A stretch of 64,000 nt of DNA. It comes from Actinomycetota bacterium. Lineage in GTDB: Bacteria > Actinomycetota > Geothermincolia > Geothermincolales > RBG-13-55-18. Each line of letters starts with the position of its first letter. The stretch's first letter is position 1. A model generated the notes under the pieces. That model was given only the letters and a program-made list of their open reading frames with translations. It was not told the origin of the DNA and ran no database searches. The DNA lies in NCBI GenBank assembly GCA_014360645.1, contig JACIXD010000015.1, positions 43,192-107,191 of the forward strand, written 5' to 3'. The translations under genes were made by a program, and so were the position numbers. Shown one piece after another: positions 1 through 64,000 of the stretch.

Positions 1-399
1 CTGATGACCATCTGCCACTGCTGTCCCTGCTGCTGCATCTCCACCGCCATCCCCCTGGCCTCGCGGGAGACCAGGGAAGTGCTGGTGAAGATGGAAGGGC
101 TTACCATCAGCGTGGACGCGGAGAAGTGCACCGGGTGCGGAAAGTGCGTGAAGGCATGCGTCTTCCGGCAGGTGACCCTGGAGGACCGGGCGGAGCCTGC
201 GGCGCGCGGCGGCGGGGAGGAGAGCGACGCGGGCGGCAAGAAGCGCCCCGGAAAAGTGGCGGTCATCGGCGAGGAGTGCAAGGGCTGCGGGCGCTGCGCC
301 ATGGTCTGCGAGCAGAACGCCGTCAGCGTGCACATCGACGACCCTTCCTACATGGAGGCCTGCATCGAGCGCATCTCCTCCAAGGTGGCCATACGCTGA
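1..399 (+). CDS. 4Fe-4S dicluster ferredoxin-like protein (3' part only)
   Basis: The frame is open from the first base, so the gene begins upstream of the window; the ATG at 4 is probably internal. The visible part has a cysteine-rich stretch (CHCCPCCC) followed by two ferredoxin-type 4Fe-4S motifs, CTGCGKCVKAC and CKGCGRCAMVC, separated by an insertion rich in Gly, Glu and Lys. The CxCCxCCC stretch before a C-terminal ferredoxin pair is known in reductive-dehalogenase-like and other redox accessory proteins, but the family cannot be fixed from this fragment. The likely role is electron transfer. It is the only plus-strand gene on the left side and converges with the pilin gene, with only four bases between them. 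Confidence 0.75.
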   Translation: MMTICHCCPCCCISTAIPLASRETREVLVKMEGLTISVDAEKCTGCGKCVKACVFRQVTLEDRAEPAARGGGEESDAGGKKRPGKVAVIGEECKGCGRCAMVCEQNAVSVHIDDPSYMEACIERISSKVAIR

Positions 400-403
400 G
401 GGA

Positions 404-1492
404 CTATTCCTTCACCACTCGCAGCTTTGAGACGTCCACCTCGTTGGCCGTGCTCACGGTGTGGTAATACCATTTCCCTTTCTGTATGTCGTACCACAGC
501 GACCAGTTGCTGCTGGAGGTGAGCACCTTCTCCCTGCCGTTGCGGTCTATCACCACCAGGCTGTAGCCCTTCTCGGGGGTCACCTTCACCCGCGAGCCGG
601 CGGGGCTGTAGATGATGTTGTCCACGGGGTTCTTCCAGAACTCCGGGTCCAGCCCGATGTCGGTGTAGGCGTAGTCCCCCCAGTTCCTCGGATACCTGCC
701 GTTCTTCTCGTAGTACTGTTTGATGAGGTCCACCATGCCGGTGGTTATCTCGCCGAAGGTGTCGCCGAGGGGGGTCTTCTTCCCGGAAGCCGCCTTGCCG
801 AGGACATGGTCCCAGGCCACCTTGCGCGGCTGGTCGTGCTGAAACCTAGTGCCGTCCGAACGCATGCCCACCTGGCTGTCGGTGAGGCAGGCCACGGAGA
901 GCCCGTCGGTCACGTAGTCGTATCTCCCCGCCACCTCGCCCACTCCCCTGCCGTTGGAGGGGCAATCGAAGGGACCGTGTCCCGTACCTCCCGCGTCCCC
1001 CATCACCGCCACGGGAAAGCCGGGAAGGGTGCAATAGGGGTTGAACGGGGCTCCGCCTCGCGCCTCGAAGTATTCGGCGAGGGAGCGGTCGGTATCCCCG
1101 GCGATGTTCCCCTCCAGGTCTATATAGGCCTCCCCACCGCCGGGGAGGTAGCCGCCCTCCAGCAATGACTCGTCGGGGTGGTCGGCCCTCCACCTCATGA
1201 TGGCGTACTCGATGGACCTCTCGTTGTGCAGGCAGACGCTGCGCTCCGCCACCTCCTTCACCGAGACATAGACGGGGACCGCCAGAGCCGCGAGGATGCC
1301 GATGAGCAGGATGACTATAGTTATCTCGATGAGGGTGAAACCGGGATGAAAACCCCCTCTTCCGATCGCAAGGTCCGGGCGGCTCCACGCTTTCCCGGCC
1401 TTCCCGGGGCCTTGCCGGAACACCCCCGCCTCCGCGCGCATCCGCCCGTTCAGCCTCCTCGCTGCCGCCTCGAACCGGTGCAGTTCAGCCAT
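404..1492 (-). CDS. Type IV pilin / type II secretion pseudopilin
   Basis: A 362-aa protein with a prepilin signal: GFTLIE at residues 51-56, followed by a hydrophobic helix (ITIVILLIGILAALAVP). Prepilin peptidase would cut between Gly51 and Phe52, and Glu56 is the conserved Glu5 of mature pilins. The leader is unusually long (about 50 residues, basic); Met18 is an alternative start, but the Met1 codon has a GGGGGGTGA ribosome site. The roughly 280-residue globular domain is much larger than a major pilin, suggesting a minor pilin or secreted surface subunit. It lies four bases after the zinc-finger membrane protein and is probably the last gene of a pilus operon led by the receiver protein and the PilB/GspE ATPase. 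Confidence 0.85.
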   Translation of the reverse strand: MAELHRFEAAARRLNGRMRAEAGVFRQGPGKAGKAWSRPDLAIGRGGFHPGFTLIEITIVILLIGILAALAVPVYVSVKEVAERSVCLHNERSIEYAIMRWRADHPDESLLEGGYLPGGGEAYIDLEGNIAGDTDRSLAEYFEARGGAPFNPYCTLPGFPVAVMGDAGGTGHGPFDCPSNGRGVGEVAGRYDYVTDGLSVACLTDSQVGMRSDGTRFQHDQPRKVAWDHVLGKAASGKKTPLGDTFGEITTGMVDLIKQYYEKNGRYPRNWGDYAYTDIGLDPEFWKNPVDNIIYSPAGSRVKVTPEKGYSLVVIDRNGREKVLTSSSNWSLWYDIQKGKWYYHTVSTANEVDVSKLRVVKE

Positions 1493-1496
1493 GGTA

Positions 1497-2135
1497 TCAC
1501 CCCCCGTTTCCGGCTTCCGGGGCCGTGCCGCCCTCGCGCGCGGGCACGGAGACGTCGCTTCCCTTAAGGGAACCCGCTCCGTGGTCCTGCGGGTTGGGGC
1601 ACGCTATCTCGTATCCCGTTCCCTTCAGCCTATAGACATAAGGCGCCTGCGTGGCCGGGCACGCCGCCTTCACCCGGAGGTAGGGGCCCAGCGCCTCCAA
1701 GTCGGCCGGATAGTCCCCGTGCTCATCGTGGTAGGCGCGTAGGGCCAGGCGCACCTCCTGCATGTTGATGATGCAGTCGTCGCCGCTCCAGGCCTCCTGC
1801 TGCTCCGGCGAACCTTCGGCCGGCGCGGCGTCGAAGGCGAAGTGTTTGTAGATGATGAACCCGGAAGCTCCCGCGATGAGCAGCGCCGCGGCGACCGCCA
1901 CCGCCAGGAAGGCGCGTGAACCCACCTTCCTTTTCCCCGTCTCTCCCGGCGCCCCGGTTGCCCTCGCCTCCGCCTCCCTGCCCCGGAACTCCGCCAGCTG
2001 CCTGTCCACGGCGCAGTCGTAGCAGTAGGCGCCTTCCTCCTCCAGGAACTCCACGCAATCCTCGCATATCGGCTTCCCGCAACCCGCGCAGGCGCGGCCC
2101 GCCTCGCGGTCGGGATGGTTCATGCACCTTGCCAT
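1497..2135 (-). CDS. B-box-type zinc-finger membrane protein with pilin-like C-terminus
   Basis: A 212-aa protein. Residues 1-45 hold paired metal ligands (CMNHPDREAGRACAGCGKP, then CEDC and CYDC), typical of a B-box/zinc-ribbon domain. One transmembrane helix follows around residues 75-97. The C-terminal part has features of small pseudopilin domains (LRAYHDEHGDYPADLEAL and a late cysteine pair), meaning a short helix followed by the 'YP..L..L' pattern seen in GspG-like proteins. It sits between the PilB/GspE ATPase and the pseudopilin in tight spacing, so a role in assembly or localisation of the pilus machine is likely. No enzymatic motif is seen. Confidence 0.7.
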   Translation of the reverse strand: MARCMNHPDREAGRACAGCGKPICEDCVEFLEEEGAYCYDCAVDRQLAEFRGREAEARATGAPGETGKRKVGSRAFLAVAVAAALLIAGASGFIIYKHFAFDAAPAEGSPEQQEAWSGDDCIINMQEVRLALRAYHDEHGDYPADLEALGPYLRVKAACPATQAPYVYRLKGTGYEIACPNPQDHGAGSLKGSDVSVPAREGGTAPEAGNGG

Positions 2136-2153
2136 CCTCCATCACCTCCCCGT

Positions 2154-3833
2154 TCAACGCGGCACGGTGCGGGCGATCTCCTCCACGGAAGTGACCCCCT
2201 GCACCACCTTGTTCACGGCGTTCCGCCACATGGTGGCCATGCCCTCCTCCACCGCGCGGGCCTTCACCTCCCCGGGGTTGACCTGCGCGTCGGTCAGGGC
2301 CCTGATGCCCTCGCTCATGGGCATGACCTCGAAAACGCCGATCCGCCCCTTGTAGCCGGTGTTGCCGCAGTACCTGCACCCCACGGGGCGGTAGAAGCGG
2401 TGGCTGCCCTCTATCCCCAGCTCCACGAGGACCTCCGGGGAAGGGGTATAACCCTCCTTGCAGCGGGGGCAGAGCTTCCTCACCAGCCTCTGAGCGATGA
2501 CCAGCTTCACCACCTCGCGCACGTAGTACGGCTCTATGCCTATGTCCACCAGCCTGGGCACCGTCTCCGGCGCGCCCGTGGTGTGGAGGGTGCTCAGCAG
2601 GAGATGTCCGGTGAGGGCGGCCTGCACCGAGATGTGGGCGGTCTCCTTGTCCCTTATCTCCCCCACCAGGATGATGTCCGGGTCCTGGCGCAGCACCGAT
2701 CTGAGGATGGTGGCGAAGTCCAGGCCGATCTTGTGGTTGACCGGGATCTGGCTCACCATCGCCAGGCGGTATTCCACGGGGTCCTCGATGGTGATGATCT
2801 TGCGGCTGACGTCGGTGAGCTCGTTGAGCACCGCATAGAGAGTGGTGGTCTTGCCGCTCCCCGTGGGGCCGGTGACCAGGATGAACCCGTGGGGTTCCTC
2901 CAGGGCCTTGAGCAGCTTGCGCAGGTCCGCGTCCTCCAGCCCCAGTTCGACCAGGCTCACCCGTGCCTTGGACTGGTCCAGTATCCTGATGATCACCTGC
3001 TCCCCGTAGATGGTGGGGGAGGTGGCTACGCGGAAGTCCACGTCCTTGCCGCCGTACTTGACGAAGAAGCGCCCGTCCTGGGGGAGGCGCCGTTCCGCGA
3101 TGTTCAGCTCCGCCAGCACCTTCACCCGCGAGACCAGGGCGTTGAGCACCTCCACGGGAAGGATCCTGGCCTCGGCGAGCAGGCCGTCCACGCGGTAGCG
3201 TACCCGGACCAGGTTCTCCTGCGGCTCGATGTGGATGTCGCTGGCGCCCTCCTTGATGGCCCGGGTGAGGAGGAGGTTGGCAAGCCTTACCACCGGACCC
3301 TCGTCCACCCTCACCTCGTCCAGGACCTCCGGCTTGTAGCGGTCCACGAACTCCAGGCGGTCCTCTTCCCAATCCACCAGCTCGTTCTCCAGGCCTCCAT
3401 CCTTGAAGAAATAGTCGATGGCCTCGAGGATGTCCTCCTCGTCGCTGAGGATGGGCTCCAGGGTATAGCCGGAGGCGAAGGCCAGCATGTCCAGGGAAGC
3501 GGTGTCGAAGGGACAACTCACCGCCACGGTGAGGATGTCGCCGATGAGGGTGACGGGGATAGCCACCAGGTTCCTGGCCACGTTGGCGGGGATGAGCTTC
3601 ACCGCCTGGGGATCTATGAGATCGACGGAGAGCTTCACGTAGGGGATGTCCACGTTATGGGATATGAACTCTTTGAGCTGCTCGCGGGTGGTGAAGCCCT
3701 CCTTGACGAGGATGTCCTTGAGCCGCTGCCCGGTGGTCTTCTGCAGCTTGAGGGCGAGGTCCAGCTGTTCCTGGGTGATCATCCCCTTCTCCACCAGGAC
3801 GCTTCCCAGCCCTCCGTCCGCGTTGCCGGTCAT
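2154..3833 (-). CDS. pilB: Type IV pilus assembly / type II secretion ATPase (PilB/GspE family)
   Basis: A 559-aa secretion ATPase of normal length. The N-terminal half is a MshEN-type domain (LGSVLVEKGMITQEQLDLAL). The catalytic core has Walker A GPTGSGKTTT around residue 321, the Asp box and Walker B (DPDIILVGEIRD) around residue 380, the His box (LLLSTLHT), and a four-cysteine zinc motif (CPRC ... CRYC) around residues 455-490, as in GspE/PilB. It powers pilin polymerisation at the cytoplasmic membrane. It is followed by the zinc-finger membrane protein and the pseudopilin, and preceded by a receiver-domain protein 42 bases upstream. GspE and PilB cannot be separated from sequence alone; the symbol is the conventional choice. 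Confidence 0.92.
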   Translation of the reverse strand: MTGNADGGLGSVLVEKGMITQEQLDLALKLQKTTGQRLKDILVKEGFTTREQLKEFISHNVDIPYVKLSVDLIDPQAVKLIPANVARNLVAIPVTLIGDILTVAVSCPFDTASLDMLAFASGYTLEPILSDEEDILEAIDYFFKDGGLENELVDWEEDRLEFVDRYKPEVLDEVRVDEGPVVRLANLLLTRAIKEGASDIHIEPQENLVRVRYRVDGLLAEARILPVEVLNALVSRVKVLAELNIAERRLPQDGRFFVKYGGKDVDFRVATSPTIYGEQVIIRILDQSKARVSLVELGLEDADLRKLLKALEEPHGFILVTGPTGSGKTTTLYAVLNELTDVSRKIITIEDPVEYRLAMVSQIPVNHKIGLDFATILRSVLRQDPDIILVGEIRDKETAHISVQAALTGHLLLSTLHTTGAPETVPRLVDIGIEPYYVREVVKLVIAQRLVRKLCPRCKEGYTPSPEVLVELGIEGSHRFYRPVGCRYCGNTGYKGRIGVFEVMPMSEGIRALTDAQVNPGEVKARAVEEGMATMWRNAVNKVVQGVTSVEEIARTVPR

Positions 3834-3875
3834 CTCTCTTCACCTCGCCTCCTGCCCGCGCCCTTCCGAGGCGGT

Positions 3876-4283
3876 TCAGCTCTCCTTTGACCGCGCCGCC
3901 AGGCTCGCGTCCCCCACCAGCTCCTCGACCCTGCGCAGGAACTCCTCGCGCTCCTCAGGCCTGGCGGGCTTGGGGAGATAGAGGTCGGCTCCAGCCTCCC
4001 TGGCCACCCTGTGATAGTTCTGCTTCATGTAGATGGCGCTGGTCATGACCACCGGGGTCCTCTCCTCCCCCTCCAGGTCCCGGATGCTCTCCACCAGCTT
4101 GAAGCCGTTGAGCTTGGGGATGAGGCAGTCCGTGATCACCAGGTCGGGCTTTTCCTCCAGAAACCTGCGCAGGGCCTCCTCGCCGTCCCGGGCGACGATG
4201 ACCTCGTGTCCCCTGGCCTCGAGGGCGTCCTTGGTGATCTGCAGGATGAGCTCGGAGTCCTCTACCAGAAGTATGCGGGCCAT
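3876..4283 (-). CDS. Single-domain response regulator (CheY-like)
   Basis: A 135-aa receiver domain without an output domain. It starts ILLVEDSELILQITKDAL (acidic pair ED), has the phospho-acceptor region DLVITDCLIPKLNG with Asp near residue 53, and a C-terminal Lys in LPKPARPEE. It is the first gene of the pilus block, so it may link a kinase to pilus motility, as PilG/PilH do. The ribosome site GGTGAGGAGAG precedes the ATG. No cognate kinase is adjacent. Confidence 0.88.
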   Translation of the reverse strand: MARILLVEDSELILQITKDALEARGHEVIVARDGEEALRRFLEEKPDLVITDCLIPKLNGFKLVESIRDLEGEERTPVVMTSAIYMKQNYHRVAREAGADLYLPKPARPEEREEFLRRVEELVGDASLAARSKES

Positions 4284-4667
4284 CTCTCCTCACCCCTCTC
4301 CAGCGCCAACGCAGCTCGCTCCCTTTGCCTCCCAGCGCATGCCACCGGCCTTACGGGGATATGGAGGCCGCCTACGGGGCCTTTCGGCCGCGGTGCCTTA
4401 CGGGGCCACTTCCATATCTTCCAGCCGTGCGCGACGGAGTAAACGCTTTCACTCGCGGTATCGTCATTCTTTGAAGGATGTAAATAGCCTGGACGGGTGA
4501 AGGGGATCACCCGTTCGGGCCATTGTGGCGCCGGGTACATGGCGGGCCGCCCAGGAAGGCCTTCAGGCGGAGCCAGGAGCGACCGTAAAGCCCCGCTTAT
4601 CGGGGCGCCGTGCGTCGCCGAGCCGGAGTGGCGCATGCGTCACGCCCCGCCGCGGTCAAGCATGATT
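4284..4667. other. Non-coding region upstream of the pilus block
   Basis: No convincing gene. It contains an 8-bp inverted repeat (ACGGGTGA / TCACCCGT, 4493-4514) without a T-run and several 'TTACGGGG' repeats at 4350-4405. The promoter of the minus-strand receiver gene must lie here. A TTTACA hexamer on the minus strand (about 4478-4483) is a weak -35 candidate, but no good -10 box is visible. Confidence 0.4.
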
Positions 4668-4952
4668 GCGTCCCGGCAGGCAGGGGACCTGCTTGAGCGC
4701 CGCGGGAGCAGGGAGCGCCCCGCCCGGACCCCGGGAGGGGCGGCGCTGCGCCGGGCGGGGCGACGTTTACGGAAGGCTTTGCTCAGGCGTAATAGCGTCC
4801 CGGCAAATAGGGGACCTGCTTGAGCGCCGCGGGAGCAGGGAGCGCCCCGCCCGGACCCCGGGAGGGGCGGCGCTGCGCCGGGCGGGGCGACGTTTACGGA
4901 AGGCTTTGCTCAGGCGTAATAGCGTCCCGGCAAATAGGGGACCTGCTTGAGC
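4668..4952. repeat. 127-bp tandem duplication of a gene 3' end, 2.2 copies
   Basis: The block GCGTCCCGGCA... starts at 4668, 4795 and 4922, an exact 127-bp period; the third copy diverges after 4952, where it runs into the coding sequence of the small membrane protein. On the minus strand each unit holds the last codons of that gene (reading PYLPGRYYA-stop) plus its 3' flank. Each full unit also contains a perfect 12-bp inverted repeat (CGCCCCGCCCGG / CCGGGCGGGGCG; 4716-4727 with 4751-4762, and 4843-4854 with 4878-4889), which could act as a hairpin terminator although no T-run follows. This looks like tandem duplication of the 3' end, not a CRISPR. Confidence 0.85.
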
Positions 4953-5095
4953 AGGTGGACGATGAAACGTCTCCTCGATTCGTCCAGGCGCGCGAACCGC
5001 ACGGCTAGCAGGCCCAGCGCCAGGACCAGGAAGACGGGCATCAGCTTTCCCGCCATGCCCCCGCCGCCGGTCTCGGCTTTTCCGCTCTTCAGCAT
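4910..5095 (-). CDS. Small membrane protein, LLxQVPxLPxRYY family (61 aa)
   Basis: A 61-aa protein with one transmembrane helix (LMPVFLVLALGLLAVRFA) and a conserved basic C-terminus DESRRRFIVHLLKQVPYLPG followed by RYYA. The last 25 residues are almost identical to a second small protein at 48165-48317, and a diverged third at 12880-13029 keeps LLxQLPxMPxRYF. All three lie directly downstream of a phytoene-desaturase-like flavoprotein; the gap here is 51 bases. AGGAGGT sits four bases before the ATG, and Met14 is an alternative start. I know no named family. I infer a membrane anchor or small subunit for the flavoprotein. Its 3' end is part of a 127-bp tandem duplication. Confidence 0.75.
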   Translation of the reverse strand: MLKSGKAETGGGGMAGKLMPVFLVLALGLLAVRFARLDESRRRFIVHLLKQVPYLPGRYYA

Positions 5096-5146
5096 GTGGA
5101 CCTCCTGGGTCGATCATCTACATCCGGCACTTTTGCCCGTTTCCCT

Positions 5147-6643
5147 TCACTCGTACTTCTCGATGAGCCGCGAGGCGATGTATCCCGATGCGACGGCCGA
5201 GGGCACCCCCCCGCCGGGGTGGGTGGAGGCGCCGGTGAGGTAGAGCCCCCTGATGGACTTGGACTTCGCCGCCGGCCGGAATACCGCCTGGGCGGGAAGG
5301 TCCATCTGCAGGCCGTATATGGCCCCGCCGGGCGAGAGCAGGCGGCGCTCGAAATCCAGCGGGGTGGAGACCTCGAGGACCTTCACGTGGTCCTTCAGGC
5401 CGGGTATTGCCTTCTCCGAGAGCCCCTCGATCATGCGCTCCGCCACGCGCTGTTTCTCGCGGTCCCAGTCGGTACCCGAGAGGCGGTAGGGGCCCATGCC
5501 CATGATGTTGAGCACGTGGCAGCCCTCCGGGGCCATGGAGGGATCGGACTCCGTGGGCCAGCAGATAAGGCCGTGCACCTGCTGCGGTATCTCCCCCCTG
5601 CGGTATTCGTTCCACCAGAAGTCGTTCATCATCTCCAGGGGGCCGATGGTCAAGCTGTGGTGTGCCTCCAGGGGTGGGCGGTAGTCAAGCCCCACGTAGA
5701 GCATGACGCAGGACATGGAGACCTCGTAGCTCTTGATGCCGAAGCGGGCCAGCCAGGGAAGGTGCTCCTCGCCGATCATCTCCAGGTAGAGCTTCTTGGC
5801 GTTGACGTTGGAGACCACCAGGTCGGAGGTTATCTCGGTCCCGTCCGCCAGGCGCACCCCCTCAACCCTGCGGTCCCGCACCATGACCCTGTCCACCTCG
5901 GTGCCCAGCCTCACCTCCATGCCCAGCCTCTCGCCGCAGCGCCGGAAGGCCTCGGGGATCCGGATCATGCCGCCGCGCGGATACCAGATGCCCTCGTGTT
6001 CCGAGTAGGGGATGAGGGCGATGAAACCGGGCGCGAGCTCGGGCGGCAGGCCGCAGTAGAAGGACTGGAAGGACATGGTCTGCTGCACCACGTCGTTCTT
6101 GAAGTACTTCTTGATCACGTCCTGGTAGCTGGTGAAGAAGAGGGGGAGGAACTTGAGCATGCGCGGGTTCTTGAGGCCCATCTTCATCATGTCCGCCATG
6201 CCGTTGCAGGGGTTGGTGAAGAAGGCCTCGATGGTCTGCTTCATCATGTCGGCGAAGTAGTCCGCGAGCTGGTACCATTGCCTGCCGTCCTCGGGGGAGA
6301 TGGCGGAGATCACCTCCGCCGTCCCCTCCAGGGAAAGGGGATAGTTCACCCGGGAGCCGTCCTCGAAGATATAGCTGTAGATGGGATCGCAGAGCATGAG
6401 TTCCACCTCCGCCTGGAAGGAGGTGCCAAGAGCCTCGAAGGCCTTCTCGATGGGGTTGATCACCTCCACGATGGAGGCTCCCACGTCGAACCGGAAGCCG
6501 TCCTTCTCGAAGGTGGAACAGCATCCCCCCACCCGATCGCTCTGCTCCAGCACCAGCACCTTGCGGCCCTGCCTGGCCAGCAGGGCGCCCGCGGAGATGC
6601 CCCCGCATCCGGCTCCGATCACGATCACGTCGTAGTCCGCCAT
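5147..6643 (-). CDS. Phytoene-desaturase-like FAD oxidoreductase, copy 1
   Basis: A 498-aa flavoprotein of the CrtI/CrtISO/RetSat-like NAD(P)/FAD family. The N-terminus has the Rossmann motif VIGAGCGG and the ribose-binding Glu33 (VLVLEQSDRVGG); the C-terminus has the second FAD motif GLYLTGASTHPGGGVPSAV. Family members desaturate, isomerise or saturate long isoprenoid or other hydrophobic chains. No phytoene synthase or prenyl transferase is nearby, so carotenoid synthesis is unlikely. It follows two FAD-linked oxidases and a CCG-type Fe-S protein on the same strand (about 180 bases after the last) and precedes a small membrane protein. It closely resembles the copies at 46640 and 48410 (shared start ...CCSTFE and end ...STHPGGGVP). 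Confidence 0.85.
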   Translation of the reverse strand: MADYDVIVIGAGCGGISAGALLARQGRKVLVLEQSDRVGGCCSTFEKDGFRFDVGASIVEVINPIEKAFEALGTSFQAEVELMLCDPIYSYIFEDGSRVNYPLSLEGTAEVISAISPEDGRQWYQLADYFADMMKQTIEAFFTNPCNGMADMMKMGLKNPRMLKFLPLFFTSYQDVIKKYFKNDVVQQTMSFQSFYCGLPPELAPGFIALIPYSEHEGIWYPRGGMIRIPEAFRRCGERLGMEVRLGTEVDRVMVRDRRVEGVRLADGTEITSDLVVSNVNAKKLYLEMIGEEHLPWLARFGIKSYEVSMSCVMLYVGLDYRPPLEAHHSLTIGPLEMMNDFWWNEYRRGEIPQQVHGLICWPTESDPSMAPEGCHVLNIMGMGPYRLSGTDWDREKQRVAERMIEGLSEKAIPGLKDHVKVLEVSTPLDFERRLLSPGGAIYGLQMDLPAQAVFRPAAKSKSIRGLYLTGASTHPGGGVPSAVASGYIASRLIEKYE

Positions 6644-6823
6644 GTGACGTCACTCCTTCCGTACCGCACTCGCCGCGCCGCCGGGGACCCTCCCACAGGG
6701 CCCGCGGGTAGGCGTCCCGGCGCCGTTCCCTTCCCTGCTCCCGTCTCTTACCCTTCCGCGCGCGGGGCCCGCGCTCCGCGCCGCCTTCTCCGCCGCACCC
6801 GCTCCCGGGCGCCGACCACCCCC

Positions 6824-8437
6824 TTACAGCGCCGCCTTCTTCATGCGCAGGGTGTCGTAGTCGAAGCGGCGGAGGCAGATGTTGTTGGGGTCGTAGATCA
6901 TCTTCATGTCCCGGTAGGCGTCCACATAGGTGCCCGCCTGGGGGAAGACGAAGCCGATGAGGTCGTGCAGCGGCCCCGCCCCCTCCACCAGCGCCCACAC
7001 CCCGAAGCATATCCCCGATCCCTTGCGGAAGGAGGCAGCCATGGCCGCCAGGGTCCCGGAGATGGTGCGCAGGCTGTCCTCGGGGTTGGACTGGTCGATG
7101 AAGATGTCGAACTCGATGAAGCCCAGCCGCCCCATGTCGTAGGGCTGGAAATAGGTGGCGATGAGATCGGCGGAGATGACGTTGTCGTCCGTACCCACCT
7201 GCTGGGTCATGGCCCGCATCATCTCCCGGTTGATCTCCGGGAGGTACTCAAGGTGGTCGAGGCCGAAGCCCACGAAGAAGGAGCCCTTCACCCGCTGCAC
7301 GCGCACCGACTCGCGGAAGAACTTGGTAAATTTATCCACACCGAGGATGCGTCCCTCCGAGATGTCCTCCACCACCTCCCAGTCCATGAACTCGAACTCC
7401 GGCGCTACCGCCAGGATGTCCTCCTCGCACACCTTGCACTTGACCTCCGTCTCCTCCTCGGAATAGCCGCCGGTCACCGGCACCACGTAATGGCGCGGGA
7501 ACATGGGGATGAGCTTGGAGGACTCCGCGTTGGTCTCCGCCAGGAAGATGCCCATGTAGGTGTTCTGGAAGTAGGCGTTCTCGATGACGATGTTGCGCTG
7601 GCTGATGGCCTTGAGGGCGGGGGCGATGTGATCCCAGCTCTCGGAGTCGCTGATGGGCACGGTGAGCTTGACGTGCTCGGGGTTGGGATAGAGGCGCAGG
7701 GTCATCTCGGTGATGATGCCCATGGTCCCCAGGGAGCCGCGGATGAAGGCCCGCACGTCGGGGCCGGGTCCCGGCATGTGCACGGGGTCGGCCCCGTATG
7801 CCGTCGGGCCTCCCACCATCACCTGCCCCTCGGGGAGCACGATCTTGTAGCCGATGATGTGGTCCAGCCCCACCCCGTACTTGTTGGCCAGGGTGGAGAT
7901 GTTGCCCATCATGATGTTGGAGACCACCGAGGCGTTGGCGGAGGTGGAGGGATTGATGAGGCGCAGGCCGCGCTTGAGGGTCTCCGTCTGCAACTGGGCG
8001 AAGGTCACCCCGGGGCCGATGGTGCAGAACATGTTCTCCTCGTCGATCTCCATGATCTCGTCCATGCGCCGCAGGTCGCAGAGGAGGCCGCCGTAGGGCG
8101 GGATAGTCATGCCCAGGGTGTTGAGGCCCGTGCCGTAGGGGGTGACGTCTATGAGGTACTTGTTGGCGATCTTCATGATCGCCACCACGTCCTCCGTGGA
8201 GCCGGGCAGGGCCACGATGTGGGGATGGTTCATGGGCACCACCGACTGGTCGCGGGCGTAGGCCACGGTGATGTTGATGTCGTTGGAGACCCATTCCTCG
8301 CCCAGCGCCTCCTGCAGCTCGCGGTAGGCCTTCTCCAGGTTCTCCGGCAGGTTGTGGGTGCCGTCGATCTCGTGCTTCACCGGCACCCTGATGACCTTGC
8401 GCTCGCGCAGGTCCTTCTGCAGGTCCTTTCCCTTCAC
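6824..8437 (-). CDS. FAD-linked oxidase (PCMH-type, vanillyl-alcohol oxidase / GlcD family)
   Basis: A 537-aa flavoprotein. The PCMH-type FAD-binding domain covers roughly residues 70-260, with VALPGSTEDVVAIMKIANKY, VTPYGTGLNTLG and a glycine-rich IRGSLGTMGIITEMTLRLY. The C-terminal half is the substrate-binding cap, ending in the usual DPNNI motif. Length and order match p-cresol methylhydroxylase and vanillyl-alcohol oxidase flavoproteins more than short GlcD. It begins at the base after the stop of the Fe-S CCG protein and is co-transcribed with it, and a second FAD oxidase lies upstream, so it probably oxidises a hydroxy-acid or alcohol and passes electrons to the Fe-S partner. No covalent-flavin residue can be assigned by eye. 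Confidence 0.85.
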   Translation of the reverse strand: MKGKDLQKDLRERKVIRVPVKHEIDGTHNLPENLEKAYRELQEALGEEWVSNDINITVAYARDQSVVPMNHPHIVALPGSTEDVVAIMKIANKYLIDVTPYGTGLNTLGMTIPPYGGLLCDLRRMDEIMEIDEENMFCTIGPGVTFAQLQTETLKRGLRLINPSTSANASVVSNIMMGNISTLANKYGVGLDHIIGYKIVLPEGQVMVGGPTAYGADPVHMPGPGPDVRAFIRGSLGTMGIITEMTLRLYPNPEHVKLTVPISDSESWDHIAPALKAISQRNIVIENAYFQNTYMGIFLAETNAESSKLIPMFPRHYVVPVTGGYSEEETEVKCKVCEEDILAVAPEFEFMDWEVVEDISEGRILGVDKFTKFFRESVRVQRVKGSFFVGFGLDHLEYLPEINREMMRAMTQQVGTDDNVISADLIATYFQPYDMGRLGFIEFDIFIDQSNPEDSLRTISGTLAAMAASFRKGSGICFGVWALVEGAGPLHDLIGFVFPQAGTYVDAYRDMKMIYDPNNICLRRFDYDTLRMKKAAL

Positions 8438-9637
8438 CTACACCACCTCCCCCAGCCCGGAAGCCAGCACCTCGTAGATGTCGTACACCGGCAGGCCGCC
8501 CGTGGTCGCGAAGTGGTCCTCGCAATGCGGGCAGGCGGTGACCAAGGCCTCGGCTCCCACCGCCCGCGCTTCCTCCATGCGCTCGGATGCCGTCCAGGAC
8601 GCCAGCTCGGGTCTGGCGGCGCGTACCCCACCGCCGGCGCCGCAACACCAGGAGTTCTCGCGGTTACGCTGGAACTCCAGCAGCTCCAGTCCCGGCACCG
8701 CCGCCAGCAGACGGCGCGGCTGCTCGTAGATCTCGCACCACCTGCCGAGCATGCAGGGATCGTGGTAGGCGGCCCTGAGGGCGCTCTCGCCCTGGAAGCG
8801 CAGGGCCTTCTTCTTGAGCGCCCTGGCGAGGATCTCCGCGGGATGCACCACCTCCAGGTCCATGGCCTTGCCGTATTCGTCACGCAGGACCTGCAGGCAG
8901 TGGGGGCAGGGGGCGATGATGCGCGAGGCGCCGGTGGAGCGGAAGAGGTCGATATTCTCCAGGGCGCGCTCCTCGAAGCCGTCGCGGTCTCCCAGGGCGA
9001 GGTTGAAGCTGCGGCAGCAGGGCTCGGCATCCCCCAGCACCCCGATATCCAGTCCCGCCGCCCTCAGCAGCCTGACCAGGGAAGCGAGCCTCCCGCGCAT
9101 CCTCTCGTCGGAGGCGTAGGCGCAGCCCACGAAGAGCAGGTTCTCGGCCTTTTCCCGGCTGAGGTCCTTGACCCCGAGTTCCCGTGCCGCCTCGCCCTTG
9201 AAACCTTTCTCCAGCCCCATGGGGTTGTCCCTGTCGGCGGTGGAATCGAGCATGGCGCGGTGACCCTCCAGGAGGCCCCACCCCTCCTCCACCGCCTTCT
9301 CCCGCATGAGCTGGATGATGCGCGTGGTGTGCAGGCCCTTGAGAGGGAAGCACATCTCCTGGCAGAGCCCGCAGAGGTTGCAGGAATAGATGATCTCCGC
9401 CGTCTTGGGGGTGGGTTCGAACTCCAGATTGGTGATGGCCCTGGCGATCTCCATCATCCCCGCGGCGTAGTAGGACTCGAAGCGGTAACGGGTGCCGCAG
9501 GGACAGTTGTAGGAGAAGCGCGCGCTCTCGAACACCTGCACGTTCATGGACTGGCACATCTTGCACTTGCCGCATACCCAGTAATCGTCACGGTAGTCGG
9601 TGAGCTTCTCCCTTTTCCTGGTAAGCCCGCGTTCCAT
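8438..9637 (-). CDS. CCG-domain Fe-S oxidoreductase (GlcF/HdrD-like)
   Basis: A 399-aa protein. The N-terminus has WVCGKCKMC and CPCGTRYRF cysteine clusters, then a 4Fe-4S motif CNLCGLCQEMC around residue 90. The C-terminal half has two CCG-type domains: GDAEPCCRSFN with CPHC, and NSWCCGAGGG with CPHC. This is the layout of glycolate-oxidase GlcF and heterodisulfide-reductase HdrD subunits, which bind non-cubane clusters and accept electrons from FAD-linked oxidases. It is encoded between two such oxidases with 3-base and 0-base spacing, so a three-subunit membrane-associated dehydrogenase is a fair inference. The extra N-terminal cysteines are not part of standard GlcF. Confidence 0.88.
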   Translation of the reverse strand: MERGLTRKREKLTDYRDDYWVCGKCKMCQSMNVQVFESARFSYNCPCGTRYRFESYYAAGMMEIARAITNLEFEPTPKTAEIIYSCNLCGLCQEMCFPLKGLHTTRIIQLMREKAVEEGWGLLEGHRAMLDSTADRDNPMGLEKGFKGEAARELGVKDLSREKAENLLFVGCAYASDERMRGRLASLVRLLRAAGLDIGVLGDAEPCCRSFNLALGDRDGFEERALENIDLFRSTGASRIIAPCPHCLQVLRDEYGKAMDLEVVHPAEILARALKKKALRFQGESALRAAYHDPCMLGRWCEIYEQPRRLLAAVPGLELLEFQRNRENSWCCGAGGGVRAARPELASWTASERMEEARAVGAEALVTACPHCEDHFATTGGLPVYDIYEVLASGLGEVV

Positions 9638-9640
9638 GTC

Positions 9641-11011
9641 CTACACCCCCTCCATGAGCTGCCCGGGATTGAGCAGGCCCTTCGGGTCCAGGACCCGCTT
9701 GAGGTTCTTGATCATGCGGATGTTCTCGGGGTCCATGCGGGAATAGACCAGCTCCGCCACCTCGCCACGGGGACGGTTGACGTGCGCTCCCCGGTCGAGG
9801 ACGGTCCGGTAGGCACGCAGCCAGGCCTCGCGCGCCCCGCCGTCCCCCTCCGGGTGGTGGATGTCCGTCTCGCAGTAGAAGGCGGCGCCGTAATAGGAGG
9901 GGATGGCCACCCTCCCCAGAGGATACCCGGGCGCCTCCCCTTCCACCGCCGCGAACAGGCCCGCCACCTTGCCCGCGAAGGTGAAGTAGTCCACCGCCGT
10001 CACCTCGCCGCGGTAGTAGGCGCGCTCGGACAGGTACCACGGCCACTCGAACTTCTCCCGCATGCGGCGCGCCAGCTCCGCGTCTCCCTCCCTGCCCCCG
10101 CAGGAGAGCGCCATCCCGCGCGTCTGGCGGTCCCATATCTCCACCAGGGAGGGGTGGTTGTCGAAGCCGAAGACCACGCTCCAGGGCGGCAGCTCCCCCG
10201 CCAAGGAGTCCGCCTCCCCGGCGCTCTCCGAGAGCAGCACGGAGAGGTAGCGGCGGTCAGCGACCACGCACTCGAAGACCTGGTCGTGGCGGGAGGCGAG
10301 ACGCGCCGCCCTCACCGCCGCCTCCGCGTCCTCGAAGGCGTAGACGGTGACCCTGCGCTCCTCCCAGCGCTTGTAGATCCACGCCTTCATGGCATAGGGT
10401 ATGCCGAAGATGTCCTCGCTGGCATGGAAGAGATTGGAATACATCGGCCCCAGGTCCTCTCGGAACTCCGAGTGGCCGTCGGGAGTGTACTGGTCGGTGC
10501 CGCTCATCCACAATCGCCCGTCGGCCAGGATGGCGTGGAAGGTGGTGAACTGGTAGGGCCGGGTGGCGCCGTTGGCCAGGATGACGTCGCGGTCCAGGTA
10601 AGAGCGCACGATGGAGGAGGAGGTGGCCGCCGCGGGCATGAGGATACGGAGGCCGCGGGCGTCCAGCTCTCTTTTCAGGCCCTCGAAGGTGACGCCGTAT
10701 TCCACGAAGGCCAGCAGGTTGGGCTCGTCGATGCGCACGATGCGGTCCATTCCCCTCAAGTCGATGAGCACCCCGCCGGACTCCGCCACCGCGGGGTCCA
10801 CGAAGCCGCGCCGGTAGGTGAAGATGGGGATGCCGTTCTCGTAGGCGCAGGAGGCGATGTCCGCCAGCTCCAGGCTGTCCCGCGGTAGAGCGAGTACCAG
10901 GTCCAGCCGCGGCGGCGGCGGCCGGAAGTAGTCCTTGAGGGCGTCCGTCCCTTCCCGAATCGCCCCCGGGCCCGCGGCATCCCTGAGTCTTTCTCTGGTC
11001 CTGACGCTCAT
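9641..11011 (-). CDS. FAD-linked oxidase (GlcD-like), second paralogue
   Basis: A 456-aa PCMH-type flavoprotein. It carries DLVLALPRDSLELADIASCA, IFTYRRGF in place of the usual G-x-G-T motif, and the C-terminal LKRVLDPKGLLNPGQLMEG, a hallmark of GlcD/D-lactate dehydrogenase proteins. The central 'glycine-rich plus SLG' part is diverged (ILMPAAATSSSIVRSYLDRD), so FAD binding may be weaker or altered. It lies three bases upstream of the CCG protein. Having two FAD oxidases around one Fe-S protein recalls the GlcD-GlcE-GlcF arrangement, with this protein in the GlcE-like place. Confidence 0.8.
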   Translation of the reverse strand: MSVRTRERLRDAAGPGAIREGTDALKDYFRPPPPRLDLVLALPRDSLELADIASCAYENGIPIFTYRRGFVDPAVAESGGVLIDLRGMDRIVRIDEPNLLAFVEYGVTFEGLKRELDARGLRILMPAAATSSSIVRSYLDRDVILANGATRPYQFTTFHAILADGRLWMSGTDQYTPDGHSEFREDLGPMYSNLFHASEDIFGIPYAMKAWIYKRWEERRVTVYAFEDAEAAVRAARLASRHDQVFECVVADRRYLSVLLSESAGEADSLAGELPPWSVVFGFDNHPSLVEIWDRQTRGMALSCGGREGDAELARRMREKFEWPWYLSERAYYRGEVTAVDYFTFAGKVAGLFAAVEGEAPGYPLGRVAIPSYYGAAFYCETDIHHPEGDGGAREAWLRAYRTVLDRGAHVNRPRGEVAELVYSRMDPENIRMIKNLKRVLDPKGLLNPGQLMEGV

Positions 11012-11273
11012 CCTTCCACCTCCCCTGATCCCAGGGCGCTTCCCTTTCGCCCTGACCCTTGCACTCTCCTAAACCGGCGCCAATACTCCTCTTCTCCCGA
11101 GGGCGCCCCTCGCGGTCCCGGCGCGCGCTTGACGCGCCTCTCTCCGGCATGGACCGGGGAAACGCCGCACCACTCCCTTCCGCGCCCCTCTCCCCGTTTC
11201 AAGGCTCGGAGAGAGCGAGGCGCGCCCGTCCCCTCCCATCGCGCCCGCTCCGCAAGACATGCGTCCTCTCTCC

Positions 11274-12692
11274 TTATCCGCACCGCGCACGTTCCCCTCC
11301 CGCCCGCGCCCGGCGCATACCGTAGCGGGCCAGGGCCCAGGCGGCCCCCACACACCGCTCCACGGTGTCGTACACCGGCACCCCGATATCCTCCAGGGAA
11401 GTGAACCAGCGGCGGCGGTCCTCCTCCGAAGCCCCGAGGATGCAGGCCAGCAGCGGCTTTTGCGGGTGCTCCTCCCTGATCTCCGCCAGCAGGGCCGCGG
11501 CGTCGAACTCCGACTCCGGCACCAGGGTGAAAACCGCCATGAGCATGTGCATGTCCTTTTCCGAGGCAAAGGCGCGGAGGATCACGCGGTAGGCGTCCTC
11601 CACCGTGCCCTGCAGGGTCGCGGCCCAGATGTCCATGGGGTTGCCGAGGCGCACCCACGGCGGCAGACCCTCTCCCGCCAGGCGTTCCGCCCGCGGCGAG
11701 GGCGGAGGGAGGGGCAGCCCCCGGCGCTGGCAGGCGTCGGCCACCAGCACCGTGCCCGCGCCGGTGATGGAGACCACCCCCAGGTTGGGTCCGGCGGGAA
11801 CCGGACAGTAGGAGAGGGCCTTGGCCGCGTCGAAGAGGCCCTCGATGCCCTCCACCGCAATCACCCCCGCCTGGGCCAGCGCCCCTCGCAGCACCGCTTC
11901 CTCTCCGGCCAGGGTGCCGGTATGACTGGCGGCCATCCTGCTCCCCAGCTCGCTCCCGCCGCCTTTGAGCATGAGCACGGGCTTGGTGAGCGTGACCTCC
12001 GACGCCAGTTCCAGGAATTCCCTGCCCCTCTGGATCCCCTCCGAGTAAACGGCGATGACCCCGGTGGAGGCGTCGTCCCGGAGGTAGGCGAGCACGTCCA
12101 CCTCGTCCACGTCCGCCTTGTTGCCCAGGCAGGCCACCTTGGAGATCCCGAAACGCTGGGTGGAGCTCACCCAGCGCGCGAACCCGCCCGCGAAGAGCCC
12201 GGTCTGGGCGACGATGGAGATGTCTCCCGCCCGCAGGGGGTCCAGGGACATGAGGGAGGTGACGAAACCGGAGGAGGTGGAGATGGTCCCCACGCTGTTG
12301 GGGCCCATCATGCGCATGCCGCGCTCGCGCACCGCGCGCTTAAGGCGCCTCTGCATCTCCGCCCCCTCGGCCCCCGCGTCGGAATACCCCGCCGCGCAGA
12401 CGATCACCCTCCTCACCCCGGCGTCGGCGCAGTCCCGGACGAAGGGGAGCATGTGGTCCCGGGGGAGCACCCCCACCGCCACCTCCACCGGCTCTCCGAT
12501 GTCTCGCAGGGAGGGGAACGCGGGCACCCCTAAGATCTCCCCGGCCCGGGGATGGATGGCGTAGATGCGCCCGCGGTAGCCGAAGCGCAGCAGGTTGGAC
12601 AGGGTCACGTTCCCGAGCTTGGCGGTCGAGCTGGAAGCCCCGGCCACGGCCACGCTCGCCGGGTTGAAGAAAGGCTCCATGTCCTGTACCAC
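11274..12692 (-). CDS. NDP-forming acyl-CoA synthetase alpha-subunit-like protein
   Basis: A 472-aa protein with a CoA-binding domain at the start (FFNPASVAVAGASSSTAKLG, then GRIYAIHPRAGEILGVPAF) followed by succinyl-CoA-ligase-like flavodoxin domains. The active-site His that carries phosphate is visible in SHTGTLAG. Members convert acyl-CoA plus ADP and Pi to acid plus ATP, or the reverse. The ATP-grasp beta part is missing and no beta gene is adjacent, so it either partners with a distant gene or acts in regulation. The 262 bases before the FAD oxidase hold no gene. It may head the redox operon that runs down to 4910. Confidence 0.82.
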   Translation of the reverse strand: MVQDMEPFFNPASVAVAGASSSTAKLGNVTLSNLLRFGYRGRIYAIHPRAGEILGVPAFPSLRDIGEPVEVAVGVLPRDHMLPFVRDCADAGVRRVIVCAAGYSDAGAEGAEMQRRLKRAVRERGMRMMGPNSVGTISTSSGFVTSLMSLDPLRAGDISIVAQTGLFAGGFARWVSSTQRFGISKVACLGNKADVDEVDVLAYLRDDASTGVIAVYSEGIQRGREFLELASEVTLTKPVLMLKGGGSELGSRMAASHTGTLAGEEAVLRGALAQAGVIAVEGIEGLFDAAKALSYCPVPAGPNLGVVSITGAGTVLVADACQRRGLPLPPPSPRAERLAGEGLPPWVRLGNPMDIWAATLQGTVEDAYRVILRAFASEKDMHMLMAVFTLVPESEFDAAALLAEIREEHPQKPLLACILGASEEDRRRWFTSLEDIGVPVYDTVERCVGAAWALARYGMRRARAGGERARCG

Positions 12693-12879
12693 CGTGATCC
12701 CCCCTGCCGGGACCGCGTCGTGGTCCCGTGTCCTCCGTGCATGCCCGCGTCTCCGGGCCCCTCTCGCTCTCTCCCTGCGCGGGAGAGCGGCGCTACATGT
12801 TTCCGTTTCCAGCGTCTTCCGCTCTTTCTACGGCGCCGCTTTCGATCCCCTCGCGGGCGCGAGCGGCGCCGCGCGGAGA

Positions 12880-13029
12880 TCAGACGAAATAGCGGAAGGG
12901 CATCTTGGGCAGCTGGGTGAGCAGGAGCTTGGCGTAACGCCAGTCGGAGGGCTCCGTGGTCGCGGCCAGCCATGCCGCCAGCCCGCCCGCGATCCCCAAC
13001 GCGATCACCGCTTTCGTCCCCGCCTTCAT
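12880..13029 (-). CDS. Small membrane protein, diverged LLxQLPxMPxRYF family (49 aa)
   Basis: A 49-aa reading frame, too short for routine calling. It has ATG at 13029 with a GGGAGGCGAGG ribosome site directly upstream, and stop TGA at 12880. The sequence is one hydrophobic helix (AVIALGIAGGLAAWLAA), then EPSDWRYAKLLLTQLPKMP and a terminal FRYFV. The ending aligns with the small proteins at 4910 and 48165: LLxQ, P, two residues, P, x, R-Y-aromatic. It lies 78 bases after the phytoene-desaturase-like gene at 13108, as the other two do. Shared position and motif support a real gene; function is unknown. Confidence 0.7.
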   Translation of the reverse strand: MKAGTKAVIALGIAGGLAAWLAATTEPSDWRYAKLLLTQLPKMPFRYFV

Positions 13030-13107
13030 CCTCGCCTCCCGTCTTCAGGGTATTCCGTCCGCCACCTATCCGCCGTAAATCCGCGTGCTTGCCCCGCGCC
13101 CCTCCCC

Positions 13108-14625
13108 TCAGGCGTTGTCCCTCACGATGAGGCCGCCGGTGATGATCCCCCCCGCCACCACCGCGGGCACCCCTCCGCCGGGATGGGTGGAGGCTCCCGC
13201 CAAATAGAGGTTCTTGATGCACTTGGAGCGGTTGGCGGGACGGAACACCGCCATGTGGCTCAAGTCGGTCTGGATGCCGTAAACGGCTCCGCCCGGATGC
13301 AGGAGCATGCGCTCGAGGTCCTTGGGCGTCGCCATGTCCCGATAGACCACGTGCTCGGAGAGGTCCGGGATGATATAGCGCTCGATGGTGGCGATGGCCT
13401 CGTCTATGTACCTCTCCTTGTAGCGGTCCCAGTCGTTGCCCGCCAGGTTGTAGGGAGCCAGCCCCATGTGGGTCAGCACGTGCTTTCCCGGGGGGGCCAG
13501 CGAGGAGTCGATCTTGGAGGCCCAGGAGATGAGGCCCATCACCTCCACGCGCCCGTCCTTCTCGTAAAGCCTGCCCTTGAGGTAATAATCGCTCCAGTAG
13601 TCGTTCATCACCTTGGGGTCGGTCAGGGTCAGGGTGTGGTGGGCGTTGAGGGGCGGTTCGTAATCTATTCCCAGGTAGATCATGGGGCAGGGCATGGAGA
13701 GGACCAGCGAGCGCACCCCTCTCCAGACGTGCCAGGGGAGGTGCTCCCTCCCGATCATCTCCTCGTAGAGCTTCTTGGCGTTGATGGCCCCCACCACGTT
13801 GCGGGCGGTGATCTCGGTGCCGTCCCACAGCTCCACTCCCACGGCCCGGCGGTTCTCCACCATCACCCGCACCGCGCGGGCGTCGAAGCGCGTCTCGCCC
13901 CCCAGGTCCTCGAAGGCCTGCTGGATGCCGGCGGGGATGCGTATCATGCCTCCCTCGGGGTAATAGATGCCCTCGTGCTCCAGGAGCCCCACGATGGCAT
14001 ACAGCCCGGCACACATGTCCGGCGGCAGGCCGGCGTAGAAGGATTGGAAGGCCATGGAAGCAAGCACGTCGGAGTTCTTGAAATATCTGGCAACTATCTT
14101 CTGGTGGGTGGTCACGAACATGGGGAGCACCGAGATCATCTGGGGATATTTGACGATAAGCCTGATGGTGTCCATGAACCCCAGGGAAGGCGCGTAGAAG
14201 AAGTTGTCCACCAGCCCCTTGATCTTGGGCGTGTAGTCCTCAGCGAACTTCAGGAAAGCCCGGGCGTCCTCGGGGGAGAACTCCGCGATCACCCGCGCCG
14301 TGCCCTCCACCGAGGTGGGATAGGCGAAGCGCACCCCCCGGGTGTTGTCGCAGTAGTCGTAGATGGGGTCCACGGGGATGAGGGGGATGTATCTCTCCCG
14401 GGGCAGCTCCAGGCGCTTGAAGAGCTCGTCGAAGGCGCGGGTGACCTCCACCACGCTCGCCCCCACGTCGAAATGGAAGCCCTCCGCCTCGTAGGTGGAG
14501 CAGCAGCCGCCGATGCGCTGCGACTGCTCGAGCACCAGGGTCTTCATCCCCGCCTTCTGACAGAGGGCTGCCGCCGAGAGACCGCCGATCCCCCCGCCTA
14601 TGACCACCACGTCGTAATCGCTCAT
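13108..14625 (-). CDS. Phytoene-desaturase-like FAD oxidoreductase, copy 2
   Basis: A 505-aa CrtI-like flavoprotein. It has the N-terminal dinucleotide motif VVVIGGGIGGLSAAAL, the ribose-binding Glu in LVLEQSQRIGGCCST, and the C-terminal FAD motif NLYLAGASTHPGGGVPAVVA. Sequence drift is larger than between the copies at 5147, 46640 and 48410, and its associated small protein is also more diverged, suggesting they evolved as a pair. It has its own AT-rich promoter (14671-14699) and so is a separate transcription unit from the molybdenum locus upstream. Substrate unknown. Confidence 0.85.
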   Translation of the reverse strand: MSDYDVVVIGGGIGGLSAAALCQKAGMKTLVLEQSQRIGGCCSTYEAEGFHFDVGASVVEVTRAFDELFKRLELPRERYIPLIPVDPIYDYCDNTRGVRFAYPTSVEGTARVIAEFSPEDARAFLKFAEDYTPKIKGLVDNFFYAPSLGFMDTIRLIVKYPQMISVLPMFVTTHQKIVARYFKNSDVLASMAFQSFYAGLPPDMCAGLYAIVGLLEHEGIYYPEGGMIRIPAGIQQAFEDLGGETRFDARAVRVMVENRRAVGVELWDGTEITARNVVGAINAKKLYEEMIGREHLPWHVWRGVRSLVLSMPCPMIYLGIDYEPPLNAHHTLTLTDPKVMNDYWSDYYLKGRLYEKDGRVEVMGLISWASKIDSSLAPPGKHVLTHMGLAPYNLAGNDWDRYKERYIDEAIATIERYIIPDLSEHVVYRDMATPKDLERMLLHPGGAVYGIQTDLSHMAVFRPANRSKCIKNLYLAGASTHPGGGVPAVVAGGIITGGLIVRDNA

Positions 14626-14670
14626 GGCGCTTACCCCCTGTACAGCTAGTGATTCTGACTTGTGAATATT

Positions 14671-14699
14671 ATATTACTATCTATTTTTATGAATATCAA
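14671..14699 (-). promoter_or_regulatory. Sigma-70-type promoter of the flavoprotein gene at 13108
   Basis: On the minus strand TTGATA (14694-14699), a 17-base spacer and TAATAT (14671-14676) form a good housekeeping promoter. It lies in an AT-rich island of about 60 bases that stands out from the GC-rich surroundings, about 45 bases upstream of the ATG at 14625. Confidence 0.6.
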
Positions 14700-14918
14700 G
14701 CTCGTCATCGCAGCGGGGCGTAGGGGAGGGGCGGGAGTGGGAAGAGATGGGAAGGACCTCCTTTCCGCGCGCCCCACCATCGAGGCGTGGAAACCGGGGG
14801 AGCAGCCGGGGGCGGGCCGACCCCAGACGGCAGGTGGCGATGAGGAGGCGGGCGCTGCCGCGCGCCGTCCGCCGGACTCGAGGAGTCCCGCGCCGACGCC
14901 TTCCGGCGCGGCCGGGGT

Positions 14919-16124
14919 TCAGCGCAGCATCTCTATCTCCACCTCGGCGCCGGGCTCCAGGCGGCCGACGTCCTCGGGAAGCACGGCAAGGGCGTTGCCG
15001 AGCACCATGGAGCGCAGGATGCCGCTGCCCTGGGGGCCGGTGGGGCGGACATGGTAGCGGCCGTCGCGCCAATCCGCGATCACGCGTATGAACTCCGTGC
15101 GTCCCTCTCTGCGCCCCATGGGGGCGTCGAGGACCGCGGTGACGCGGGGTCGGAAGAGCTCGCGGCGCCCCATCATCTTGAGGAGCGCGGGGCGCACGAA
15201 CTGCTCGAAGGAGACCATCACCGAGACGGGGTTCCCGGGCAGGCCGAAGAGGGGCTTGCCGCCTATGTGGCCGAAGGCCTGGGGCTTGCCGGGGCGCATG
15301 GCCACCTTCCAGAAGTTCATCTCCCCCAGCTTTCCCAGCACCTCCTTGACCATGTCGTAGTCGCCCACCGAGACCCCTCCGCTGGTGACGAAGAGGTCCA
15401 CCCTTTCCAGGTTGTCGAGGATGGTCCGCTCCAGGAGGGCGGCGTCGTCCCGCACCACGCCCAGGCGCAGGGGCTCCGCCCCCGCCTCGCGCACCATGCC
15501 GAAGAGGGTGTAGCTGTTGGAGTCGCGGATCTTCCCCGGCGCCAGCTCCTCCTCCACTCCCACCAGCTCGTCGCCGGTGGAGATGATCCCCACCCTGGCG
15601 CGGCGGAAACACCGGGGGCGGGCGTATCCCAGGCTGGAAAGCATCCCCAGTTCCGCGGGCCCGATAGGCGTCCCCGGTGCCAGCACCGTCTCGCCCTTCC
15701 TCACGTCCTCTCCCGCCCGGCGCACGTTGGACCCCCGAGCCACCGCCTTCAGGACCAGCACGCTCCCCTCCCCGGCGCGGGTCTGCTCCACGGGGACCAC
15801 GGCGTCGCACCCCTCCGGCACCGGCGCTCCGGTCATGATGCGCAGGGCCTGTCCCCGCTCCAGGGCCACCCGGGGCGCGTACCCCGCAGCCAGGTCGCCC
15901 AACACCACCAGCTCCACGGGGCTCTCCTCCGAGGCGCCGGCCACGTCCTCCGACCTCACCGCGTAGCCGTCCATGGCCGAGTTGTCGAAGGGGGGGATGT
16001 CATGCCGCGCCACCGCCTCCTCCGCCAGGGTGAGCCCCAGCGCTTCGAGGAGAGGCGTCTCCGCCGTCTCCAGCGTCCCCACCGCCTCCAGCACCTTCTC
16101 CCTCGCCTCTTCCACCCTCAACAT
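14919..16124 (-). CDS. moeA: Molybdopterin molybdenumtransferase MoeA
   Basis: A 401-aa protein of normal MoeA length when started at the ATG at 16124 (MLRVEEAREKVLEAV), which has a GGGAGG site nine bases upstream; an upstream in-frame ATG would add 56 residues without family character. Domain markers: PPFDNSAMDGYAV (N-terminal), the MoCF domain with STGDELVG, TSGGVSVGDYDMV and GLPGNPVSVMVSFEQF, and the C-terminal beta domain. MoeA inserts molybdate or tungstate into adenylylated molybdopterin. It is downstream of a tungstate ABC transporter in the same direction, so the likely product is a tungsten or molybdenum cofactor. Confidence 0.95.
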   Translation of the reverse strand: MLRVEEAREKVLEAVGTLETAETPLLEALGLTLAEEAVARHDIPPFDNSAMDGYAVRSEDVAGASEESPVELVVLGDLAAGYAPRVALERGQALRIMTGAPVPEGCDAVVPVEQTRAGEGSVLVLKAVARGSNVRRAGEDVRKGETVLAPGTPIGPAELGMLSSLGYARPRCFRRARVGIISTGDELVGVEEELAPGKIRDSNSYTLFGMVREAGAEPLRLGVVRDDAALLERTILDNLERVDLFVTSGGVSVGDYDMVKEVLGKLGEMNFWKVAMRPGKPQAFGHIGGKPLFGLPGNPVSVMVSFEQFVRPALLKMMGRRELFRPRVTAVLDAPMGRREGRTEFIRVIADWRDGRYHVRPTGPQGSGILRSMVLGNALAVLPEDVGRLEPGAEVEIEMLR

Positions 16125-16402
16125 CCCCAACGACCTCCCGTGCTTACCGGGAAGCGCCGCTGCGCCTCCGTGTTCCAAAGGTATCCCGAAAACGGCTTCC
16201 GGCCCAACCCGTCCCCGCGGACAGGCGCCGCCGCGCCGCGACCCACCGTACTCATCCCGCCCGGAAGACGCCCTCCCCGCCGCGCGCCGCATGCGGGCCG
16301 CGGCGCGTATGCCATATTCTGGTAAACATTCGCGGACCGCCGCCGCCTCCCGCGTCTCCGGTCACCGCGCGGGCGCGGCGTTTCCGCACCTGCGCCGACA
16401 CC

Positions 16403-17233
16403 TCACTGTGTCGGAGGCCTCCAGGGACCCGTCCCCAGATGTCCCTGCCCCGCCTCCGAGAGCAGGTAGGAGATGAACTCCAGCGCGCCGGCCACGTCGG
16501 TATCGGGGTAGGTGAGGGTGCTCACCACCATGGCGTGATAGGAGTCCTCCAGGTCCTCTCCCCCTTCCCTGACCACCTCCAGGCCTAGCTCTCCCGCCAG
16601 CCTCTCGAAGGCATGGCGCATGGTGAGGGCATACGCCCTCTCCGCCGCCGCCTCCCGCAGGGCTCCCTCCTCGCTCTCCATGGAGCGCCGCAGCCAGTCT
16701 CCCGCCTCCTCCAACCCCGCCAGGGACCATAGGCCGCCGGCCTTGATGGCGGCGCCGGACCCGTCCACGCGGAGCACGAAGGGTTGCCCCGCCTCCGCTA
16801 TCCTCCTCAGGGCTCCGGGGATCCCGTCCGCCTCCCGGGCGCCCGCGGGATCTCCGGGCGGCCCCACCAGCATGTATTCTCCCCGCATGACCTCCTGCCT
16901 GTCCGTCACGTAGCCCGACCTCTCCAGGCTCTCCTCGTCGTGGGATACATGGGTGAGGATGAGGTCGCACTCGCCGTGGCGCGCCATGTCGCACACCCGG
17001 TCGTCGGTGTCCGTGACCACCTCCACCGCGCGCCCGCTCCGGCGCTGGAAATCGCTCGCCCATGCCTCGAGGAGCCCGCTCCCCTCCAGGTCGCTGGTGG
17101 CCGCCAGCACCAGGGGAGGCCTTCCCTCCGACCCGCAGCCCGGTAAAGCGCAGAACAGCAGGGCGCAGAGGAGCACGGCCGCGGAAGCGCCGATCCCACG
17201 CCGTGACAACGATATCTTCGCCATGGGGTACAT
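16403..17233 (-). CDS. Tungstate/molybdate-type substrate-binding lipoprotein (TupA-like paralogue)
   Basis: A 276-aa protein starting at 17233 or 17224. It has a lipoprotein signal (LLCALLFCALPGCGSE, lipidated Cys in LPGC) and an anion-binding PBP fold: VLAATSDLEGSGLLEAWASD corresponds to the TTTSTQDSGLLD region of TupA but with changed ligand residues (ATSDLEGS). It lies about 220 bases after the ABC ATPase, in the same direction. Because a canonical TupA is encoded first in the same cluster, this may bind a related oxyanion or act as a second receptor. GC-rich open sequence upstream would add 59 residues without a signal and was not used. Confidence 0.75.
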   Translation of the reverse strand: MYPMAKISLSRRGIGASAAVLLCALLFCALPGCGSEGRPPLVLAATSDLEGSGLLEAWASDFQRRSGRAVEVVTDTDDRVCDMARHGECDLILTHVSHDEESLERSGYVTDRQEVMRGEYMLVGPPGDPAGAREADGIPGALRRIAEAGQPFVLRVDGSGAAIKAGGLWSLAGLEEAGDWLRRSMESEEGALREAAAERAYALTMRHAFERLAGELGLEVVREGGEDLEDSYHAMVVSTLTYPDTDVAGALEFISYLLSEAGQGHLGTGPWRPPTQ

Positions 17234-17449
17234 TCTACACCAGGCGGCCGCCCCGCCTCGACGCACGCAGCCGGCGCCGCCGCCGCGCCGCGGACCGTGC
17301 CGTACATCTCCCTTCAGGGAAGAACGTCCATGCCGTCGAGGAGCCCGATGGACGGAGCGTTTCACGCCGGGCACCGCATCCCGGCGGGAGAAAACGCCGC
17401 GCCGCGGCAAAGGGCGACGGGGGGCGGTAACGCGCCGGGCACCGCCATC

Positions 17450-18547
17450 TCAGCGGGAGGTGAAGGGCATGACGTGGACGGCGGTGGCCTTGACCGCCGC
17501 GGTGACCTCCGCCCCGGGCTCGATCCCCATCTCCTCGCGGGAGGTCCGGGTAATATACGCGGAGAAGGGGAAGCCGCAGTCCAGGCCCACCCTCACCAGC
17601 GCCCCCATGGGCCTGACCGCGACGACACGCGAGCGCAAACGGTTGCGCACCGATCCCGCCTCCGTGGTCCCGGGCAACAGGGCCACCTCCTCGGGATGGA
17701 TGAGCACCTTTGCCCTGGAGCCCGGCGGCAGCTCGCACAGGGCCTCGATCTCCACGCCGGCGATGTCCAGGCGGCACATGCCCTCGCGGCATTCCCTGAC
17801 CACCCCCTCCAGGAGGTTCTCCGCGCCCAGGAACTCCGCCACGGTTTCGCTGGCGGGCCTGCCGAACACCTCGCCCGGCCTCCCCGTCTGGAGCAGCTCT
17901 CCGCCGATGAGCACCGCCAGGCGGTCGGCGATCTCCAGCACCTCGTGGTAGTCGTGGGATACGTATATGGCGGTCACCCCCATCTCCCGCGCCAGGCCCG
18001 AGATGTACGCCAGCAGGTCCCGGCGGGAGGGGGCGTCGAGGGAGGCCAGGGGCTCGTCCAGGAGCAACAGGCGGGGCTTGAGCACCATGGCCCTGCCCAG
18101 GGCCACCTTCTGCGCCTCGCCCCCGGAGAGGGTCATGGCGTCGCGCTCCGCGAGATCCGCCAGGTTCAGCCTCGCGAGCATCTCGCCGGCCAGGCGCCTC
18201 CTCTCCTCCCTGCCCACCCGGCGCGCCTTGAGGCCGTACTCGACGTTCGCCCGCACGCTGCGCTTGAAGAGCAGCGGTTCCTGGAAGATCATGGCCATCT
18301 GCCTCGCCAGGTGTTTTCTCTTCCCGCGGTCCATGCCCGAGAGGCGCGTGCCGTCCCAGTAGGCCACCTCCCCCCGGGCAGGCTTCTCCAGCAGGTCGAG
18401 GATGCGCAGCAGGGTGCTCTTGCCAGAGCCGTTGGGGCCGACCACCGCCAGGATCTCCCCCTCCACGACCTCCAGGCGTTCCACGTCGAGCACCTTGCGC
18501 CCGCCGTAGAAATGCCGCAGGCCCTCGACGGTCACCAGCGCCCTCAA
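17450..18547 (-). CDS. tupC: Tungstate/molybdate ABC transporter ATP-binding protein
   Basis: A 365-aa ABC ATPase. Walker A GPNGSGKST, Q-loop FQEPLLF, signature LSGGEAQKVALGRAMV, Walker B RLLLLDEPLASLD and H-loop VSHDYHE are all intact. The last roughly 120 residues form a TOBE/mop-like regulatory domain (VLIHPEEVALL ... RSRVVAVRPMGALVRVGLDC), as in ModC/WtpC, which binds oxyanion and inhibits transport. It overlaps the permease gene by four bases (ATGA), so translation is coupled. Confidence 0.92.
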   Translation of the reverse strand: MRALVTVEGLRHFYGGRKVLDVERLEVVEGEILAVVGPNGSGKSTLLRILDLLEKPARGEVAYWDGTRLSGMDRGKRKHLARQMAMIFQEPLLFKRSVRANVEYGLKARRVGREERRRLAGEMLARLNLADLAERDAMTLSGGEAQKVALGRAMVLKPRLLLLDEPLASLDAPSRRDLLAYISGLAREMGVTAIYVSHDYHEVLEIADRLAVLIGGELLQTGRPGEVFGRPASETVAEFLGAENLLEGVVRECREGMCRLDIAGVEIEALCELPPGSRAKVLIHPEEVALLPGTTEAGSVRNRLRSRVVAVRPMGALVRVGLDCGFPFSAYITRTSREEMGIEPGAEVTAAVKATAVHVMPFTSR

Positions 18548-19341
18548 GCCGCGGCCTCCTTGCGGCGCCGGGAGAAGAGGCCGCGCGCGACCCTGGCCGG
18601 ATGGCTGAGCAACGTCCCCTGCTGGAAGAGGGTCATCACCCAGACCAGGAGGATGGTGATGGACAGGAGGATGATCCCCAGAGCGATGGCCATCTCGCTG
18701 TTTCCCTTGCTCACCTCCAGGACGGTGGCCGTGGTCAGGGTGCGGGTGTAGGGCTCCCCCCCGATCAACAGGTTTCCCCCCACCATCATCGCCGCGCCCA
18801 CCTCGGAGATGATCGCCCCGAAACCGGCGATGACCGCGGCCACCAGGGAAAGGCGGGTCTCCCGCAGGAGGGTGAGGAGGGAACCTATCTCGCCGGCACC
18901 CAGGGACTTGGACTGCATGCGCAGCCGGGGATCGACGTTCTGCAGGGCGGCCATGGTGATGCCGGCGATGAGCGGCATGGCCAGCACCACCTCGGCCAGG
19001 ATGATGGCCCTGGGAGTATAGAGCCAGCCCAGGAAACCGAGGGGGCCCCTCCTCTTCAGGAACATGTACACGAACAGGCCCACCACCACCGGCGGAAGGC
19101 CCATGCCGGCGTTGACCAGGGTTACCAGTATTTTCCTGCCGCGGAAACGGTAAACGGCGAGCGCCGATCCCAGGGGGATGCCCAGGAGCATGCCCGCCGC
19201 CGTGGCGATGGCGCAGACGTAGAGGGTGAAGAGGGTTATCTTCATCACGTAGGGATCCAGGTGGACGATGAGCTTCAGGGCCTCCACCAATCCCCGCCAG
19301 ATCTCTCCCATCCCCCGTTTCTCCTCCTTCCCGCGGGTCAA
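18544..19341 (-). CDS. tupB: Tungstate ABC transporter permease
   Basis: A 265-aa permease with about six hydrophobic helices and the BPD inner-membrane EAA-type loop (REVALLx equivalent: SLGAGEIGSLLTLLRETRLS). TupB features include the start GLVEALKLIVHLDPYVMKIT and the central VGAAMMVGGNLLIGGEPYTR. It lies between the TupA gene (65 bases upstream) and the ATPase (4-base overlap). It moves tungstate across the cytoplasmic membrane. Confidence 0.92.
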   Translation of the reverse strand: MTRGKEEKRGMGEIWRGLVEALKLIVHLDPYVMKITLFTLYVCAIATAAGMLLGIPLGSALAVYRFRGRKILVTLVNAGMGLPPVVVGLFVYMFLKRRGPLGFLGWLYTPRAIILAEVVLAMPLIAGITMAALQNVDPRLRMQSKSLGAGEIGSLLTLLRETRLSLVAAVIAGFGAIISEVGAAMMVGGNLLIGGEPYTRTLTTATVLEVSKGNSEMAIALGIILLSITILLVWVMTLFQQGTLLSHPARVARGLFSRRRKEAAA

Positions 19342-19406
19342 GACACGGGCGGCGCGGCCCCGGCCTCCCCGCCGGGGCCGTCGCCCACGATCATCTTCTG
19401 CCTATT

Positions 19407-20264
19407 CTAGAGAGCGTCGGGGTAGAACAACTGCTCCCCGTACTCCTCCACCCCGAAGACGTTGAGAAATTCCTGTGCCGCGGCCGAGACGCAGAAGGCG
19501 TTGAAGGCCCGTGCGCCCTCGTAGTTCACGTCCGGCCATTTCTCCGGGTTGACGTTCATGACGTGATAATTGTTGAAGAGTATCGGATCGCCCTGGAAAA
19601 GGATCTCCAGGTCCAGTTCGTCCTTCATGCTGAGAAAGGTGCCGCGATCGCTGAGGGTGTAGGCCCCTTCCTCCGAAGCGATGCGCAGGGTGTCCCCCAT
19701 GCCCTTGCCGCTTTCCATATACCACGCTCCCGCCGGGGAGATGTCGGCGGCCTTCCAGATGTTCTTCTCCTTGGTATGCGTCCCGGACTCGTCCGCCCGG
19801 GATACGAACCCGGACTGCGAGGCGGCGATGGCGGCAAAGGCGTCCTTGGCGGAGGCGGCCTCCTTCGCCCGGGCGGGATCGGCGGCCGGCCCGACGATGA
19901 TGAAATCGTTGTGCATGACCGCGTTGCGGTCTATGGCGTAACCCTCCGCCACCAGCTGTTCCTCGGCGGCGGGGCTGTGTACCAGCATGACGTCGCACTC
20001 GCCCTTCTTCCCCATCTCCATGGCCTCGCCGCTGCCCACGGCGATGACCTTCACCGCATAGGGGTTGTCCTCCTCGAACATGGGGATCCATTCGTCCAGG
20101 AGGCCGGAGTCCTGGGTGCTGGTGGTGGTGGCCAGGATGAGCTCCGTCCTCTCCACCTCTTCCGCCTTCTTCTCCCCGCACCCCATGATCATGGCGGCCA
20201 TGGCCAGGACGGCGAGTGTCCCCGCCATGAGCGCTGCCCATCTCTTGGTCTTCGTCATCCGCAC
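19407..20264 (-). CDS. tupA: Tungstate-binding lipoprotein TupA
   Basis: A 285-aa protein with a lipoprotein signal (LAMAAMIMGCGEKK; lipidated Cys29) and the TupA oxyanion signature LILATTTSTQDSGLLDEW. Further TupA-typical residues are SRADESGTHTKEKNIW and FNNYHVMNVNPEKWP. It binds tungstate with very high affinity outside the membrane. A Moco/Tuco-type riboswitch lies 135 bases upstream, so expression should fall when cofactor is plentiful. The ribosome site is a moderate AAAGGA. Confidence 0.93.
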   Translation of the reverse strand: MRMTKTKRWAALMAGTLAVLAMAAMIMGCGEKKAEEVERTELILATTTSTQDSGLLDEWIPMFEEDNPYAVKVIAVGSGEAMEMGKKGECDVMLVHSPAAEEQLVAEGYAIDRNAVMHNDFIIVGPAADPARAKEAASAKDAFAAIAASQSGFVSRADESGTHTKEKNIWKAADISPAGAWYMESGKGMGDTLRIASEEGAYTLSDRGTFLSMKDELDLEILFQGDPILFNNYHVMNVNPEKWPDVNYEGARAFNAFCVSAAAQEFLNVFGVEEYGEQLFYPDAL

Positions 20265-20399
20265 GATTCCTTTCTGCTTCCGAGAACTGCTCTTACCGCT
20301 CCGGATGCTCTATCGCCACCGGACGTGTCCCGCGGGCAAGGGCGACTCCTTGCCCGCAATGGCCAAACCCTTGCCTTACTTCACCATTCGAATGCGACC
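20265..20399 (-). promoter_or_regulatory. Expression platform between riboswitch and tupA
   Basis: This leader holds a strong 10-bp hairpin, GCGGGCAAGG / CCTTGCCCGC (about 20328-20354). No T-run follows it. A GGCAAGGGTTTGGCC stretch just before it could pair alternatively. Control may therefore be by Rho or by translation rather than by an intrinsic terminator, unlike the leader of the MobB-like gene. Confidence 0.45.
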
Positions 20400-20495
20400 A
20401 CCTCCTTTCCAAGCACGGGAGGCGCGGGGGTTTCCCCCCGCACCCTGTCGGCTCATATCCATAGCCTTACGGCCTTAGGAACGGAGCTCGGAGGT
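20400..20495 (-). ncRNA. Moco/Tuco-family riboswitch upstream of tupA
   Basis: On the minus strand the RNA is closed by a P1 helix, ACCTCC (20490-20495) with GGAGGT (20400-20405). Inside are the conserved blocks of the molybdenum-cofactor riboswitch as I recall them: CCTAAGG, GCCGACAGGGTGC, a short GGGGG-GAAA-CCCCC stem, GCCTCCCG and TTGGAAAGGAGG. Genomic position, upstream of a tungstate transporter, fits. Moco versus the tungsten-cofactor (Tuco) variant would be decided by the presence of the P3 stem; a small GGCCGTAAGGC stem is visible here. Confidence 0.85.
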
Positions 20496-20584
20496 CTTCC
20501 GCTTCTCCTGTGTTTTCAAGGTTCCGGTCAGGTCGCGGCAGGGCAGGGCTTCACCGGCCCCGGCTACCACGCCGCATGGCCGTT

Positions 20585-21334
20585 TTAAAAGCAGCCCAGG
20601 GAGCAGGCCACGATCTTTATCCCCAGGGCGTTGGCCGCCTTGCCCACCTCCAGGGCGGGGACCCCCAGCTCCTCGGCCAGCTTCAGCGCCACGGCGCAGG
20701 GGATACGGCCTTCCTCCGCCCTTTCCTTCACCGCCTCTTTCACCCTCTCGTCCACCCCGTCGGACATGTGCTCACCTCCCACTCTTCCCGCCGCGCGCGA
20801 GAGTACCACCTCCCAGGCCCTCTCCCTTCCCAGTTCGCAGACCACCACCAGCTTGGCGCGCGGGTTCAGCTCCTTTACTTTCTTTTCCAGTTCCAGCATC
20901 TCCCCGCCCCGCGGGGCTCCCTCGCCGTTCACCACCACGGTGTGCGCCCTGGCGATGGCCTCGAACGCCGAGGGCTTGAAGCCCGCGAAGGTCGGTCCCA
21001 TGACGAACACGGCGTAGTCGGGCTCCAGGTGCTCAAGGACGCTGTTGCCCTCCACGATGACCACCGGCGCTTCCAGGCGCGAGAAGACCTCCCGCAGGTC
21101 CGCGGCCAGGCTCTCCCGGGTGGAGCGCACCCAGAGCACGGGGCGCGCGCCCGCGGCGAGCAGGCGCGAGGTGTCCGTGGCGGGCGACGCGGCGGGGTCC
21201 TTCTCCTCCAGGATCACCTCTCCGGGCGGCCTCTCGGCGTGGATGGAGACCTTCATGCCCGCGCAGGAGCGGCAGCGCGCCGCGAGGTAGGCGGCCAGGG
21301 AGCTCTTGCCGATATCCTTGTTGGCTCCGGACAC
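20585..21334 (-). CDS. MobB-like P-loop protein of cofactor metabolism
   Basis: A P-loop protein of about 249 aa. Near the start is TVSGANKDIGKSSLAAYLA, a SIMIBI/MobB-type Walker A, and later VVIVEGNSVLEHLEPDYAVF, the switch region of MobB-like and dethiobiotin-synthase-like proteins. The C-terminal 60 residues form a small helical domain ending in KIVACSLGCF. The only standard start codon after the riboswitch terminator is GTG at 21334, which would clip the first beta strand (IITVSG), so the true start is uncertain; the frame stays open through the riboswitch, but that is unlikely to be coding. Position and control by a Moco-type riboswitch suggest a role in molybdopterin or tungsten cofactor maturation. 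Confidence 0.65.
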   Translation of the reverse strand: MSGANKDIGKSSLAAYLAARCRSCAGMKVSIHAERPPGEVILEEKDPAASPATDTSRLLAAGARPVLWVRSTRESLAADLREVFSRLEAPVVIVEGNSVLEHLEPDYAVFVMGPTFAGFKPSAFEAIARAHTVVVNGEGAPRGGEMLELEKKVKELNPRAKLVVVCELGRERAWEVVLSRAAGRVGGEHMSDGVDERVKEAVKERAEEGRIPCAVALKLAEELGVPALEVGKAANALGIKIVACSLGCF

Positions 21335-21361
21335 GGTGATGATGCGGGGCCTTTCCCCACC

Positions 21362-21390
21362 GAAAAAAACCCCGTCCGGAGAGGACGGGC
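21362..21390 (-). terminator. Riboswitch-controlled intrinsic terminator
   Basis: On the minus strand CCCGTCC, a five-base loop, then GGACGGGG and seven T residues: a textbook intrinsic terminator 21 bases after the riboswitch P1 helix and before the MobB-like gene. It should form when the ligand is bound. Confidence 0.88.
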
Positions 21391-21410
21391 AGGCTTCACC
21401 ACGCAATCCC

Positions 21411-21505
21411 CTCTCCTTTCCAAACACGGGAGGCACGGGCGTTTCCACCTGCACCCTATCGGCCCGCCCCCGTAGCCGGCGCCTTAGGGGGTCGGGCTCG
21501 GAGAG
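21411..21505 (-). ncRNA. Moco/Tuco-family riboswitch upstream of the MobB-like gene
   Basis: A second copy of the same RNA. P1 is CTCTCC (21500-21505) with GGAGAG (21411-21416), a compensatory change relative to the tupA leader (ACCTCC/GGAGGT). Conserved blocks are CCTAAGG, GGGCCGATAGGGTGC, a stem capped by GAAA (GGTGGAAACGCC), GCCTCCCGTG and TTGGAAAGG. It is followed by an intrinsic terminator and preceded by a strong promoter, so this is a complete transcription-attenuation unit. Confidence 0.9.
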
Positions 21506-21532
21506 CTCGTATTCTGCTCAGCGAGCGGGTTG

Positions 21533-21562
21533 ATTATAGCCCGGGCGGCGGCGCCGTTTCAA
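21533..21562 (-). promoter_or_regulatory. Promoter of the riboswitch-controlled cofactor operon
   Basis: On the minus strand TTGAAA (21557-21562), an 18-base spacer and a perfect TATAAT (21533-21538). The predicted start of transcription is about 20 bases before the riboswitch P1 helix. No similar promoter was found immediately before the tupA riboswitch. Confidence 0.75.
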
Positions 21563-21596
21563 GTCAGGCAGTCAGGCGGGATTACGCCGCGCGTCA

Positions 21597-21699
21597 GCGG
21601 CGGCTCACCTGGGTCCGGCTTCCTCGAGGCGGTCGGGACGGCTCCGCTCACCATCACCAATCAGCGATTGTTGCGGCGGCTCACCTGGGTCCGGCTTCC
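21597..21699. repeat. 27-bp direct repeat duplicating the 3' end of a kinase gene
   Basis: A 27-base block beginning GCGGCGGCTCACC occurs at 21597-21623 and again at 21673-21699, 76 bases apart. The second copy covers the last codons and stop of the minus-strand histidine kinase; the first lies in its 3' flank. This is the same kind of 3'-end duplication as at 4668-4952. Confidence 0.75.
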
Positions 21700-23225
21700 G
21701 CGAGGGGGGCGGTGAAATAGAAGGCCGCGCCCTTCCCCGGCTCCGATTCCACCCATATCTTTCCTCCCCACCCTTCCACCGCCCGCTTCACCGTGGAAAG
21801 GCCGATGCCCAAACCGGCCGATCCCGCCTTCGCGGAGCGCCGGAAGGGCTGGAAGATCTCCTCGCGCAGCCGGGGGTCGATGCCGTCGCCGTTATCGCGT
21901 ACGAAGAGGGTGGCAGTATTGCCGTGGCTCATCGCGCCCACCTCGATGCGCAGGCCCCGGTGGATCGCGGCATACTTGAGGGCGTTCTCCACCAGGTTCG
22001 CGAAGACCTGGCGCAGCTTCAGGGGGTCCACCATGATGGTGGGAAGCGCGTCTTCCACCGCCACCTCGGCCCCCCTTTCCCCAAGAGCCTCCGCGTTCTC
22101 GAACAGCACCTCCTCCAGCACTAGTCGGGGATCTACCGGGGAGACCTCCCCCGCCGGCCTTCCCGCCTGCGCGTACTCGAGCAGGGATGCCGTGAGCTCA
22201 TCCATGCGCCTGGCGGCGGTGATGATGTTGTCCAGGTACATCTCCCTCTCCTCCTCGCTGACGTCGCCGGCCCGCAGGAGCTGGGCATAACCCTGGATGA
22301 GGGAGAGAGGCGTGCGCAGATCGTGGGAGACGGTGGTAGCGAAGGCGTCCAGTTCCCGGACGCTGGCGCGCAGTCGCTCCTCCATGACCACCCTCTCGGT
22401 GACGTCGCGGGAATTGATGATGATGCCCCGCACCGAAGGCTCATGAAGGAGATTGGTGAGGATGGCGTGATGGTGGTGATAGGTCCCGTCGGCGTGACGG
22501 AAGCGCCTCACGCAGTGATAGGGGACCCCTGGAGTGGCCAGGATGACCTCGAAGTCCCGGCGTGAATCCTCCACGTCGTCGGGGTGGATGTAATCCAGTA
22601 TGGACCTACCGTAGGTCTCCTCGCCATGGCCGGTGATGAGCGCGGTGGCGCGGCTTCCCCAGCGGAAGGTGAGGTCCCCGTCGAGGATGGTGATCATGTC
22701 CGCCGCGTTGCGGATAAGGGAGCGGAAATACAACTCGCTGCGGCGGAGCGCATCCTCCGTCTCCTTGCGGTCGGTGACATCCCTGGCGATCATGAGCACC
22801 CCTCCCACCGCGGGATTGTCCAGGAGGTTGACGCACACGATGTCGAGGACGTGCCAGGAGCCGTCGGCGTGGCGGTACCTGAACTCCTCCCTGGGACCGG
22901 GTTCCTCCTGCGAGAGGGTGCGGGAGAAATACTCCAGAGCCCGCACCCGGTCCTCCTCGTGAATATACGAAATGGCCCTCCGGCCAACCAGCTCCTCCTC
23001 CCGGTAACCCGCGATCCTGCGCACCGAGGGAGACACGCTCTTGATGGTGCCGTCCGCGCCGGCCAGTATATTGACCTCGGGAGTATGCTCCAGCACCACG
23101 GCGAAAGCCCTCAGACCCTGGATGAGGGTCTCCCTGGCCGCCGCGAACTCTCTCTCTTTATACTCGAGTTCGGTCACGCGGGCGCGCAGCCGCTCCAGCT
23201 CCCGTCTCAGTTCCTCTTCGCTCAT
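21681..23225 (-). CDS. PAS-domain sensor histidine kinase (soluble)
   Basis: A 514-aa protein from the ATG at 23225 (GGTGGAGGG site); an in-frame ATG at 23279 is less likely. A short coiled coil (EEELRRELERLRARVTELE) is followed by three PAS domains (each with the ADGSWHVLD or ADGTYHHHH type ending of PAC motifs), then HisKA (ATTVSHDLRTPLSLIQGYAQ, phospho-His in SHDLRTP) and HATPase with DNGDGIDPRLREEIFQPF and GLGIGLSTVKRAVEGWGG. No transmembrane helix is seen, so the signal is cytoplasmic, such as redox or a ligand. No response regulator is adjacent. Confidence 0.9.
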   Translation of the reverse strand: MSEEELRRELERLRARVTELEYKEREFAAARETLIQGLRAFAVVLEHTPEVNILAGADGTIKSVSPSVRRIAGYREEELVGRRAISYIHEEDRVRALEYFSRTLSQEEPGPREEFRYRHADGSWHVLDIVCVNLLDNPAVGGVLMIARDVTDRKETEDALRRSELYFRSLIRNAADMITILDGDLTFRWGSRATALITGHGEETYGRSILDYIHPDDVEDSRRDFEVILATPGVPYHCVRRFRHADGTYHHHHAILTNLLHEPSVRGIIINSRDVTERVVMEERLRASVRELDAFATTVSHDLRTPLSLIQGYAQLLRAGDVSEEEREMYLDNIITAARRMDELTASLLEYAQAGRPAGEVSPVDPRLVLEEVLFENAEALGERGAEVAVEDALPTIMVDPLKLRQVFANLVENALKYAAIHRGLRIEVGAMSHGNTATLFVRDNGDGIDPRLREEIFQPFRRSAKAGSAGLGIGLSTVKRAVEGWGGKIWVESEPGKGAAFYFTAPLAEAGPR

Positions 23226-23259
23226 GCGCCCTCCACCCCGGGGACCCGGCTTAGGTCCT

Positions 23260-23415
23260 CGATCACGTCGTTGTGCCAAGGGAGACCGCCTTATTTCATT
23301 GTAATCGAAGATCGCAAACAGGGCCCAGATCTGTAAACGAAGCTGGATGCGGCGTACATCCCGACGGCAGACCTCGTTTTCGATCCGCGATCGAAGATCG
23401 AAGATCTGACCCCAT
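23260..23415. repeat. REP-like remnant with GATCGAAGATCTGACCCCAT end
   Basis: The gap between the kinase and glycyl radical enzyme genes has CGATCACGTCG at one side (23260-23270) and a GATCGAAGATCGAAGATC / TGACCCCAT end at 23387-23415. Both pieces recur around the insertion sequence at 31308-31340 (CTTCGATCTTCGATCACGTC) and 32685-32711. A further decayed unit, TCGAAGATCG with CAGATCTG, is inside at 23305-23337. It looks like a short palindromic mobile repeat. No coding content. Confidence 0.5.
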
Positions 23416-23417
23416 TC

Positions 23418-25772
23418 TTATGCGCGCTGGAGGGTACGGGAGATGATCTCCTCCTTGGCGGCGTCGGGAAGGTCGTCGAAGTAGGCGCAGTACCCGGCCA
23501 CCCGCACCACCAAGCCGGGATACTTGCCGGGGTTGCGGCGGGCATCCAGCAGGAGCTGGGGATCGATGACGTTGAACTGCACCTGCATCCCTCCCCGCGC
23601 GAAGTAGCCCCGCAGGAGGGCGGCGAGGTTCTCCACCCCCCGCTCCCCGCCAAGGCTTACGGGGTCGAAGCTGAGGTTCACCGCGCACCCGTTGGGCATT
23701 AGCCTCGAGTCCACCGCGGTCACGGAGTTGAGCAGGGCGGTGGGCCCCAGACGATCGCGGCCGTTGGCGGGGCTGAGACTGGAGGCGAGCGGTTCCCCGG
23801 CACGGCGTCCGCTGGGAAGGGCGCCCGTCCCGCGGCCGAAGGCTACGTGGCAGGTGACGGAATAGAAACCGGGCACGTACGGGCCGCCCCGCGTGTTGCG
23901 GTGCCGCGCCAAGGCGTCGTGGAAGATGCGCACCACGAGGTCGGCGTAGCGGTCGGCACGCGGGTCGTCGTTGCCGAACTTGGGGGCGGTGAGCAGCTCC
24001 GCCCGCAGGCGCTCTTGCCCCGCGAAGTCCGACTTCAACGCCTCCACCACCTCGGCCATGGAATATCTCCCGCTTCCGAACACCACCTGTTCGAGGGCGG
24101 CCAGGGAATCGGCCACGTCCGCCACCCCCACCCCCTGCACGCCGCTGGAGTTGTACCTCGCTCCCCCCTCCGTCAAGTCCTTCCCCGTCTCCAGGCATCC
24201 CTCCACCAGCATGGAGGAGAAGGGCGTGGGGTGGTAGTCCCGGTTCCCCGTCTCCACCACTTGGAGGTCGCCGACCATCCTGTCCACCATGCTCTCCACC
24301 TGTGCACGGAAGGCGTCGATCACCTCCTCCAGGTCGCGGAACTCCCCGGGGGGCGGCGTCGCGGCACCGACCCTGCGCCGCGCGCCGAAGCGCCGGCCTT
24401 GGTTCAAAGCCAGCTCCAGGCAGAGCGGAAGGTTGAAGAGCGCCGCGTCGGTGGAAAGGAAACTTTTTCCAGGTAGTGCCAGTTCCACACATCCCACCAC
24501 GGCGTAGTCGCGCGCCTCCTCCACCTCGTAGCCGTGGTATACCAGCGAGGCCACCGCCGCCTCGTCTCCGAAGACGGCGGGCATGCCGTTGCCCCCGCGC
24601 GCCACCTCCGCCACCCTCCTCAGGTACTCATCGGGGGACCCGGCATGCACCCTAGCCTGGTAGTTGGGGTCGCGCAGCCCCGCCTCCTCCATGACCTCCA
24701 GGAAGAGGTAGGTGAGGTCGTTGACGGCGTCGTTCCCCTCGCGGTCCATGCCGCCGACAACGGCCGCCTGCACCACCAGGTATCCTCCGTGGTACTGGCT
24801 TATCCTCTCCGAGAGGAGGAAGACGTGCTCCGCCGCCTTGGCGCTGAAGGAGAGGAGCATGTCTTTAGCCTGCTCCCGGGTGAGGCGCCCCTCCTCCAGG
24901 TCCCGCCGGTAATAGGGATAGAGGTACTGGTCCACGCGCCCGAAGGACACCGCGGAGTTGAGGCTCTCCAGATTCACCGCCAGGTGAGTGAGCCACAGGG
25001 ACTGCAGCGCCTCGTGGAAGGTATCCGCCGGTTCCGCGGGGACCTTGCGGCAGATACGGGCTATCTCGCGCAGCTCATCCCGGCGGAGGGGGTCCACCTC
25101 TCCCCTTGCCAGGCTCTCCGCCTCCGCGGAGAGACGCCGCGCGAAGCCGACCAGCCCCTCGCAGGCGATGCGCGCCGCCTCGTAGAGGGGGCCCTGCCTT
25201 CCCTCCATCTCCTCGAGGAATCCACGCACCCCCAGCCGGATCATCCTCTCGTAACCGGGAAGGAAATGCCCGATGCCTCCCGCCTCGTTGATGAGGTAAT
25301 AGACCGGGTTGAGCTGTTCCCTCACGTAGCGCAGGAGGTGCCGACGGTCCCGGAAAGCGCGGGAGTTCATGTTGTGCGTCAGCCAGTAGGGTATGACCTC
25401 CACCAGAAGGCGCAGCCTGTCCCGCCAGGATATGCGCAGGGGCGTGGCCCTGCGCCGGTCGATCCACAGCAGGTCCTCGCTCATGAACACCCCCGCCAGC
25501 TCCGGCTGCATGATGGCGGAGATACGACGTGAGCCCACGTTGCCCACGATGAGCTCGTGGGGGTAGATGTACGCGGACTTGTTGAGCAGGATGTGCCGGA
25601 GCGCCTTCGCCTTGCGCAGCATCACGTGGTCGGAAGGATCGTCGTGACGTTTGTGAAACGCGGTGACCAGCAGCGCCCTCTCGGGGCAGAGATACACGGG
25701 GGCCGATAGGAGCTCCTCCCTTATGCGCCGGAAGCGCTCGCTTCCCTGGAGCTTCGCCGCCGCCTCTTTCAT
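23418..25772 (-). CDS. Glycyl radical enzyme (pyruvate formate-lyase-like, dehydratase/lyase type)
   Basis: A 784-aa glycyl radical enzyme of normal length. The catalytic Cys is Cys428 in VVGCVELALPG, a GCVE motif typical of diol/glycerol dehydratases, choline TMA-lyase and hydroxyproline dehydratase rather than true PFL (which has a CC pair). The radical-bearing glycine is Gly760 in VVRVAGYCAYFDDLPDAAKE. The N-terminal PFL domain starts with SERFRRIREELLSAPVYLCP. Substrate cannot be assigned; Leu after GCVE instead of the common Pro is a departure. No radical-SAM activating enzyme is next to it, so activation must come from elsewhere in the genome. The enzyme implies an anaerobic lifestyle. 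Confidence 0.9.
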   Translation of the reverse strand: MKEAAAKLQGSERFRRIREELLSAPVYLCPERALLVTAFHKRHDDPSDHVMLRKAKALRHILLNKSAYIYPHELIVGNVGSRRISAIMQPELAGVFMSEDLLWIDRRRATPLRISWRDRLRLLVEVIPYWLTHNMNSRAFRDRRHLLRYVREQLNPVYYLINEAGGIGHFLPGYERMIRLGVRGFLEEMEGRQGPLYEAARIACEGLVGFARRLSAEAESLARGEVDPLRRDELREIARICRKVPAEPADTFHEALQSLWLTHLAVNLESLNSAVSFGRVDQYLYPYYRRDLEEGRLTREQAKDMLLSFSAKAAEHVFLLSERISQYHGGYLVVQAAVVGGMDREGNDAVNDLTYLFLEVMEEAGLRDPNYQARVHAGSPDEYLRRVAEVARGGNGMPAVFGDEAAVASLVYHGYEVEEARDYAVVGCVELALPGKSFLSTDAALFNLPLCLELALNQGRRFGARRRVGAATPPPGEFRDLEEVIDAFRAQVESMVDRMVGDLQVVETGNRDYHPTPFSSMLVEGCLETGKDLTEGGARYNSSGVQGVGVADVADSLAALEQVVFGSGRYSMAEVVEALKSDFAGQERLRAELLTAPKFGNDDPRADRYADLVVRIFHDALARHRNTRGGPYVPGFYSVTCHVAFGRGTGALPSGRRAGEPLASSLSPANGRDRLGPTALLNSVTAVDSRLMPNGCAVNLSFDPVSLGGERGVENLAALLRGYFARGGMQVQFNVIDPQLLLDARRNPGKYPGLVVRVAGYCAYFDDLPDAAKEEIISRTLQRA

Positions 25773-25988
25773 CTTTCCCTCCTCGTGATGAAGATTATAG
25801 CATCCCGACAGCCGCGGGCTATGGGTTTTCCGCGTCCCTGGCCTCAGGAGTCGGCATCACGAAAGGGCGCCCCGCGGGGACAGCGAGGGCGACCTCGTCC
25901 CATCCACCGTCCCATTCCCTCAAGGCGAGTCTCGAGGGGGTCGATTAAATAACACGTCGGCGTCATTCTAGCGGAGCGAGCTGGAGAG

Positions 25989-28196
25989 ATGATGGAGAAC
26001 GGAGCGCGGGAACTCCGGCGGCTGCTGGGCGAGGCCTCGAAAAGGCTGCTGCTCAAGGCCGCGCTCTCGGCCATCACCATACCCGTGCTGGTGCTCGCCC
26101 TCTTCTCGCTCACCATCTTCCGCTTCTCCTCCCGGCAGTATCTAGTCTTCCTCCTCGCCCTGGCGGCGGTGGTGGTCCCCCTCATCATCGCCTTCGCGGT
26201 CACTTACCTTTCGCGGCAGCGGCGCCTCACGGCGCGCCTGGAAGCGTGGTACGAGCGGGAGAGGGATCCTGGCGACCCCGCCGACCGCTCCCTGGCTATG
26301 CGCCTGCAGAAAGAGCTGGACGGCTCCAGCAACGAGCACGGCCTCATGGTGGCGGCGGGCATCTTCCTCAGCATCACCTTGAGCGTGCTGCTCTTCGGAC
26401 GCTACGCCGACTTCACCCCCTATACTTCCACCGCCTACATCTCCCTGGGGGTCCTCCTCGCTCTCACCGATTTCTTCGTCACCCTGTTCATCTCCCACCG
26501 CGAGATGCGGCCCGTGCTGCAGGCCTTCCTCGCAGACTGCCGCGGGTTCGGCTTTCACGCCGCCGCGGGCATCGGCAGGCGCCTGGCGGTGTTTGCCATG
26601 ACCGTCCTCCTCCTAGCCCTGGGCATCACCTGGATCGCCTCCTCCTATATCTCCAGCGAGATGCTCAAGGAGGAGCTGGAGCGGAGAGGACGGGACAACG
26701 TCCTCCTTCTCGCCGAGCGCCTCTCCGACCTGAGCAAGGAAGGCAGGCTGCGCGCACGTGGCGAGGAGGTGGCGGCGGCTCTCTCCCTGGGCGAGGACGA
26801 GAGGCTGGTGGTCTATGACCGAAACGGAGAGGAGGTCCTGGACCTCTCCCGCGGGAATGCCGCCGCCGGGGTATGGGAGGAGCTCGCCGCCGGTGCAGGC
26901 GAGGCGGAGGCGGGACCGGTGAGCCGCGTGGCGCAGGCGGGAAGGCGGGAATACCTCGTCACCGCCGCGGCCTTGGAGGGGGAGGAGGGAGGGTCGCTGG
27001 TCAGGGTGTCCGCAGTGGAGACCTCCTTCCGCGCCCTCGGACGCCTCACCCCCACCATGCTCCTTCTGTTGGTGGTGGGGGTGGGGGTGGCCGCGTTCCT
27101 CACCCTGCTCATGACCCGCAACCTCGCCGACCCCATCCGCCGTCTGGTGCGCACCTGCCGCGTGGTGGGCACCGGCGACCTGACGGTGGAGGTCCCGGTG
27201 GACTCCCTGGACGACATGGGAGAGCTTTCCAGCTCCTATGGGGAGATGCTGCGCTCCCTGCGCAGCATCAGCAGCGAGCTGCGCGAGACCTCCGGGGAGG
27301 TGAGCGAGGGGGCGGTGAGCATCGTGGCCGTCTCCGAGCAGATCATGGCGGCCATCGAGGAGCTCAACGCCCTGGTGCAGGACCTCTCGGGCCAGATCGA
27401 GCACGAGGTGGACCAGATCAGGGAGGTGGAGGAGATCATGCAGAGCGTCGCCGCCACCATCTCCATGTCCCACGCCGAGGCCAGCCGCAGTTTCGAGATC
27501 AGCCGCGACGCTGAGGCGGCGGTAGAGGAGGGGAGGGGCCACGCACGCGACGCGGTGGAGAAGATCGCCGGTTTCAAGGCCATCCTGGACGAGTCCATGG
27601 AGGCCGTGCTTTCCCTGGGGGAGAGCTCGCGCAAGATCGGCGCCATCGTGGACATCATCACCCGCATCGCGGACCAGACCAACCTCCTGGCCCTGAACGC
27701 CGCCATCGAGGCTGCCAGGGTGCCGGAACACGGTAAGGGATTCGCGGTGGTGGCGGACGAGGTGAAAAAGCTGGCCCAGGAGGCCGCGGGTTCGGCGCAG
27801 CGCATCCACGACCTGGTGAGGGCCATCCAAGGCGACGTGGAGAAGGCCAAGGGGCTCATGGAGAAGGGGACCATGGGCATGTACGTGGGCATGGAGACGG
27901 TGGAGCGTACCGATCGCTCTTTGGCCTCCATATCCGACATCGTCGGCGAAATGGCGCGCGTGGCGGGCGCCATCGCGGAGGCCTCGTCGCGGGAGCTGAG
28001 GGAGAGCGAGCGGCTGGCCGACTCCCTGCGCGCCATGAAGGAACAGGTGGAGACGACCGCCGGAGCCTACGAGGAGATCGGGGCCTCTTCCGAGGAACAG
28101 ACCGCCGCCACCACCGAGCTCGCCGGCACCGCCGAGCAGCTTTCCCGCATCGCCGAGCGGCTCCAGGAGATGGTGGCCCACTTCAAGCTCTACTGA
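25989..28196 (+). CDS. Methyl-accepting chemotaxis protein with multi-helix N-terminus
   Basis: A 735-aa chemoreceptor. The N-terminal part has about five closely spaced hydrophobic helices (residues about 20-230), unlike the usual two-helix receptor, then an extracytoplasmic segment of about 115 residues, another helix ([19 protein letters not shown]), HAMP ([20 protein letters not shown]) and the signalling domain with the hairpin tip [20 protein letters not shown] followed by [17 protein letters not shown]. The receptor would signal to CheA/CheW, which are not in this window. It is divergent from the glycyl radical enzyme gene. Confidence 0.92.
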
Positions 28197-28300
28197 TCCC
28201 GGCGCGAAGCCGCGGCGAAACCGGAGGGGGTGATGCCGTTCCCCGTTCCTTTCATCTCCGTACGCGCGCGGGAGGTCGGCGGCAGGGCGCGGGTGAGGGA

Positions 28301-29356
28301 TCAGGCCGCGGTGAGGGACATCTCCGCCACCGCCGTCTCTTGCCAGTCGTAATCCCCGAGCTCCAGGTCCTTTCCCTCCAATACCTCCACCATACCCCAT
28401 ACCCTGCCCGCCATGAGCGGCCCGTAGAAGGGGTTGATGAGGCGCAGGGAAAACCCGTCTCCACTTTCTTCCATCCCGACAGGTAGCCCCCATCCGAAAA
28501 GGGCCATGTGGATGGACTCCTCCTGGAAGGTAATGCCATCCCGCAGGGAAGCATAGTACTCGCGGGCGTACTCGCGCGCGATCTCAGCCAGCATGCGCTC
28601 CACGTCCTCTCCCAGCTCGTCCACCAGCACCTTCATCACCGCGGTGAGCCCGCGTGTGTCGTCGAAGACGAACCTCCTTCCGGAGCGCCGCTCTGAGATG
28701 AGGGAGTCCTCCACCCGCCACTCGAGGCACCGCGAGAGTTCCCGAGGAGCCGAGCAGCGCGGGCACGCATCATAGGCAGCGCCTCCCTCTCCCGAGAGCA
28801 CCGGCTCCTGCTCGACCTCCGACTCGATGCGCTTCTCAAGCTCGGGATCTCCCTCGCGAGGCTGGATGATGGCCCGGCACATCCTCTCGTCTCCCTCATG
28901 GTCCACGTCGCCCCTGATGCCCTTCACCGCCTCGTAGACGCCGGCAGCCTGGCCCAGGGCCATGGAAAGGTTGTATAACCCCTCCATGTCCAGGACCACG
29001 CTGCCGTCCGGGAGCAGCTCCCTTATGGTCACCTTCCCAAAGCCGGGCACGGCGTAGTTGGCGGCCATCATGCGCAGGAGATCTCCCACCTCAGGAACCG
29101 GGGAGCCGGATTCCCTGATCCTCTCTATCAGCCCCCGGGCGTAGTTCGCCGAGTCCTTGCGCTTCCCCTCCATCACCAAGCGGGATACGTCATACCCCAT
29201 GCGCCCGGAAAGGGACGAGATCAGGTAGCCGAGCTCCCCGGCGTCAATGAACATGCCGCGGATACCGGCCTCGTACCTGCTGACGATGGTGCCGTTCCGC
29301 TTCCATTCGTTCGCCTTGCCCACTCCCCTGGGGAGACCGCAGTCATCACAGTACAT
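28301..29356 (-). CDS. Unknown protein with two zinc-ribbon pairs
   Basis: A 351-aa protein, not recognised. The N-terminus has CDDC and a middle segment CPRC (DACPRCSAPRELSRC), which together could bind zinc. The rest is two alpha/beta segments: residues 30-160 with GYLISSLSGRMGYDVSRLV and a hydrophobic VVLDMEGLYNLSMALGQAAG, and residues 240-351 with FDDTRGLTAVMKVLVDELGE. The pattern weakly recalls V4R-type ligand-binding proteins, but I cannot support that. There is no signal peptide or membrane segment. It is convergent with the chemoreceptor gene, with 104 bases between. Confidence 0.6.
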   Translation of the reverse strand: MYCDDCGLPRGVGKANEWKRNGTIVSRYEAGIRGMFIDAGELGYLISSLSGRMGYDVSRLVMEGKRKDSANYARGLIERIRESGSPVPEVGDLLRMMAANYAVPGFGKVTIRELLPDGSVVLDMEGLYNLSMALGQAAGVYEAVKGIRGDVDHEGDERMCRAIIQPREGDPELEKRIESEVEQEPVLSGEGGAAYDACPRCSAPRELSRCLEWRVEDSLISERRSGRRFVFDDTRGLTAVMKVLVDELGEDVERMLAEIAREYAREYYASLRDGITFQEESIHMALFGWGLPVGMEESGDGFSLRLINPFYGPLMAGRVWGMVEVLEGKDLELGDYDWQETAVAEMSLTAA

Positions 29357-29813
29357 CCTCTGTCCTCCTCCCTGAGATCGCCTCTTCCGGCTGTTTGTCC
29401 GCCGGCGCCGTCACGCTAGGAATCCTTTCCTCTGCCTCGCGGGCTTTACCGGGGAGCCGCTTGCCACCATGACCCGGACAGCATCCTCGCGAGGTCCACG
29501 CTGACTTACCGCATTCGAAGCCCGGCGCGAGGTCTCGCTTCACCGCACGCAACGTCTCCAGAGCCTGATGGCAGATTGCTTCTCGTGGATTCACCCACGC
29601 CCGACAGCCTGTCCATCCCACCCTCATATCCGGAACCAGACTCCGGAAGATGTTCGGTTTCCCTCCGATTATCGTCATCGAACAAAGGTAAATTGAGACC
29701 GAAATACCGGCCGGGGTTACCGCGGGCAAGTAAGGTGCCGTGCGGTCCTCGCCCGGGAGCGACGTCCCCGCCGTCTCCGCGCCGTGCCGCGCGAGGAGCG
29801 AGGCCGGGCATCT
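29357..29813. other. Non-coding gap between the unknown protein and the amidase
   Basis: No convincing gene. A minus-strand frame at 29346-29729 overlaps the start of the unknown protein, lacks a ribosome site and resembles no family, so it was not called. The segment 29640-29730 is lower in GC and may hold the promoter of the minus-strand gene at 29356. Confidence 0.4.
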
Positions 29814-31247
29814 TCAGCCCGTCACGGGCGGGCGCCTGTCCGCCCAGGGACGCGCCTCCTCCAGCTGCGCCGCGAGGCGGAAGAGGGTGGCCTCGTCTCC
29901 GAACTTCGCGATGAACTGCACCCCCACCGGCAAGCCCTCCTCGTTCCAGTAGAGGGGAACGCTCATGGCCGGCTGGCCTGTTACGTTGCATACGGGGGTG
30001 AAGGGCACGAATCCCGCCGCCCGCACGATGCCGTAGAGGGGATTGTCCGGGGGCGAATCGAAGGTGCCCAGGGGCACGGGAGGCTCCGCCAGGGTGGGGG
30101 TCAGCCAGAGGTCGTACCCTTCCGCCTGCCTCGCCAGGGAGCGCGAGACGCCCTGCAATCCCGCCACCGCCATGAGATAGGCCGAGGCGGTGATCCCCCG
30201 TCCCATCTCGATGAGGGCCCAGGTGAGAGGCTCGAACTGGTCCGGGGCAGGAGTCTTCCCCACCGCAAGGGACATGCCGTCAGCGGTCCAGGTTTGCGCG
30301 GACGCCCAGAGGGTCATGAACATGGGTGTGAGCGCTTCCACGTCAACGTCCAGCGCCCTTTCCTCCACCTCGTGGCCGAGGTCGGCGCAGAGCTTCGCCG
30401 CGTCCTCCACCGCCTTCATGCAGTCGGGATGCACCTCGGCTCCGCCGCGCGCGTCGGCGGTGAAGGCGATGCGCAGCCTCCCCGGATCCGCTCCCACCTC
30501 CTCGATGAAGGGGCGGGAAGGGGGTGGGGCCCAATAGGGATCGCCCAGATCCGGCCCCGAGGTGGCGTCCAGCAAAGCGGCACTGTCCCGCACCGAGCGG
30601 GTCACAGCGTGTTCCACGATCAGCCCGCTGAGGAGATCCCCGCTCGCTGGTCCCAGGGGGTTGCGCGCCCGGGTGGGCTTGAGCCCGAAGACGCCGCAGC
30701 AGGAGGCGGGGATGCGGATGGAACCTCCCCCGTCGTTGGCGTGCGCCATGGGCACCATCCCGACGGCAACCGCCGCCGCGGACCCGCCGCTGGACCCCCC
30801 CGTGGTCCTCTCCCCGTCCCAGGGGTTGCGGGCCGGCCCGAAGAGGCGCGGCTCGGTGGTGGGGAGGATGCCGAACTCGGGGCAGTTGGTCTTCCCTATG
30901 ACTATCAAGCCGGCTCTCCTCAACCTCACCACCAGCTCGCTGTCAAAGTCGGGCACATAGTCGCGGAGAAAGGCCGACCCGAAGGTCAGCCTCACGCCCC
31001 GATACGCAGCGATGAGGTCCTTGAGGAGGAAGGGCACCCCCGTGAAGGGGCCGTCCGGAAGGGGGCCTGCCGCCTCCTCCATGGCGCGTTCGAACATGGG
31101 GGTGACCACCGCGTTGAGGCGCGGGTTCAAGGCCTCCACGCGCCCAATAGCCGCCTCCACCAGCTCGACGGGTTTCACCTCACCCCTCCTTACCAGCTCC
31201 GCCTGTGCCGTGGCGTCCATGAACGCGAACTGGTCATGACCGCTCAT
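29814..31247 (-). CDS. Amidase signature family hydrolase
   Basis: A 477-aa amidase from the ATG at 31247 (site GAAAGGGGG); 30 more residues upstream are open but would be read from the REP-like repeat. The Ser-cisSer-Lys triad is visible: Lys76 (GVPFLLKDL), Ser152 ([11 protein letters not shown]) and nucleophile Ser176 ([12 protein letters not shown]); the spacing (76 and 24 residues) matches FAAH-like enzymes. The C-terminus ends in [20 protein letters not shown], as in AmdA/GatA-like proteins. It hydrolyses an amide; the substrate is not predictable. There is no GatB/GatC partner, so it is not a tRNA amidotransferase. Confidence 0.9.
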
Positions 31248-31307
31248 CGCCGATGCCCCCTTTCGCAACACTTTGCCCGCCGCTCTCCTATATTCTACTC
31301 CTGTATG

Positions 31308-31336
31308 TATGGGGTCACACCTTCGATCTTCGATCA
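31308..31336. repeat. Left arm of outer inverted repeat around the insertion sequence
   Basis: TATGGGGTCACACC followed by TTCGATCTTCGATC. Its inverted partner lies at 32685-32711 (ATCGAATATCGAAG, then ATATGACCCCATA). The arms lie just outside the insertion-sequence ends and match the solitary REP-like unit at 23387-23415. Confidence 0.6.
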
Positions 31337-31349
31337 CGTCGGTGTGGTC

Positions 31350-32679
31350 GGTTCAGAAACAAGGTGGACACCCCCTATACTTGCTTTGTAGTAAGAAAAG
31401 CAGAGCAAGGAGGTGTCCAAATGAAGGGTTCACTTGGAACCACTACAAGTATCTACCACACCAGGCTTCCGAGCAGGCGAAGGCTTGAGAGAATGGCCAA
31501 AATGGTGGATCTATCGAAAGAGGCCAGGGTAAGGCTTACCTGGATCGGGCATTACAAGAAGTACGGAAACGCAAGCGTCACCGCAAGAAGATTCGGAATA
31601 TCAAGGAGTATCTTTTACGAGTGGGCAAAGAGGCATATCGAAAGGGGAGGGATCTTTTCGATCAACGGCTGATTGCTAGGAGTACCTTGTACAAGTGGGC
31701 AAAGAGGCATATCGAAAGGGGAGGGATCTTTTCGATCAACGGCTGATTGCCAGGAGTGCCTTGTACAAGTGGGCAAAGAGGTATATCGAAAGGGGCCCCA
31801 TGGGCTTGGAGGGCCTCTTTCGGGCGCCCAAAAGGAAAAGGGCTTCCACCGTCCCCCGGCATCAGGTGGAGCTCACCCCCGGCCATAGGAAAGGAGCATC
31901 CCCGCTTAAGCAAGCACAAGATGGCAGTTATCCTGGCGAGGGATCACGGGACAACCCTCTCCCCTTCCGCCGCGGGAAGGATCACCAAGAGAATTGTTCA
32001 ATATGTACCGCAAGGTGAAAGCATACCATCGCCTCTCCTCCTCCGCCGTGGGAAGGATCTTGAAGAGAAAGGGGCTCTTGAGCCAAGGATCTCGCGCAAG
32101 AAGGCAAAGGCCGCCAAGCGACGCATACGGCGCTTCAAGAGCGGAGAAATGGACGGGTAAAGCCTTTCCCGGCTTCCTCGTCCAGATAGAGGCCAAGCAC
32201 TTGAGGTTCGGGGGGGAAAGTTCTATCGGTTAACGGCCATAGACTGTTTTTCCCGCATCTCCTTCTGCCGCGTCTACTCCTCTGCCGGTTCTGCCTGTGC
32301 CCGGGCCTTCCTCTCCGAGCTGAAAGGCTTTATGCCCTTCCCTATATGGTCATTGCAGACGGACAACGGATCTGAGTTCCTCAAGCACTTCGGAAAGGCC
32401 GCAAGCCAGGAGCTTTTAACCCACTTTTTCTCCCATCCCCATTGTCCCCGAGAGAACGCCTTTGTGGAGCGCAAGATCCAGACCACCAAGTACGAGCTCT
32501 GGGCCTTCCGGGAGGGTTACACCGTAGAGGGGTTGAACGAGATCCTCGATGAGTGGAATCACCTGTACAATTACGAAAGACCCCACCAGAGCTTGGGGTA
32601 TCTTACGCCCATGGAATTTCTCAAAAGATGGAGTGAAGGAAGCGAGGATAGGGCTTATGTGTCCACGATGTAGTGAACC
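31350..32679 (+). mobile_element. IS481-like insertion sequence, decayed copy (about 1.33 kb)
   Basis: The left end GGTTCAGAAACA-GGTGGACAC at 31350 and the right end GTGTCCACGATGTAGTGAACC at 32659-32679 are imperfect terminal inverted repeats of about 21 bases. The left boundary is fixed by comparison with the second copy at 63263, where similarity begins at the same GGTTCAG. The interior encodes one transposase broken by several lesions. No clear target duplication is visible. Confidence 0.85.
31421..32673 (+). pseudogene. Degenerate IS481-like transposase
   Basis: It starts like the second copy (MKGSLGTTTSIYHTRLPSRR, AAGGAGG site). Damage: a 74-bp tandem duplication after codon 70 (GTGGGCAAAGAGG at 31621, 31695 and 31769) that brings in stops; an insertion near 31985-32050 duplicating a CTCTCC...GGGAAGGATC segment; a one-base insertion near 32130; and a frameshift at a G-run near 32212. 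The first catalytic Asp (QIDTK in copy 2) is changed to Glu (QIEAK). The 3' part (32332-32673) keeps the second Asp (LQTDNGSEF) and the Glu region (ENAFVERKIQTTKYEL). The protein cannot be active. Confidence 0.88.
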
Positions 32680-32684
32680 GGCAC

Positions 32685-32711
32685 ATCGAATATCGAAGAT
32701 ATGACCCCATA
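32685..32711. repeat. Right arm of outer inverted repeat around the insertion sequence
   Basis: ATCGAATATCGAAG then ATATGACCCCATA, the inverse complement of 31308-31336 with few mismatches. A TATAAT hexamer follows within 10 bases and may serve the plus-strand zinc-ribbon gene at 32885. Confidence 0.6.
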
Positions 32712-32884
32712 GTTTATAATAGCAAGGTCGGAGGCGCGATTCTTCCGAGAGGTTCCTTCCCGCGCACCGTTACAGCGCGGCAACGGGCGGCGTATGGCTG
32801 CATGCAGCAGTGAAAAACGAGCGCCGATCCGGCGGAACAGGGTCACGGGAGCCTGCGTGCCGTAACCATGCAAGGAGGTTTGAA

Positions 32885-34006
32885 ATGTACTGTTCCAACT
32901 GCGGGAAGGACATCGGGACCGACAGCCAGTTCTGTCCTTACTGCGGGGCGGCGGCTGGAGAGCGGGCCGCGCCCGAAACCCAGCCGGCGGGTTCGCAGGC
33001 ACAACAGCCGGAGGCGTACGCAGCGCCGTCTCCACCGCCTCAAGCCCCCTCGATAACGCCGGCACCCGAACCCCCGCAGCCGCCGTCGGGAAGCCCACCG
33101 CCGCCCGGACCGCAAGCTCCTCCACCCGCCGGCACCGTACCTCCGTCTCCCGTCATGGGACCCGCTGCACAGCCGGTATACGCGCAGGCGCGAAAAAGGT
33201 CGGCCCTGCCGTGGATACTGGGAATCCTGGGCGTGGCGGTGGTGGCGGCGGTGGTCCTGGTGCTGGTCTTCGTGGTCTTCAAGGGAGACGGCGGCAAGAC
33301 CGACACCTCGGCCATCGAGCGCCCGGTGGCGGACTTCTACAAGGCACTGGAGAAGCGGGACGCGAAGATGCTCGTGAGTACCATGGAGCCGGATTTCGCC
33401 AAGCAGCTCAAGGAGGTCCTTGGCAAGGACTACATCGCCATACTGGAACAGTATTTCTTCGCCAGCTTTCCGGACGACCTCAAGATAACCATCCGCGAGA
33501 TGAAGACGGAGATGGACGGGGATGACCGGGCCCAGGTCACGGTGGTGGACGGCACCCTGAGCTACACCGACGAATACGGGGAGAAGGTCAGCGAAGAGGC
33601 CGCCGAGTCCGAGCTCTACGCCTTCGAGGTGGTCCGGGTTGACGGAACCTGGTATATCTCCGAAGAGACGCTCATCGATATCGGCTTCGACCCCGGAGAC
33701 CTCGAGTACTTGGGCGAGGATGAACTGGACCTCGACTCCGACGCCTTTGACAACGGCATCGACCAAGAGGCCGGCGCGTTCGAGCTGCCGGTGGACAGCG
33801 AGGACGAGGCGCTGATGCTGCTCTTCGACCTGGAGGAGGTCCTGGACTGGTACCTGGGATCGGACAGCCCTCTTTACCAGGTCTACAATGAGGGCACGAG
33901 GTGGGTAATCTATCTCTACGAGGAGGCCCGGGACGGCTCGGAGCTGCCCTTCGGGTGGTACGCGGTGGACAAGGCTACGGGCGAGGTATGGCTGGTCACC
34001 AACTAA
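32885..34006 (+). CDS. Zinc-ribbon membrane protein with extracytoplasmic domain
   Basis: A 373-aa protein from the ATG at 32885 (AAGGAGG seven bases upstream). Residues 1-21 are a zinc ribbon (MYCSNCGKDIGTDSQFCPYC). A Pro/Gln/Ala-rich linker of about 75 residues follows, then one transmembrane helix (WILGILGVAVVAAVVLVLVF) and a C-terminal part with a NTF2/DUF4878-like helix-sheet pattern (IERPVADFYKALEKRDAKML) and an acidic region. The topology predicts the ribbon in the cytoplasm and the folded domain outside. Many Gram-positive bacteria have such proteins; the role is not known. It converges with the sigma factor gene. Confidence 0.8.
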   Translation: MYCSNCGKDIGTDSQFCPYCGAAAGERAAPETQPAGSQAQQPEAYAAPSPPPQAPSITPAPEPPQPPSGSPPPPGPQAPPPAGTVPPSPVMGPAAQPVYAQARKRSALPWILGILGVAVVAAVVLVLVFVVFKGDGGKTDTSAIERPVADFYKALEKRDAKMLVSTMEPDFAKQLKEVLGKDYIAILEQYFFASFPDDLKITIREMKTEMDGDDRAQVTVVDGTLSYTDEYGEKVSEEAAESELYAFEVVRVDGTWYISEETLIDIGFDPGDLEYLGEDELDLDSDAFDNGIDQEAGAFELPVDSEDEALMLLFDLEEVLDWYLGSDSPLYQVYNEGTRWVIYLYEEARDGSELPFGWYAVDKATGEVWLVTN

Positions 34007-34086
34007 TAGACCGGTCCGGCGCCGACGCGGCATCGGGCGCCGCCACCTCCTGCCGCAGCTCGTGCCGCTTTCTCCTGGACTATGTC

Positions 34087-34848
34087 TCAGGCTGTCTCTT
34101 CCTGGAGCGCACACCTTTCCTGCAGCATGCCGACCGCCTCGCGGATGAGCCGTGACACGTGCATCTGGGAGACCCCCAGCTCCCTGGCGATGCGCGTCTG
34201 AGTCCAGCTCTTCTTGAGCTTCAGGTACATCACCCGGCGGTGGCGCGGGGGGAGTTTGGCCATGGCCTCGTCGATGACCAACTCCTTCTCCACCTCTTCG
34301 AAGGCTGGGTCGTGAGAGCCTACGAAAAAGCCCAGGGGGGCGTCTTCCTGCCCATCGCCGCATGAACTGTCGAGGGAGAAGACGGAGGTGTTGGCGCTGG
34401 CCGCCAGGACCTCGATGATCTCCTCCTCGGCCACCTCCAGGCGCTGAGCCAGCGTGGCTATATCCGGCTCGTGTCCTTCCTCCTCCAGGTACCTGCGCGA
34501 TTCGGCGTTGATGCGGTGGCGCAGGTCGCGCAGGGGACGCGGCATGCGGATGAGCTCCAGGTGGTCCCGGTAATGCTTCCTTAGCTCTCCTTCGATGGTG
34601 GGATAGGCGAAGGTGATGAAAGACACCCCGCGTGAGGGGTCAAACCGCCGCAGGGCCTTCATCATCCCCAGGGCCGCCAGCTGGTAGGCGTCCTCGTAGG
34701 GAAGCCGGTCCGAGTGATACTTGTGGGCGAAGCGGTGCAGGAGGTCCTGGTAGCGGTCGAAGAGGCTCCGCACCGCCTCGGGGTCGTCGTCTTCGATCAC
34801 GCGCCTGAAGAGGTCCGCGTCCCGATCGTTCAATCCCTTAAGCTTCAT
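34087..34848 (-). CDS. RNA polymerase sigma factor, SigB/SigF/SigG type
   Basis: A 253-aa sigma factor from the ATG at 34848 (GGAGGG ten bases upstream). Region 2: YEDAYQLAALGMMKALRRFD and GVSFITFAYPTIEGELRKHY. Region 3: MPRPLRDLRHRINAESR. Region 4 helix-turn-helix: LPPRHRRVMYLKLKKSWTQT with ARELGVSQMHVSRLIREAV. This group directs stress or developmental regulons and is usually held by anti-sigma factors; none is next to it. Response regulators follow upstream on the same strand. Confidence 0.92.
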   Translation of the reverse strand: MKLKGLNDRDADLFRRVIEDDDPEAVRSLFDRYQDLLHRFAHKYHSDRLPYEDAYQLAALGMMKALRRFDPSRGVSFITFAYPTIEGELRKHYRDHLELIRMPRPLRDLRHRINAESRRYLEEEGHEPDIATLAQRLEVAEEEIIEVLAASANTSVFSLDSSCGDGQEDAPLGFFVGSHDPAFEEVEKELVIDEAMAKLPPRHRRVMYLKLKKSWTQTRIARELGVSQMHVSRLIREAVGMLQERCALQEETA

Positions 34849-34976
34849 CTCTATGTGACCCTCCTCCGGTGTCCTCTTCCCTTCATTATCAGCAGCGCGA
34901 GCACCTTTTTCGTTGACGGGGATCAGGCCGCGCTCCCGATCACGATCCCCGAATGGTCGCGCCGCCCGGGCTCCGC

Positions 34977-35438
34977 TCACCCGCCCCGGCTCCCGTTCTC
35001 TTCCGGAAGCGGCCCGCCAACGTACCTGGCTCTCCCGGCCGCGGCGCGGATGGCCTGGACCACCTTCGCGGCCGCGTCCTCCTTGGCCACGTATCCCGAC
35101 GCCCCCAGCGCCAGGGCCGTGTCGGCATACTCGGAGGCGGGGTGCATGGAAAGGATGACCACCGGAAGCCCCGGCCTGACCGCCTTCACCTCCGCGATGA
35201 GTTCCAGTCCGGAAGCGTCGGGAAGGGTGATGTCCAGCACCACCACGTCCCAGTCACGCTCGCGAATCCTGCACATCATCTCCCGGCCGCTCGCGGCCTC
35301 TCCCGCCACCTCCACGTCCGGCTCATCTTCCATCAGGGACCTCAAGCCCTGCCTCACCATCTGATGATCGTCCACCACCAGGACCTCGATCTTCCTCGCC
35401 TGCCCTTGCCTGCCCCTGTCCGGGCCAACCAGCGCCAT
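34977..35438 (-). CDS. Receiver-only response regulator (NarL-type receiver)
   Basis: A 153-aa protein from the ATG at 35438 (AAGGTGGG site). It has VLVVDDHQMVRQGLRSLMED, phospho-Asp in WDVVVLDITLPDASGLELI, Thr/Ser region LPVVILSMHP and a Lys in GYVAKEDAA. It closely resembles the receiver of the regulator at 35958 (same LSMHP and VVLDI segments), but the LuxR-type DNA-binding domain is absent and the protein ends in a Gly/Glu-rich tail. It may act as a phosphate sink or a partner-binding regulator, perhaps of the adjacent sigma factor. Confidence 0.85.
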   Translation of the reverse strand: MALVGPDRGRQGQARKIEVLVVDDHQMVRQGLRSLMEDEPDVEVAGEAASGREMMCRIRERDWDVVVLDITLPDASGLELIAEVKAVRPGLPVVILSMHPASEYADTALALGASGYVAKEDAAAKVVQAIRAAAGRARYVGGPLPEENGSRGG

Positions 35439-35554
35439 CCGCGCCCACCTTCTCGTGCAACTTCCCGACCGACTTACCCCGTCCCCAACCGCCGGTGCCC
35501 GGAAGACCTCCCGATAGATGACGGAGGAAGAAGGGGACCCGCGGGACGGATCCT

Positions 35555-35755
35555 TCAGCGCGGGAACCGGCGGGGGAAACAGGCCTCTCTCCTCTCCCTG
35601 CGGATGCCGGCGGGGTCGAAGCGCAGGCGTCCGGAACGTCCGCAGCGCGGGCAGAACAGCGTCCCGCTCGCGACGCGCACGCCGCACAACGGGCACGCCG
35701 GTCCCGCGTAGGAAAGAGGTGAACCCGATTCCCTTTTCATGCGCATCACCACCAT
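35555..35755 (-). CDS. Small zinc-ribbon protein (about 60 aa)
   Basis: A 61-66-aa frame with a clear paired-knuckle ribbon, CPLCGVRVASGTLFCPRCG, followed by a basic tail (GIRRERREACFPRRFPR). Met6 (35740) may be the true start. The motif is unlikely by chance, but no strong ribosome site is seen, so this could also be a non-expressed remnant. It lies between two response regulator genes. Confidence 0.4.
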   Translation of the reverse strand: MVVMRMKRESGSPLSYAGPACPLCGVRVASGTLFCPRCGRSGRLRFDPAGIRRERREACFPRRFPR

Positions 35756-35957
35756 CTCTCGCGGGCCCCATTGCTTGTGGTGATGACTCTATAAAGAACG
35801 GCCCAGGGGCGGAATCGGAGATCTTCGCGCCGGGCGGTAGGAATATCTCGCCCTTCCGGGTAGGAGAAATCTTACAGGTCCTGCCGCACCGGGAGACGAG
35901 GTGCGCCCTGCCGGCCATGGGGGATGAGGGGCGAGAAGTCCGGTGGACGGCGTGTCT

Positions 35958-36590
35958 TCATTCCATGAGGCCGTTCTTCACCGCGTAACAGGCGAGCTCG
36001 GCGTTGCTCTCCATGCCCATCTTCTCCAGGACGCGCGCGCGGTAGGTGCTCACCGTCTTCACGCTCAGGCACAGCTCGTCGGCGATGTCCTTGAGCCGCT
36101 TCCCCTGGGCCAGCATGCGCATGACCTGGAACTCGCGGTCCGAGAGGCGCTCGTGGGGGGCGCCGCGGTAGTCCTCGTCGATGATCTCCGCCAGCCTCTC
36201 CGCGAGGCTCGGGCTCACGTACCTTCCCCCTCCCACCACCTTTTTCACCGCGTTCACCAGCTCCTCGGCGGCGCTCTCCTTGCTCACGAAACCCGCCGCT
36301 CCCGCCTTGAGCACCCGCGGCGCGTACTGGTCCTCGGGATGCATGGAGAGGATGAGCACCGGGAGGCCGGGGCGCATGGCCCTGATGTCCTTGAGGACCT
36401 CCAGGCCGCTGCGGTCGGGCAGGGAGATGTCCAGCACCACCACGTCCCACGCGGAGGAGTCGATCAGGCGCAGGAGGGCGGCCGCGCTGTCCGCCTCCCC
36501 CACCTCCCGGATCTCCGGCTCCTCGGCTAGGATCATGGCCAGTCCCTTCCGGACCACCGGGTGGTCGTCCACCACCAGCACCCTGATCAA
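35958..36590 (-). CDS. LuxR/NarL-family response regulator
   Basis: A 210-aa regulator. Receiver: IRVLVVDDHPVVRKGLAMIL, phospho-Asp in VVVLDISLPDRSGLEVL, Lys in GFVSKESAAEE. C-terminal helix-turn-helix: LSDREFQVMRMLAQGKRLKD and LCLSVKTVSTYRARVLEKMG. It overlaps the start-side of the large kinase gene by four bases, so the two form a translationally coupled two-component pair; HisKA_3 kinases normally pair with NarL-type regulators. Confidence 0.95.
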   Translation of the reverse strand: MIRVLVVDDHPVVRKGLAMILAEEPEIREVGEADSAAALLRLIDSSAWDVVVLDISLPDRSGLEVLKDIRAMRPGLPVLILSMHPEDQYAPRVLKAGAAGFVSKESAAEELVNAVKKVVGGGRYVSPSLAERLAEIIDEDYRGAPHERLSDREFQVMRMLAQGKRLKDIADELCLSVKTVSTYRARVLEKMGMESNAELACYAVKNGLME

Positions 36591-39500
36591 CCCTCCACCT
36601 CCTCGGCCCTCCCGTCCGCCTCCGAGCGCGCCCGTCCCGCCAGGGGCACCTTGACCGCCACCACCGTCCCGCCTTCCGCCGCCCTCTCCACCCGGAGCTT
36701 GCCGCCGAAGAAATGGATGCGTTCCCGCATGCCGAGTATACCCAGGGACGCGGGATCGAGGGACTCGGCCTCGCTTATGCCCCTGCCGTCGTCACGCACC
36801 TCCATCTCCAGCCAGCCATCGCCGCCGCCCAGCCGCATCTCCACCCTGCGCGCCCCGGCGTGGCGCGCCACGTTGGTCAGCGCCTCCTGGGCGACACGGA
36901 ACAGGGCCGTGGCGAGGTCCCGGTCCAGGCGGCGGCTCATCTCTGCGTCGAGTTCGGAACGGAAGCGGTGGTCGATCCCGGACATGTCCCCGAACCTCTT
37001 GAGCTGCCATTCCAAGGCCGCCTCGAGACCGAGGTCATCGAGGATGCCGGGGCGCAGGGAGGCGGCGATCTCCCGCACGGCTTTTATGGTAGAATCTACC
37101 ATCCCAGCCATCTCCTCCACCTCCCGCAGCACCTCGGGCCGCGCGGCGAGCTTCTTTCCCAGCAAGGAGAGGTTGATCTTCAGCCCGGTGAGGGCCTGGC
37201 CCAGGGTGTCATGTACCTCGCGGGAGATGTGGCGGCGTTCCTCCTCGCGGATGGACTCCAGGCGGGCGGTGAGGGCGCGCAGCCTCTCCGTGGTCACCCG
37301 CAGCTCCTCCTGGCGGCGCCTGCGCTCGCCGATCTCCTCCTCCAGCATGCGGTTGACCTTCTCCAGTTCCCGTGTGCGCTCCCTGACCAGCTCTTCCAGG
37401 TTATGCCTGTACCTGTCCAGCTCCGCCTCCGACCACATGCGCAGCACCGCCATGGCGTAGAGGTCCGCCAGCCTCCCCAGCAGCTCCAGGTCCCGCCCCT
37501 CGTAATCGCGGTCGGAATTGGCCACCGCTACCTGGCCCACCAGCGTTCCCCCCAGCAGAGCCGGCACGGACAAGAAGCGGGCGATGGGGATGTGCCCCTC
37601 CGGCACCCCTATGGAACGCGGGTCCCCGGCGGGTTGGTTGGTGAGCAGCGGCTGCCGGTTCTTGAGCACCCAGCCCCACAGCCCCCTGAAGTCCTTGAAG
37701 ACGAAGGTCTTGTCCTCCATGCCGCACTCGCCCCACACGTCCCTGGTGAGGGTGGGCGACACCAGGTATCCGGTCTCGGAATCGATGTACCCCACGAAAC
37801 CGTGAGGGCTGCGCGTGAGGCGCTTGGCGTTCTCCAGCACCACCTGCGATATCTCCTCGATATCGGCCTGGGCGAGCAGAGCCCCGGAGAGCTCGGCCAT
37901 GGAGCGGTTGACCTCCGACTCCCAGGCCAGCGCCTCCTCGGTGCGCACGCGCCTGGTCACGTCCCTCACCACGCTGCCGACCATCAGCCCCTCGCGGGAA
38001 CGGATGGGGAAGATCACCGCCTGCACGATGCGCCTCTCTCCCGCGGGGGTCTGGAGCTCGCGCTCGCTGGTCTCCCCGAACCAGGTCTCGTATCCCCTGC
38101 GCAGCGAGTCCATGATTAGGGACTTCAACTCCCGGTAGCCCTCCTGGGTCCTGTGCTCCGGGAGGGAGAGATCGTGCTGCACGTCCCAAAGGAAACGTCC
38201 CAGCGCCTCCTCCCGCCGCATGCCCACGATGTCCTCCATGGCGCTGTTCCACTCCACGACGCACCCTTCGCCGTCCACCAGGATGATGCCGTCCGCGGAC
38301 TGCTCCACCACGCTGCGGAACTTCTCCTCGCTCTCCCGCAGCACCTCCTCCGTGTGCACGCGCTCCGAGATGTCCTGGATGACGTGCACCGCGAACTCCA
38401 GGTCGCCGTGCCGGTCGAACACGGGGGAGAGGGAGATCCAGAGGTGTCTGCCCAGCCGCGGCTCGTAGACCTCCCTGCGCGAGCCGCACCTGCCCTTCAC
38501 GGCCTCCGCGCACACGCAGAAATCCGGAGGGGCGCCGGTGCCGTGGATGAGCTCGTAGCAGGTATGTCCGGTGAAATCTCCATTCTCGCCCAGGAGCTCG
38601 CAGAGGGCGGCGTTGTGCTGGATGATGCGGAACTCACCGTCGATGACCAGCATGGCGTCGGCGATGGCGTCGAAGGACCGCTGCCACCTCTCCCGTGCCG
38701 CCTTCTCCGTCTCCAAGGCCGCCCTTTGCGCCGTGATCTCTCTTTCCCGGAACACCGCCAGCCTTCCCGCGCCCTCCCCCGCGGGCAGCGGCCGCAGCTC
38801 CTGCTCTAACCACCTCTCCCCGCGACGCAGCTCTCGTCCAGCCGGAGAGCCGCCGGCGAACGCCTCACGCAGCAGCGCCAGCGCCGCCTCCCGCTCCCCC
38901 TCCGGCAGGATCTCCTCCAGCCTCGCGCCCTTCAGCTCATCCGCATCCCTTCCCAGGCGCCGGGACGCCGCCTGGTTGGCGGCGAGCACGGACCCCGATG
39001 CGTCGCACAACACCAGGGCGTCGGCGCTGGCGTCCAGGATGGCCCTCTCCCGGTCCTCCCTCTCCTTCAAGCTGCGGAAGAGCAGCTCGAAGGGTTCCTC
39101 CAGGCCCGTCTCCACGATGGCCCGGTAGAGGAGGTAGAAGGACACCACCTTGAGGAAGTGGCCCAGGAGGTTGGGGAAGGCGTAGGGATCCTGGTAGAGG
39201 GTAAAGGAGAGCTCGGAGGCCGCCTGCACGGCGATGGAGGCGAGGACCAGCCGCAGCACCCTCGGACTCAACTCCTCCCTCCTGGCGTAGAAATGGGCGG
39301 CGGCGGCAGCGAGCATGACGCATATCACGTACTCGCTCACCTTCTTGAAGGGGGTCAGCCCGGAGCCCTCCACGAAACAGATAGGAAATAGCTTCCATGC
39401 GAAGATGCTCGCCAGCGCCAGGGCGGAGACGGCCGCGTAGGCGGCGATGCCCGCATATATGCGAAACGCGCGTGTGAGGAACAGCGGCGCCGCCAGCAGC

Positions 39501-39880
39501 GAGGCGGCCTCCAGGTAGCGCGCCGTGATCCAGAGCTGCGTGGCGAGGTTCGCCCCTTCCGCGCCGAAGACGCCCATGCCCCTGTAGGCCAGCATGTGCA
39601 GCATGTCCACGCCGCCCACGAAGAGATAGGCCACCCCCAGGAAGGCGAGAAAGCCGTTTTCTCCGGAACGGCGGGTGTGCCAGGCGAGGATGAAGATGCT
39701 GAAGGCAACCAGGGAGCTGAAGGTCTCGGCCACGGCGTGGAAGAGGAGGTAATTGCGGCGGCTGATGAGATAGAGGACCCCCAGCAGGGCCAAGCCTGCC
39801 CCCATCCGCCAGGCCGCCCCTGCCGCATCCCTGCCGAGGCCGCCTCCCCGACCGCTCGCCGCCTTTCCCTTTTCCCTCAT
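36587..39880 (-). CDS. MASE3-PAS-GAF sensor histidine kinase (HisKA_3 type)
   Basis: A 1097-aa kinase. Residues about 25-270 form a seven-helix MASE3 membrane sensor (LLFHAVAETFSSLVAFSIFI, FPICFVEGSGLTPFKKVSEY). Three PAS domains follow (about 280-640), a GAF domain (about 660-800), a coiled coil (RHNLEELVRERTRELEKVNR), HisKA_3 with the phospho-His in ERRHISREVHDTLGQALTGL, and HATPase (DGWLEMEVRDDGRGIS, LGILGMRERI). It would phosphorylate the regulator at 35958. Its start overlaps the stop of the secreted protein gene (ATGA), suggesting a three-gene unit of secreted protein, kinase and regulator. Confidence 0.92.
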   Translation of the reverse strand: MREKGKAASGRGGGLGRDAAGAAWRMGAGLALLGVLYLISRRNYLLFHAVAETFSSLVAFSIFILAWHTRRSGENGFLAFLGVAYLFVGGVDMLHMLAYRGMGVFGAEGANLATQLWITARYLEAASLLAAPLFLTRAFRIYAGIAAYAAVSALALASIFAWKLFPICFVEGSGLTPFKKVSEYVICVMLAAAAAHFYARREELSPRVLRLVLASIAVQAASELSFTLYQDPYAFPNLLGHFLKVVSFYLLYRAIVETGLEEPFELLFRSLKEREDRERAILDASADALVLCDASGSVLAANQAASRRLGRDADELKGARLEEILPEGEREAALALLREAFAGGSPAGRELRRGERWLEQELRPLPAGEGAGRLAVFREREITAQRAALETEKAARERWQRSFDAIADAMLVIDGEFRIIQHNAALCELLGENGDFTGHTCYELIHGTGAPPDFCVCAEAVKGRCGSRREVYEPRLGRHLWISLSPVFDRHGDLEFAVHVIQDISERVHTEEVLRESEEKFRSVVEQSADGIILVDGEGCVVEWNSAMEDIVGMRREEALGRFLWDVQHDLSLPEHRTQEGYRELKSLIMDSLRRGYETWFGETSERELQTPAGERRIVQAVIFPIRSREGLMVGSVVRDVTRRVRTEEALAWESEVNRSMAELSGALLAQADIEEISQVVLENAKRLTRSPHGFVGYIDSETGYLVSPTLTRDVWGECGMEDKTFVFKDFRGLWGWVLKNRQPLLTNQPAGDPRSIGVPEGHIPIARFLSVPALLGGTLVGQVAVANSDRDYEGRDLELLGRLADLYAMAVLRMWSEAELDRYRHNLEELVRERTRELEKVNRMLEEEIGERRRRQEELRVTTERLRALTARLESIREEERRHISREVHDTLGQALTGLKINLSLLGKKLAARPEVLREVEEMAGMVDSTIKAVREIAASLRPGILDDLGLEAALEWQLKRFGDMSGIDHRFRSELDAEMSRRLDRDLATALFRVAQEALTNVARHAGARRVEMRLGGGDGWLEMEVRDDGRGISEAESLDPASLGILGMRERIHFFGGKLRVERAAEGGTVVAVKVPLAGRARSEADGRAEEVEG

Positions 39881-40686
39881 GGCGAGAAGCCCACCACGTC
39901 GTGTCCGCCGCCGACATCCTGGCCGTTGGCGAGATACATGGGGCGCTCGGCGAGGACCTGCCGGTCGCTCTCCATCTTCGCCGCCGCCTCCCTGTCCGCC
40001 CCCGCCTCCTCGTTCACGTCGAGGGTGGTCCTGCTCCTCCCCGCCAGACGGTAATCCCCGGTAAATGGGGCCGTGCCGTCGGCGTAAAGGTAGGTGAGCT
40101 GGGCCGTGGCGCCGTCGCGCCAGCGGTGGCGGTTTCCGGTCTCCCGTCCGAGGTCGCCGACATAGGGACCGCCGCCGTTGCTGGTGAGCACGTACTTGAA
40201 CATCACGATCTCGTTCTCGCCTTCATAATCATCCGCCAGACGGGAATAGGGGGTGTTAAGCCCGCTCTCCGCGAAGAGAGCGGCGGTATAGGCGGGGCTG
40301 GAAGGCTCCCTGAACCAGGTCCACCAGTGACCTATGTCCGTGCTGCTGCCGATCCTGTCCGGTCCCCACCCGTAGTTGGTGTCGCTCACGAAATAGTTGT
40401 TGTCGCGTAAGGCCCTGCCGAGCCCTCCGCCGTCGCCGATCAGCCAGTTTTCGCCGCAGGAATGGCGGATGAACGCCAGTTTCACGGTGCGGGAGGGCGG
40501 GGAAGCGCTGTCCGCGGCCGCTTCCATGCGGGAGGCGGACGAACCTCGCGCCGCCGCCTCCCGCGCCGCGCCGGAACCGCCCGCCGCCACGGGGATCCTC
40601 GCGGCAAACAGGAGGGGCGGCAGGCCCGTCGCCACCAGCACGGCCGGGAGCGACCGTGCCGTTCGATGGCTTCCAGAAAGCATCAT
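39877..40686 (-). CDS. Secreted protein, likely truncated chimera with Actinobacterial C-terminal module
   Basis: A 269-aa protein from the ATG at 40686 (AAAGGGGG site; Met2 also Met). The N-terminal hydrophobic segment (SLPAVLVATGLPPLLFAA) is a probable signal. Residues about 60-150 (KLAFIRHSCGENWLIGDGGG, VSDTNYGWGPDRIGSSTDIG, ENEIVMFK) resemble a secreted domain of unknown function. From about residue 155 the sequence switches to AQLTYLYADGT, SRTTLDVNEEAG and AERPMYLANGQDVGGGHDVV, a DUF5719-like repeat ending. Both modules look incomplete, so an internal deletion may have fused them. It is translationally coupled to the kinase and may present a signal to it. Confidence 0.6.
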   Translation of the reverse strand: MMLSGSHRTARSLPAVLVATGLPPLLFAARIPVAAGGSGAAREAAARGSSASRMEAAADSASPPSRTVKLAFIRHSCGENWLIGDGGGLGRALRDNNYFVSDTNYGWGPDRIGSSTDIGHWWTWFREPSSPAYTAALFAESGLNTPYSRLADDYEGENEIVMFKYVLTSNGGGPYVGDLGRETGNRHRWRDGATAQLTYLYADGTAPFTGDYRLAGRSRTTLDVNEEAGADREAAAKMESDRQVLAERPMYLANGQDVGGGHDVVGFSP

Positions 40687-41286
40687 GGCTTGCCCCCTTT
40701 CCGCTAAGGCCTCCCTTGAGGTCATGATAACACCTGCGAGGAGGGGGGTCATGGACTCGCCGTCACGATACGGCCGGCATGGAAGAGCTGGATGCAGATC
40801 AAAGAGCTTCGGGGGGCCTACGCGGGAATAAGGCCGGGCTCGACTAGCGAGGTGGGGCTTTGAGGTATAGGGGTCGGCGCGTCGGCGCGGCACCCCGCCA
40901 CGACCGGCAGACCACAACCGGGTCGCTCACCGCCGGAGAAGGCGAAGGGCCGGGGCCGCGCATCATCCAATAGCACGGACCGGCGGCAATCTTGGCAATC
41001 CCGGAGAAGGGCAGACGGCCTGAAGGCGCTTGTCGACCCGCCCCATACACGAGCACGGACCGGCGGCGGCGAGCGAGACCCAACCGTTCCCGATAATCCG
41101 ACTTGTGGTAAGCGCAGCCGCCCGGCTATAAATGTAATAGGAGGGCGGCGGCACCAGTCATACGGCTCCGGGCAGTCTCGTTCGTCACCGGCATCAAGGC
41201 ACATCCCTCATACGCTTCTCCTTCGCGTATATGCGGTTCGGGCCGGTATGCCGACCGGCATGCCTCGAGGCGACAGGAGGTAATAG
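40687..41286. other. Divergent non-coding region
   Basis: 600 bases between divergent genes. It contains a repeated AGCACGGACCGGCGGC block (about 40972 and 41050) and the plus-strand promoter at 41103-41132. In the predicted leader of the acyl-CoA ligase an inverted repeat GCCGGT-ATGCCG-ACCGGC lies at about 41242-41259. No gene is called. Confidence 0.45.
41103..41132 (+). promoter_or_regulatory. Candidate promoter of the acyl-CoA ligase gene
   Basis: TTGTGG (41103-41108), an 18-base spacer and TATAAA (41127-41132) in an otherwise GC-rich stretch. It implies a leader of about 150 bases before the ATG at 41287, with the inverted repeat inside. Confidence 0.45.
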
Positions 41287-42960
41287 ATGGAAGAGAGGCT
41301 CTGGCACAAGTCGTATGCGCCCGGGGTCCCGTGGAGCGTCGATTACGAAAAACTGACCGTCTCCGAGGGACTGGCGCGTTCCGCCCGCGACTTCCCCGAC
41401 CGGACCGCCCTCAACTACATGGGGGCGAAGATCTCCTACCGCGAGCTGGACGAGCTGGTCAACCGCTTCGCGCACGCCCTCATGGACCTGGGGATCGGCA
41501 GGGGGGACAAGGTGGCCACCATCATGCCCAACATCCCCCAGATGATCATCGTCAACATGGCCGCCTTCCGCATCGGCGCGGTGGTGGTCCTGAACAATCC
41601 CCTGTACACCGAGCGCGAGCTGCAGTACCAGCTCGACGACTCCGACGCCAGGATCGCCGTCACCCTCACCCTGCTGGTGCCGCGCATAGAGAAGATCATG
41701 CCCCAGACCAGAGTGGAGAAGGTCATCGGCTGCCAGATCAACACCCACCTCCCGTTTCCCAAGAAGCAGCTCTTCCCCTACGTGCGCAAGGCCATGTACA
41801 GGAAGATCACGCCCACGGACAAGGTGCTGCGCTACGAGGACCTGATCCGGAAATATCCCGGTGACCCCGTCGAGGACCGGGGGGAATGGGAGGAGCTCTC
41901 CACCATCATCTACACCGGGGGCACCACCGGGAAGAGCAAGGGCGTGATGCTCAGCCACAGGAACATCAGCGTCAACGTACAGCAGTTCGCCGCGTGGTTC
42001 CCCGACCTGGAGCGGGGAAAGTACTCCCTGGTGGGCACCTTCCCGGTCTTCCACGCCGCGGGCTTCACCGCCTGCCAGAACTTCTTCTGTTGGCAGGCCT
42101 GGGAGCACTGCATGATCCCCCGCCCCGAGCCCAAGGCGGTGATCGAGATCCTCAAGAGGGACCGCCCCGATTTCCTGCCCGGCGTCCCCACCATCTTCGT
42201 CGGTCTCCTCGCCGACCCGGAGTTCCGCAACATGGACCTCTCTTATATCAAGGGCTTCTTCTCCGGCGCCGCCCCCCTGGCCGCCGATACCATCCGCGAC
42301 CTCAAGGAGCTCACCGGGGCCACCATCCTCGAGGTCTACGGCCAGACGGAGACCGCCCCCGTAGCCACCGTCACCCCCTGGGGAGGGGAGATCAAACCCG
42401 GCACGGTGGGCATACCCGTCCCGGACACGGACATAAAGATAGTGGACCTGGACACCGGGGAGCGCGAGCTGCCCCCGGGAGAGGCGGGCGAGATCATCAT
42501 CTCCGGCCCCCAGTGCATGATGGGCTATTACAAGAAGCCCCAGGAGACTTCGGAGGCGCTCCGGGACGGCTGGGTGTACACGGGCGACATCGGCTTCTTC
42601 GACGATGACGGTTACCTCTCGGTGGTGGACCGTAAGAAGGACATGGTCATCGCGGGCGGCTATAACATCTACCCGGTGGAGATCGACAACGTGCTCTTCG
42701 ACCACCCCAAGATCCTGGAGGCCTGCGCGGTGGGCGTGCCCGACCCCTACCGCGGCGAGACCGTCAAGGCGTTCATCGTGGTCAAGGAGGGAGAGTCCCT
42801 GAGCGAGGAGGAGGTCATCGCCTACTGTAAGGAGAACCTGGCTCCATACAAGGTGCCCACCCGGGTTGAGTTCGTGGACGAGCTCCCCAAGAGCGTGGTG
42901 GGAAAGATCCTGCGCCGCGAGCTGCGCGACCGCGAGCTCGAGAGACAGTCCCAAGGCTGA
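41287..42960 (+). CDS. Long-chain fatty acid-CoA ligase (AMP-forming)
   Basis: A 557-aa adenylate-forming ligase. P-loop-like motif IYTGGTTGKSKGVMLSH (around residue 210), A5-type EVYGQTETAP, A7/A8 GWVYTGDIGFFDDDGYLSVV with DRKKDMVIAGGYNIYPVEI, and the C-terminal catalytic Lys in PKSVVGKILRRELR. The fold and motifs are typical of FadD. It activates a fatty or other carboxylic acid to acyl-CoA, with ATP giving AMP and PPi. AGGAGGT precedes the start. It stands alone rather than in an operon. Confidence 0.93.
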   Translation: MEERLWHKSYAPGVPWSVDYEKLTVSEGLARSARDFPDRTALNYMGAKISYRELDELVNRFAHALMDLGIGRGDKVATIMPNIPQMIIVNMAAFRIGAVVVLNNPLYTERELQYQLDDSDARIAVTLTLLVPRIEKIMPQTRVEKVIGCQINTHLPFPKKQLFPYVRKAMYRKITPTDKVLRYEDLIRKYPGDPVEDRGEWEELSTIIYTGGTTGKSKGVMLSHRNISVNVQQFAAWFPDLERGKYSLVGTFPVFHAAGFTACQNFFCWQAWEHCMIPRPEPKAVIEILKRDRPDFLPGVPTIFVGLLADPEFRNMDLSYIKGFFSGAAPLAADTIRDLKELTGATILEVYGQTETAPVATVTPWGGEIKPGTVGIPVPDTDIKIVDLDTGERELPPGEAGEIIISGPQCMMGYYKKPQETSEALRDGWVYTGDIGFFDDDGYLSVVDRKKDMVIAGGYNIYPVEIDNVLFDHPKILEACAVGVPDPYRGETVKAFIVVKEGESLSEEEVIAYCKENLAPYKVPTRVEFVDELPKSVVGKILRRELRDRELERQSQG

Positions 42961-43545
42961 CGCCAGGTTCGTCTTTCCGAGGCGCCGGCTCATGGCGGCC
43001 GAGGAAGGGGAGAGGGCGGGCCCGGATTTGAACACGCCTCACGTCTAGGGAGTCCAAACCTGTATCGCTTGAGACGGGCGGGATGGCGGGCCAGGTGTTG
43101 ACGCCGCGCTCATGCCCATGTCTGGCTGTCCGTGTAACCGTTGTTCTCATGCCTGTATCCCACTCTCTTATGCCCAGCACGGAGGGAGCGGGAACCACGG
43201 CTTTCAACGCCGCACGGAACGTCAACCCTCATCTCATGCGCGGCGGGAGCGGGAGCAGAGGCGTGCTTCCCTCACGCCGGCGCCTCCCCATGGCGCTTAA
43301 AGCCCTCGGACACCGGGGCCGCCCGAGCCGGGGAGAGGCCGCTGCGCGTCCGTTTACAGCCCCGTTCGGCAGGACGATAATTATATAGGGGTCAGTATCC
43401 GTCACGGGCCGTTAGCGGAGCGGAGACGGAGTTCAGGAAAACGCTGCCTCGCGAATGAGCAGACAAGGGCAGAGTGCTCCATTCCGGCAAGAAGAACGGG
43501 CCCGTAAAGCGAAACCCGTCACGAAGAGACAGGGGCTGAGCGACC
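42961..43545. other. Non-coding region before the membrane kinase
   Basis: 585 bases with no supportable gene. The left part is compositionally ordinary. A promoter is proposed at 43353-43381 and a GGGGTCAG motif at 43388-43395. Confidence 0.4.
43353..43381 (+). promoter_or_regulatory. Candidate promoter of the membrane histidine kinase gene
   Basis: TTTACA (43353-43358), a 17-base spacer and GATAAT (43376-43381), followed by an AT-rich TATATA. It lies 165 bases before the ATG at 43546. Confidence 0.5.
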
Positions 43546-46482
43546 ATGCGGGGGAAAGTAAGGCGCCAGCGAGGAGGCGGGGCGGACGAAGAAGGAGTGC
43601 GCCTGCACCCCTGGAGGTGGTTCGCAGCTTACCTCGCCGTGGCGGCGGCGGTCGCCGCGGCCGGCACCCTCTTCGCCCTTTATCTGCGCGCCGACGTGAG
43701 GCGCAGCGCCCAGGATGAGCTCTCCGCCGTGGCCGACCTCAAGGTGGGGCAGATCCGTAACTGGCTGGACGAGCGCCTCGGCGACGCCATGGCCGCCGTG
43801 GGAAGCCCCTTTTTCGCGCGCGAGGCGGCCCGCTTCCTGGCCGCGCCCGACGACCCAGAGCGGGCGGCGGAGCTGCTCTGCTGGATGCGGTCGCGCATGG
43901 AGAGCAACGGATACAGCGCCCTCTTCTTGCTGGACGCGGAGGGCAGGGGAGCCCTGGACCTCAACCCACGCGGGGAACCCCTGGGAGAATACGCCCGCGA
44001 CCTCGCGCTCTCCTGCATGGCCGGAGGCGAGGTGGGCGTATCGGATCTCCACCGCGGCGAGGGCTACGGCGAGATCCACATGGACCTGGCGGCCCCGCTG
44101 CCGGCGGGAGCGGGCGGGGTTTCCGCCGGAGCGCTGCTCATGCGCATCGACCCCCGCGACTTCCTCTATCCCTTCATCCAGTCCTGGCCCACCCCCAGCG
44201 ACACGGCGGAGACCCTGCTGGTGCGCAGGGAGGAAGACGAGGTGCTCTTCCTCAACGAGCTGCGCCACCGCGAGGAGACGGCTCTGGAGCTGAGGCTCCC
44301 CCTGGCCGATGAGGACCTGCCGGCGGCGCGGGCGGCGCGGGGAGAGGAAGGCGTCGCGGAGGGCACGGACTATCGTGGCGTGCGCGTCCTCTCCGCATCT
44401 CGCTCCGTGCCCTGCACGGAGTGGTACCTGGTGGCCAAGGAGGACACCTCGGAGATATATTCACCCCTGACCCTCCGCGTAGGCCTGGTGGTCGCCCTGA
44501 CCTCCCTCCTGGTGCTCGTCCTGGGGGCGGCCATGGGTCTGGCATGGACGCGACGCCGGGTCCGGCTTTTACGGCGCCAGTACGAGCTGGAGGCGGAGCT
44601 GCGCGCCTCCGAGGAGATGTACCGGCTACTCTTCCTGCGCACCCCCATCGGCGTTTTCCACTACGGCAGGGACCTGGTGATCACGGACTGCAACGACCGC
44701 TTCGTGGAGATACTGAGGTCCTCGCGGGAACGCCTGGTGGGGCTGGACATGAACACCCTGGGAGACAGGAGAGTGCTCCCCGCCATCCGCGCCGCACTCT
44801 CCGGGGCCGAAGGGCTGTACGAGGGCCCCTACTCCGCCACCACCAGCGAGGCCCGCATCCACGTGTCCCTGCGCACCACACCGTTGAGAGACTCCGAGGG
44901 CACCATCATCGGCGGCGTGGGCATCGTGGAGGACATCACGGAGCGCCGTATCCTGCAGGAGAAGTTGGAGGAGAGGGAGCTCTTCCTGCGCCGCCTCACC
45001 GACAACATGCTGGACCTCATCAGCCAGATCGACGTGAACGGCAACTTCGTCTATCTCAGTCCCTCCAACGAGCGGGTGCTCGGCTACAGGCGGGATGAAC
45101 TCCTCGGCCACAACGTCATGGAGCTGGTTCACCCCGACGACCTGCCGGCGGTCGCGGAAGCGTACGCCAGGTCCAACCGCGAGCTGGTGCCGGGCCAGGT
45201 CGAGTTCCGAGCGAAAAAGGCCGACGGCGCCTTCGTGTGGGTGGAATCGGTGGGGAACCCCCTTTTCAACGAGGCGGGAGAGCTCATCGGGGCCATCTTC
45301 GTCACCCGCGACATCACCGAGCGCAAACGCGCGGAGGAGCGCCTGGAGAGGCTCAACCGCTGCTTCCTGGAGCTGGGAGCGGATCCCCTGGAGAACATCG
45401 CCCGTATCGTGGACGCCGGAAGGGAGATACTGGAAGCGGATGCCATGCACTACACGCGCATGGTAGGAGGGAGGTTCTTCATCTACCGTACGGGGGAGGG
45501 AGGCGGCGGGTTCGAGCCCCTGGACGAGGAGCGCCACCGCCTGTGCCGCGAGATGATCGCCGAGGGCCGTGACCAGCCCGTCCTGGTAGAGGACCTCGGC
45601 GCCTCCGGGTACGCGGAATCTCTCCCCGGGGAGGAGGGGGGCGGCGCCGTATCCTGGTTCGCTTTTCCCGTGAGGGTCCACGGCGGGACGGTGGGGGCGC
45701 TGGGCATGCTGATCGGCGGCGGGCGGGGCATCGGCGGCGAGGCGCGCGATTTCGCTGGGCTGCTGGCCCGGGCCATCGCGGTGGAGGAGGAGCGCCTGGC
45801 CCACGAGGAGGAGCTAAGGGATTTCGTGGACATCGCCTCCCACGAGCTGCGCCACCCCATGACGGTGATCAAGGGGTACGCTTCCACCCTCCTCTCCTAC
45901 TTCGACCGCATGGACGAGAGGGCCAGGCGCGAGGTGTTGGAGGACATCGAGCGAGGCGTGGACCGCCTGGAAAAACTTGTCTACCAGCTCCTGGACACTG
46001 CGCGCATCGAGCGCCGCAAGCTGGCGCTGAACTTGAAGGAGTCCGACCTGGTCCCAGTGGTGGAGGAAGTGGTGCGGGAGATGCGCCAGCGCATCCCCTC
46101 CGTTCCCATATCTCTGCGCGTCGCGGAGCCTCAGGGCGCGGTGAGGGTCGATGCCGAGCGCATCTCGCAGGTGCTGGTGATCCTCATCGAAAACGCCGTC
46201 AACTACTCCCCTCCGGGCGCGTCGGTGGAAGTGGAGGTATCCGGTGACGGTGAGGGAGCCGCGGCGGTGGCGGTGCTCGACCGCGGGTGGGGCGTGCCCG
46301 AGGAGGCACGCGAGAGGATCTTCGAGCGCTTCTACCAGGTAGGGGACGCCGCGCACCATTCCTCGGAGGGCATCGGCCTCGGACTGTATATCGCCCGCGA
46401 GATCGTGAAAGCCCACGGCGGGCGTATATGGCACGAGCCCCGCGAGGGAGGGGGATCGGTCTTTCGATTTACGCTGCCCTGA
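43546..46482 (+). CDS. Membrane sensor histidine kinase with PAS and GAF domains
   Basis: A 978-aa protein. A helix at residues about 23-45 and a second at about 305-330 bracket an extracytoplasmic sensor domain of about 260 residues, of Cache-like length. Two PAS domains (RLLFLRTPIGVFHYGRDLVI; FLRRLTDNMLDLISQIDVNG), a GAF-like segment (about 600-745), then HisKA with phospho-His in FVDIASHELRHPMTVIKGYA and HATPase with LDRGWGVPEEARERIFERF and GIGLGLYIAREIVKAHGG. No response regulator gene is adjacent. The gene lies 585 bases after the acyl-CoA ligase. Confidence 0.92.
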   Translation: MRGKVRRQRGGGADEEGVRLHPWRWFAAYLAVAAAVAAAGTLFALYLRADVRRSAQDELSAVADLKVGQIRNWLDERLGDAMAAVGSPFFAREAARFLAAPDDPERAAELLCWMRSRMESNGYSALFLLDAEGRGALDLNPRGEPLGEYARDLALSCMAGGEVGVSDLHRGEGYGEIHMDLAAPLPAGAGGVSAGALLMRIDPRDFLYPFIQSWPTPSDTAETLLVRREEDEVLFLNELRHREETALELRLPLADEDLPAARAARGEEGVAEGTDYRGVRVLSASRSVPCTEWYLVAKEDTSEIYSPLTLRVGLVVALTSLLVLVLGAAMGLAWTRRRVRLLRRQYELEAELRASEEMYRLLFLRTPIGVFHYGRDLVITDCNDRFVEILRSSRERLVGLDMNTLGDRRVLPAIRAALSGAEGLYEGPYSATTSEARIHVSLRTTPLRDSEGTIIGGVGIVEDITERRILQEKLEERELFLRRLTDNMLDLISQIDVNGNFVYLSPSNERVLGYRRDELLGHNVMELVHPDDLPAVAEAYARSNRELVPGQVEFRAKKADGAFVWVESVGNPLFNEAGELIGAIFVTRDITERKRAEERLERLNRCFLELGADPLENIARIVDAGREILEADAMHYTRMVGGRFFIYRTGEGGGGFEPLDEERHRLCREMIAEGRDQPVLVEDLGASGYAESLPGEEGGGAVSWFAFPVRVHGGTVGALGMLIGGGRGIGGEARDFAGLLARAIAVEEERLAHEEELRDFVDIASHELRHPMTVIKGYASTLLSYFDRMDERARREVLEDIERGVDRLEKLVYQLLDTARIERRKLALNLKESDLVPVVEEVVREMRQRIPSVPISLRVAEPQGAVRVDAERISQVLVILIENAVNYSPPGASVEVEVSGDGEGAAAVAVLDRGWGVPEEARERIFERFYQVGDAAHHSSEGIGLGLYIAREIVKAHGGRIWHEPREGGGSVFRFTLP

Positions 46483-46500
46483 GTCGGCGAGGAGCGTACG

Positions 46501-46639
46501 CGTGCCTGCGCCTGGACCTCGCCGCGTCCGCCTCCTGCTCGCTCCGCCTCCGTCAAGGCGCATGCACCGTCGCGCTTCCCCACCTTCGGCGCGATCGCTT
46601 TCGCGATGCGCGACGGGCGCAGATGAAAACGTGCCGGGC
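46501..46639. repeat. Diverged copy of the 128-bp intergenic repeat
   Basis: This resembles the tandem units at 51124-51377: CGTGCC, CCTGGACCTC, GCTCGCTCCGCCTCCGTC, a CGCGATCGCTTTCGCGATGCG hairpin core (ATCGC-TTTC-GCGAT, 46593-46606), and GCGCAGATGAA. It lies between the convergent kinase and flavoprotein genes, directly 3' of the latter, where a terminator would be expected. Confidence 0.65.
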
Positions 46640-48136
46640 CTATCCGTGGCGTGCTACCAGGTCGGCGGCGATGATGCCCGAGCCGATGGTGGTGGGTACG
46701 CCTCCACCCGGGTGAGTCGAGGCCCCCGCCAGATACAGCCCTTCCACGCTCTTCGACCTGGAGCGGGGACGGAAGACGATCTGAGCGCAGAGGTCCTGCT
46801 GCAGGCCGTAGATGGCCCCGCCGGGCGAGAGCAGGCGCCGCTCGTAATCCAGGGGGGTGATGACCTCCGCCACCTTCACATGTTCCGCCAGGCCTGGCAC
46901 CGCCCTGCGGGAGAGATAGGACACGGCGTCCTCCAGGAATCGCGGCTTCTCGCGGTCCCAATCGGTGCCGCTCAGCGCGTAAGGCCCCATCATGATCACG
47001 TTTACGGCGTGGCATCCCTCCGGCGCCAGCGAGGGGTCCGACCTGGTCGGCCAGCATACCAGCCCGAACTGTTCCCGGGGAAGAAGGCCTTTCTCCAGGC
47101 GGTTCCACCAGTAGTCGTTCATCTCCTCGAAGGGAGCGGTGATGATGGTGTGGTGGGCCTCCAGCGGAGGCTCGTAGTCCACCCCCAGGCAGACCATCAC
47201 CGCGGAGATGGAGGGACGGTAGCTCTTGATGCCGTAGCGCGCCAGGGGATGGAGGTGCTCCTCGTCCACCAGGTCCAGGTAGAGGGTCTTGGCGTTGACG
47301 TTGGAGACCACCGCCAGCGCGCTGATCTCGCTGCCGTCGGCCAGCGCCACGCCCTGCACACGGCGGTCGCGCACCAGGACCCGCTTCACCCTTGCGTTGA
47401 GACGCAACTCCATGCCGTGCCTCTCGCCGCAGCGGGCTAGGGCCTGGGGGATGGCGACCATGCCGCCGCGCGGGTACCACACCCCCTCGTGCTCGGTGTA
47501 CCCGAGGATGGAGAACACCCCCGGGGCGAGCTCCGGCGGGAGCCCCACGTACCAGGACTGGAAGGACATGGTCTCCCTCACCCTGCTGCTCTTGAAGAAC
47601 TTCCCCAGCACCTCCTGGTAAGAACCGGTAAAGAGGTCCCGGTATTTGAGCAGCCCGGGGCTGGCGCGGAAGATCCTCGCCAGGTCCGAGAAGGAGTTGA
47701 CAGCGCTGGTGAAGAAACCCTTCTGGGTCTCCGCCAGGAAGCCCCCGGTGTAGCGCGCGAAATCCGGGTAATTCCCGCCATCCTCTTCCGAGAGGCGCGA
47801 GAGCGCCTCCACCGTCCCCTCCAGGGAAAGGGGTACCGTGACCTTGGCCCCGTCCCTGAGCACGCAGGAATACACGGGGTCGCAGGGGATGAGGTCCACC
47901 TCCTCCTGGAAGGTGGTGCCCAGGCGCCTGAAGGCCTCCTCGATGGAGTGGATGACCTCCACGATGGAGGCGCCCACGTCGAAGCGATAGCCCTCCCTCT
48001 CGAAGGTGGAACAGCAGCCCCCCACGCGGTCGCTCTGCTCCAACACCAGCACCCTGCGTCCCTCCCGGGCCAGGATGGCCCCCGCCGACAGGCCTCCTCC
48101 GCCGGCCCCGATGACGATGACGTCGTAATCAGGCAT
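46640..48136 (-). CDS. Phytoene-desaturase-like FAD oxidoreductase, copy 3
   Basis: A 498-aa flavoprotein very close in layout to copies 1 and 4: VIVIGAGGGGLSAGAILARE, ribose-binding Glu in VLVLEQSDRVGGCCSTFE, and C-terminal GLYLAGASTHPGGGVPTTIG. It is the last gene of the catabolic cluster, 28 bases after the second small LLxQVP membrane protein, which it shares with the upstream copy 4. Length is the same as copy 1 (498 aa), suggesting recent duplication. Substrate unknown. Confidence 0.85.
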   Translation of the reverse strand: MPDYDVIVIGAGGGGLSAGAILAREGRRVLVLEQSDRVGGCCSTFEREGYRFDVGASIVEVIHSIEEAFRRLGTTFQEEVDLIPCDPVYSCVLRDGAKVTVPLSLEGTVEALSRLSEEDGGNYPDFARYTGGFLAETQKGFFTSAVNSFSDLARIFRASPGLLKYRDLFTGSYQEVLGKFFKSSRVRETMSFQSWYVGLPPELAPGVFSILGYTEHEGVWYPRGGMVAIPQALARCGERHGMELRLNARVKRVLVRDRRVQGVALADGSEISALAVVSNVNAKTLYLDLVDEEHLHPLARYGIKSYRPSISAVMVCLGVDYEPPLEAHHTIITAPFEEMNDYWWNRLEKGLLPREQFGLVCWPTRSDPSLAPEGCHAVNVIMMGPYALSGTDWDREKPRFLEDAVSYLSRRAVPGLAEHVKVAEVITPLDYERRLLSPGGAIYGLQQDLCAQIVFRPRSRSKSVEGLYLAGASTHPGGGVPTTIGSGIIAADLVARHG

Positions 48137-48164
48137 CTTCGTACCTCCTCGCGCTTCCCGGGAA

Positions 48165-48317
48165 TCAGGCGTAGTAACGGCCCGGCAGGTACGGTACCTG
48201 CTTCAGGAGGTGCAGGATGAACCGCCTCCTGGATTCGTCCATGCGGCTGAAGGCGTAAGCGGCCGCCGCCGCGGCTACCGCCAGCACGCCCATGCTCTTT
48301 CCGACGCCTTTCTTCAT
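48165..48317 (-). CDS. Small membrane protein, LLxQVPxLPxRYY family (50 aa)
   Basis: A 50-aa protein from the ATG at 48317, which has AAGGAGGT four bases upstream; a longer frame from 48413 is not favoured. One helix (MGVLAVAAAAAAYAFS) is followed by MDESRRRFILHLLKQVPYLP and GRYYA. The last 25 residues differ from the protein at 4910-5095 at only a couple of positions (L/M before DESRRR, V/L after RFI). It is encoded between two phytoene-desaturase-like genes, 92 bases after the first and 28 bases before the second. Confidence 0.78.
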   Translation of the reverse strand: MKKGVGKSMGVLAVAAAAAAYAFSRMDESRRRFILHLLKQVPYLPGRYYA

Positions 48318-48409
48318 CTCTACCTCCTTCTTCACCGTCCGCCGCCGGGTCCCGGCGGGCATGCACGTAAGCCGCCTCCCCTCTCCCCGCCTCGCCGCGA
48401 CCGCCACCC

Positions 48410-49909
48410 TCAACCCTCACAGCGTTCGACGAGCCCGGCAGCGATGATCCCCGAGGCCACCACCGACGGCAGCCCGCCCCCCGGATGGGTGGATGCCCCC
48501 GCGAGGTACAGCCCCTTTATGTACCTGGACCTGGCCGCCGGCCTGAACACCGCCGAGGAGGGGAGGTCCATGTCCAGCCCCAAGATGGCGCCCTCGGGGG
48601 TGAGCAGCCAGCGCTCGTAGTCCCTGGGGGTCAGCACGTCCATCACCTCCACGTGGTCAGCGAGCCCCGGGATGGCCCTCTCGCTGAGCATCCGGAGCTG
48701 CCTCTCCCCGTAGGCCTCCTTGTCCCGGTCCCAGTCCAGCTCCCTCAGGTGATAGGGTCCGGAGAGGACGATATTGAGCACGTGGCGACCCTCGGGAGCC
48801 ATGGAGGGGTCGGAAAAGGTGGGAAAGCATACCAGGCAGTACGGCTCCTTCGGCAGCATGCCCTTCTTCATATCCCCGAACCAGTAGCGGTTGGACTCCT
48901 CCATGGAGACGGTGACGATGTTGTGGTGGGCCTCCAGGGGCGGCCGGTAGCTGAGCCCCACGTTGATCATGGGGGCGGAGGCGGAAAGCCGGTAGCTCCT
49001 GATGCCGTACCTCGCCAGCCATGGCAAGTGCTCCTCGCCGATCTTCTCCAGGTAGAGGGTTTTTGCGTTGATGTCGGAGACCACCACCGGCGCGGTCACC
49101 TCCGTCCCGTCCGCCAGGGTCACTCCCTGTACGCGGCGGTCACGCACCATCACCTTCTCCACCCGCTGCCTCAGGCGAACCTCCATGCCGTATCTCTCCC
49201 CGCAGCGCCGCAGGGCCTCGGGGAGGGCGATCATGCCTCCCCGGGGGAAGAAGACCCCCTCGTGCTCGGCGTAGGAGAGGAAGGCGAAGATACCCGGCGC
49301 AAGGGCGGGGGGCTGCCCGCAGAACTTCCCGGGATAGGAGAGCGAGTCCAGGACCCGCTCGTCCTTGAAATAACCCCGCATGACCTCCTCTAAGGAGCGG
49401 TTGAAGAGGGGGAGGAACCTGAGCAGGTGGGGGTCCTTCATCATCACCCTGGCCATGTCCGCCATGCCGTTCATGGGGCTGAGGAAGAACCCCTCCACGG
49501 CAGTGCGCATGAAATCTCCCACGTAGCGCGCATATTCCAGCCATGCCCCGGCGTCCGCGGGAGATATGCGGGAGATCACCTCCGCCTTGGCCTCGATGGA
49601 GGCGGGATAGGCGAGGCGCGATCCGTCCTGGAAGATGATGCCATATACCGGGTCGCAGGGCTCCAGCTCCACCTCCTCCCCCAGGCGCGTCCCCAGCCTC
49701 TCGAAGGCGATCTCGAAGGGGCGCAGGATCTCCAGGATGGTGGCGCCCACGTCGAAACGGAAGCCCCCGCGCTCATAGGTGGAGCAGCATCCGCCGATGT
49801 TCGCGCCCTGCTCCAGCACCAGCGTCCGGCGGCCCTGCCTCGCCAGCAGCGCTCCCGCGGTGAGGCCCCCGAGCCCCGCCCCGATGACCACGACGTCGTA
49901 ATCCGGCAT
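48410..49909 (-). CDS. Phytoene-desaturase-like FAD oxidoreductase, copy 4
   Basis: A 499-aa flavoprotein from the ATG at 49909 (GGGGGGAGGTCG site, start MPDYDVVVIGAGLGG); a longer frame from 49975 has no support. It has the FAD motif VVVIGAGLGGLTAGALLARQ, ribose-binding Glu in TLVLEQGANIGGCCSTYE, and C-terminal GLYLAGASTHPGGGLPSVVA. It is followed by a small membrane protein and then copy 3. It lies about 200 bases after the beta-keto acid cleavage enzyme gene. Confidence 0.85.
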   Translation of the reverse strand: MPDYDVVVIGAGLGGLTAGALLARQGRRTLVLEQGANIGGCCSTYERGGFRFDVGATILEILRPFEIAFERLGTRLGEEVELEPCDPVYGIIFQDGSRLAYPASIEAKAEVISRISPADAGAWLEYARYVGDFMRTAVEGFFLSPMNGMADMARVMMKDPHLLRFLPLFNRSLEEVMRGYFKDERVLDSLSYPGKFCGQPPALAPGIFAFLSYAEHEGVFFPRGGMIALPEALRRCGERYGMEVRLRQRVEKVMVRDRRVQGVTLADGTEVTAPVVVSDINAKTLYLEKIGEEHLPWLARYGIRSYRLSASAPMINVGLSYRPPLEAHHNIVTVSMEESNRYWFGDMKKGMLPKEPYCLVCFPTFSDPSMAPEGRHVLNIVLSGPYHLRELDWDRDKEAYGERQLRMLSERAIPGLADHVEVMDVLTPRDYERWLLTPEGAILGLDMDLPSSAVFRPAARSRYIKGLYLAGASTHPGGGLPSVVASGIIAAGLVERCEG

Positions 49910-50106
49910 CTTTCGACCTCCCCCCTTACAGGTCAGCTCTCTCTTCCCCCATCCTATATATCCCGGCAGCCTCACGCGCCCGCCGGACCCCGACCCCTCT
50001 TTCGCGCGGCGCTCCGGCCTTGCCCCATTCCTGAACCGCGAGCGGGGTTCCCGCGGCGGCGCTCCCCGTCCGGCGGCCCGCTGTCCCGGCCCGGGAGACT
50101 CGCCCC

Positions 50107-51072
50107 TCAGTAGCTGCTGGGCTCCTGGGAGATCCCCAGCATCTCCCGCGCCTGCTGCGGGGTGGCCACCTCGCGGTTGAGCTCGTGCGCTATGCGCACC
50201 ATCCTCGCCACCAGCTCGGCGTTGCTCTTCACCTTCTTGCCGCGGGAATAGTAGAGGTTGTCCTCCATGCCCACACGCACGTGCCCTCCCAGGAGCACCG
50301 ACATCACGGTCATGGGGAGTTGGAAGGGCCCCACCCCGATGGCGAAGAAGATGGACTGCGGGGGCAGCTCGTCTATGAGAGAGAGCAGGTTCTTAGGGGT
50401 GGGGAAGGAAGAGGTCTGGAAGCCCATGACGAACTGGATGTCATAGGGCGGGTCGATGAGCCCCTGCGCTATGAGGTCCTGCACCACCCAGTACATGCCC
50501 GGGTGGTAGAGCTCCATCTCCGGTTTGATGCCCTTCTCCTTCATGGTCTTGGCGTAAAGGCTTATGTCGGCGTAGGAGTTGGGGATGCAGCGGTCATAGA
50601 CCATGGCCGGGCGGGGGCTGGGGATGGGTTCCGCCCTCTCGCGCAGGGGGACCTTGAGCACGAAGGGCCCCAGGTTGAGCGAGCACAGCTCGGGGTTGGC
50701 GTAGATGCTCGCCATGCGCTGCTCGGTGGTCAGCTCGGGGCCTCCCCCCGTGGTGTTGTTGATGATGATGTCCGGGCACCTGTCGCGGATCATGGCGTTG
50801 ATGCGCAGGTAGTCCTCGGGGTTGCTGGAGGTCATCCACCACACCTCGGGATTGCGAGCGTGCACGTGCACGATGCTCGCGCCCGCCTTGTAGGCCTCGT
50901 AGGTCTGCTCCGCCTGTTCCTCCGGCGTCTCGGGAAGGTTCTCGTTGGCCTCCTTCCCCTCCACTCCCCCCGTGATGGCCACGGAGATGATGAGCGGCGG
51001 CAGACCCTTCCTGGTCCGGCTCATCCACTGGTAGGGGTCGCGGTAGTCCCACATGTAGTCATCGGGGTTCAT
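50107..51072 (-). CDS. Beta-keto acid cleavage enzyme (BKACE, DUF849 family)
   Basis: A 321-aa TIM-barrel enzyme of the family typified by 3-keto-5-aminohexanoate cleavage enzyme. Zinc ligands are seen in SIVHVHARNPE (HxH) and the C-terminal GGHVRVGMEDNLYYSRG. The start PPLIISVAITGGVEGKEANE and INNTTGGG are family landmarks. The enzyme transfers the acyl part of a beta-keto acid onto acetyl-CoA to give acetoacetate and a new acyl-CoA. Within the catabolic cluster it would cut a beta-keto intermediate. Confidence 0.92.
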   Translation of the reverse strand: MNPDDYMWDYRDPYQWMSRTRKGLPPLIISVAITGGVEGKEANENLPETPEEQAEQTYEAYKAGASIVHVHARNPEVWWMTSSNPEDYLRINAMIRDRCPDIIINNTTGGGPELTTEQRMASIYANPELCSLNLGPFVLKVPLRERAEPIPSPRPAMVYDRCIPNSYADISLYAKTMKEKGIKPEMELYHPGMYWVVQDLIAQGLIDPPYDIQFVMGFQTSSFPTPKNLLSLIDELPPQSIFFAIGVGPFQLPMTVMSVLLGGHVRVGMEDNLYYSRGKKVKSNAELVARMVRIAHELNREVATPQQAREMLGISQEPSSY

Positions 51073-51123
51073 CGCCTGCCTCCTTTTTCTTTATTCCCTA
51101 AACCCTGCCGTGCACCTGACTCG

Positions 51124-51367
51124 CATGAACACGTGCCAGGCCTGGACCTCCCTGCGCTCGCCTCCGGCTCGCTCCGCCTCCGTCCAGGCACAGGCACCGT
51201 TGCGCCTCCCTTCGGTCGGCGCAATCGCTTTCGCGATGCGCGGCGTGCGCAGATGAACACGTGCCAGGCCTGGACCTCCCTGCGCTCGCCTCCGGCTCGC
51301 TCCGCCTCCGTCCAGGCACAGGCACCGTTGCGCCTCCCTTCGGTCGGCGCAATCGCTTTCGCGATGC
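51124..51367. repeat. 128-bp tandem intergenic repeat, two copies
   Basis: ATGAACACGTGCCAGGCC begins at 51125 and again at 51253, a 128-base period. Each copy carries CGCTCGCCTCCGGCTCGCTC and the ATCGC-TTTC-GCGAT hairpin core. The block lies 15 bases after the stop of the minus-strand fusion flavoprotein. A diverged copy is at 46501-46639, also 3' of a flavoprotein. Open reading frames across it are by-products of GC content. Confidence 0.85.
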
Positions 51368-51381
51368 ATTCTTTCGGAAGG

Positions 51382-54027
51382 TCATACTTTTATACGGAGG
51401 TTGGTGAGGGGGAAGCTCATGCAGGGGTGGATGAAGCCCGCCTTCTCGTCCACCCAGCGCTTGAGCACCCGCCCCGGTACGAACACCTCGCCCTCCAGCA
51501 ACCGGGTGCGGCAGACGGTGCACTCCCCGGAGCGGCAGATGGCCTCCACCACGATACCCGCCCTTTCCAGGGAGTTCATGAGCGGCTCGCCGCACCGCGC
51601 CTGCAGGGTCTTGCCGGTGCGCTCCTCCACCACCTCGAAGACCGCGTCCGGGTCCGCACCCGGCCATCCTGGCTCGGTGGTGATGTCCTGGGGCGGCCCG
51701 TAAGCCTCGCGGCGTATCCTCCTCCTGGGCACGCCCAGGGAGAGAAGGGCCTCCTCGCAGAGAACGTACATCTGGGCGGGCCCGCAGAGGTAGAAGGTCT
51801 TGCCCTGCACCTCCCCCACCAGGGAGGAGATCATCTGCGCGTCCAGTAGACCGCACAGACCCGACCAGCCCTGCGGCGGCTCCGAGATCACGTAGTCCAC
51901 CTTGAGCCCGGGGACCTTTTTCTCCAGCTCCTTCATCTCCTCCCCGAAGATGATGTCGCCGGGGTCCTTGCTGCCGTAGATGAGGTGCATCTTGAGGTCC
52001 GAACTCTTCTCAGCCGCCTCGCGGATGATGGAGGCGAAGGGGGTTATGCCGGAACCCCCCGCCAGAAAGACCAGGTCGTCGGTGTCCATGGCGGGCTCAT
52101 GGAAGAAGCTCCCAAACGGCCCCGTGGACTCGAAACGGTCCCCCGGCTTCACTTCGTCCAGCAGGTATTCGGACACGAAGCCTCCCCGGGTGCGCCGCAC
52201 GGTGATGTCCCAGTAATCCCTGCCCGGGGGCGAGGATATGGAATAGGGGCGGGAGGTGAGCACCCCGCCCACCCGGCAGAAGAGGTTCACGTACTGGCCG
52301 GCCCGGAACCACGGCAGCTCCCCCTCCGCGGCCTTCATGCGCAGGGTCTTTGATGTGGGGGTCTCCTCGATCACCTCCGCCACCTCGAGCTGCACCCGGT
52401 CGGGATGCAGTCCGGCCAGGGCCCGCTCCAGGCGCACTGCGGGGCTGTCGGGGAGCTCCTTTCCCTCTACCTGTTTCTCCATCTCTTTGCGGAGTCTTTC
52501 CAGGGTCTCCGGCTTGGGTCCCCCCGCCTCCATGTCCTCCAGCACCTTGCGGGAGGTGAGGAAGCCGGAGTAGAGCGAGGGTTCGTAACCGCCCCCGATG
52601 TTCACCCATGCCCCCGAGAAATAGAGGCCCTCCACGGGACCTTGGGCGGGCATGCGCACCAGCCCGGTCCCGGCGAAGGTCTCGTCGAAACCGATGATGC
52701 TGCCGCCCACGTTGCGCGAGTACCTGATGTTGGTCAGGGGGGTGGCCACCTCGATGACCTCGATGTGGTCGCGCAGCCCGTGGGCCACCTTCTCCGCAAG
52801 GTCCAGCACCCTCTCCGCCGCCTGTTCCTTGGCCTCAGCGTACTGGGAGGGGTGCAGCCTCATCCAGGGCTCGGCGAAGGCGATGTAGGTGCACACCAGG
52901 GAGGATGTCCCCGGCGGCGAGAACTCCGGGTCCACGGTGTTGTAAGCGGTCACCGCGATGTCCGAGGGCAGGAGGGTCTCCCCTCTCTTCACCCTCAACC
53001 AGTTGCCGTCCACATCGTAACCGTCGCTGTAGAAGGTCTCGTGGTGCCCGAGGCCGAGGTCGCGGTAGTCGCAGTCCACGCCCAGGTAGAGGTTGACCGT
53101 GGAGGCCCCTCCGCTCCAAGCCCCCAGGCGCTTGAGATACCATTCCGGCACCTTCTCGCGCCCGATGAGCTCCAGGCAAGCCACGTAGGGGTTGGCGTTG
53201 CTCACCACCACGGGACAGAGGATCTCCGTGCCGTCCTGCGCCACCACGCCCCTGACTCTGCCTCCCTCGACCAGGATGCGGCGGGCGCCGTTGCGCAGCC
53301 AGACCTCGCCTCCCATGTCCTCGATGGAGTCCATGAAGGCCTGTGAGAGGGCTTGGCTCTTGCCTTTTATGTGCCAGGGGCCGAAGCGCAGGTAGCTCAC
53401 GGTGCCCAGGGCGTAGGTGAGGAAGGAGAGCGCGGAGGGATTGTTGCAGTAGTACCCGCAGAGGACGTTGAACACCGTGCAGGCGCGCTCGTCCTTGATG
53501 AACTCGTCCATGACCTCCTTGAGGCTCTTGCCGAAGTATCTGATGAGGTTGGGGAACTCCTCCTGGTGCTCCATGACCATCTTCATGCCCACGCGGTTGG
53601 CGCGCAGCGCCTCTTCGGCGTACTTGAACATCAACTCGGTGAAGTCCCTTATCCCCTCGGCGTCTGCCGGGAAGTACTCCGTGAGAGCGGCGATGAAGTT
53701 CTCCTTGCCGATGGGCACCACCACGTCCACGTCGGGAAGCACGCAGCGGTAGAACTCGGGGATGGGCAGGAACTCCACCCGCCTCGCCACGTCCACCTCG
53801 TTGAGCAGCCTCCACAGGGGACCGGGGTTCTTCTCGTCCCCCAGCCCCGAGAGCTCGTGCAGGGAGATCTCGAACTCGAAGCGCCCGCGCACGAAGGAGG
53901 ACGCGTAACCCCCGGGAACGTAATGGCGCTCCAGGACGAGTACCTTCTTCCCCGCCTTGGCCAGGAAGGCCGCTGAGGCCAGGCCGCCCAGGCCGGCCCC
54001 GATCACTACGGCATCGCAATCATTCAT
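51382..54027 (-). CDS. Fusion flavoprotein: phytoene-desaturase-like + ferredoxin reductase + 2Fe-2S ferredoxin
   Basis: An 881-aa protein in three parts. Residues 1 to about 520: CrtI-like flavoprotein (AVVIGAGLGGLASAAFLAKA, end GLYFSGAWVNIGGGYEPSL). About 545-780: FNR-type reductase (RPYSISSPPG flavin motif, LVFLAGGSGITPFASI and FYLCGPAQMY for NAD(P)H). About 800-881: plant-type 2Fe-2S ferredoxin with CRSGECTVC and the distal Cys in FIHPCMSFP. Phytoene desaturases are normally single-domain and use oxygen or quinone; here electrons could flow from NAD(P)H through the ferredoxin domain, or the other way. The genes upstream (nitronate monooxygenase) and downstream (BKACE) put it in the acyl-CoA cluster. 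Confidence 0.9.
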   Translation of the reverse strand: MNDCDAVVIGAGLGGLASAAFLAKAGKKVLVLERHYVPGGYASSFVRGRFEFEISLHELSGLGDEKNPGPLWRLLNEVDVARRVEFLPIPEFYRCVLPDVDVVVPIGKENFIAALTEYFPADAEGIRDFTELMFKYAEEALRANRVGMKMVMEHQEEFPNLIRYFGKSLKEVMDEFIKDERACTVFNVLCGYYCNNPSALSFLTYALGTVSYLRFGPWHIKGKSQALSQAFMDSIEDMGGEVWLRNGARRILVEGGRVRGVVAQDGTEILCPVVVSNANPYVACLELIGREKVPEWYLKRLGAWSGGASTVNLYLGVDCDYRDLGLGHHETFYSDGYDVDGNWLRVKRGETLLPSDIAVTAYNTVDPEFSPPGTSSLVCTYIAFAEPWMRLHPSQYAEAKEQAAERVLDLAEKVAHGLRDHIEVIEVATPLTNIRYSRNVGGSIIGFDETFAGTGLVRMPAQGPVEGLYFSGAWVNIGGGYEPSLYSGFLTSRKVLEDMEAGGPKPETLERLRKEMEKQVEGKELPDSPAVRLERALAGLHPDRVQLEVAEVIEETPTSKTLRMKAAEGELPWFRAGQYVNLFCRVGGVLTSRPYSISSPPGRDYWDITVRRTRGGFVSEYLLDEVKPGDRFESTGPFGSFFHEPAMDTDDLVFLAGGSGITPFASIIREAAEKSSDLKMHLIYGSKDPGDIIFGEEMKELEKKVPGLKVDYVISEPPQGWSGLCGLLDAQMISSLVGEVQGKTFYLCGPAQMYVLCEEALLSLGVPRRRIRREAYGPPQDITTEPGWPGADPDAVFEVVEERTGKTLQARCGEPLMNSLERAGIVVEAICRSGECTVCRTRLLEGEVFVPGRVLKRWVDEKAGFIHPCMSFPLTNLRIKV

Positions 54028-54049
54028 GTGTGATCCCTCCCCTTCTCTC

Positions 54050-55021
54050 TCAGGACGACAGGAGGCGGGCCAACCTGCCCGCGGCCTCCTCTGCCTGCGC
54101 GACCATATTCTGTATCGCTTCCTTCACCGTCACGATGTCGTGGAGCACTCCCACGCTCTGGCTGCAGGCCAGCACGCCCAGGTCCACCTCGCCCCTCTCC
54201 AGCATGCCGCGGGTGTTGGACCCGGCCACGATGGCCAGGATTTCCTGAAAATCGGCGCCCTCCCTCTCCAGCTCCGCCGCCCTCTCCGCCGCCCGGTTTC
54301 TCAGCACGCGGATGGTGTTGTGCACCGACCCCAGCAGGGGCACGGTGTCCTCCTCCCCCGCCGCGAGCAGGCTCTCCTTCACCGCCGCGCTCATGGGGCA
54401 CTCCCGCGTGAGCAGGAGCCTGGTGCCGATGAGCACCCCCTCGGCCCCCAGGCTCAAGGCGGCCAGCATCCCCCGTCCGTCCACGATGCCCCCCGCGGCG
54501 ATGACCGGTATGTCCAGGACGTCCACCGCTCGCGGGACCAGGGAGAGGGTGGCCACGGGCCCGATATGCCCCCCGCCCTCGTAGCCGAAGAGGGTGACGG
54601 CGTCCACCCCCGCCTTCTGAGCGCTCAGGGCGTGGCGCACGCTCACGCACTTATGCATGAGCCTGAGGCCTCCCTCCCTGAGCATGGCCACCAGGTCCTC
54701 CGGGGGACGGTTGCCGCTGAACTCCACCGCCGTCACCCCTCCCTCCTCCAGGATCACCTCGGCGTAGAGCCGGTTGTCGATGGGGCGCAGGGCGGGGAAG
54801 AGGTTGAGGTTCACGGCGAAGGGCCTGTCGGTGAGCCCCTTGAGGCGGCGCAAGGCGGCGCGAAACTCCTCCTGGGTGGGGAACATGGCCGAGGACATGA
54901 TCCCCAGCGCCCCCGCCTCGCAGACCGCGGCGGTGAACTCCGGCCCCGTGATCCACTGCATGCACCCGCCGATCACCGGGTACTCGATCCCGAAAAGCTC
55001 GGTTATGCGCGTCCTGAACAT
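54050..55021 (-). CDS. Nitronate monooxygenase-family FMN enzyme
   Basis: A 323-aa TIM-barrel of the NMO/enoyl-reductase-like family: TELFGIEYPVIGGCMQWITG, catalytic-type His in FGYEGGGHIGP, phosphate-binding DIPVIAAGGIVDGRGMLAAL, and GAEGVLIGTRLL. Members oxidise nitronates or act as FMN-dependent enoyl-type reductases; in an acyl-CoA cluster the latter is as likely. It lies 22 bases upstream of the fusion flavoprotein and 67 bases after the acyl-CoA ligase. Confidence 0.85.
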   Translation of the reverse strand: MFRTRITELFGIEYPVIGGCMQWITGPEFTAAVCEAGALGIMSSAMFPTQEEFRAALRRLKGLTDRPFAVNLNLFPALRPIDNRLYAEVILEEGGVTAVEFSGNRPPEDLVAMLREGGLRLMHKCVSVRHALSAQKAGVDAVTLFGYEGGGHIGPVATLSLVPRAVDVLDIPVIAAGGIVDGRGMLAALSLGAEGVLIGTRLLLTRECPMSAAVKESLLAAGEEDTVPLLGSVHNTIRVLRNRAAERAAELEREGADFQEILAIVAGSNTRGMLERGEVDLGVLACSQSVGVLHDIVTVKEAIQNMVAQAEEAAGRLARLLSS

Positions 55022-55088
55022 CCCGCCTCCGTGAACGCCATGTCCTCCTCCTTATCCGTCTCGTCCGACCGCAGCCCGGTCCGACACA

Positions 55089-56612
55089 TCATGCCGGAAA
55101 CTCCTCCTTGAGCACGTGCTTGAGTACCTTCCCGCTGGGATTCCTCGGCAATACGGGGACGAAATACACCACCTTCGGCCGCTTGAAGCCGGGTAGCGCT
55201 TCGCGGCAGAAGGCGAGGATCTCTTCCTCCGTCGCCTCCTCCCCCGGCTTGAGCACCACGGCGGCGTGGATCTTCTCCCCCCACTGCGGGTCCGGCAGGC
55301 CGAACACCGCCGCCTCGGCCACCTTGGGGTGCCCGAGCAAGGCGTCCTCCACCTCCTTGGCGAAGACGTTCTCGCCCCCCGTCTTGATCATGTCCTTGAG
55401 GCGGTCCACGAAATAGAGGAAGCCTTCCTCGTCCCTGCGCACGATGTCCCCGGTGTGCAGCCAGCCGTCGCGGAAGGTCTTCTCCGTCTCGTCCTCCCGC
55501 TTGTAGTAGCCCTTGATGACCGCGGGGCCCTTGAGCAGCAGCTCGCCTATCTCCCCCGGCGGGACCTCCTCGCCCGCCTCGTTCACGATGCGGTAGTCCA
55601 GCAGGGGGTTGACCACGCCGATGGAATCCGGCTTGCGGAAGGCGTTGTCGGGATAGAGCACGGTGGCGTTGCCTCCGCTGGACTCCGTCAGCCCGTAGGT
55701 GTAGTAGAGGCGCGCGCTGGGCATGTGCTGGAGGACCGCCTTCTTCAGCTCGTCCGGGAAGGTCGCCGCGGCGGTTGCGAAGACCCGCACCGAGGAGGCG
55801 TCGTAGGCCATGGCCTCGGGCACGCTCATGATCCACCCGAAGAGGAAGGGGGGCACCACGATGGACAGGGTGACCTTTTCCTCCTGGATGGCTCGCATGT
55901 AGGCGACGGGGTCGAAGCGGTGCTGCAGCACCACCGTGGCTCCCGCCGCCAGCAGGGGGTGCAGGCAGTTGTTCTGGATGACGTGGAAGAGGGGGAGGAC
56001 CTGGATGCCCACGTCGTCGGGGCGTATCCCCAGGGCGCTGATGGTGGTGTAGATGGCGCAGAGGGCGTTGAGGTGGGAACACATGGCCAGCTTGGAGACC
56101 CCGGTGGTCCCTCCCGTGCAGAGGAAGCAATATATGTCTTCGGGGAGCACCTCCACCCCCGGCTCGTCCTCGCCCCCGCCCCGGAGGAGATCCTCGTAGT
56201 CGAGGGTGTCCCGGGGGAGTTCTCCGCCTATCTGCACGTAATGCCCGACCTTCTTCAACTGCGGCCTCATCCCCTCCACCGCCGCCGCGAAATCTGGGTG
56301 GTAGAAGAGGATCTTCGCGTCGGAGAGGTCGAGGAGGTACTGGATGTCGGGCGGCGAGAGCCTGGACATGACCGGGAAGAAGACGATGCCGGCTTTGGCG
56401 CAGGCGTAGTTGAGCTCCACCATGGCCGGGACGTTCTCGGTGAGGATCGCCGCCTTGTCGCCCTTGCCCAGCCCGAGGGACATGAGGGCGCTGGACAGGC
56501 GGTTGATGCGGCCGTTGAGCTCCCTCCAGGTCCACCTCCTGTCCTCGAAGACCAGGGCGGTCTTGTCGGGGAACTGGACGGCGTTCCTCGCGGGGATGTT
56601 GCCGATGTTCAT
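55089..56612 (-). CDS. Acyl-CoA synthetase (AMP-forming, class I adenylate-forming)
   Basis: A 507-aa protein from the ATG at 56612 (GGGAGGGG five bases upstream) rather than the ATG at 56627. Motifs: IYCFLCTGGTTGVSKLAMCS, with Leu-Ala in place of the usual Lys-Gly of the P-loop end (TTGVSKLAM), YTYGLTESSGG, GWLHTGDIVRRDEEGFLYFV, DRLKDMIKTGGENVFAKEVE and catalytic Lys in LPRNPSGKVLKHVL. It would activate the entry substrate of the cluster. Confidence 0.9.
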   Translation of the reverse strand: MNIGNIPARNAVQFPDKTALVFEDRRWTWRELNGRINRLSSALMSLGLGKGDKAAILTENVPAMVELNYACAKAGIVFFPVMSRLSPPDIQYLLDLSDAKILFYHPDFAAAVEGMRPQLKKVGHYVQIGGELPRDTLDYEDLLRGGGEDEPGVEVLPEDIYCFLCTGGTTGVSKLAMCSHLNALCAIYTTISALGIRPDDVGIQVLPLFHVIQNNCLHPLLAAGATVVLQHRFDPVAYMRAIQEEKVTLSIVVPPFLFGWIMSVPEAMAYDASSVRVFATAAATFPDELKKAVLQHMPSARLYYTYGLTESSGGNATVLYPDNAFRKPDSIGVVNPLLDYRIVNEAGEEVPPGEIGELLLKGPAVIKGYYKREDETEKTFRDGWLHTGDIVRRDEEGFLYFVDRLKDMIKTGGENVFAKEVEDALLGHPKVAEAAVFGLPDPQWGEKIHAAVVLKPGEEATEEEILAFCREALPGFKRPKVVYFVPVLPRNPSGKVLKHVLKEEFPA

Positions 56613-56680
56613 GTTATCCCCTCCCATCGCCTCGTTGGCCCCGCGCGCCCTGGCGGCCGCGGAAACCCGCTGCCTGTTCC

Positions 56681-57457
56681 TTATCCCTCCTGCTTGCGCA
56701 TGCTCTTCTCGAAGAAGCGCTTGACGTCCTCGCGGTGCTCGGGGGCGAGCACCGCGAGAGACTGCACGTGCGCCTCCAGCTCCAGCAGGGTCTTGAGATC
56801 CACCTGGTGGCTGGTGTTGAGCATGCGCTTGGTCATGGCCAGGATGTTGGGAGAGCGTCCCGCCATCCTCTCCGCCAGCTTCATGACCTCCCCGGAGATC
56901 TCCTCATGGGGGACCACCTTGTTGACCAGCCCCAGCCTGAGCGCCTCCTCCGCCTCCACCACCCTCCCGGTGAGGGCCAGCTCCTTGGCCTGCGCCAGGC
57001 CGATGCGGTGGGCCAGGAAATAGGCGGAGCCGAAATCGGGGACGATGGAGAGCTTGACGAAGCTGAGATAGAAGCGGGCGCGCTCGGTGGCGTAGGTGAT
57101 GTCCGAGGCCATGGCCAGCCCGAACCCTCCCCCCACTGCCCAGCCGTCCACCTCGGTGATGACCGGCCTGGGTCCCTCGTGCAGCTCGTAGATGAGGCTG
57201 CCCATGTCGCGCATGCTGTCGCGCATGAAGACGGGGTCCATCTTGTCCCCCATGATGGTGAGGTCGGCGCCCACGGAGAAGTTGCCTCCCTCCCCCCGGA
57301 TGACGATGACCCGCACCTCCTCGTCGTCGAGGATCCCGCGCATCTTCTCCAGCATGGGATACAGGAGGCTCGTGCCCATGGCGTTCATCATGGGGCCGTT
57401 CATGGTGCAGCGCGCCACGCCGCCCTTCTTCTCCACTATGAAGGTCTCCTCTTCCAT
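56681..57457 (-). CDS. Enoyl-CoA hydratase/isomerase family protein
   Basis: A 258-aa crotonase-fold protein from the ATG at 57457 (GGGAGGAG site). Oxyanion-hole segments are NFSVGADLTIMG and AVGGGFGLAMASDI. By eye the first catalytic Glu of crotonase (PEI in rat hydratase) is replaced (YLSFVKLSIVPDFGS), while the second Glu is kept (AKELALTGRV), so isomerase or lyase activity is possible rather than simple hydration. It sits between DUF35 protein and acyl-CoA ligase genes. Confidence 0.88.
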   Translation of the reverse strand: MEEETFIVEKKGGVARCTMNGPMMNAMGTSLLYPMLEKMRGILDDEEVRVIVIRGEGGNFSVGADLTIMGDKMDPVFMRDSMRDMGSLIYELHEGPRPVITEVDGWAVGGGFGLAMASDITYATERARFYLSFVKLSIVPDFGSAYFLAHRIGLAQAKELALTGRVVEAEEALRLGLVNKVVPHEEISGEVMKLAERMAGRSPNILAMTKRMLNTSHQVDLKTLLELEAHVQSLAVLAPEHREDVKRFFEKSMRKQEG

Positions 57458-57615
57458 GTCATCTCCTCCCGCAGGCCTCGGTACCATGCGCCATTATCAC
57501 GGCCCTTACGGCTTCCCGCGCCGGCCAGCGCCCCGGCCGCCGGCCTCGTGTCCCGCGGCGGCCCGGCATGGGGTCAAACACACCCCCGCCGTGCCGGCGC
57601 CGGCGCTCCGCGACC

Positions 57616-58092
57616 TCAAGGCCTTTCCAGCAACTGGAAATACCTGATGTCCAGCATGCTTCCCGTTCGTTCCTCCTCGAAGACCGCCTTCACCCGCGCC
57701 CCCACCCTTATCTTGGCGGGGTCGGTCTCGTCCAGGAAATGCAGGAGATAGGTGTCCGCGCCGTCCAGCTTGATCGCCGCGTAGCCGTAGGGCACCGGCT
57801 TCTGTTTCCCGGTGGCGGGGTCCACGAAGCCGAAGCTGACCACGGTATAGGTGATGATCCCTCCCTCGTCGGACACCGGCACCAGCTCGGTGAGCTCCAC
57901 GAAACAGGGCCCGCAGACGCGGCGGGGAGGCATGTAGACCTTGCCGCACCGGGGACACCTGATGCCCACGAACCGCTTGTTGTCCCTGAGCTCGGTGAGG
58001 AACTTCGAGCCGTATATCCCCGCCGACCAGCGGAAGGGCTGCTCGGCCTCGCCGCTCTCCACGGTGATGAGTTGCTTCTTCTCCTCGTTCAT
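57616..58092 (-). CDS. DUF35 (Zn-ribbon OB-fold) protein, downstream pair
   Basis: A 158-aa protein from the ATG at 58092. Rubredoxin-like zinc ribbon CPRCGKVYMPPRRVCGPC, then an OB-fold with ITYTVVSFGFVDPATGKQKP and VPYGYAAIKLDGADT. DUF35 proteins bind thiolase-type partners and help position acyl-CoA, as in archaeal thiolase-HMGCS complexes and the actinobacterial ChsH2/Ltp2 aldolase. Only five bases separate it from the thiolase-like gene at 58098, so they form a pair. Confidence 0.92.
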   Translation of the reverse strand: MNEEKKQLITVESGEAEQPFRWSAGIYGSKFLTELRDNKRFVGIRCPRCGKVYMPPRRVCGPCFVELTELVPVSDEGGIITYTVVSFGFVDPATGKQKPVPYGYAAIKLDGADTYLLHFLDETDPAKIRVGARVKAVFEEERTGSMLDIRYFQLLERP

Positions 58093-58097
58093 GCCCG

Positions 58098-59291
58098 TCA
58101 CCCCCTGACCTTCTCCGGCTTTTCCGCCCCGAACAGCAGGATGTCCGACCAGAAGCAGCCGCCGAACCCCGTGGCCAGGGCCACCTTCACCTCGGGCACC
58201 TGGCGGTCTCCCGCTCGACCCTGGATCTGCCAGGCACACTCCGCCACCCGGATGAGCCCGGTGGCACCGATGGCGTTGGAGCACAAAGGGCCACCCGAGG
58301 GGTTCACGGGGCACTTGCCCCCCATGTCGGTGGCGCCGGAGCGCACCAGGGCCGGCCCCTCACCCCGCCCGCAGAAGCCCAGCGCTTCCATATAACGCAG
58401 GCCGGCGAAGGAATAGGGCAGGTACAGCTCGGCCACGTCGATCTGCTCCAGGGGGTCGGTGATGCCCACCTTGTCGTAGAGCTCCCTGGCAGACCATTCC
58501 ATGGCCGGGAACCACCAGCCGTTCTCTATGGCCTGGTTTACGTAGGGATCGCTGGTATAGGCCCAGAGATGGCGGTCGGCGACGCCAAGGACCCAGGCGG
58601 GTTTCTGGGGCGAGTCTTCTGCCGCGTTCTCGGAGGCGAAGACCACCGCGCAGGCACCGTCGGTGCGTGGACACATGTCGCCCATCTTCACCGGCCAGGA
58701 GAGGTAGGGCGACTTCAAGACGTCGTCGATGGTGAGGTTGATATGCAGGTGGGCATAGGGGTTGTTGAGGGCATGCGTGCGGTCGCGCACCGCCACGTAG
58801 GCGGCGTCCTCCTCTGTGGCACCGGTGAGATGCATGTACTGCGTGGCCTCCAGGGCCAGGCCCGCCACCGCGCCCGCGAAGATGGGCCGGTCCCAGAAGG
58901 GGTCGAAGGCGGTGATGATGGCGCCAGTGGTGTCGGATTCCGAGTTCTTCTCCCAGCCGATGGCCAGCACGCGGTCGAAGAGCCCCGAGGCCACGTGGTA
59001 GTACGCCGCCATGGCCACGGTGCTGCCGGTGGTGCCGCCGGTGGTGAGCTTCATGATCGGCTTCATGAGCGCTCCGCTCCCGTCCACCGACCAGGTGTCC
59101 ACGTAGTTGATGCCCTCGAAGTGGTCCATGTTGCCTATGACCACGGCGTCGATGTCCCTGCGGGTCATGCCCGCGTCGTCCAGGGCCATGCGCACCGCCT
59201 CGTTGATGAGCTCCTGCCCGTTGACGTCGGGGCGCGAGGAGCGCTGCTTGGTCATGCCCACTCCGACTACCGCCACTCTCTTTCCCATCAC
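58098..59291 (-). CDS. Thiolase-like protein lacking catalytic Cys/His, downstream pair
   Basis: A 397-aa protein of the SCP2-thiolase fold (start VAVVGVGMTKQRSSRPDVNG). The usual nucleophile segment (NNACATGS) reads LTTGGTTGSTVAM, so Cys is Gly; the C-terminal GHP motif reads PSGGPLCSNAIGATG, so His is Asn; the HDCF-type segment is AELYLPYS. These changes rule out Claisen chemistry of normal thiolases and match Ltp2-type retro-aldolases, which use Tyr. It pairs with the DUF35 protein that follows and overlaps the second thiolase-like gene by four bases. Confidence 0.85.
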   Translation of the reverse strand: MMGKRVAVVGVGMTKQRSSRPDVNGQELINEAVRMALDDAGMTRRDIDAVVIGNMDHFEGINYVDTWSVDGSGALMKPIMKLTTGGTTGSTVAMAAYYHVASGLFDRVLAIGWEKNSESDTTGAIITAFDPFWDRPIFAGAVAGLALEATQYMHLTGATEEDAAYVAVRDRTHALNNPYAHLHINLTIDDVLKSPYLSWPVKMGDMCPRTDGACAVVFASENAAEDSPQKPAWVLGVADRHLWAYTSDPYVNQAIENGWWFPAMEWSARELYDKVGITDPLEQIDVAELYLPYSFAGLRYMEALGFCGRGEGPALVRSGATDMGGKCPVNPSGGPLCSNAIGATGLIRVAECAWQIQGRAGDRQVPEVKVALATGFGGCFWSDILLFGAEKPEKVRG

Positions 59292-60433
59292 TTCTCACCC
59301 CCCAGGACCCAAACGCAGTGCGACTGCCCGCAGGGGCCGTTGATGCCGTGGGCCACCGCGGTCCTCACCCCGTCCACCTGGCGCTCGCCGGCGTCGCCGC
59401 GGACCTGCAGCACGCACTCGATGACGCGGTTGAGGCCCGCCACCAGCACCGGGTTGCCGGAGAGGCACCCGCCGGAGACGTTCACCGGCAGGCGACCGCC
59501 GGGCGCGGTGTCCCCGGAGGCGGTGAGCTTCCCGCCCTCGCCCCGCGCGCAGAACCCCAGTCCCTCCAGCCACATGAGCTCCATGTAGGTGAAGGCATCG
59601 TAGAGCTCCACCAGGTCCACCTCCCGGGCGGGATCGCCGATGCCCGCCATGGCGTAGGCCTTCCTCGCCGCCTCCTCCAGGGCGCGCACGTCGGAGAGGT
59701 CGCGGTCTCCCAGGTGGTAGGCGTCGCTGCAGTAGGCCACCCCTTTGACCCATACAGGCTTCGCGGCGAGCTTCTTCGCCCTCTCCTCCGAGGCGAGGAT
59801 GACGGCGGAAGCACCGTCGGAGACGGGGCAGCAGTCCAGCAGCTTGATGGGGTCGGCGATATAGGGCGAGGCCAAAACCTGCTCCACCGTCAGCTCCAGG
59901 GGGAGCTGGGCCACGGGGTTGGCGAAGGCGTTGCGGTGGTTCTTCACCGAGACCAACGCGCACTGCTCCTCGGTAATGCCATATTTTTCCATATAAGCCC
60001 GGGCTTGCAGGGCCGACGAGCTCACCGCCTCGATGCCCAGGAAGCGCTCGTATAAGGGGTCGAACATGGCGTTGGTGATCAGCGGCATCTGGCTCTCCGA
60101 GCCCTTGTGGTGTACGCAGACCAGGGTGGTCCCGAAGCTGCCGGAGAGGATGCGCATGAGCCCGTAGGCGGCCCCGAAGGTGCCGTCCCCCTCCACGGTG
60201 GAGACGTTCTTGTCGAAGGAGCCGCAGGCATCCTGGACGGCCATGGAGGAGATGGTGCGCCCGTCGAAGAAATCGTTGGACACCGTGATGACGTTGTCCA
60301 CCTCGGCTATCTCCATGCCCGCGTCGTCCAGGGCTTTGCGCGTCGCCTCGTAAACCAGGTCGGCGTATCCGTCCGCCTTCCGCTCGCGGCGCATCTCCGT
60401 CATCCCCACGCCCACGATGGCCACGGGTTCCAT
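59288..60433 (-). CDS. Thiolase-like protein lacking catalytic Cys/His, upstream pair
   Basis: A 381-aa paralogue of the same fold (VAIVGVGMTEMRRERKADGY). Again the Cys position is Gly (STVEGDGTFGAAYG), the GHP His is Asn (SGGCLSGNPVLVAG), and the HDCF-type segment is VELYDAFT with Tyr for His. It begins one base before the DUF35 stop and overlaps the next thiolase-like gene by four bases. The two thiolase-like proteins may form a heteromer or act on different chain lengths. Confidence 0.85.
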   Translation of the reverse strand: MEPVAIVGVGMTEMRRERKADGYADLVYEATRKALDDAGMEIAEVDNVITVSNDFFDGRTISSMAVQDACGSFDKNVSTVEGDGTFGAAYGLMRILSGSFGTTLVCVHHKGSESQMPLITNAMFDPLYERFLGIEAVSSSALQARAYMEKYGITEEQCALVSVKNHRNAFANPVAQLPLELTVEQVLASPYIADPIKLLDCCPVSDGASAVILASEERAKKLAAKPVWVKGVAYCSDAYHLGDRDLSDVRALEEAARKAYAMAGIGDPAREVDLVELYDAFTYMELMWLEGLGFCARGEGGKLTASGDTAPGGRLPVNVSGGCLSGNPVLVAGLNRVIECVLQVRGDAGERQVDGVRTAVAHGINGPCGQSHCVWVLGGEK

Positions 60434-60907
60434 TCAGCTCACCCCCTTCGTGGGACGGAAATACCTCACGTCGAGGATCCTGCCCTCCCTCTCGTCCGCG
60501 AACACCGCCTCCACGCGCATGCCCGTCGCCAGTCCGCCTTCCTCGAACTCGTAGAGGAGGTGCAGGAAGCCCGTATCGGCCCCGTCGAGCCTGATCACCC
60601 CGTAGCCGTAGGGCAGAGGCAGGGGAGCGAGCTGGGGGTGCTGCCTCCGCACCACGGTGTAGGTCTCCAGGGTCCCCGCCGATCCCAGCTCCACCCATTC
60701 CGAGCACTCGGCGAAGCAGTCCGGGCAGTTGCGGCGCGGTATATGATAGACCTTGCCGCAGGCCCCGCATTTCGTGCCCAGGAACTTCCTCTCGTCGCGC
60801 AGGGACTCGAAGTAACGCGTCCCCACCTCGCCCGCGAACCAGCGGTAGGGCACCTTGATGCGCCCCTCCATCACCACCAGTTCCTGATCCTCGCGCCAGT
60901 CTCCCAT
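60434..60907 (-). CDS. DUF35 (Zn-ribbon OB-fold) protein, upstream pair
   Basis: A 157-aa protein from the ATG at 60907 (AAGGAGCGTGGAG before it). It has YRWFAGEVGTRYFESLRDER, zinc ribbon CGACGKVYHIPRRNCPDC and OB-fold segments LETYTVVRRQHPQ and LPYGYGVIRLDGADT. It parallels the DUF35 protein at 57616. Its stop abuts the start of the thiolase-like gene at 60433, so the pair is translated together. Confidence 0.92.
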   Translation of the reverse strand: MGDWREDQELVVMEGRIKVPYRWFAGEVGTRYFESLRDERKFLGTKCGACGKVYHIPRRNCPDCFAECSEWVELGSAGTLETYTVVRRQHPQLAPLPLPYGYGVIRLDGADTGFLHLLYEFEEGGLATGMRVEAVFADEREGRILDVRYFRPTKGVS

Positions 60908-61068
60908 CTCCACGCTCCTTCCTTTCCCCAAGAAGCCGTTTTCATCATCCCGGGGGCCTGCCGGATTCTCCCAGTCGGGGTCAGTTCTCCGTTTTCCTGC
61001 CCTCGCGGACCTCAGCGCCCCGCCGCTACCGTGTCCCGCGAGGCCGGCGTCAGCGGCGACACCTCGCC

Positions 61069-61695
61069 CTAGGCGGTCGCGGGCTCGCGTTTTCTCGCCG
61101 CCCGCACCGGCTTGCGGCTCGCCCGTTCCTTGAGGCAGCCCTTCATGACGAGGTCGAAGAACATGCCGGCGATCTCCTCGGCGCTGAACTTTCCCTCCGG
61201 GCTGTACCAGTCGAAGAGCCAGTTGCACATGCCGGAGATGGCCCGCACCACCATGGGCACCTCCATCTCCCGGAAGAGGCCCGTCTCGATGCCCTCCTGC
61301 AGGAGCTGCCGGTAATAGTCCTGGTACTCGCGGCTGAGGGAACGGATGAACCTCCGCTTCTCCTCCGGAAGCTCGCTCTCCTCGGCCAGGTAGACGGTGG
61401 TCATGTCGCTGTTGGCGGAGAACATGCTCACATGCCAGGTGAGCAGCTTCTTCAGCTTTTCCTCGATGCCCGCGTCCTCGGCCATGATCTGCTTGGCACC
61501 CTCGATGAGCTGTTCCACCGCGGACTCGCAGATGGCGTAGAGGAGGTCGTGCTTGGTCTTGATGTAGTAATAGAGGGCGGGCTTGGTCACGTTGAGCTCG
61601 TAGGCGATGTCGTCCATGGTGGTGGCCCGGTAGCCTTTCTCGCGGAAGAGGCGGGCCGACACCGCCAGGATCTCGTCCCATCGCGATCTGTTCAT
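61069..61695 (-). CDS. TetR-family transcriptional regulator
   Basis: A 208-aa regulator: N-terminal helix-turn-helix RATTMDDIAYELNVTKPALY and YYIKTKHDLLYAICE, then a C-terminal ligand domain (WLFDWYSPEGKFSAEEIAGM) typical of fatty-acyl-type regulators such as KstR2/FadR. It lies 18 bases after the acyl-CoA dehydrogenase gene and so belongs to the operon that starts at the palindromic operator at 63012-63029; autoregulation by an acyl-CoA is likely. Confidence 0.92.
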   Translation of the reverse strand: MNRSRWDEILAVSARLFREKGYRATTMDDIAYELNVTKPALYYYIKTKHDLLYAICESAVEQLIEGAKQIMAEDAGIEEKLKKLLTWHVSMFSANSDMTTVYLAEESELPEEKRRFIRSLSREYQDYYRQLLQEGIETGLFREMEVPMVVRAISGMCNWLFDWYSPEGKFSAEEIAGMFFDLVMKGCLKERASRKPVRAARKREPATA

Positions 61696-61713
61696 ATGAT
61701 GCCTCCGCTTTCC

Positions 61714-62868
61714 TCAGTACAGGCCCATGGTGGTGGCGATGATCTCCCGCATGATCTCGTCGGTGCCGCCGCCGATGCGCGCGATGCGCATGTCCCGCCA
61801 TGCCTTCTGCGCCGGATATTCCATCATGTATCCGTATCCCCCCATGATCTGGAGGGCCTCGTCCGTAACCTGGAAGGCCACGCGGGTGCCGATGAGCTTG
61901 GCCATGGAGATCTCCTTCACCGGGTACTCGCCCTTGTCATAACGCCAGGCGGTGATGTAGGCGAGGGACTTGGCGGCCTCCAGCTCGGTGGCTAGATCGG
62001 CCACGCGGTGGGCGATGGCCTGGTTCTTGATGATAGGCTTTCCGAACTGCACCCGTTCCCTGGCGTAGTCGATGGCCTGCTGCAGGGTGACCTCGGCGAT
62101 GGCGATGACCGCCACCGCCACGATGAGCCGCTCTCCCTGCAGCTCCCACATGATGTTGTAGAAGCCCCTGCCTTCCTCCCCCAGGAGGGCGCCCTCGGGG
62201 ATGACCATGTCCTCGAAGAAGATCTCCGCCGTGTCGCTGGACCACTGTCCCACCTTGTCCAGCTTGCGGGAGACCACGTATCCCGGGGTATCCGCGTCCA
62301 CCAGGAAGATGCTCATGCCCTTGTAGCCCTTCTTCTCCCGGTCGGTGCGGGCAAGCAGGGTCATGAAGTCGGCGCGGTAGCCGTTGGTGATGAAGATCTT
62401 GTTGCCGTTGACCCTCCATCCGCCGTCGATCCTCTCGGCGAAGGTCTTGACGTTGGAGACGTCCGAGCCCGCCTCCGGCTCGGTGATGCCCAGGCAGGCG
62501 ATCTTCTCGCCCTTTATGGCGGGCACGAGGTATCTCTGCTTCTGCTCCTCGGTGCCGAAGGCGAGGATGGGGGGCGTGGCCATGCCGATCTGCACCGCCA
62601 CCCCCGTGTTAACCCCGAAGGACCCGCACTTGGCCAGCTCCTCCATGAGCACCACGTTGGTGAAATAGTCGCCGCCGCCGCCGCCGTACTCCTCGGGAAA
62701 ATGCAGGCCTAGGTACCCCAGCTCCCCCAGGCGCTGGAAGACCCAGTTGGGGAAGAATCTCTCCTCCTCCCAGGCGTCCGCGTTGGGGACGAGCTCCTTG
62801 TTCACGAAATCGCGCACGCTCTGGCGCAGCATCTCGTGTTCGGCGGTGAAGAACAGGTTCTCGGCCAT
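61714..62868 (-). CDS. Acyl-CoA dehydrogenase (LCAD-type active site)
   Basis: A 384-aa protein from the ATG at 62868 (GAAGGAGGAAGGG site). FAD/substrate motifs: CLGITEPEAGSDVSNVKT and WRVNGNKIFITNGYRADF. The C-terminal region reads RIGGGTDEIMREI, with Gly where MCAD has its catalytic Glu; a Glu is present in the G helix instead (VIAIAEVTLQQAIDYA), as in long-chain and isovaleryl-CoA dehydrogenases. It introduces the alpha-beta double bond and feeds electrons to ETF. It is the first gene of the cluster after the promoter/operator. Confidence 0.93.
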   Translation of the reverse strand: MAENLFFTAEHEMLRQSVRDFVNKELVPNADAWEEERFFPNWVFQRLGELGYLGLHFPEEYGGGGGDYFTNVVLMEELAKCGSFGVNTGVAVQIGMATPPILAFGTEEQKQRYLVPAIKGEKIACLGITEPEAGSDVSNVKTFAERIDGGWRVNGNKIFITNGYRADFMTLLARTDREKKGYKGMSIFLVDADTPGYVVSRKLDKVGQWSSDTAEIFFEDMVIPEGALLGEEGRGFYNIMWELQGERLIVAVAVIAIAEVTLQQAIDYARERVQFGKPIIKNQAIAHRVADLATELEAAKSLAYITAWRYDKGEYPVKEISMAKLIGTRVAFQVTDEALQIMGGYGYMMEYPAQKAWRDMRIARIGGGTDEIMREIIATTMGLY

Positions 62869-63011
62869 GGTCCCTTCCTCCTTCGGGCTCAATGCAAGAT
62901 ACGACTCAAGTCTCACCGTGCTTCCAGCGGAGCAAGGTATGCGCGTGGCTGCGGCAGGCATTCCTCCGTGTCCCGGACCGGCGGCGGACGTACAACCCTC
63001 TGCCACCGTGT

Positions 63012-63029
63012 TTACTTAACGTTCAGTAA
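63012..63029 (-). promoter_or_regulatory. TetR-type operator
   Basis: An 18-base near-palindrome, TTACTTAAC|GTTCAGTAA, with 8 of 9 pairs matching (single mismatch at position 6). On the minus strand it begins nine bases downstream of the -10 box, so a bound repressor would block initiation. Sequence and place fit the TetR regulator encoded as the second gene of the operon. Confidence 0.75.
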
Positions 63030-63037
63030 GTAACCTT

Positions 63038-63066
63038 ATGCTACGACGGTTTTGCGCCCCTGTCAA
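63038..63066 (-). promoter_or_regulatory. Promoter of the catabolic cluster
   Basis: On the minus strand a perfect TTGACA (63061-63066), a 17-base spacer and TAGCAT (63038-63043). It is followed directly by the operator. The distance to the acyl-CoA dehydrogenase ATG is about 170 bases. Confidence 0.75.
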
Positions 63067-63262
63067 CCCTCCCCCGCTCTTTTTCCGCCCTGCCCCGGCC
63101 ATTCGTCGCCCTGCCCCGGCCGCATTTTTTCCGCCTCTCTCCGCGCGAGGGACAAGGAACGGTTTTCATGTCTTGCCGTCGCGGCTATTTCGCCTCTCCC
63201 GGCGTGCGGGGGGCGGGGGAGATGTCCCATGTCCGGGGCTGACCCCATGTCTGGTCTGCCTA
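63067..63262. other. Gap between catabolic cluster promoter and second insertion sequence
   Basis: About 200 bases, pyrimidine-rich on the plus strand, with no gene. A CTGACCCCATG motif (63238-63248), also found near the other insertion sequence, lies just before the element. Confidence 0.4.
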
Positions 63263-64000
63263 GGTTCAGAAACATGGTGGACACCCCCTATACTTGCTTT
63301 GTAGTAAAAAAAGCAGAGCAAGGAGGTGTCCAAATGAAGGGTTCACTTGGAACCACTACAAGTATCTACCACACCAGGCTTCCGGGCAGGCGAAGACTTG
63401 AGAGAATGGCCAAAATGGTGGATCTATCGAAAGAGGCCAGGGTAAGGCTTACCTGGATCGGGCATTACAAGAAGTACGGAAACGCAAGCGTCACCGCAAG
63501 AAGATTCGGAATATCAAGGAGTACCTTGTACAAGTGGGTAAAGAGGTATATCGAAAGGGGCCCCATGGGCTTGGAGAGCCTCTCCCGGGCGCCCAAAAGG
63601 AAAAGGGCTTCCACCGTCCCCTGGCATCAGGTGGAGCTCATCGTGGCCATAAGAAAGGAGCATCCCTGCTGGAGCAAGCACAAGATAGCAGTTATCCTGG
63701 CGAGGGATCACGGGATAACCCTCTCCTCTTCCACTGTGGGAAGGATCTTGAAGAGAAAGGGGCTCTACAACCAGAGGATCTCGCGCAAGAAGGCAAAGGC
63801 CGCCAAGCGACGCATACGGCGCTTAAGAGCGGAGAAATGGACGGGTAAAGCCTTTCCCGGCTTCCTCGTCCAGATAGACACCAAGCACTTGAGGTTCGGG
63901 GGGAAGAAGTTCTATCAGTTAACGGCCATAGACTGTTTTTCCCGCATCTCCTTCTGCCGCGTCTACTCCTCTGCCGGTTCTGCCTGTGCCCGGGCCTTCC
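63263..64000 (+). mobile_element. IS481-like insertion sequence, better-preserved copy, cut by window end
   Basis: The left terminal repeat GGTTCAGAAACATGGTGGAC begins at 63263. From there the sequence matches the element at 31350 with few differences but without its duplications and frameshifts. The right part lies beyond the window. Confidence 0.88.
63334..64000 (+). CDS. IS481-like transposase (5' part, intact as far as visible)
   Basis: Open from the ATG at 63334 (AAGGAGG site) to the window end, 222 codons. N-terminal helix-turn-helix (NASVTARRFGISRSTLYKWV), a second helix-turn-helix (HGITLSSSTVGRILKRKGLY), then the start of the DDE integrase core: FLVQIDTKHLRFGGKKFYQL contains the first catalytic Asp and TAIDCFSRISFCRVY follows. 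The missing part should contain the second Asp and the Glu; their likely sequence can be seen in the decayed copy (TDNGSEF, ENAFVERK). It moves the element by cut-and-paste or copy-out. Confidence 0.9.
   Translation, partial: MKGSLGTTTSIYHTRLPGRRRLERMAKMVDLSKEARVRLTWIGHYKKYGNASVTARRFGISRSTLYKWVKRYIERGPMGLESLSRAPKRKRASTVPWHQVELIVAIRKEHPCWSKHKIAVILARDHGITLSSSTVGRILKRKGLYNQRISRKKAKAAKRRIRRLRAEKWTGKAFPGFLVQIDTKHLRFGGKKFYQLTAIDCFSRISFCRVYSSAGSACARAF

Follow-up and report, generated by a model that had tools for sequence, protein, structure and literature searches.

We asked why genes for very small proteins stand beside genes for CrtI-like flavoproteins, a family annotated as phytoene desaturases, in a 64,000-nucleotide stretch of an Actinomycetota genome of the class Geothermincolia (hereafter the window). 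An initial annotation had pointed to three small open reading frames (ORFs), each shortly 3' of a CrtI-like gene, with a shared C-terminal motif and strong ribosome sites, and had proposed that their conserved ends dock onto the flavoprotein. The three ORFs are real, all lie on the minus strand and carry the motif as described, and strong AGGAGG-like ribosome sites precede them. A plus-strand reading of the same coordinates was rejected, as it takes the wrong strand and gives other proteins. The features are listed in the table, in which CrtA to CrtE are our own labels for the five CrtI-fold copies in the window.

Table. Features of the window, with the six larger proteins found at other loci (L numbers) in the last line.
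Feature	Position	Strand	Evidence
Microprotein 1 (61 aa), A-type tail	4910..5095, stop included	-	ORF, own-genome search, profile
CrtI-like flavoprotein CrtA (498 aa), partner of microprotein 1	5147..6643	-	TIGR02734, 334 bits
GlcD-like FAD-binding oxidase, same operon-like run as CrtA	6824..8437	-	PF01565
CCG-domain iron-sulfur protein	8438..9637	-	PF02754
Second GlcD-like FAD oxidase	9641..11011	-	PF01565
NDP-forming acyl-CoA ligase alpha-like protein	11274..12692	-	TIGR02717, 366 bits, under cut-off 567.15
Microprotein 2 (49 aa), B-type tail	12880..13029	-	ORF, profile
CrtI-like flavoprotein CrtB (505 aa; not phytoene synthase), partner of microprotein 2	13108..14625	-	TIGR02734, 288 bits
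CrtI-like flavoprotein CrtC (498 aa), directly 3' of microprotein 3	46640..48136	-	TIGR02734, 338 bits
Microprotein 3 (50 aa), A-type tail	48165..48317	-	ORF, own-genome search, profile
CrtI-like flavoprotein CrtD, directly 5' of microprotein 3	48410..49909	-	TIGR02734, 322 bits
CrtE (881 aa), CrtI-fold domain fused to ferredoxin-reductase and 2Fe-2S module	51382..54027	-	TIGR02734, 149 bits, under cut-off
Six 149-aa proteins	L179-L183 and L185, about 2528-3037		

Microproteins 1 and 3 had been called nearly identical over their last 25 residues, and 23 of these are indeed common to both. Only two of the 25 residues differ, whereas 14 of the 25 codons do, indicating selection on the peptide; recent or chance copying of DNA between the two genes was ruled out by the same codon count. 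When microprotein 3 was searched against the contigs of its own genome, microprotein 1 was recovered at E 3.6e-15, microprotein 2 weakly (E 0.058) and a fourth family member, on another contig (C5), at E 7.9e-8. Microprotein 2 matched the family profile at E 5.4e-15, although the profile contains microprotein 2 itself. In a first search of 59 genomes, 18, the own genome included, gave a match at E <= 0.01; together with the E of 3.6e-15 within the own genome, this excludes chance as the source of the likeness. At 4656..4909 on the minus strand, two tandem 127-nt partial copies were seen, which repeat the 3' end of the microprotein 1 gene together with the GC-rich DNA that follows; the tail, KQVPYLPGRYYA, is still encoded in one of them, without the helix.

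A profile of 30 rows was then used to measure the family. Within the class it returned 55 rows, comprising 53 near-full microproteins in 18 of the 31 genomes (own included), the partial duplicate of the window and one 15-residue match. The last of these (G027:C243, L129:7931-7978) resembles the tail and has its stop correctly placed, with neither a helix nor a CrtI gene nearby, and is possibly a remnant or a chance match. A nineteenth genome, G024, was scored as family-free by the search although it has a microprotein gene, with one base unreadable, that lies between two CrtI genes (L192:2485-2676). At two loci (L095:9618-9910 and L111:11717-12192), two tandem microprotein genes follow one CrtI gene, and one copy of the L111 pair has drifted and ends in RLYV. 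The same profile was run on 396 genomes of the phylum, 31 of them the class, with at most 16 candidates scored per genome; 21 genomes matched, namely the 18 of the class and three of the 365 others, the latter weakly (E 0.006-0.008). A GTDB-wide scan with a single tail pattern, which would miss divergent tails, matched 38 stretches, of which 28 loci were confirmed and none added a new taxon. All 28 adjoin a CrtI-fold gene, upstream in 26 and downstream in the other two.

In a database of 5.8 billion protein sequences, at least 330 clusters matched the general profile at E <= 0.01 (7,993 candidates scored) and 83 matched a B-type profile, and no Pfam domain was present among the matches listed for either profile (120 for the general one). 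In a Pfam scan of 30 microproteins, no family was hit by two or more of them (best E 0.0031), NCBIfam gave nothing for P0005 and nothing above cut-off for P0003 and P0004, and a PDB search gave no relative (best E 0.17). Our literature search, in which subscription journals were thinly covered, found no paper on such a small partner of CrtI. The initial annotation had known of no described family with this motif, and the Pfam, NCBIfam and PDB searches agree with it. On these sequence comparisons, we consider the family to be real, undescribed and, among the phylum genomes searched, nearly restricted to the class.

Gene neighbourhoods were assessed in wide stretches round the family members and in short ones round other CrtI hits; with the window, these cover 145 of at least 150 CrtI places. 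A CrtI-fold gene lies less than 700 nt away on the same strand in all 53 cases, upstream in 51 (median gap 60 nt, longest 507 nt) and downstream only in two. A downstream same-strand CrtI-fold gene was present for 26 of the 53, 24 of which have one upstream as well. The consistent flavoprotein neighbourhood that the initial annotation expected was thus observed throughout the near-full members, and the motif stood without such a neighbour only in the 15-residue partial match. Three contexts recur with variants. Context I has the order CrtB, microprotein B, acyl-CoA ligase alpha, GlcD, CCG, GlcD, CrtA and microprotein A. In context II, a thiolase/hydratase cluster also contains the CrtE fusion, CrtD and CrtC, and the microprotein comes after CrtC or, as in the window, between CrtD and CrtC. 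In context III, the microprotein is placed between two CrtI genes.

The tail might bind some other membrane target, either another enzyme of the operon or both flanking CrtI proteins as a scaffold, so that the link with the flavoprotein would be indirect. The members with CrtI genes on both sides are compatible with such a role, as are the GlcD and CCG proteins that the A operon also encodes; however, GlcD and CCG adjoin microproteins in context I only, and CrtI is the sole constant neighbour across the contexts. We therefore regard an indirect link as improbable. Meanwhile, the gene downstream of the microproteins varies: it may be a CrtI gene, the one for the acyl-CoA ligase alpha protein or a convergent FadD, and in some cases no gene is close. 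This bears on the idea that the microprotein is a leader or ribosome-arrest peptide, targeted to the membrane, which controls the next gene, its conserved C-terminus being the stalling sequence. SecM, MifM and VemP are arrest peptides that combine an N-terminal membrane segment with a conserved C-terminal stretch and control a fixed downstream gene, and a variable N-terminal helix followed by a C-terminus conserved up to the stop recalls SecM and MifM. The microproteins differ in that their constant gene is upstream (51 of 53); a constant, regulated downstream gene was not found, as a CrtI-fold gene follows only 26 of 53, and a similar tail also ends a protein of 149 aa, described below. An arrest function is thus very unlikely.

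Next, we compared tail sub-types (A, B and III) with CrtI clades, both of which are our own definitions, on a tree of 155 unique CrtI-fold ORFs; a microprotein was counted whichever side of the CrtI gene it lay on. A microprotein stood beside every CrtI gene of clade B (12/12) and beside 23 of 37 in clade A, 17 of 27 in IIID, 19 of 27 in IIIU and two of seven in E. None was seen in a 33-member clade (two of these genes have little downstream sequence), in clade M (0/6) or beside six others (0/6). CrtI genes with no adjoining microprotein are also common within the partnered clades (14/37 in A, 10/27 in IIID and 8/27 in IIIU, a few at contig ends), suggesting that the microprotein may not be needed by every enzyme. 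When IIID and IIIU were both taken as III, tail sub-type agreed with CrtI clade for 52 of the 53 microproteins; the one that disagrees adjoins CrtE at the end of a contig, at which a truncated A-like CrtI gene starts. An operon simply inherited as a unit would also produce the clade match and the neighbourhood.

The aligned tails read S-x-x-R-[YF]-x6-Q-x-P-x-[LM]-P-x-R-Y-[FY]-[AIV]-COOH, followed by the stop. Counted from the stop, three residues are invariant in 53/53, namely R (-19), P (-6) and R (-4); the tail S and the last-but-two Y are each present in 52 and the Q in 48. A hydrophobic 17-mer scoring above 1.6 on the Kyte-Doolittle scale was found in 52 of the 53, so that, by hydropathy, the microprotein is predicted to be a membrane protein with one helix, like the small single-helix subunits of larger enzymes. 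The mean charge is +3.2 on the tail side and +2.9 on the head side; as these are about equal, charge does not settle the topology. Selection was estimated from ungapped comparisons anchored at the C-terminus among 51 distinct members, with close pairs pooled and the pairs not independent of one another. Over the last 24 codons, dN/dS was 0.10/1.01 in A (64 pairs), 0.07/0.88 in B (33 pairs) and 0.09/0.76 in III (76 pairs), whereas over the preceding 15 codons it was 0.64/0.93, 0.43/1.01 and 0.58/0.83, respectively. That is, the ratio is about 0.1 for the tail in three sub-types and about 0.4-0.7 for the codons before it; length differences inflate the helix values, yet the contrast remains large. 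These ratios indicate that the tail is under strong purifying selection and the helix far freer, as expected from the conserved C-terminus and variable helix in the initial annotation, which had taken a ratio near one as a sign against function.

These results leave little room for an unrelated small hydrophobic protein, of a stress or toxin kind, that is simply carried along with the operon. Bacteria commonly have small proteins with a single helix (PMC10903887), yet adjacency in 53/53, the clade match and the selection on the tail all speak against a mere passenger, which we find scarcely credible. The strength of the constraint raises a different question. The microprotein could be a catalytic accessory rather than mainly an anchor, its tail gating or shaping the opening through which substrate or quinone enters the flavoprotein. 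The invariant R, P and R, with Y in 52/53, exceed the constraint of a simple tether, and CRTI can hand electrons to quinones, as stated in the accessible part of PMC3382138; however, the many CrtI genes of the same clades that lack an adjoining microprotein make this role unlikely.

We think it probable, if well short of certain, that the microprotein is a membrane anchor, the conserved C-terminal tail of which docks onto the neighbouring CrtI-like flavoprotein. The helix would lie in the membrane and the tail in the cytosol, where it would bind the flavoprotein, and the tethering may bring the enzyme within reach of a quinone or a lipid-soluble substrate. By eye, the sequences of the partner flavoenzymes show neither a signal peptide nor a membrane helix, so that an anchor subunit is a plausible need. 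Subunits of the CydX and AcrZ type, of about 50 residues with one helix, act on a larger partner; the microproteins resemble them in size and in their single predicted helix, and would likewise act on a larger protein. AcrZ works on the membrane-spanning part of its partner, whereas here the helix varies, the tail is conserved and the partner has a soluble fold. Pantoea CRTI is FAD-dependent and membrane-peripheral, its active form needs membrane association with FAD, it acts on phytoene and it can use quinones; the accessible text mentions no small partner (PMC3382138). If the anchor reading is true, a flavoenzyme family known as membrane-peripheral would have a dedicated membrane partner, and CrtI with its microprotein would form a simple, testable two-protein system.

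Docking was assessed with AlphaFold models of two chains in which CrtI was read through into its microprotein. The flavoprotein part was mostly well folded in both (whole-chain mean pLDDT 86.5 and 84.7), and each model had one helix and a separate tail helix. In the CrtA and microprotein 1 chain, the tail (pLDDT 67-89) was simply a helix with no confident docking; in the CrtB and microprotein 2 chain, pLDDT over the tail fell from 69 to 46 and 28. Both are weak tests because the alignments put many microprotein rows in the wrong place: in alignment A4, 13 of the 19 rows with a microprotein only, and in A5, six of the eight locus microprotein rows, were misaligned at the tail, and alignment A2 was discarded for the same fault. 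Thus, the initial annotation holds for an undescribed, CrtI-tied family whose C-terminus is conserved and whose helix varies, whereas for its proposed docking these two models with weak alignments gave no confident interface. Natural fusions of CrtI and microprotein were sought and rejected: the long frames around some hits (<=594 codons) either read in another frame than CrtI or had a stop codon between them and it, and among 120 CrtA relatives listed, the three above 505 aa (525, 547 and 510 aa) were extended N-terminally and had a C-terminus like that of CrtA, without the tail.

We also scanned the 3' regions of 82 CrtI genes with no microprotein on either side for small hydrophobic ORFs, and one of the 82 had such an ORF outside the family. 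A loose P-xx-(x)-RY ending occurred in 68 of 15,799 ORFs of at least 30 codons at the same CrtI loci; these were the family, the window duplicate, the G024 member, the 15-residue hit, nine scattered ORFs and six proteins of 149 aa. The 149-aa protein has four hydrophobic segments and a similar tail, follows all six CrtI genes of clade M and starts -4 to +5 nt from the CrtI stop, overlapping or nearly abutting it. Its ends, for example RQVPWVYYRYRT and KQLPYAYFRYRT, align without gaps with the microprotein tail. Profile comparison joined the two over 33 C-terminal columns, at E 1.9e-4 when counted as one comparison and with a probability of 48%, which moderately backs the likeness; the tail profile of the B sub-type alone did not match the 149-aa proteins (E 0.13). 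Four of the six were scanned, and none reached the cut-off of a Pfam or NCBIfam family. A search of the 396 phylum genomes with the 149-aa protein matched six, of which G017 has only a microprotein tail hit, leaving five with the full protein.

By these alignments, the initial picture extends to a larger, membrane-type protein with a similar tail beside another CrtI clade. We tentatively suggest, as a possibility about which we remain doubtful, that the RY tail is a modular docking code carried on at least two unrelated scaffolds, microprotein and 149-aa protein, which plugs clade-matched CrtI into the membrane, and that the class has multiplied CrtI for a non-carotenoid lipid pathway. If so, membrane scaffolds can exchange a short tail, and the phytoene desaturase annotation hides a non-carotenoid role that has gone unnoticed.

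The nature of the substrate was approached through the partner enzymes. CrtA, CrtB, CrtC and CrtD exceed the cut-off of the phytoene desaturase family TIGR02734 (238.1 bits) and CrtE does not, while all five are far under the curated cut-offs of carotenoid equivalogs (CrtD, CrtISO, CrtO and others). The model of CrtA has the carotenoid desaturase fold, and its PDB relatives are Pantoea ananatis CRTI (4dgk) and gamma-carotene desaturase (4rep), with which the partner flavoproteins share fold and family. Unlike the setting of Pantoea CRTI, no phytoene synthase was found in the class: phytoene/squalene synthase (PF00494) was not found at E <= 1e-5 in any of the 31 genomes, some of which are incomplete, and was detected in seven of 14 control genomes by the same search. 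Meanwhile, up to 21 CrtI-like matches per class genome were counted (E <= 1e-30). The negative synthase search suggests that the partner enzymes do not act on phytoene and, judged from these sequences, they are probably neither phytoene desaturases nor carotenoid enzymes. The neighbouring ligases, thiolases, hydratase and acyl-CoA dehydrogenase, several of them named by reading, suggest lipid or acyl chemistry. The radical-flavin sterol desaturase offers no model here, since its accessible description states that it lacks similarity to phytoene desaturases (PMC11061730). Relatives of CrtA with 62-63% identity were found in Smithellaceae, Chloroflexi and Anaerolineaceae (P0188, P0214 and P0239). 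The CrtE-type fusion of CrtI fold, ferredoxin-reductase and 2Fe-2S module was also seen in related clusters, and at 14919-21454 the CrtB operon is adjoined by a MoeA-like molybdopterin gene and a run resembling a tungstate/molybdate-type ABC transporter, both named by reading.
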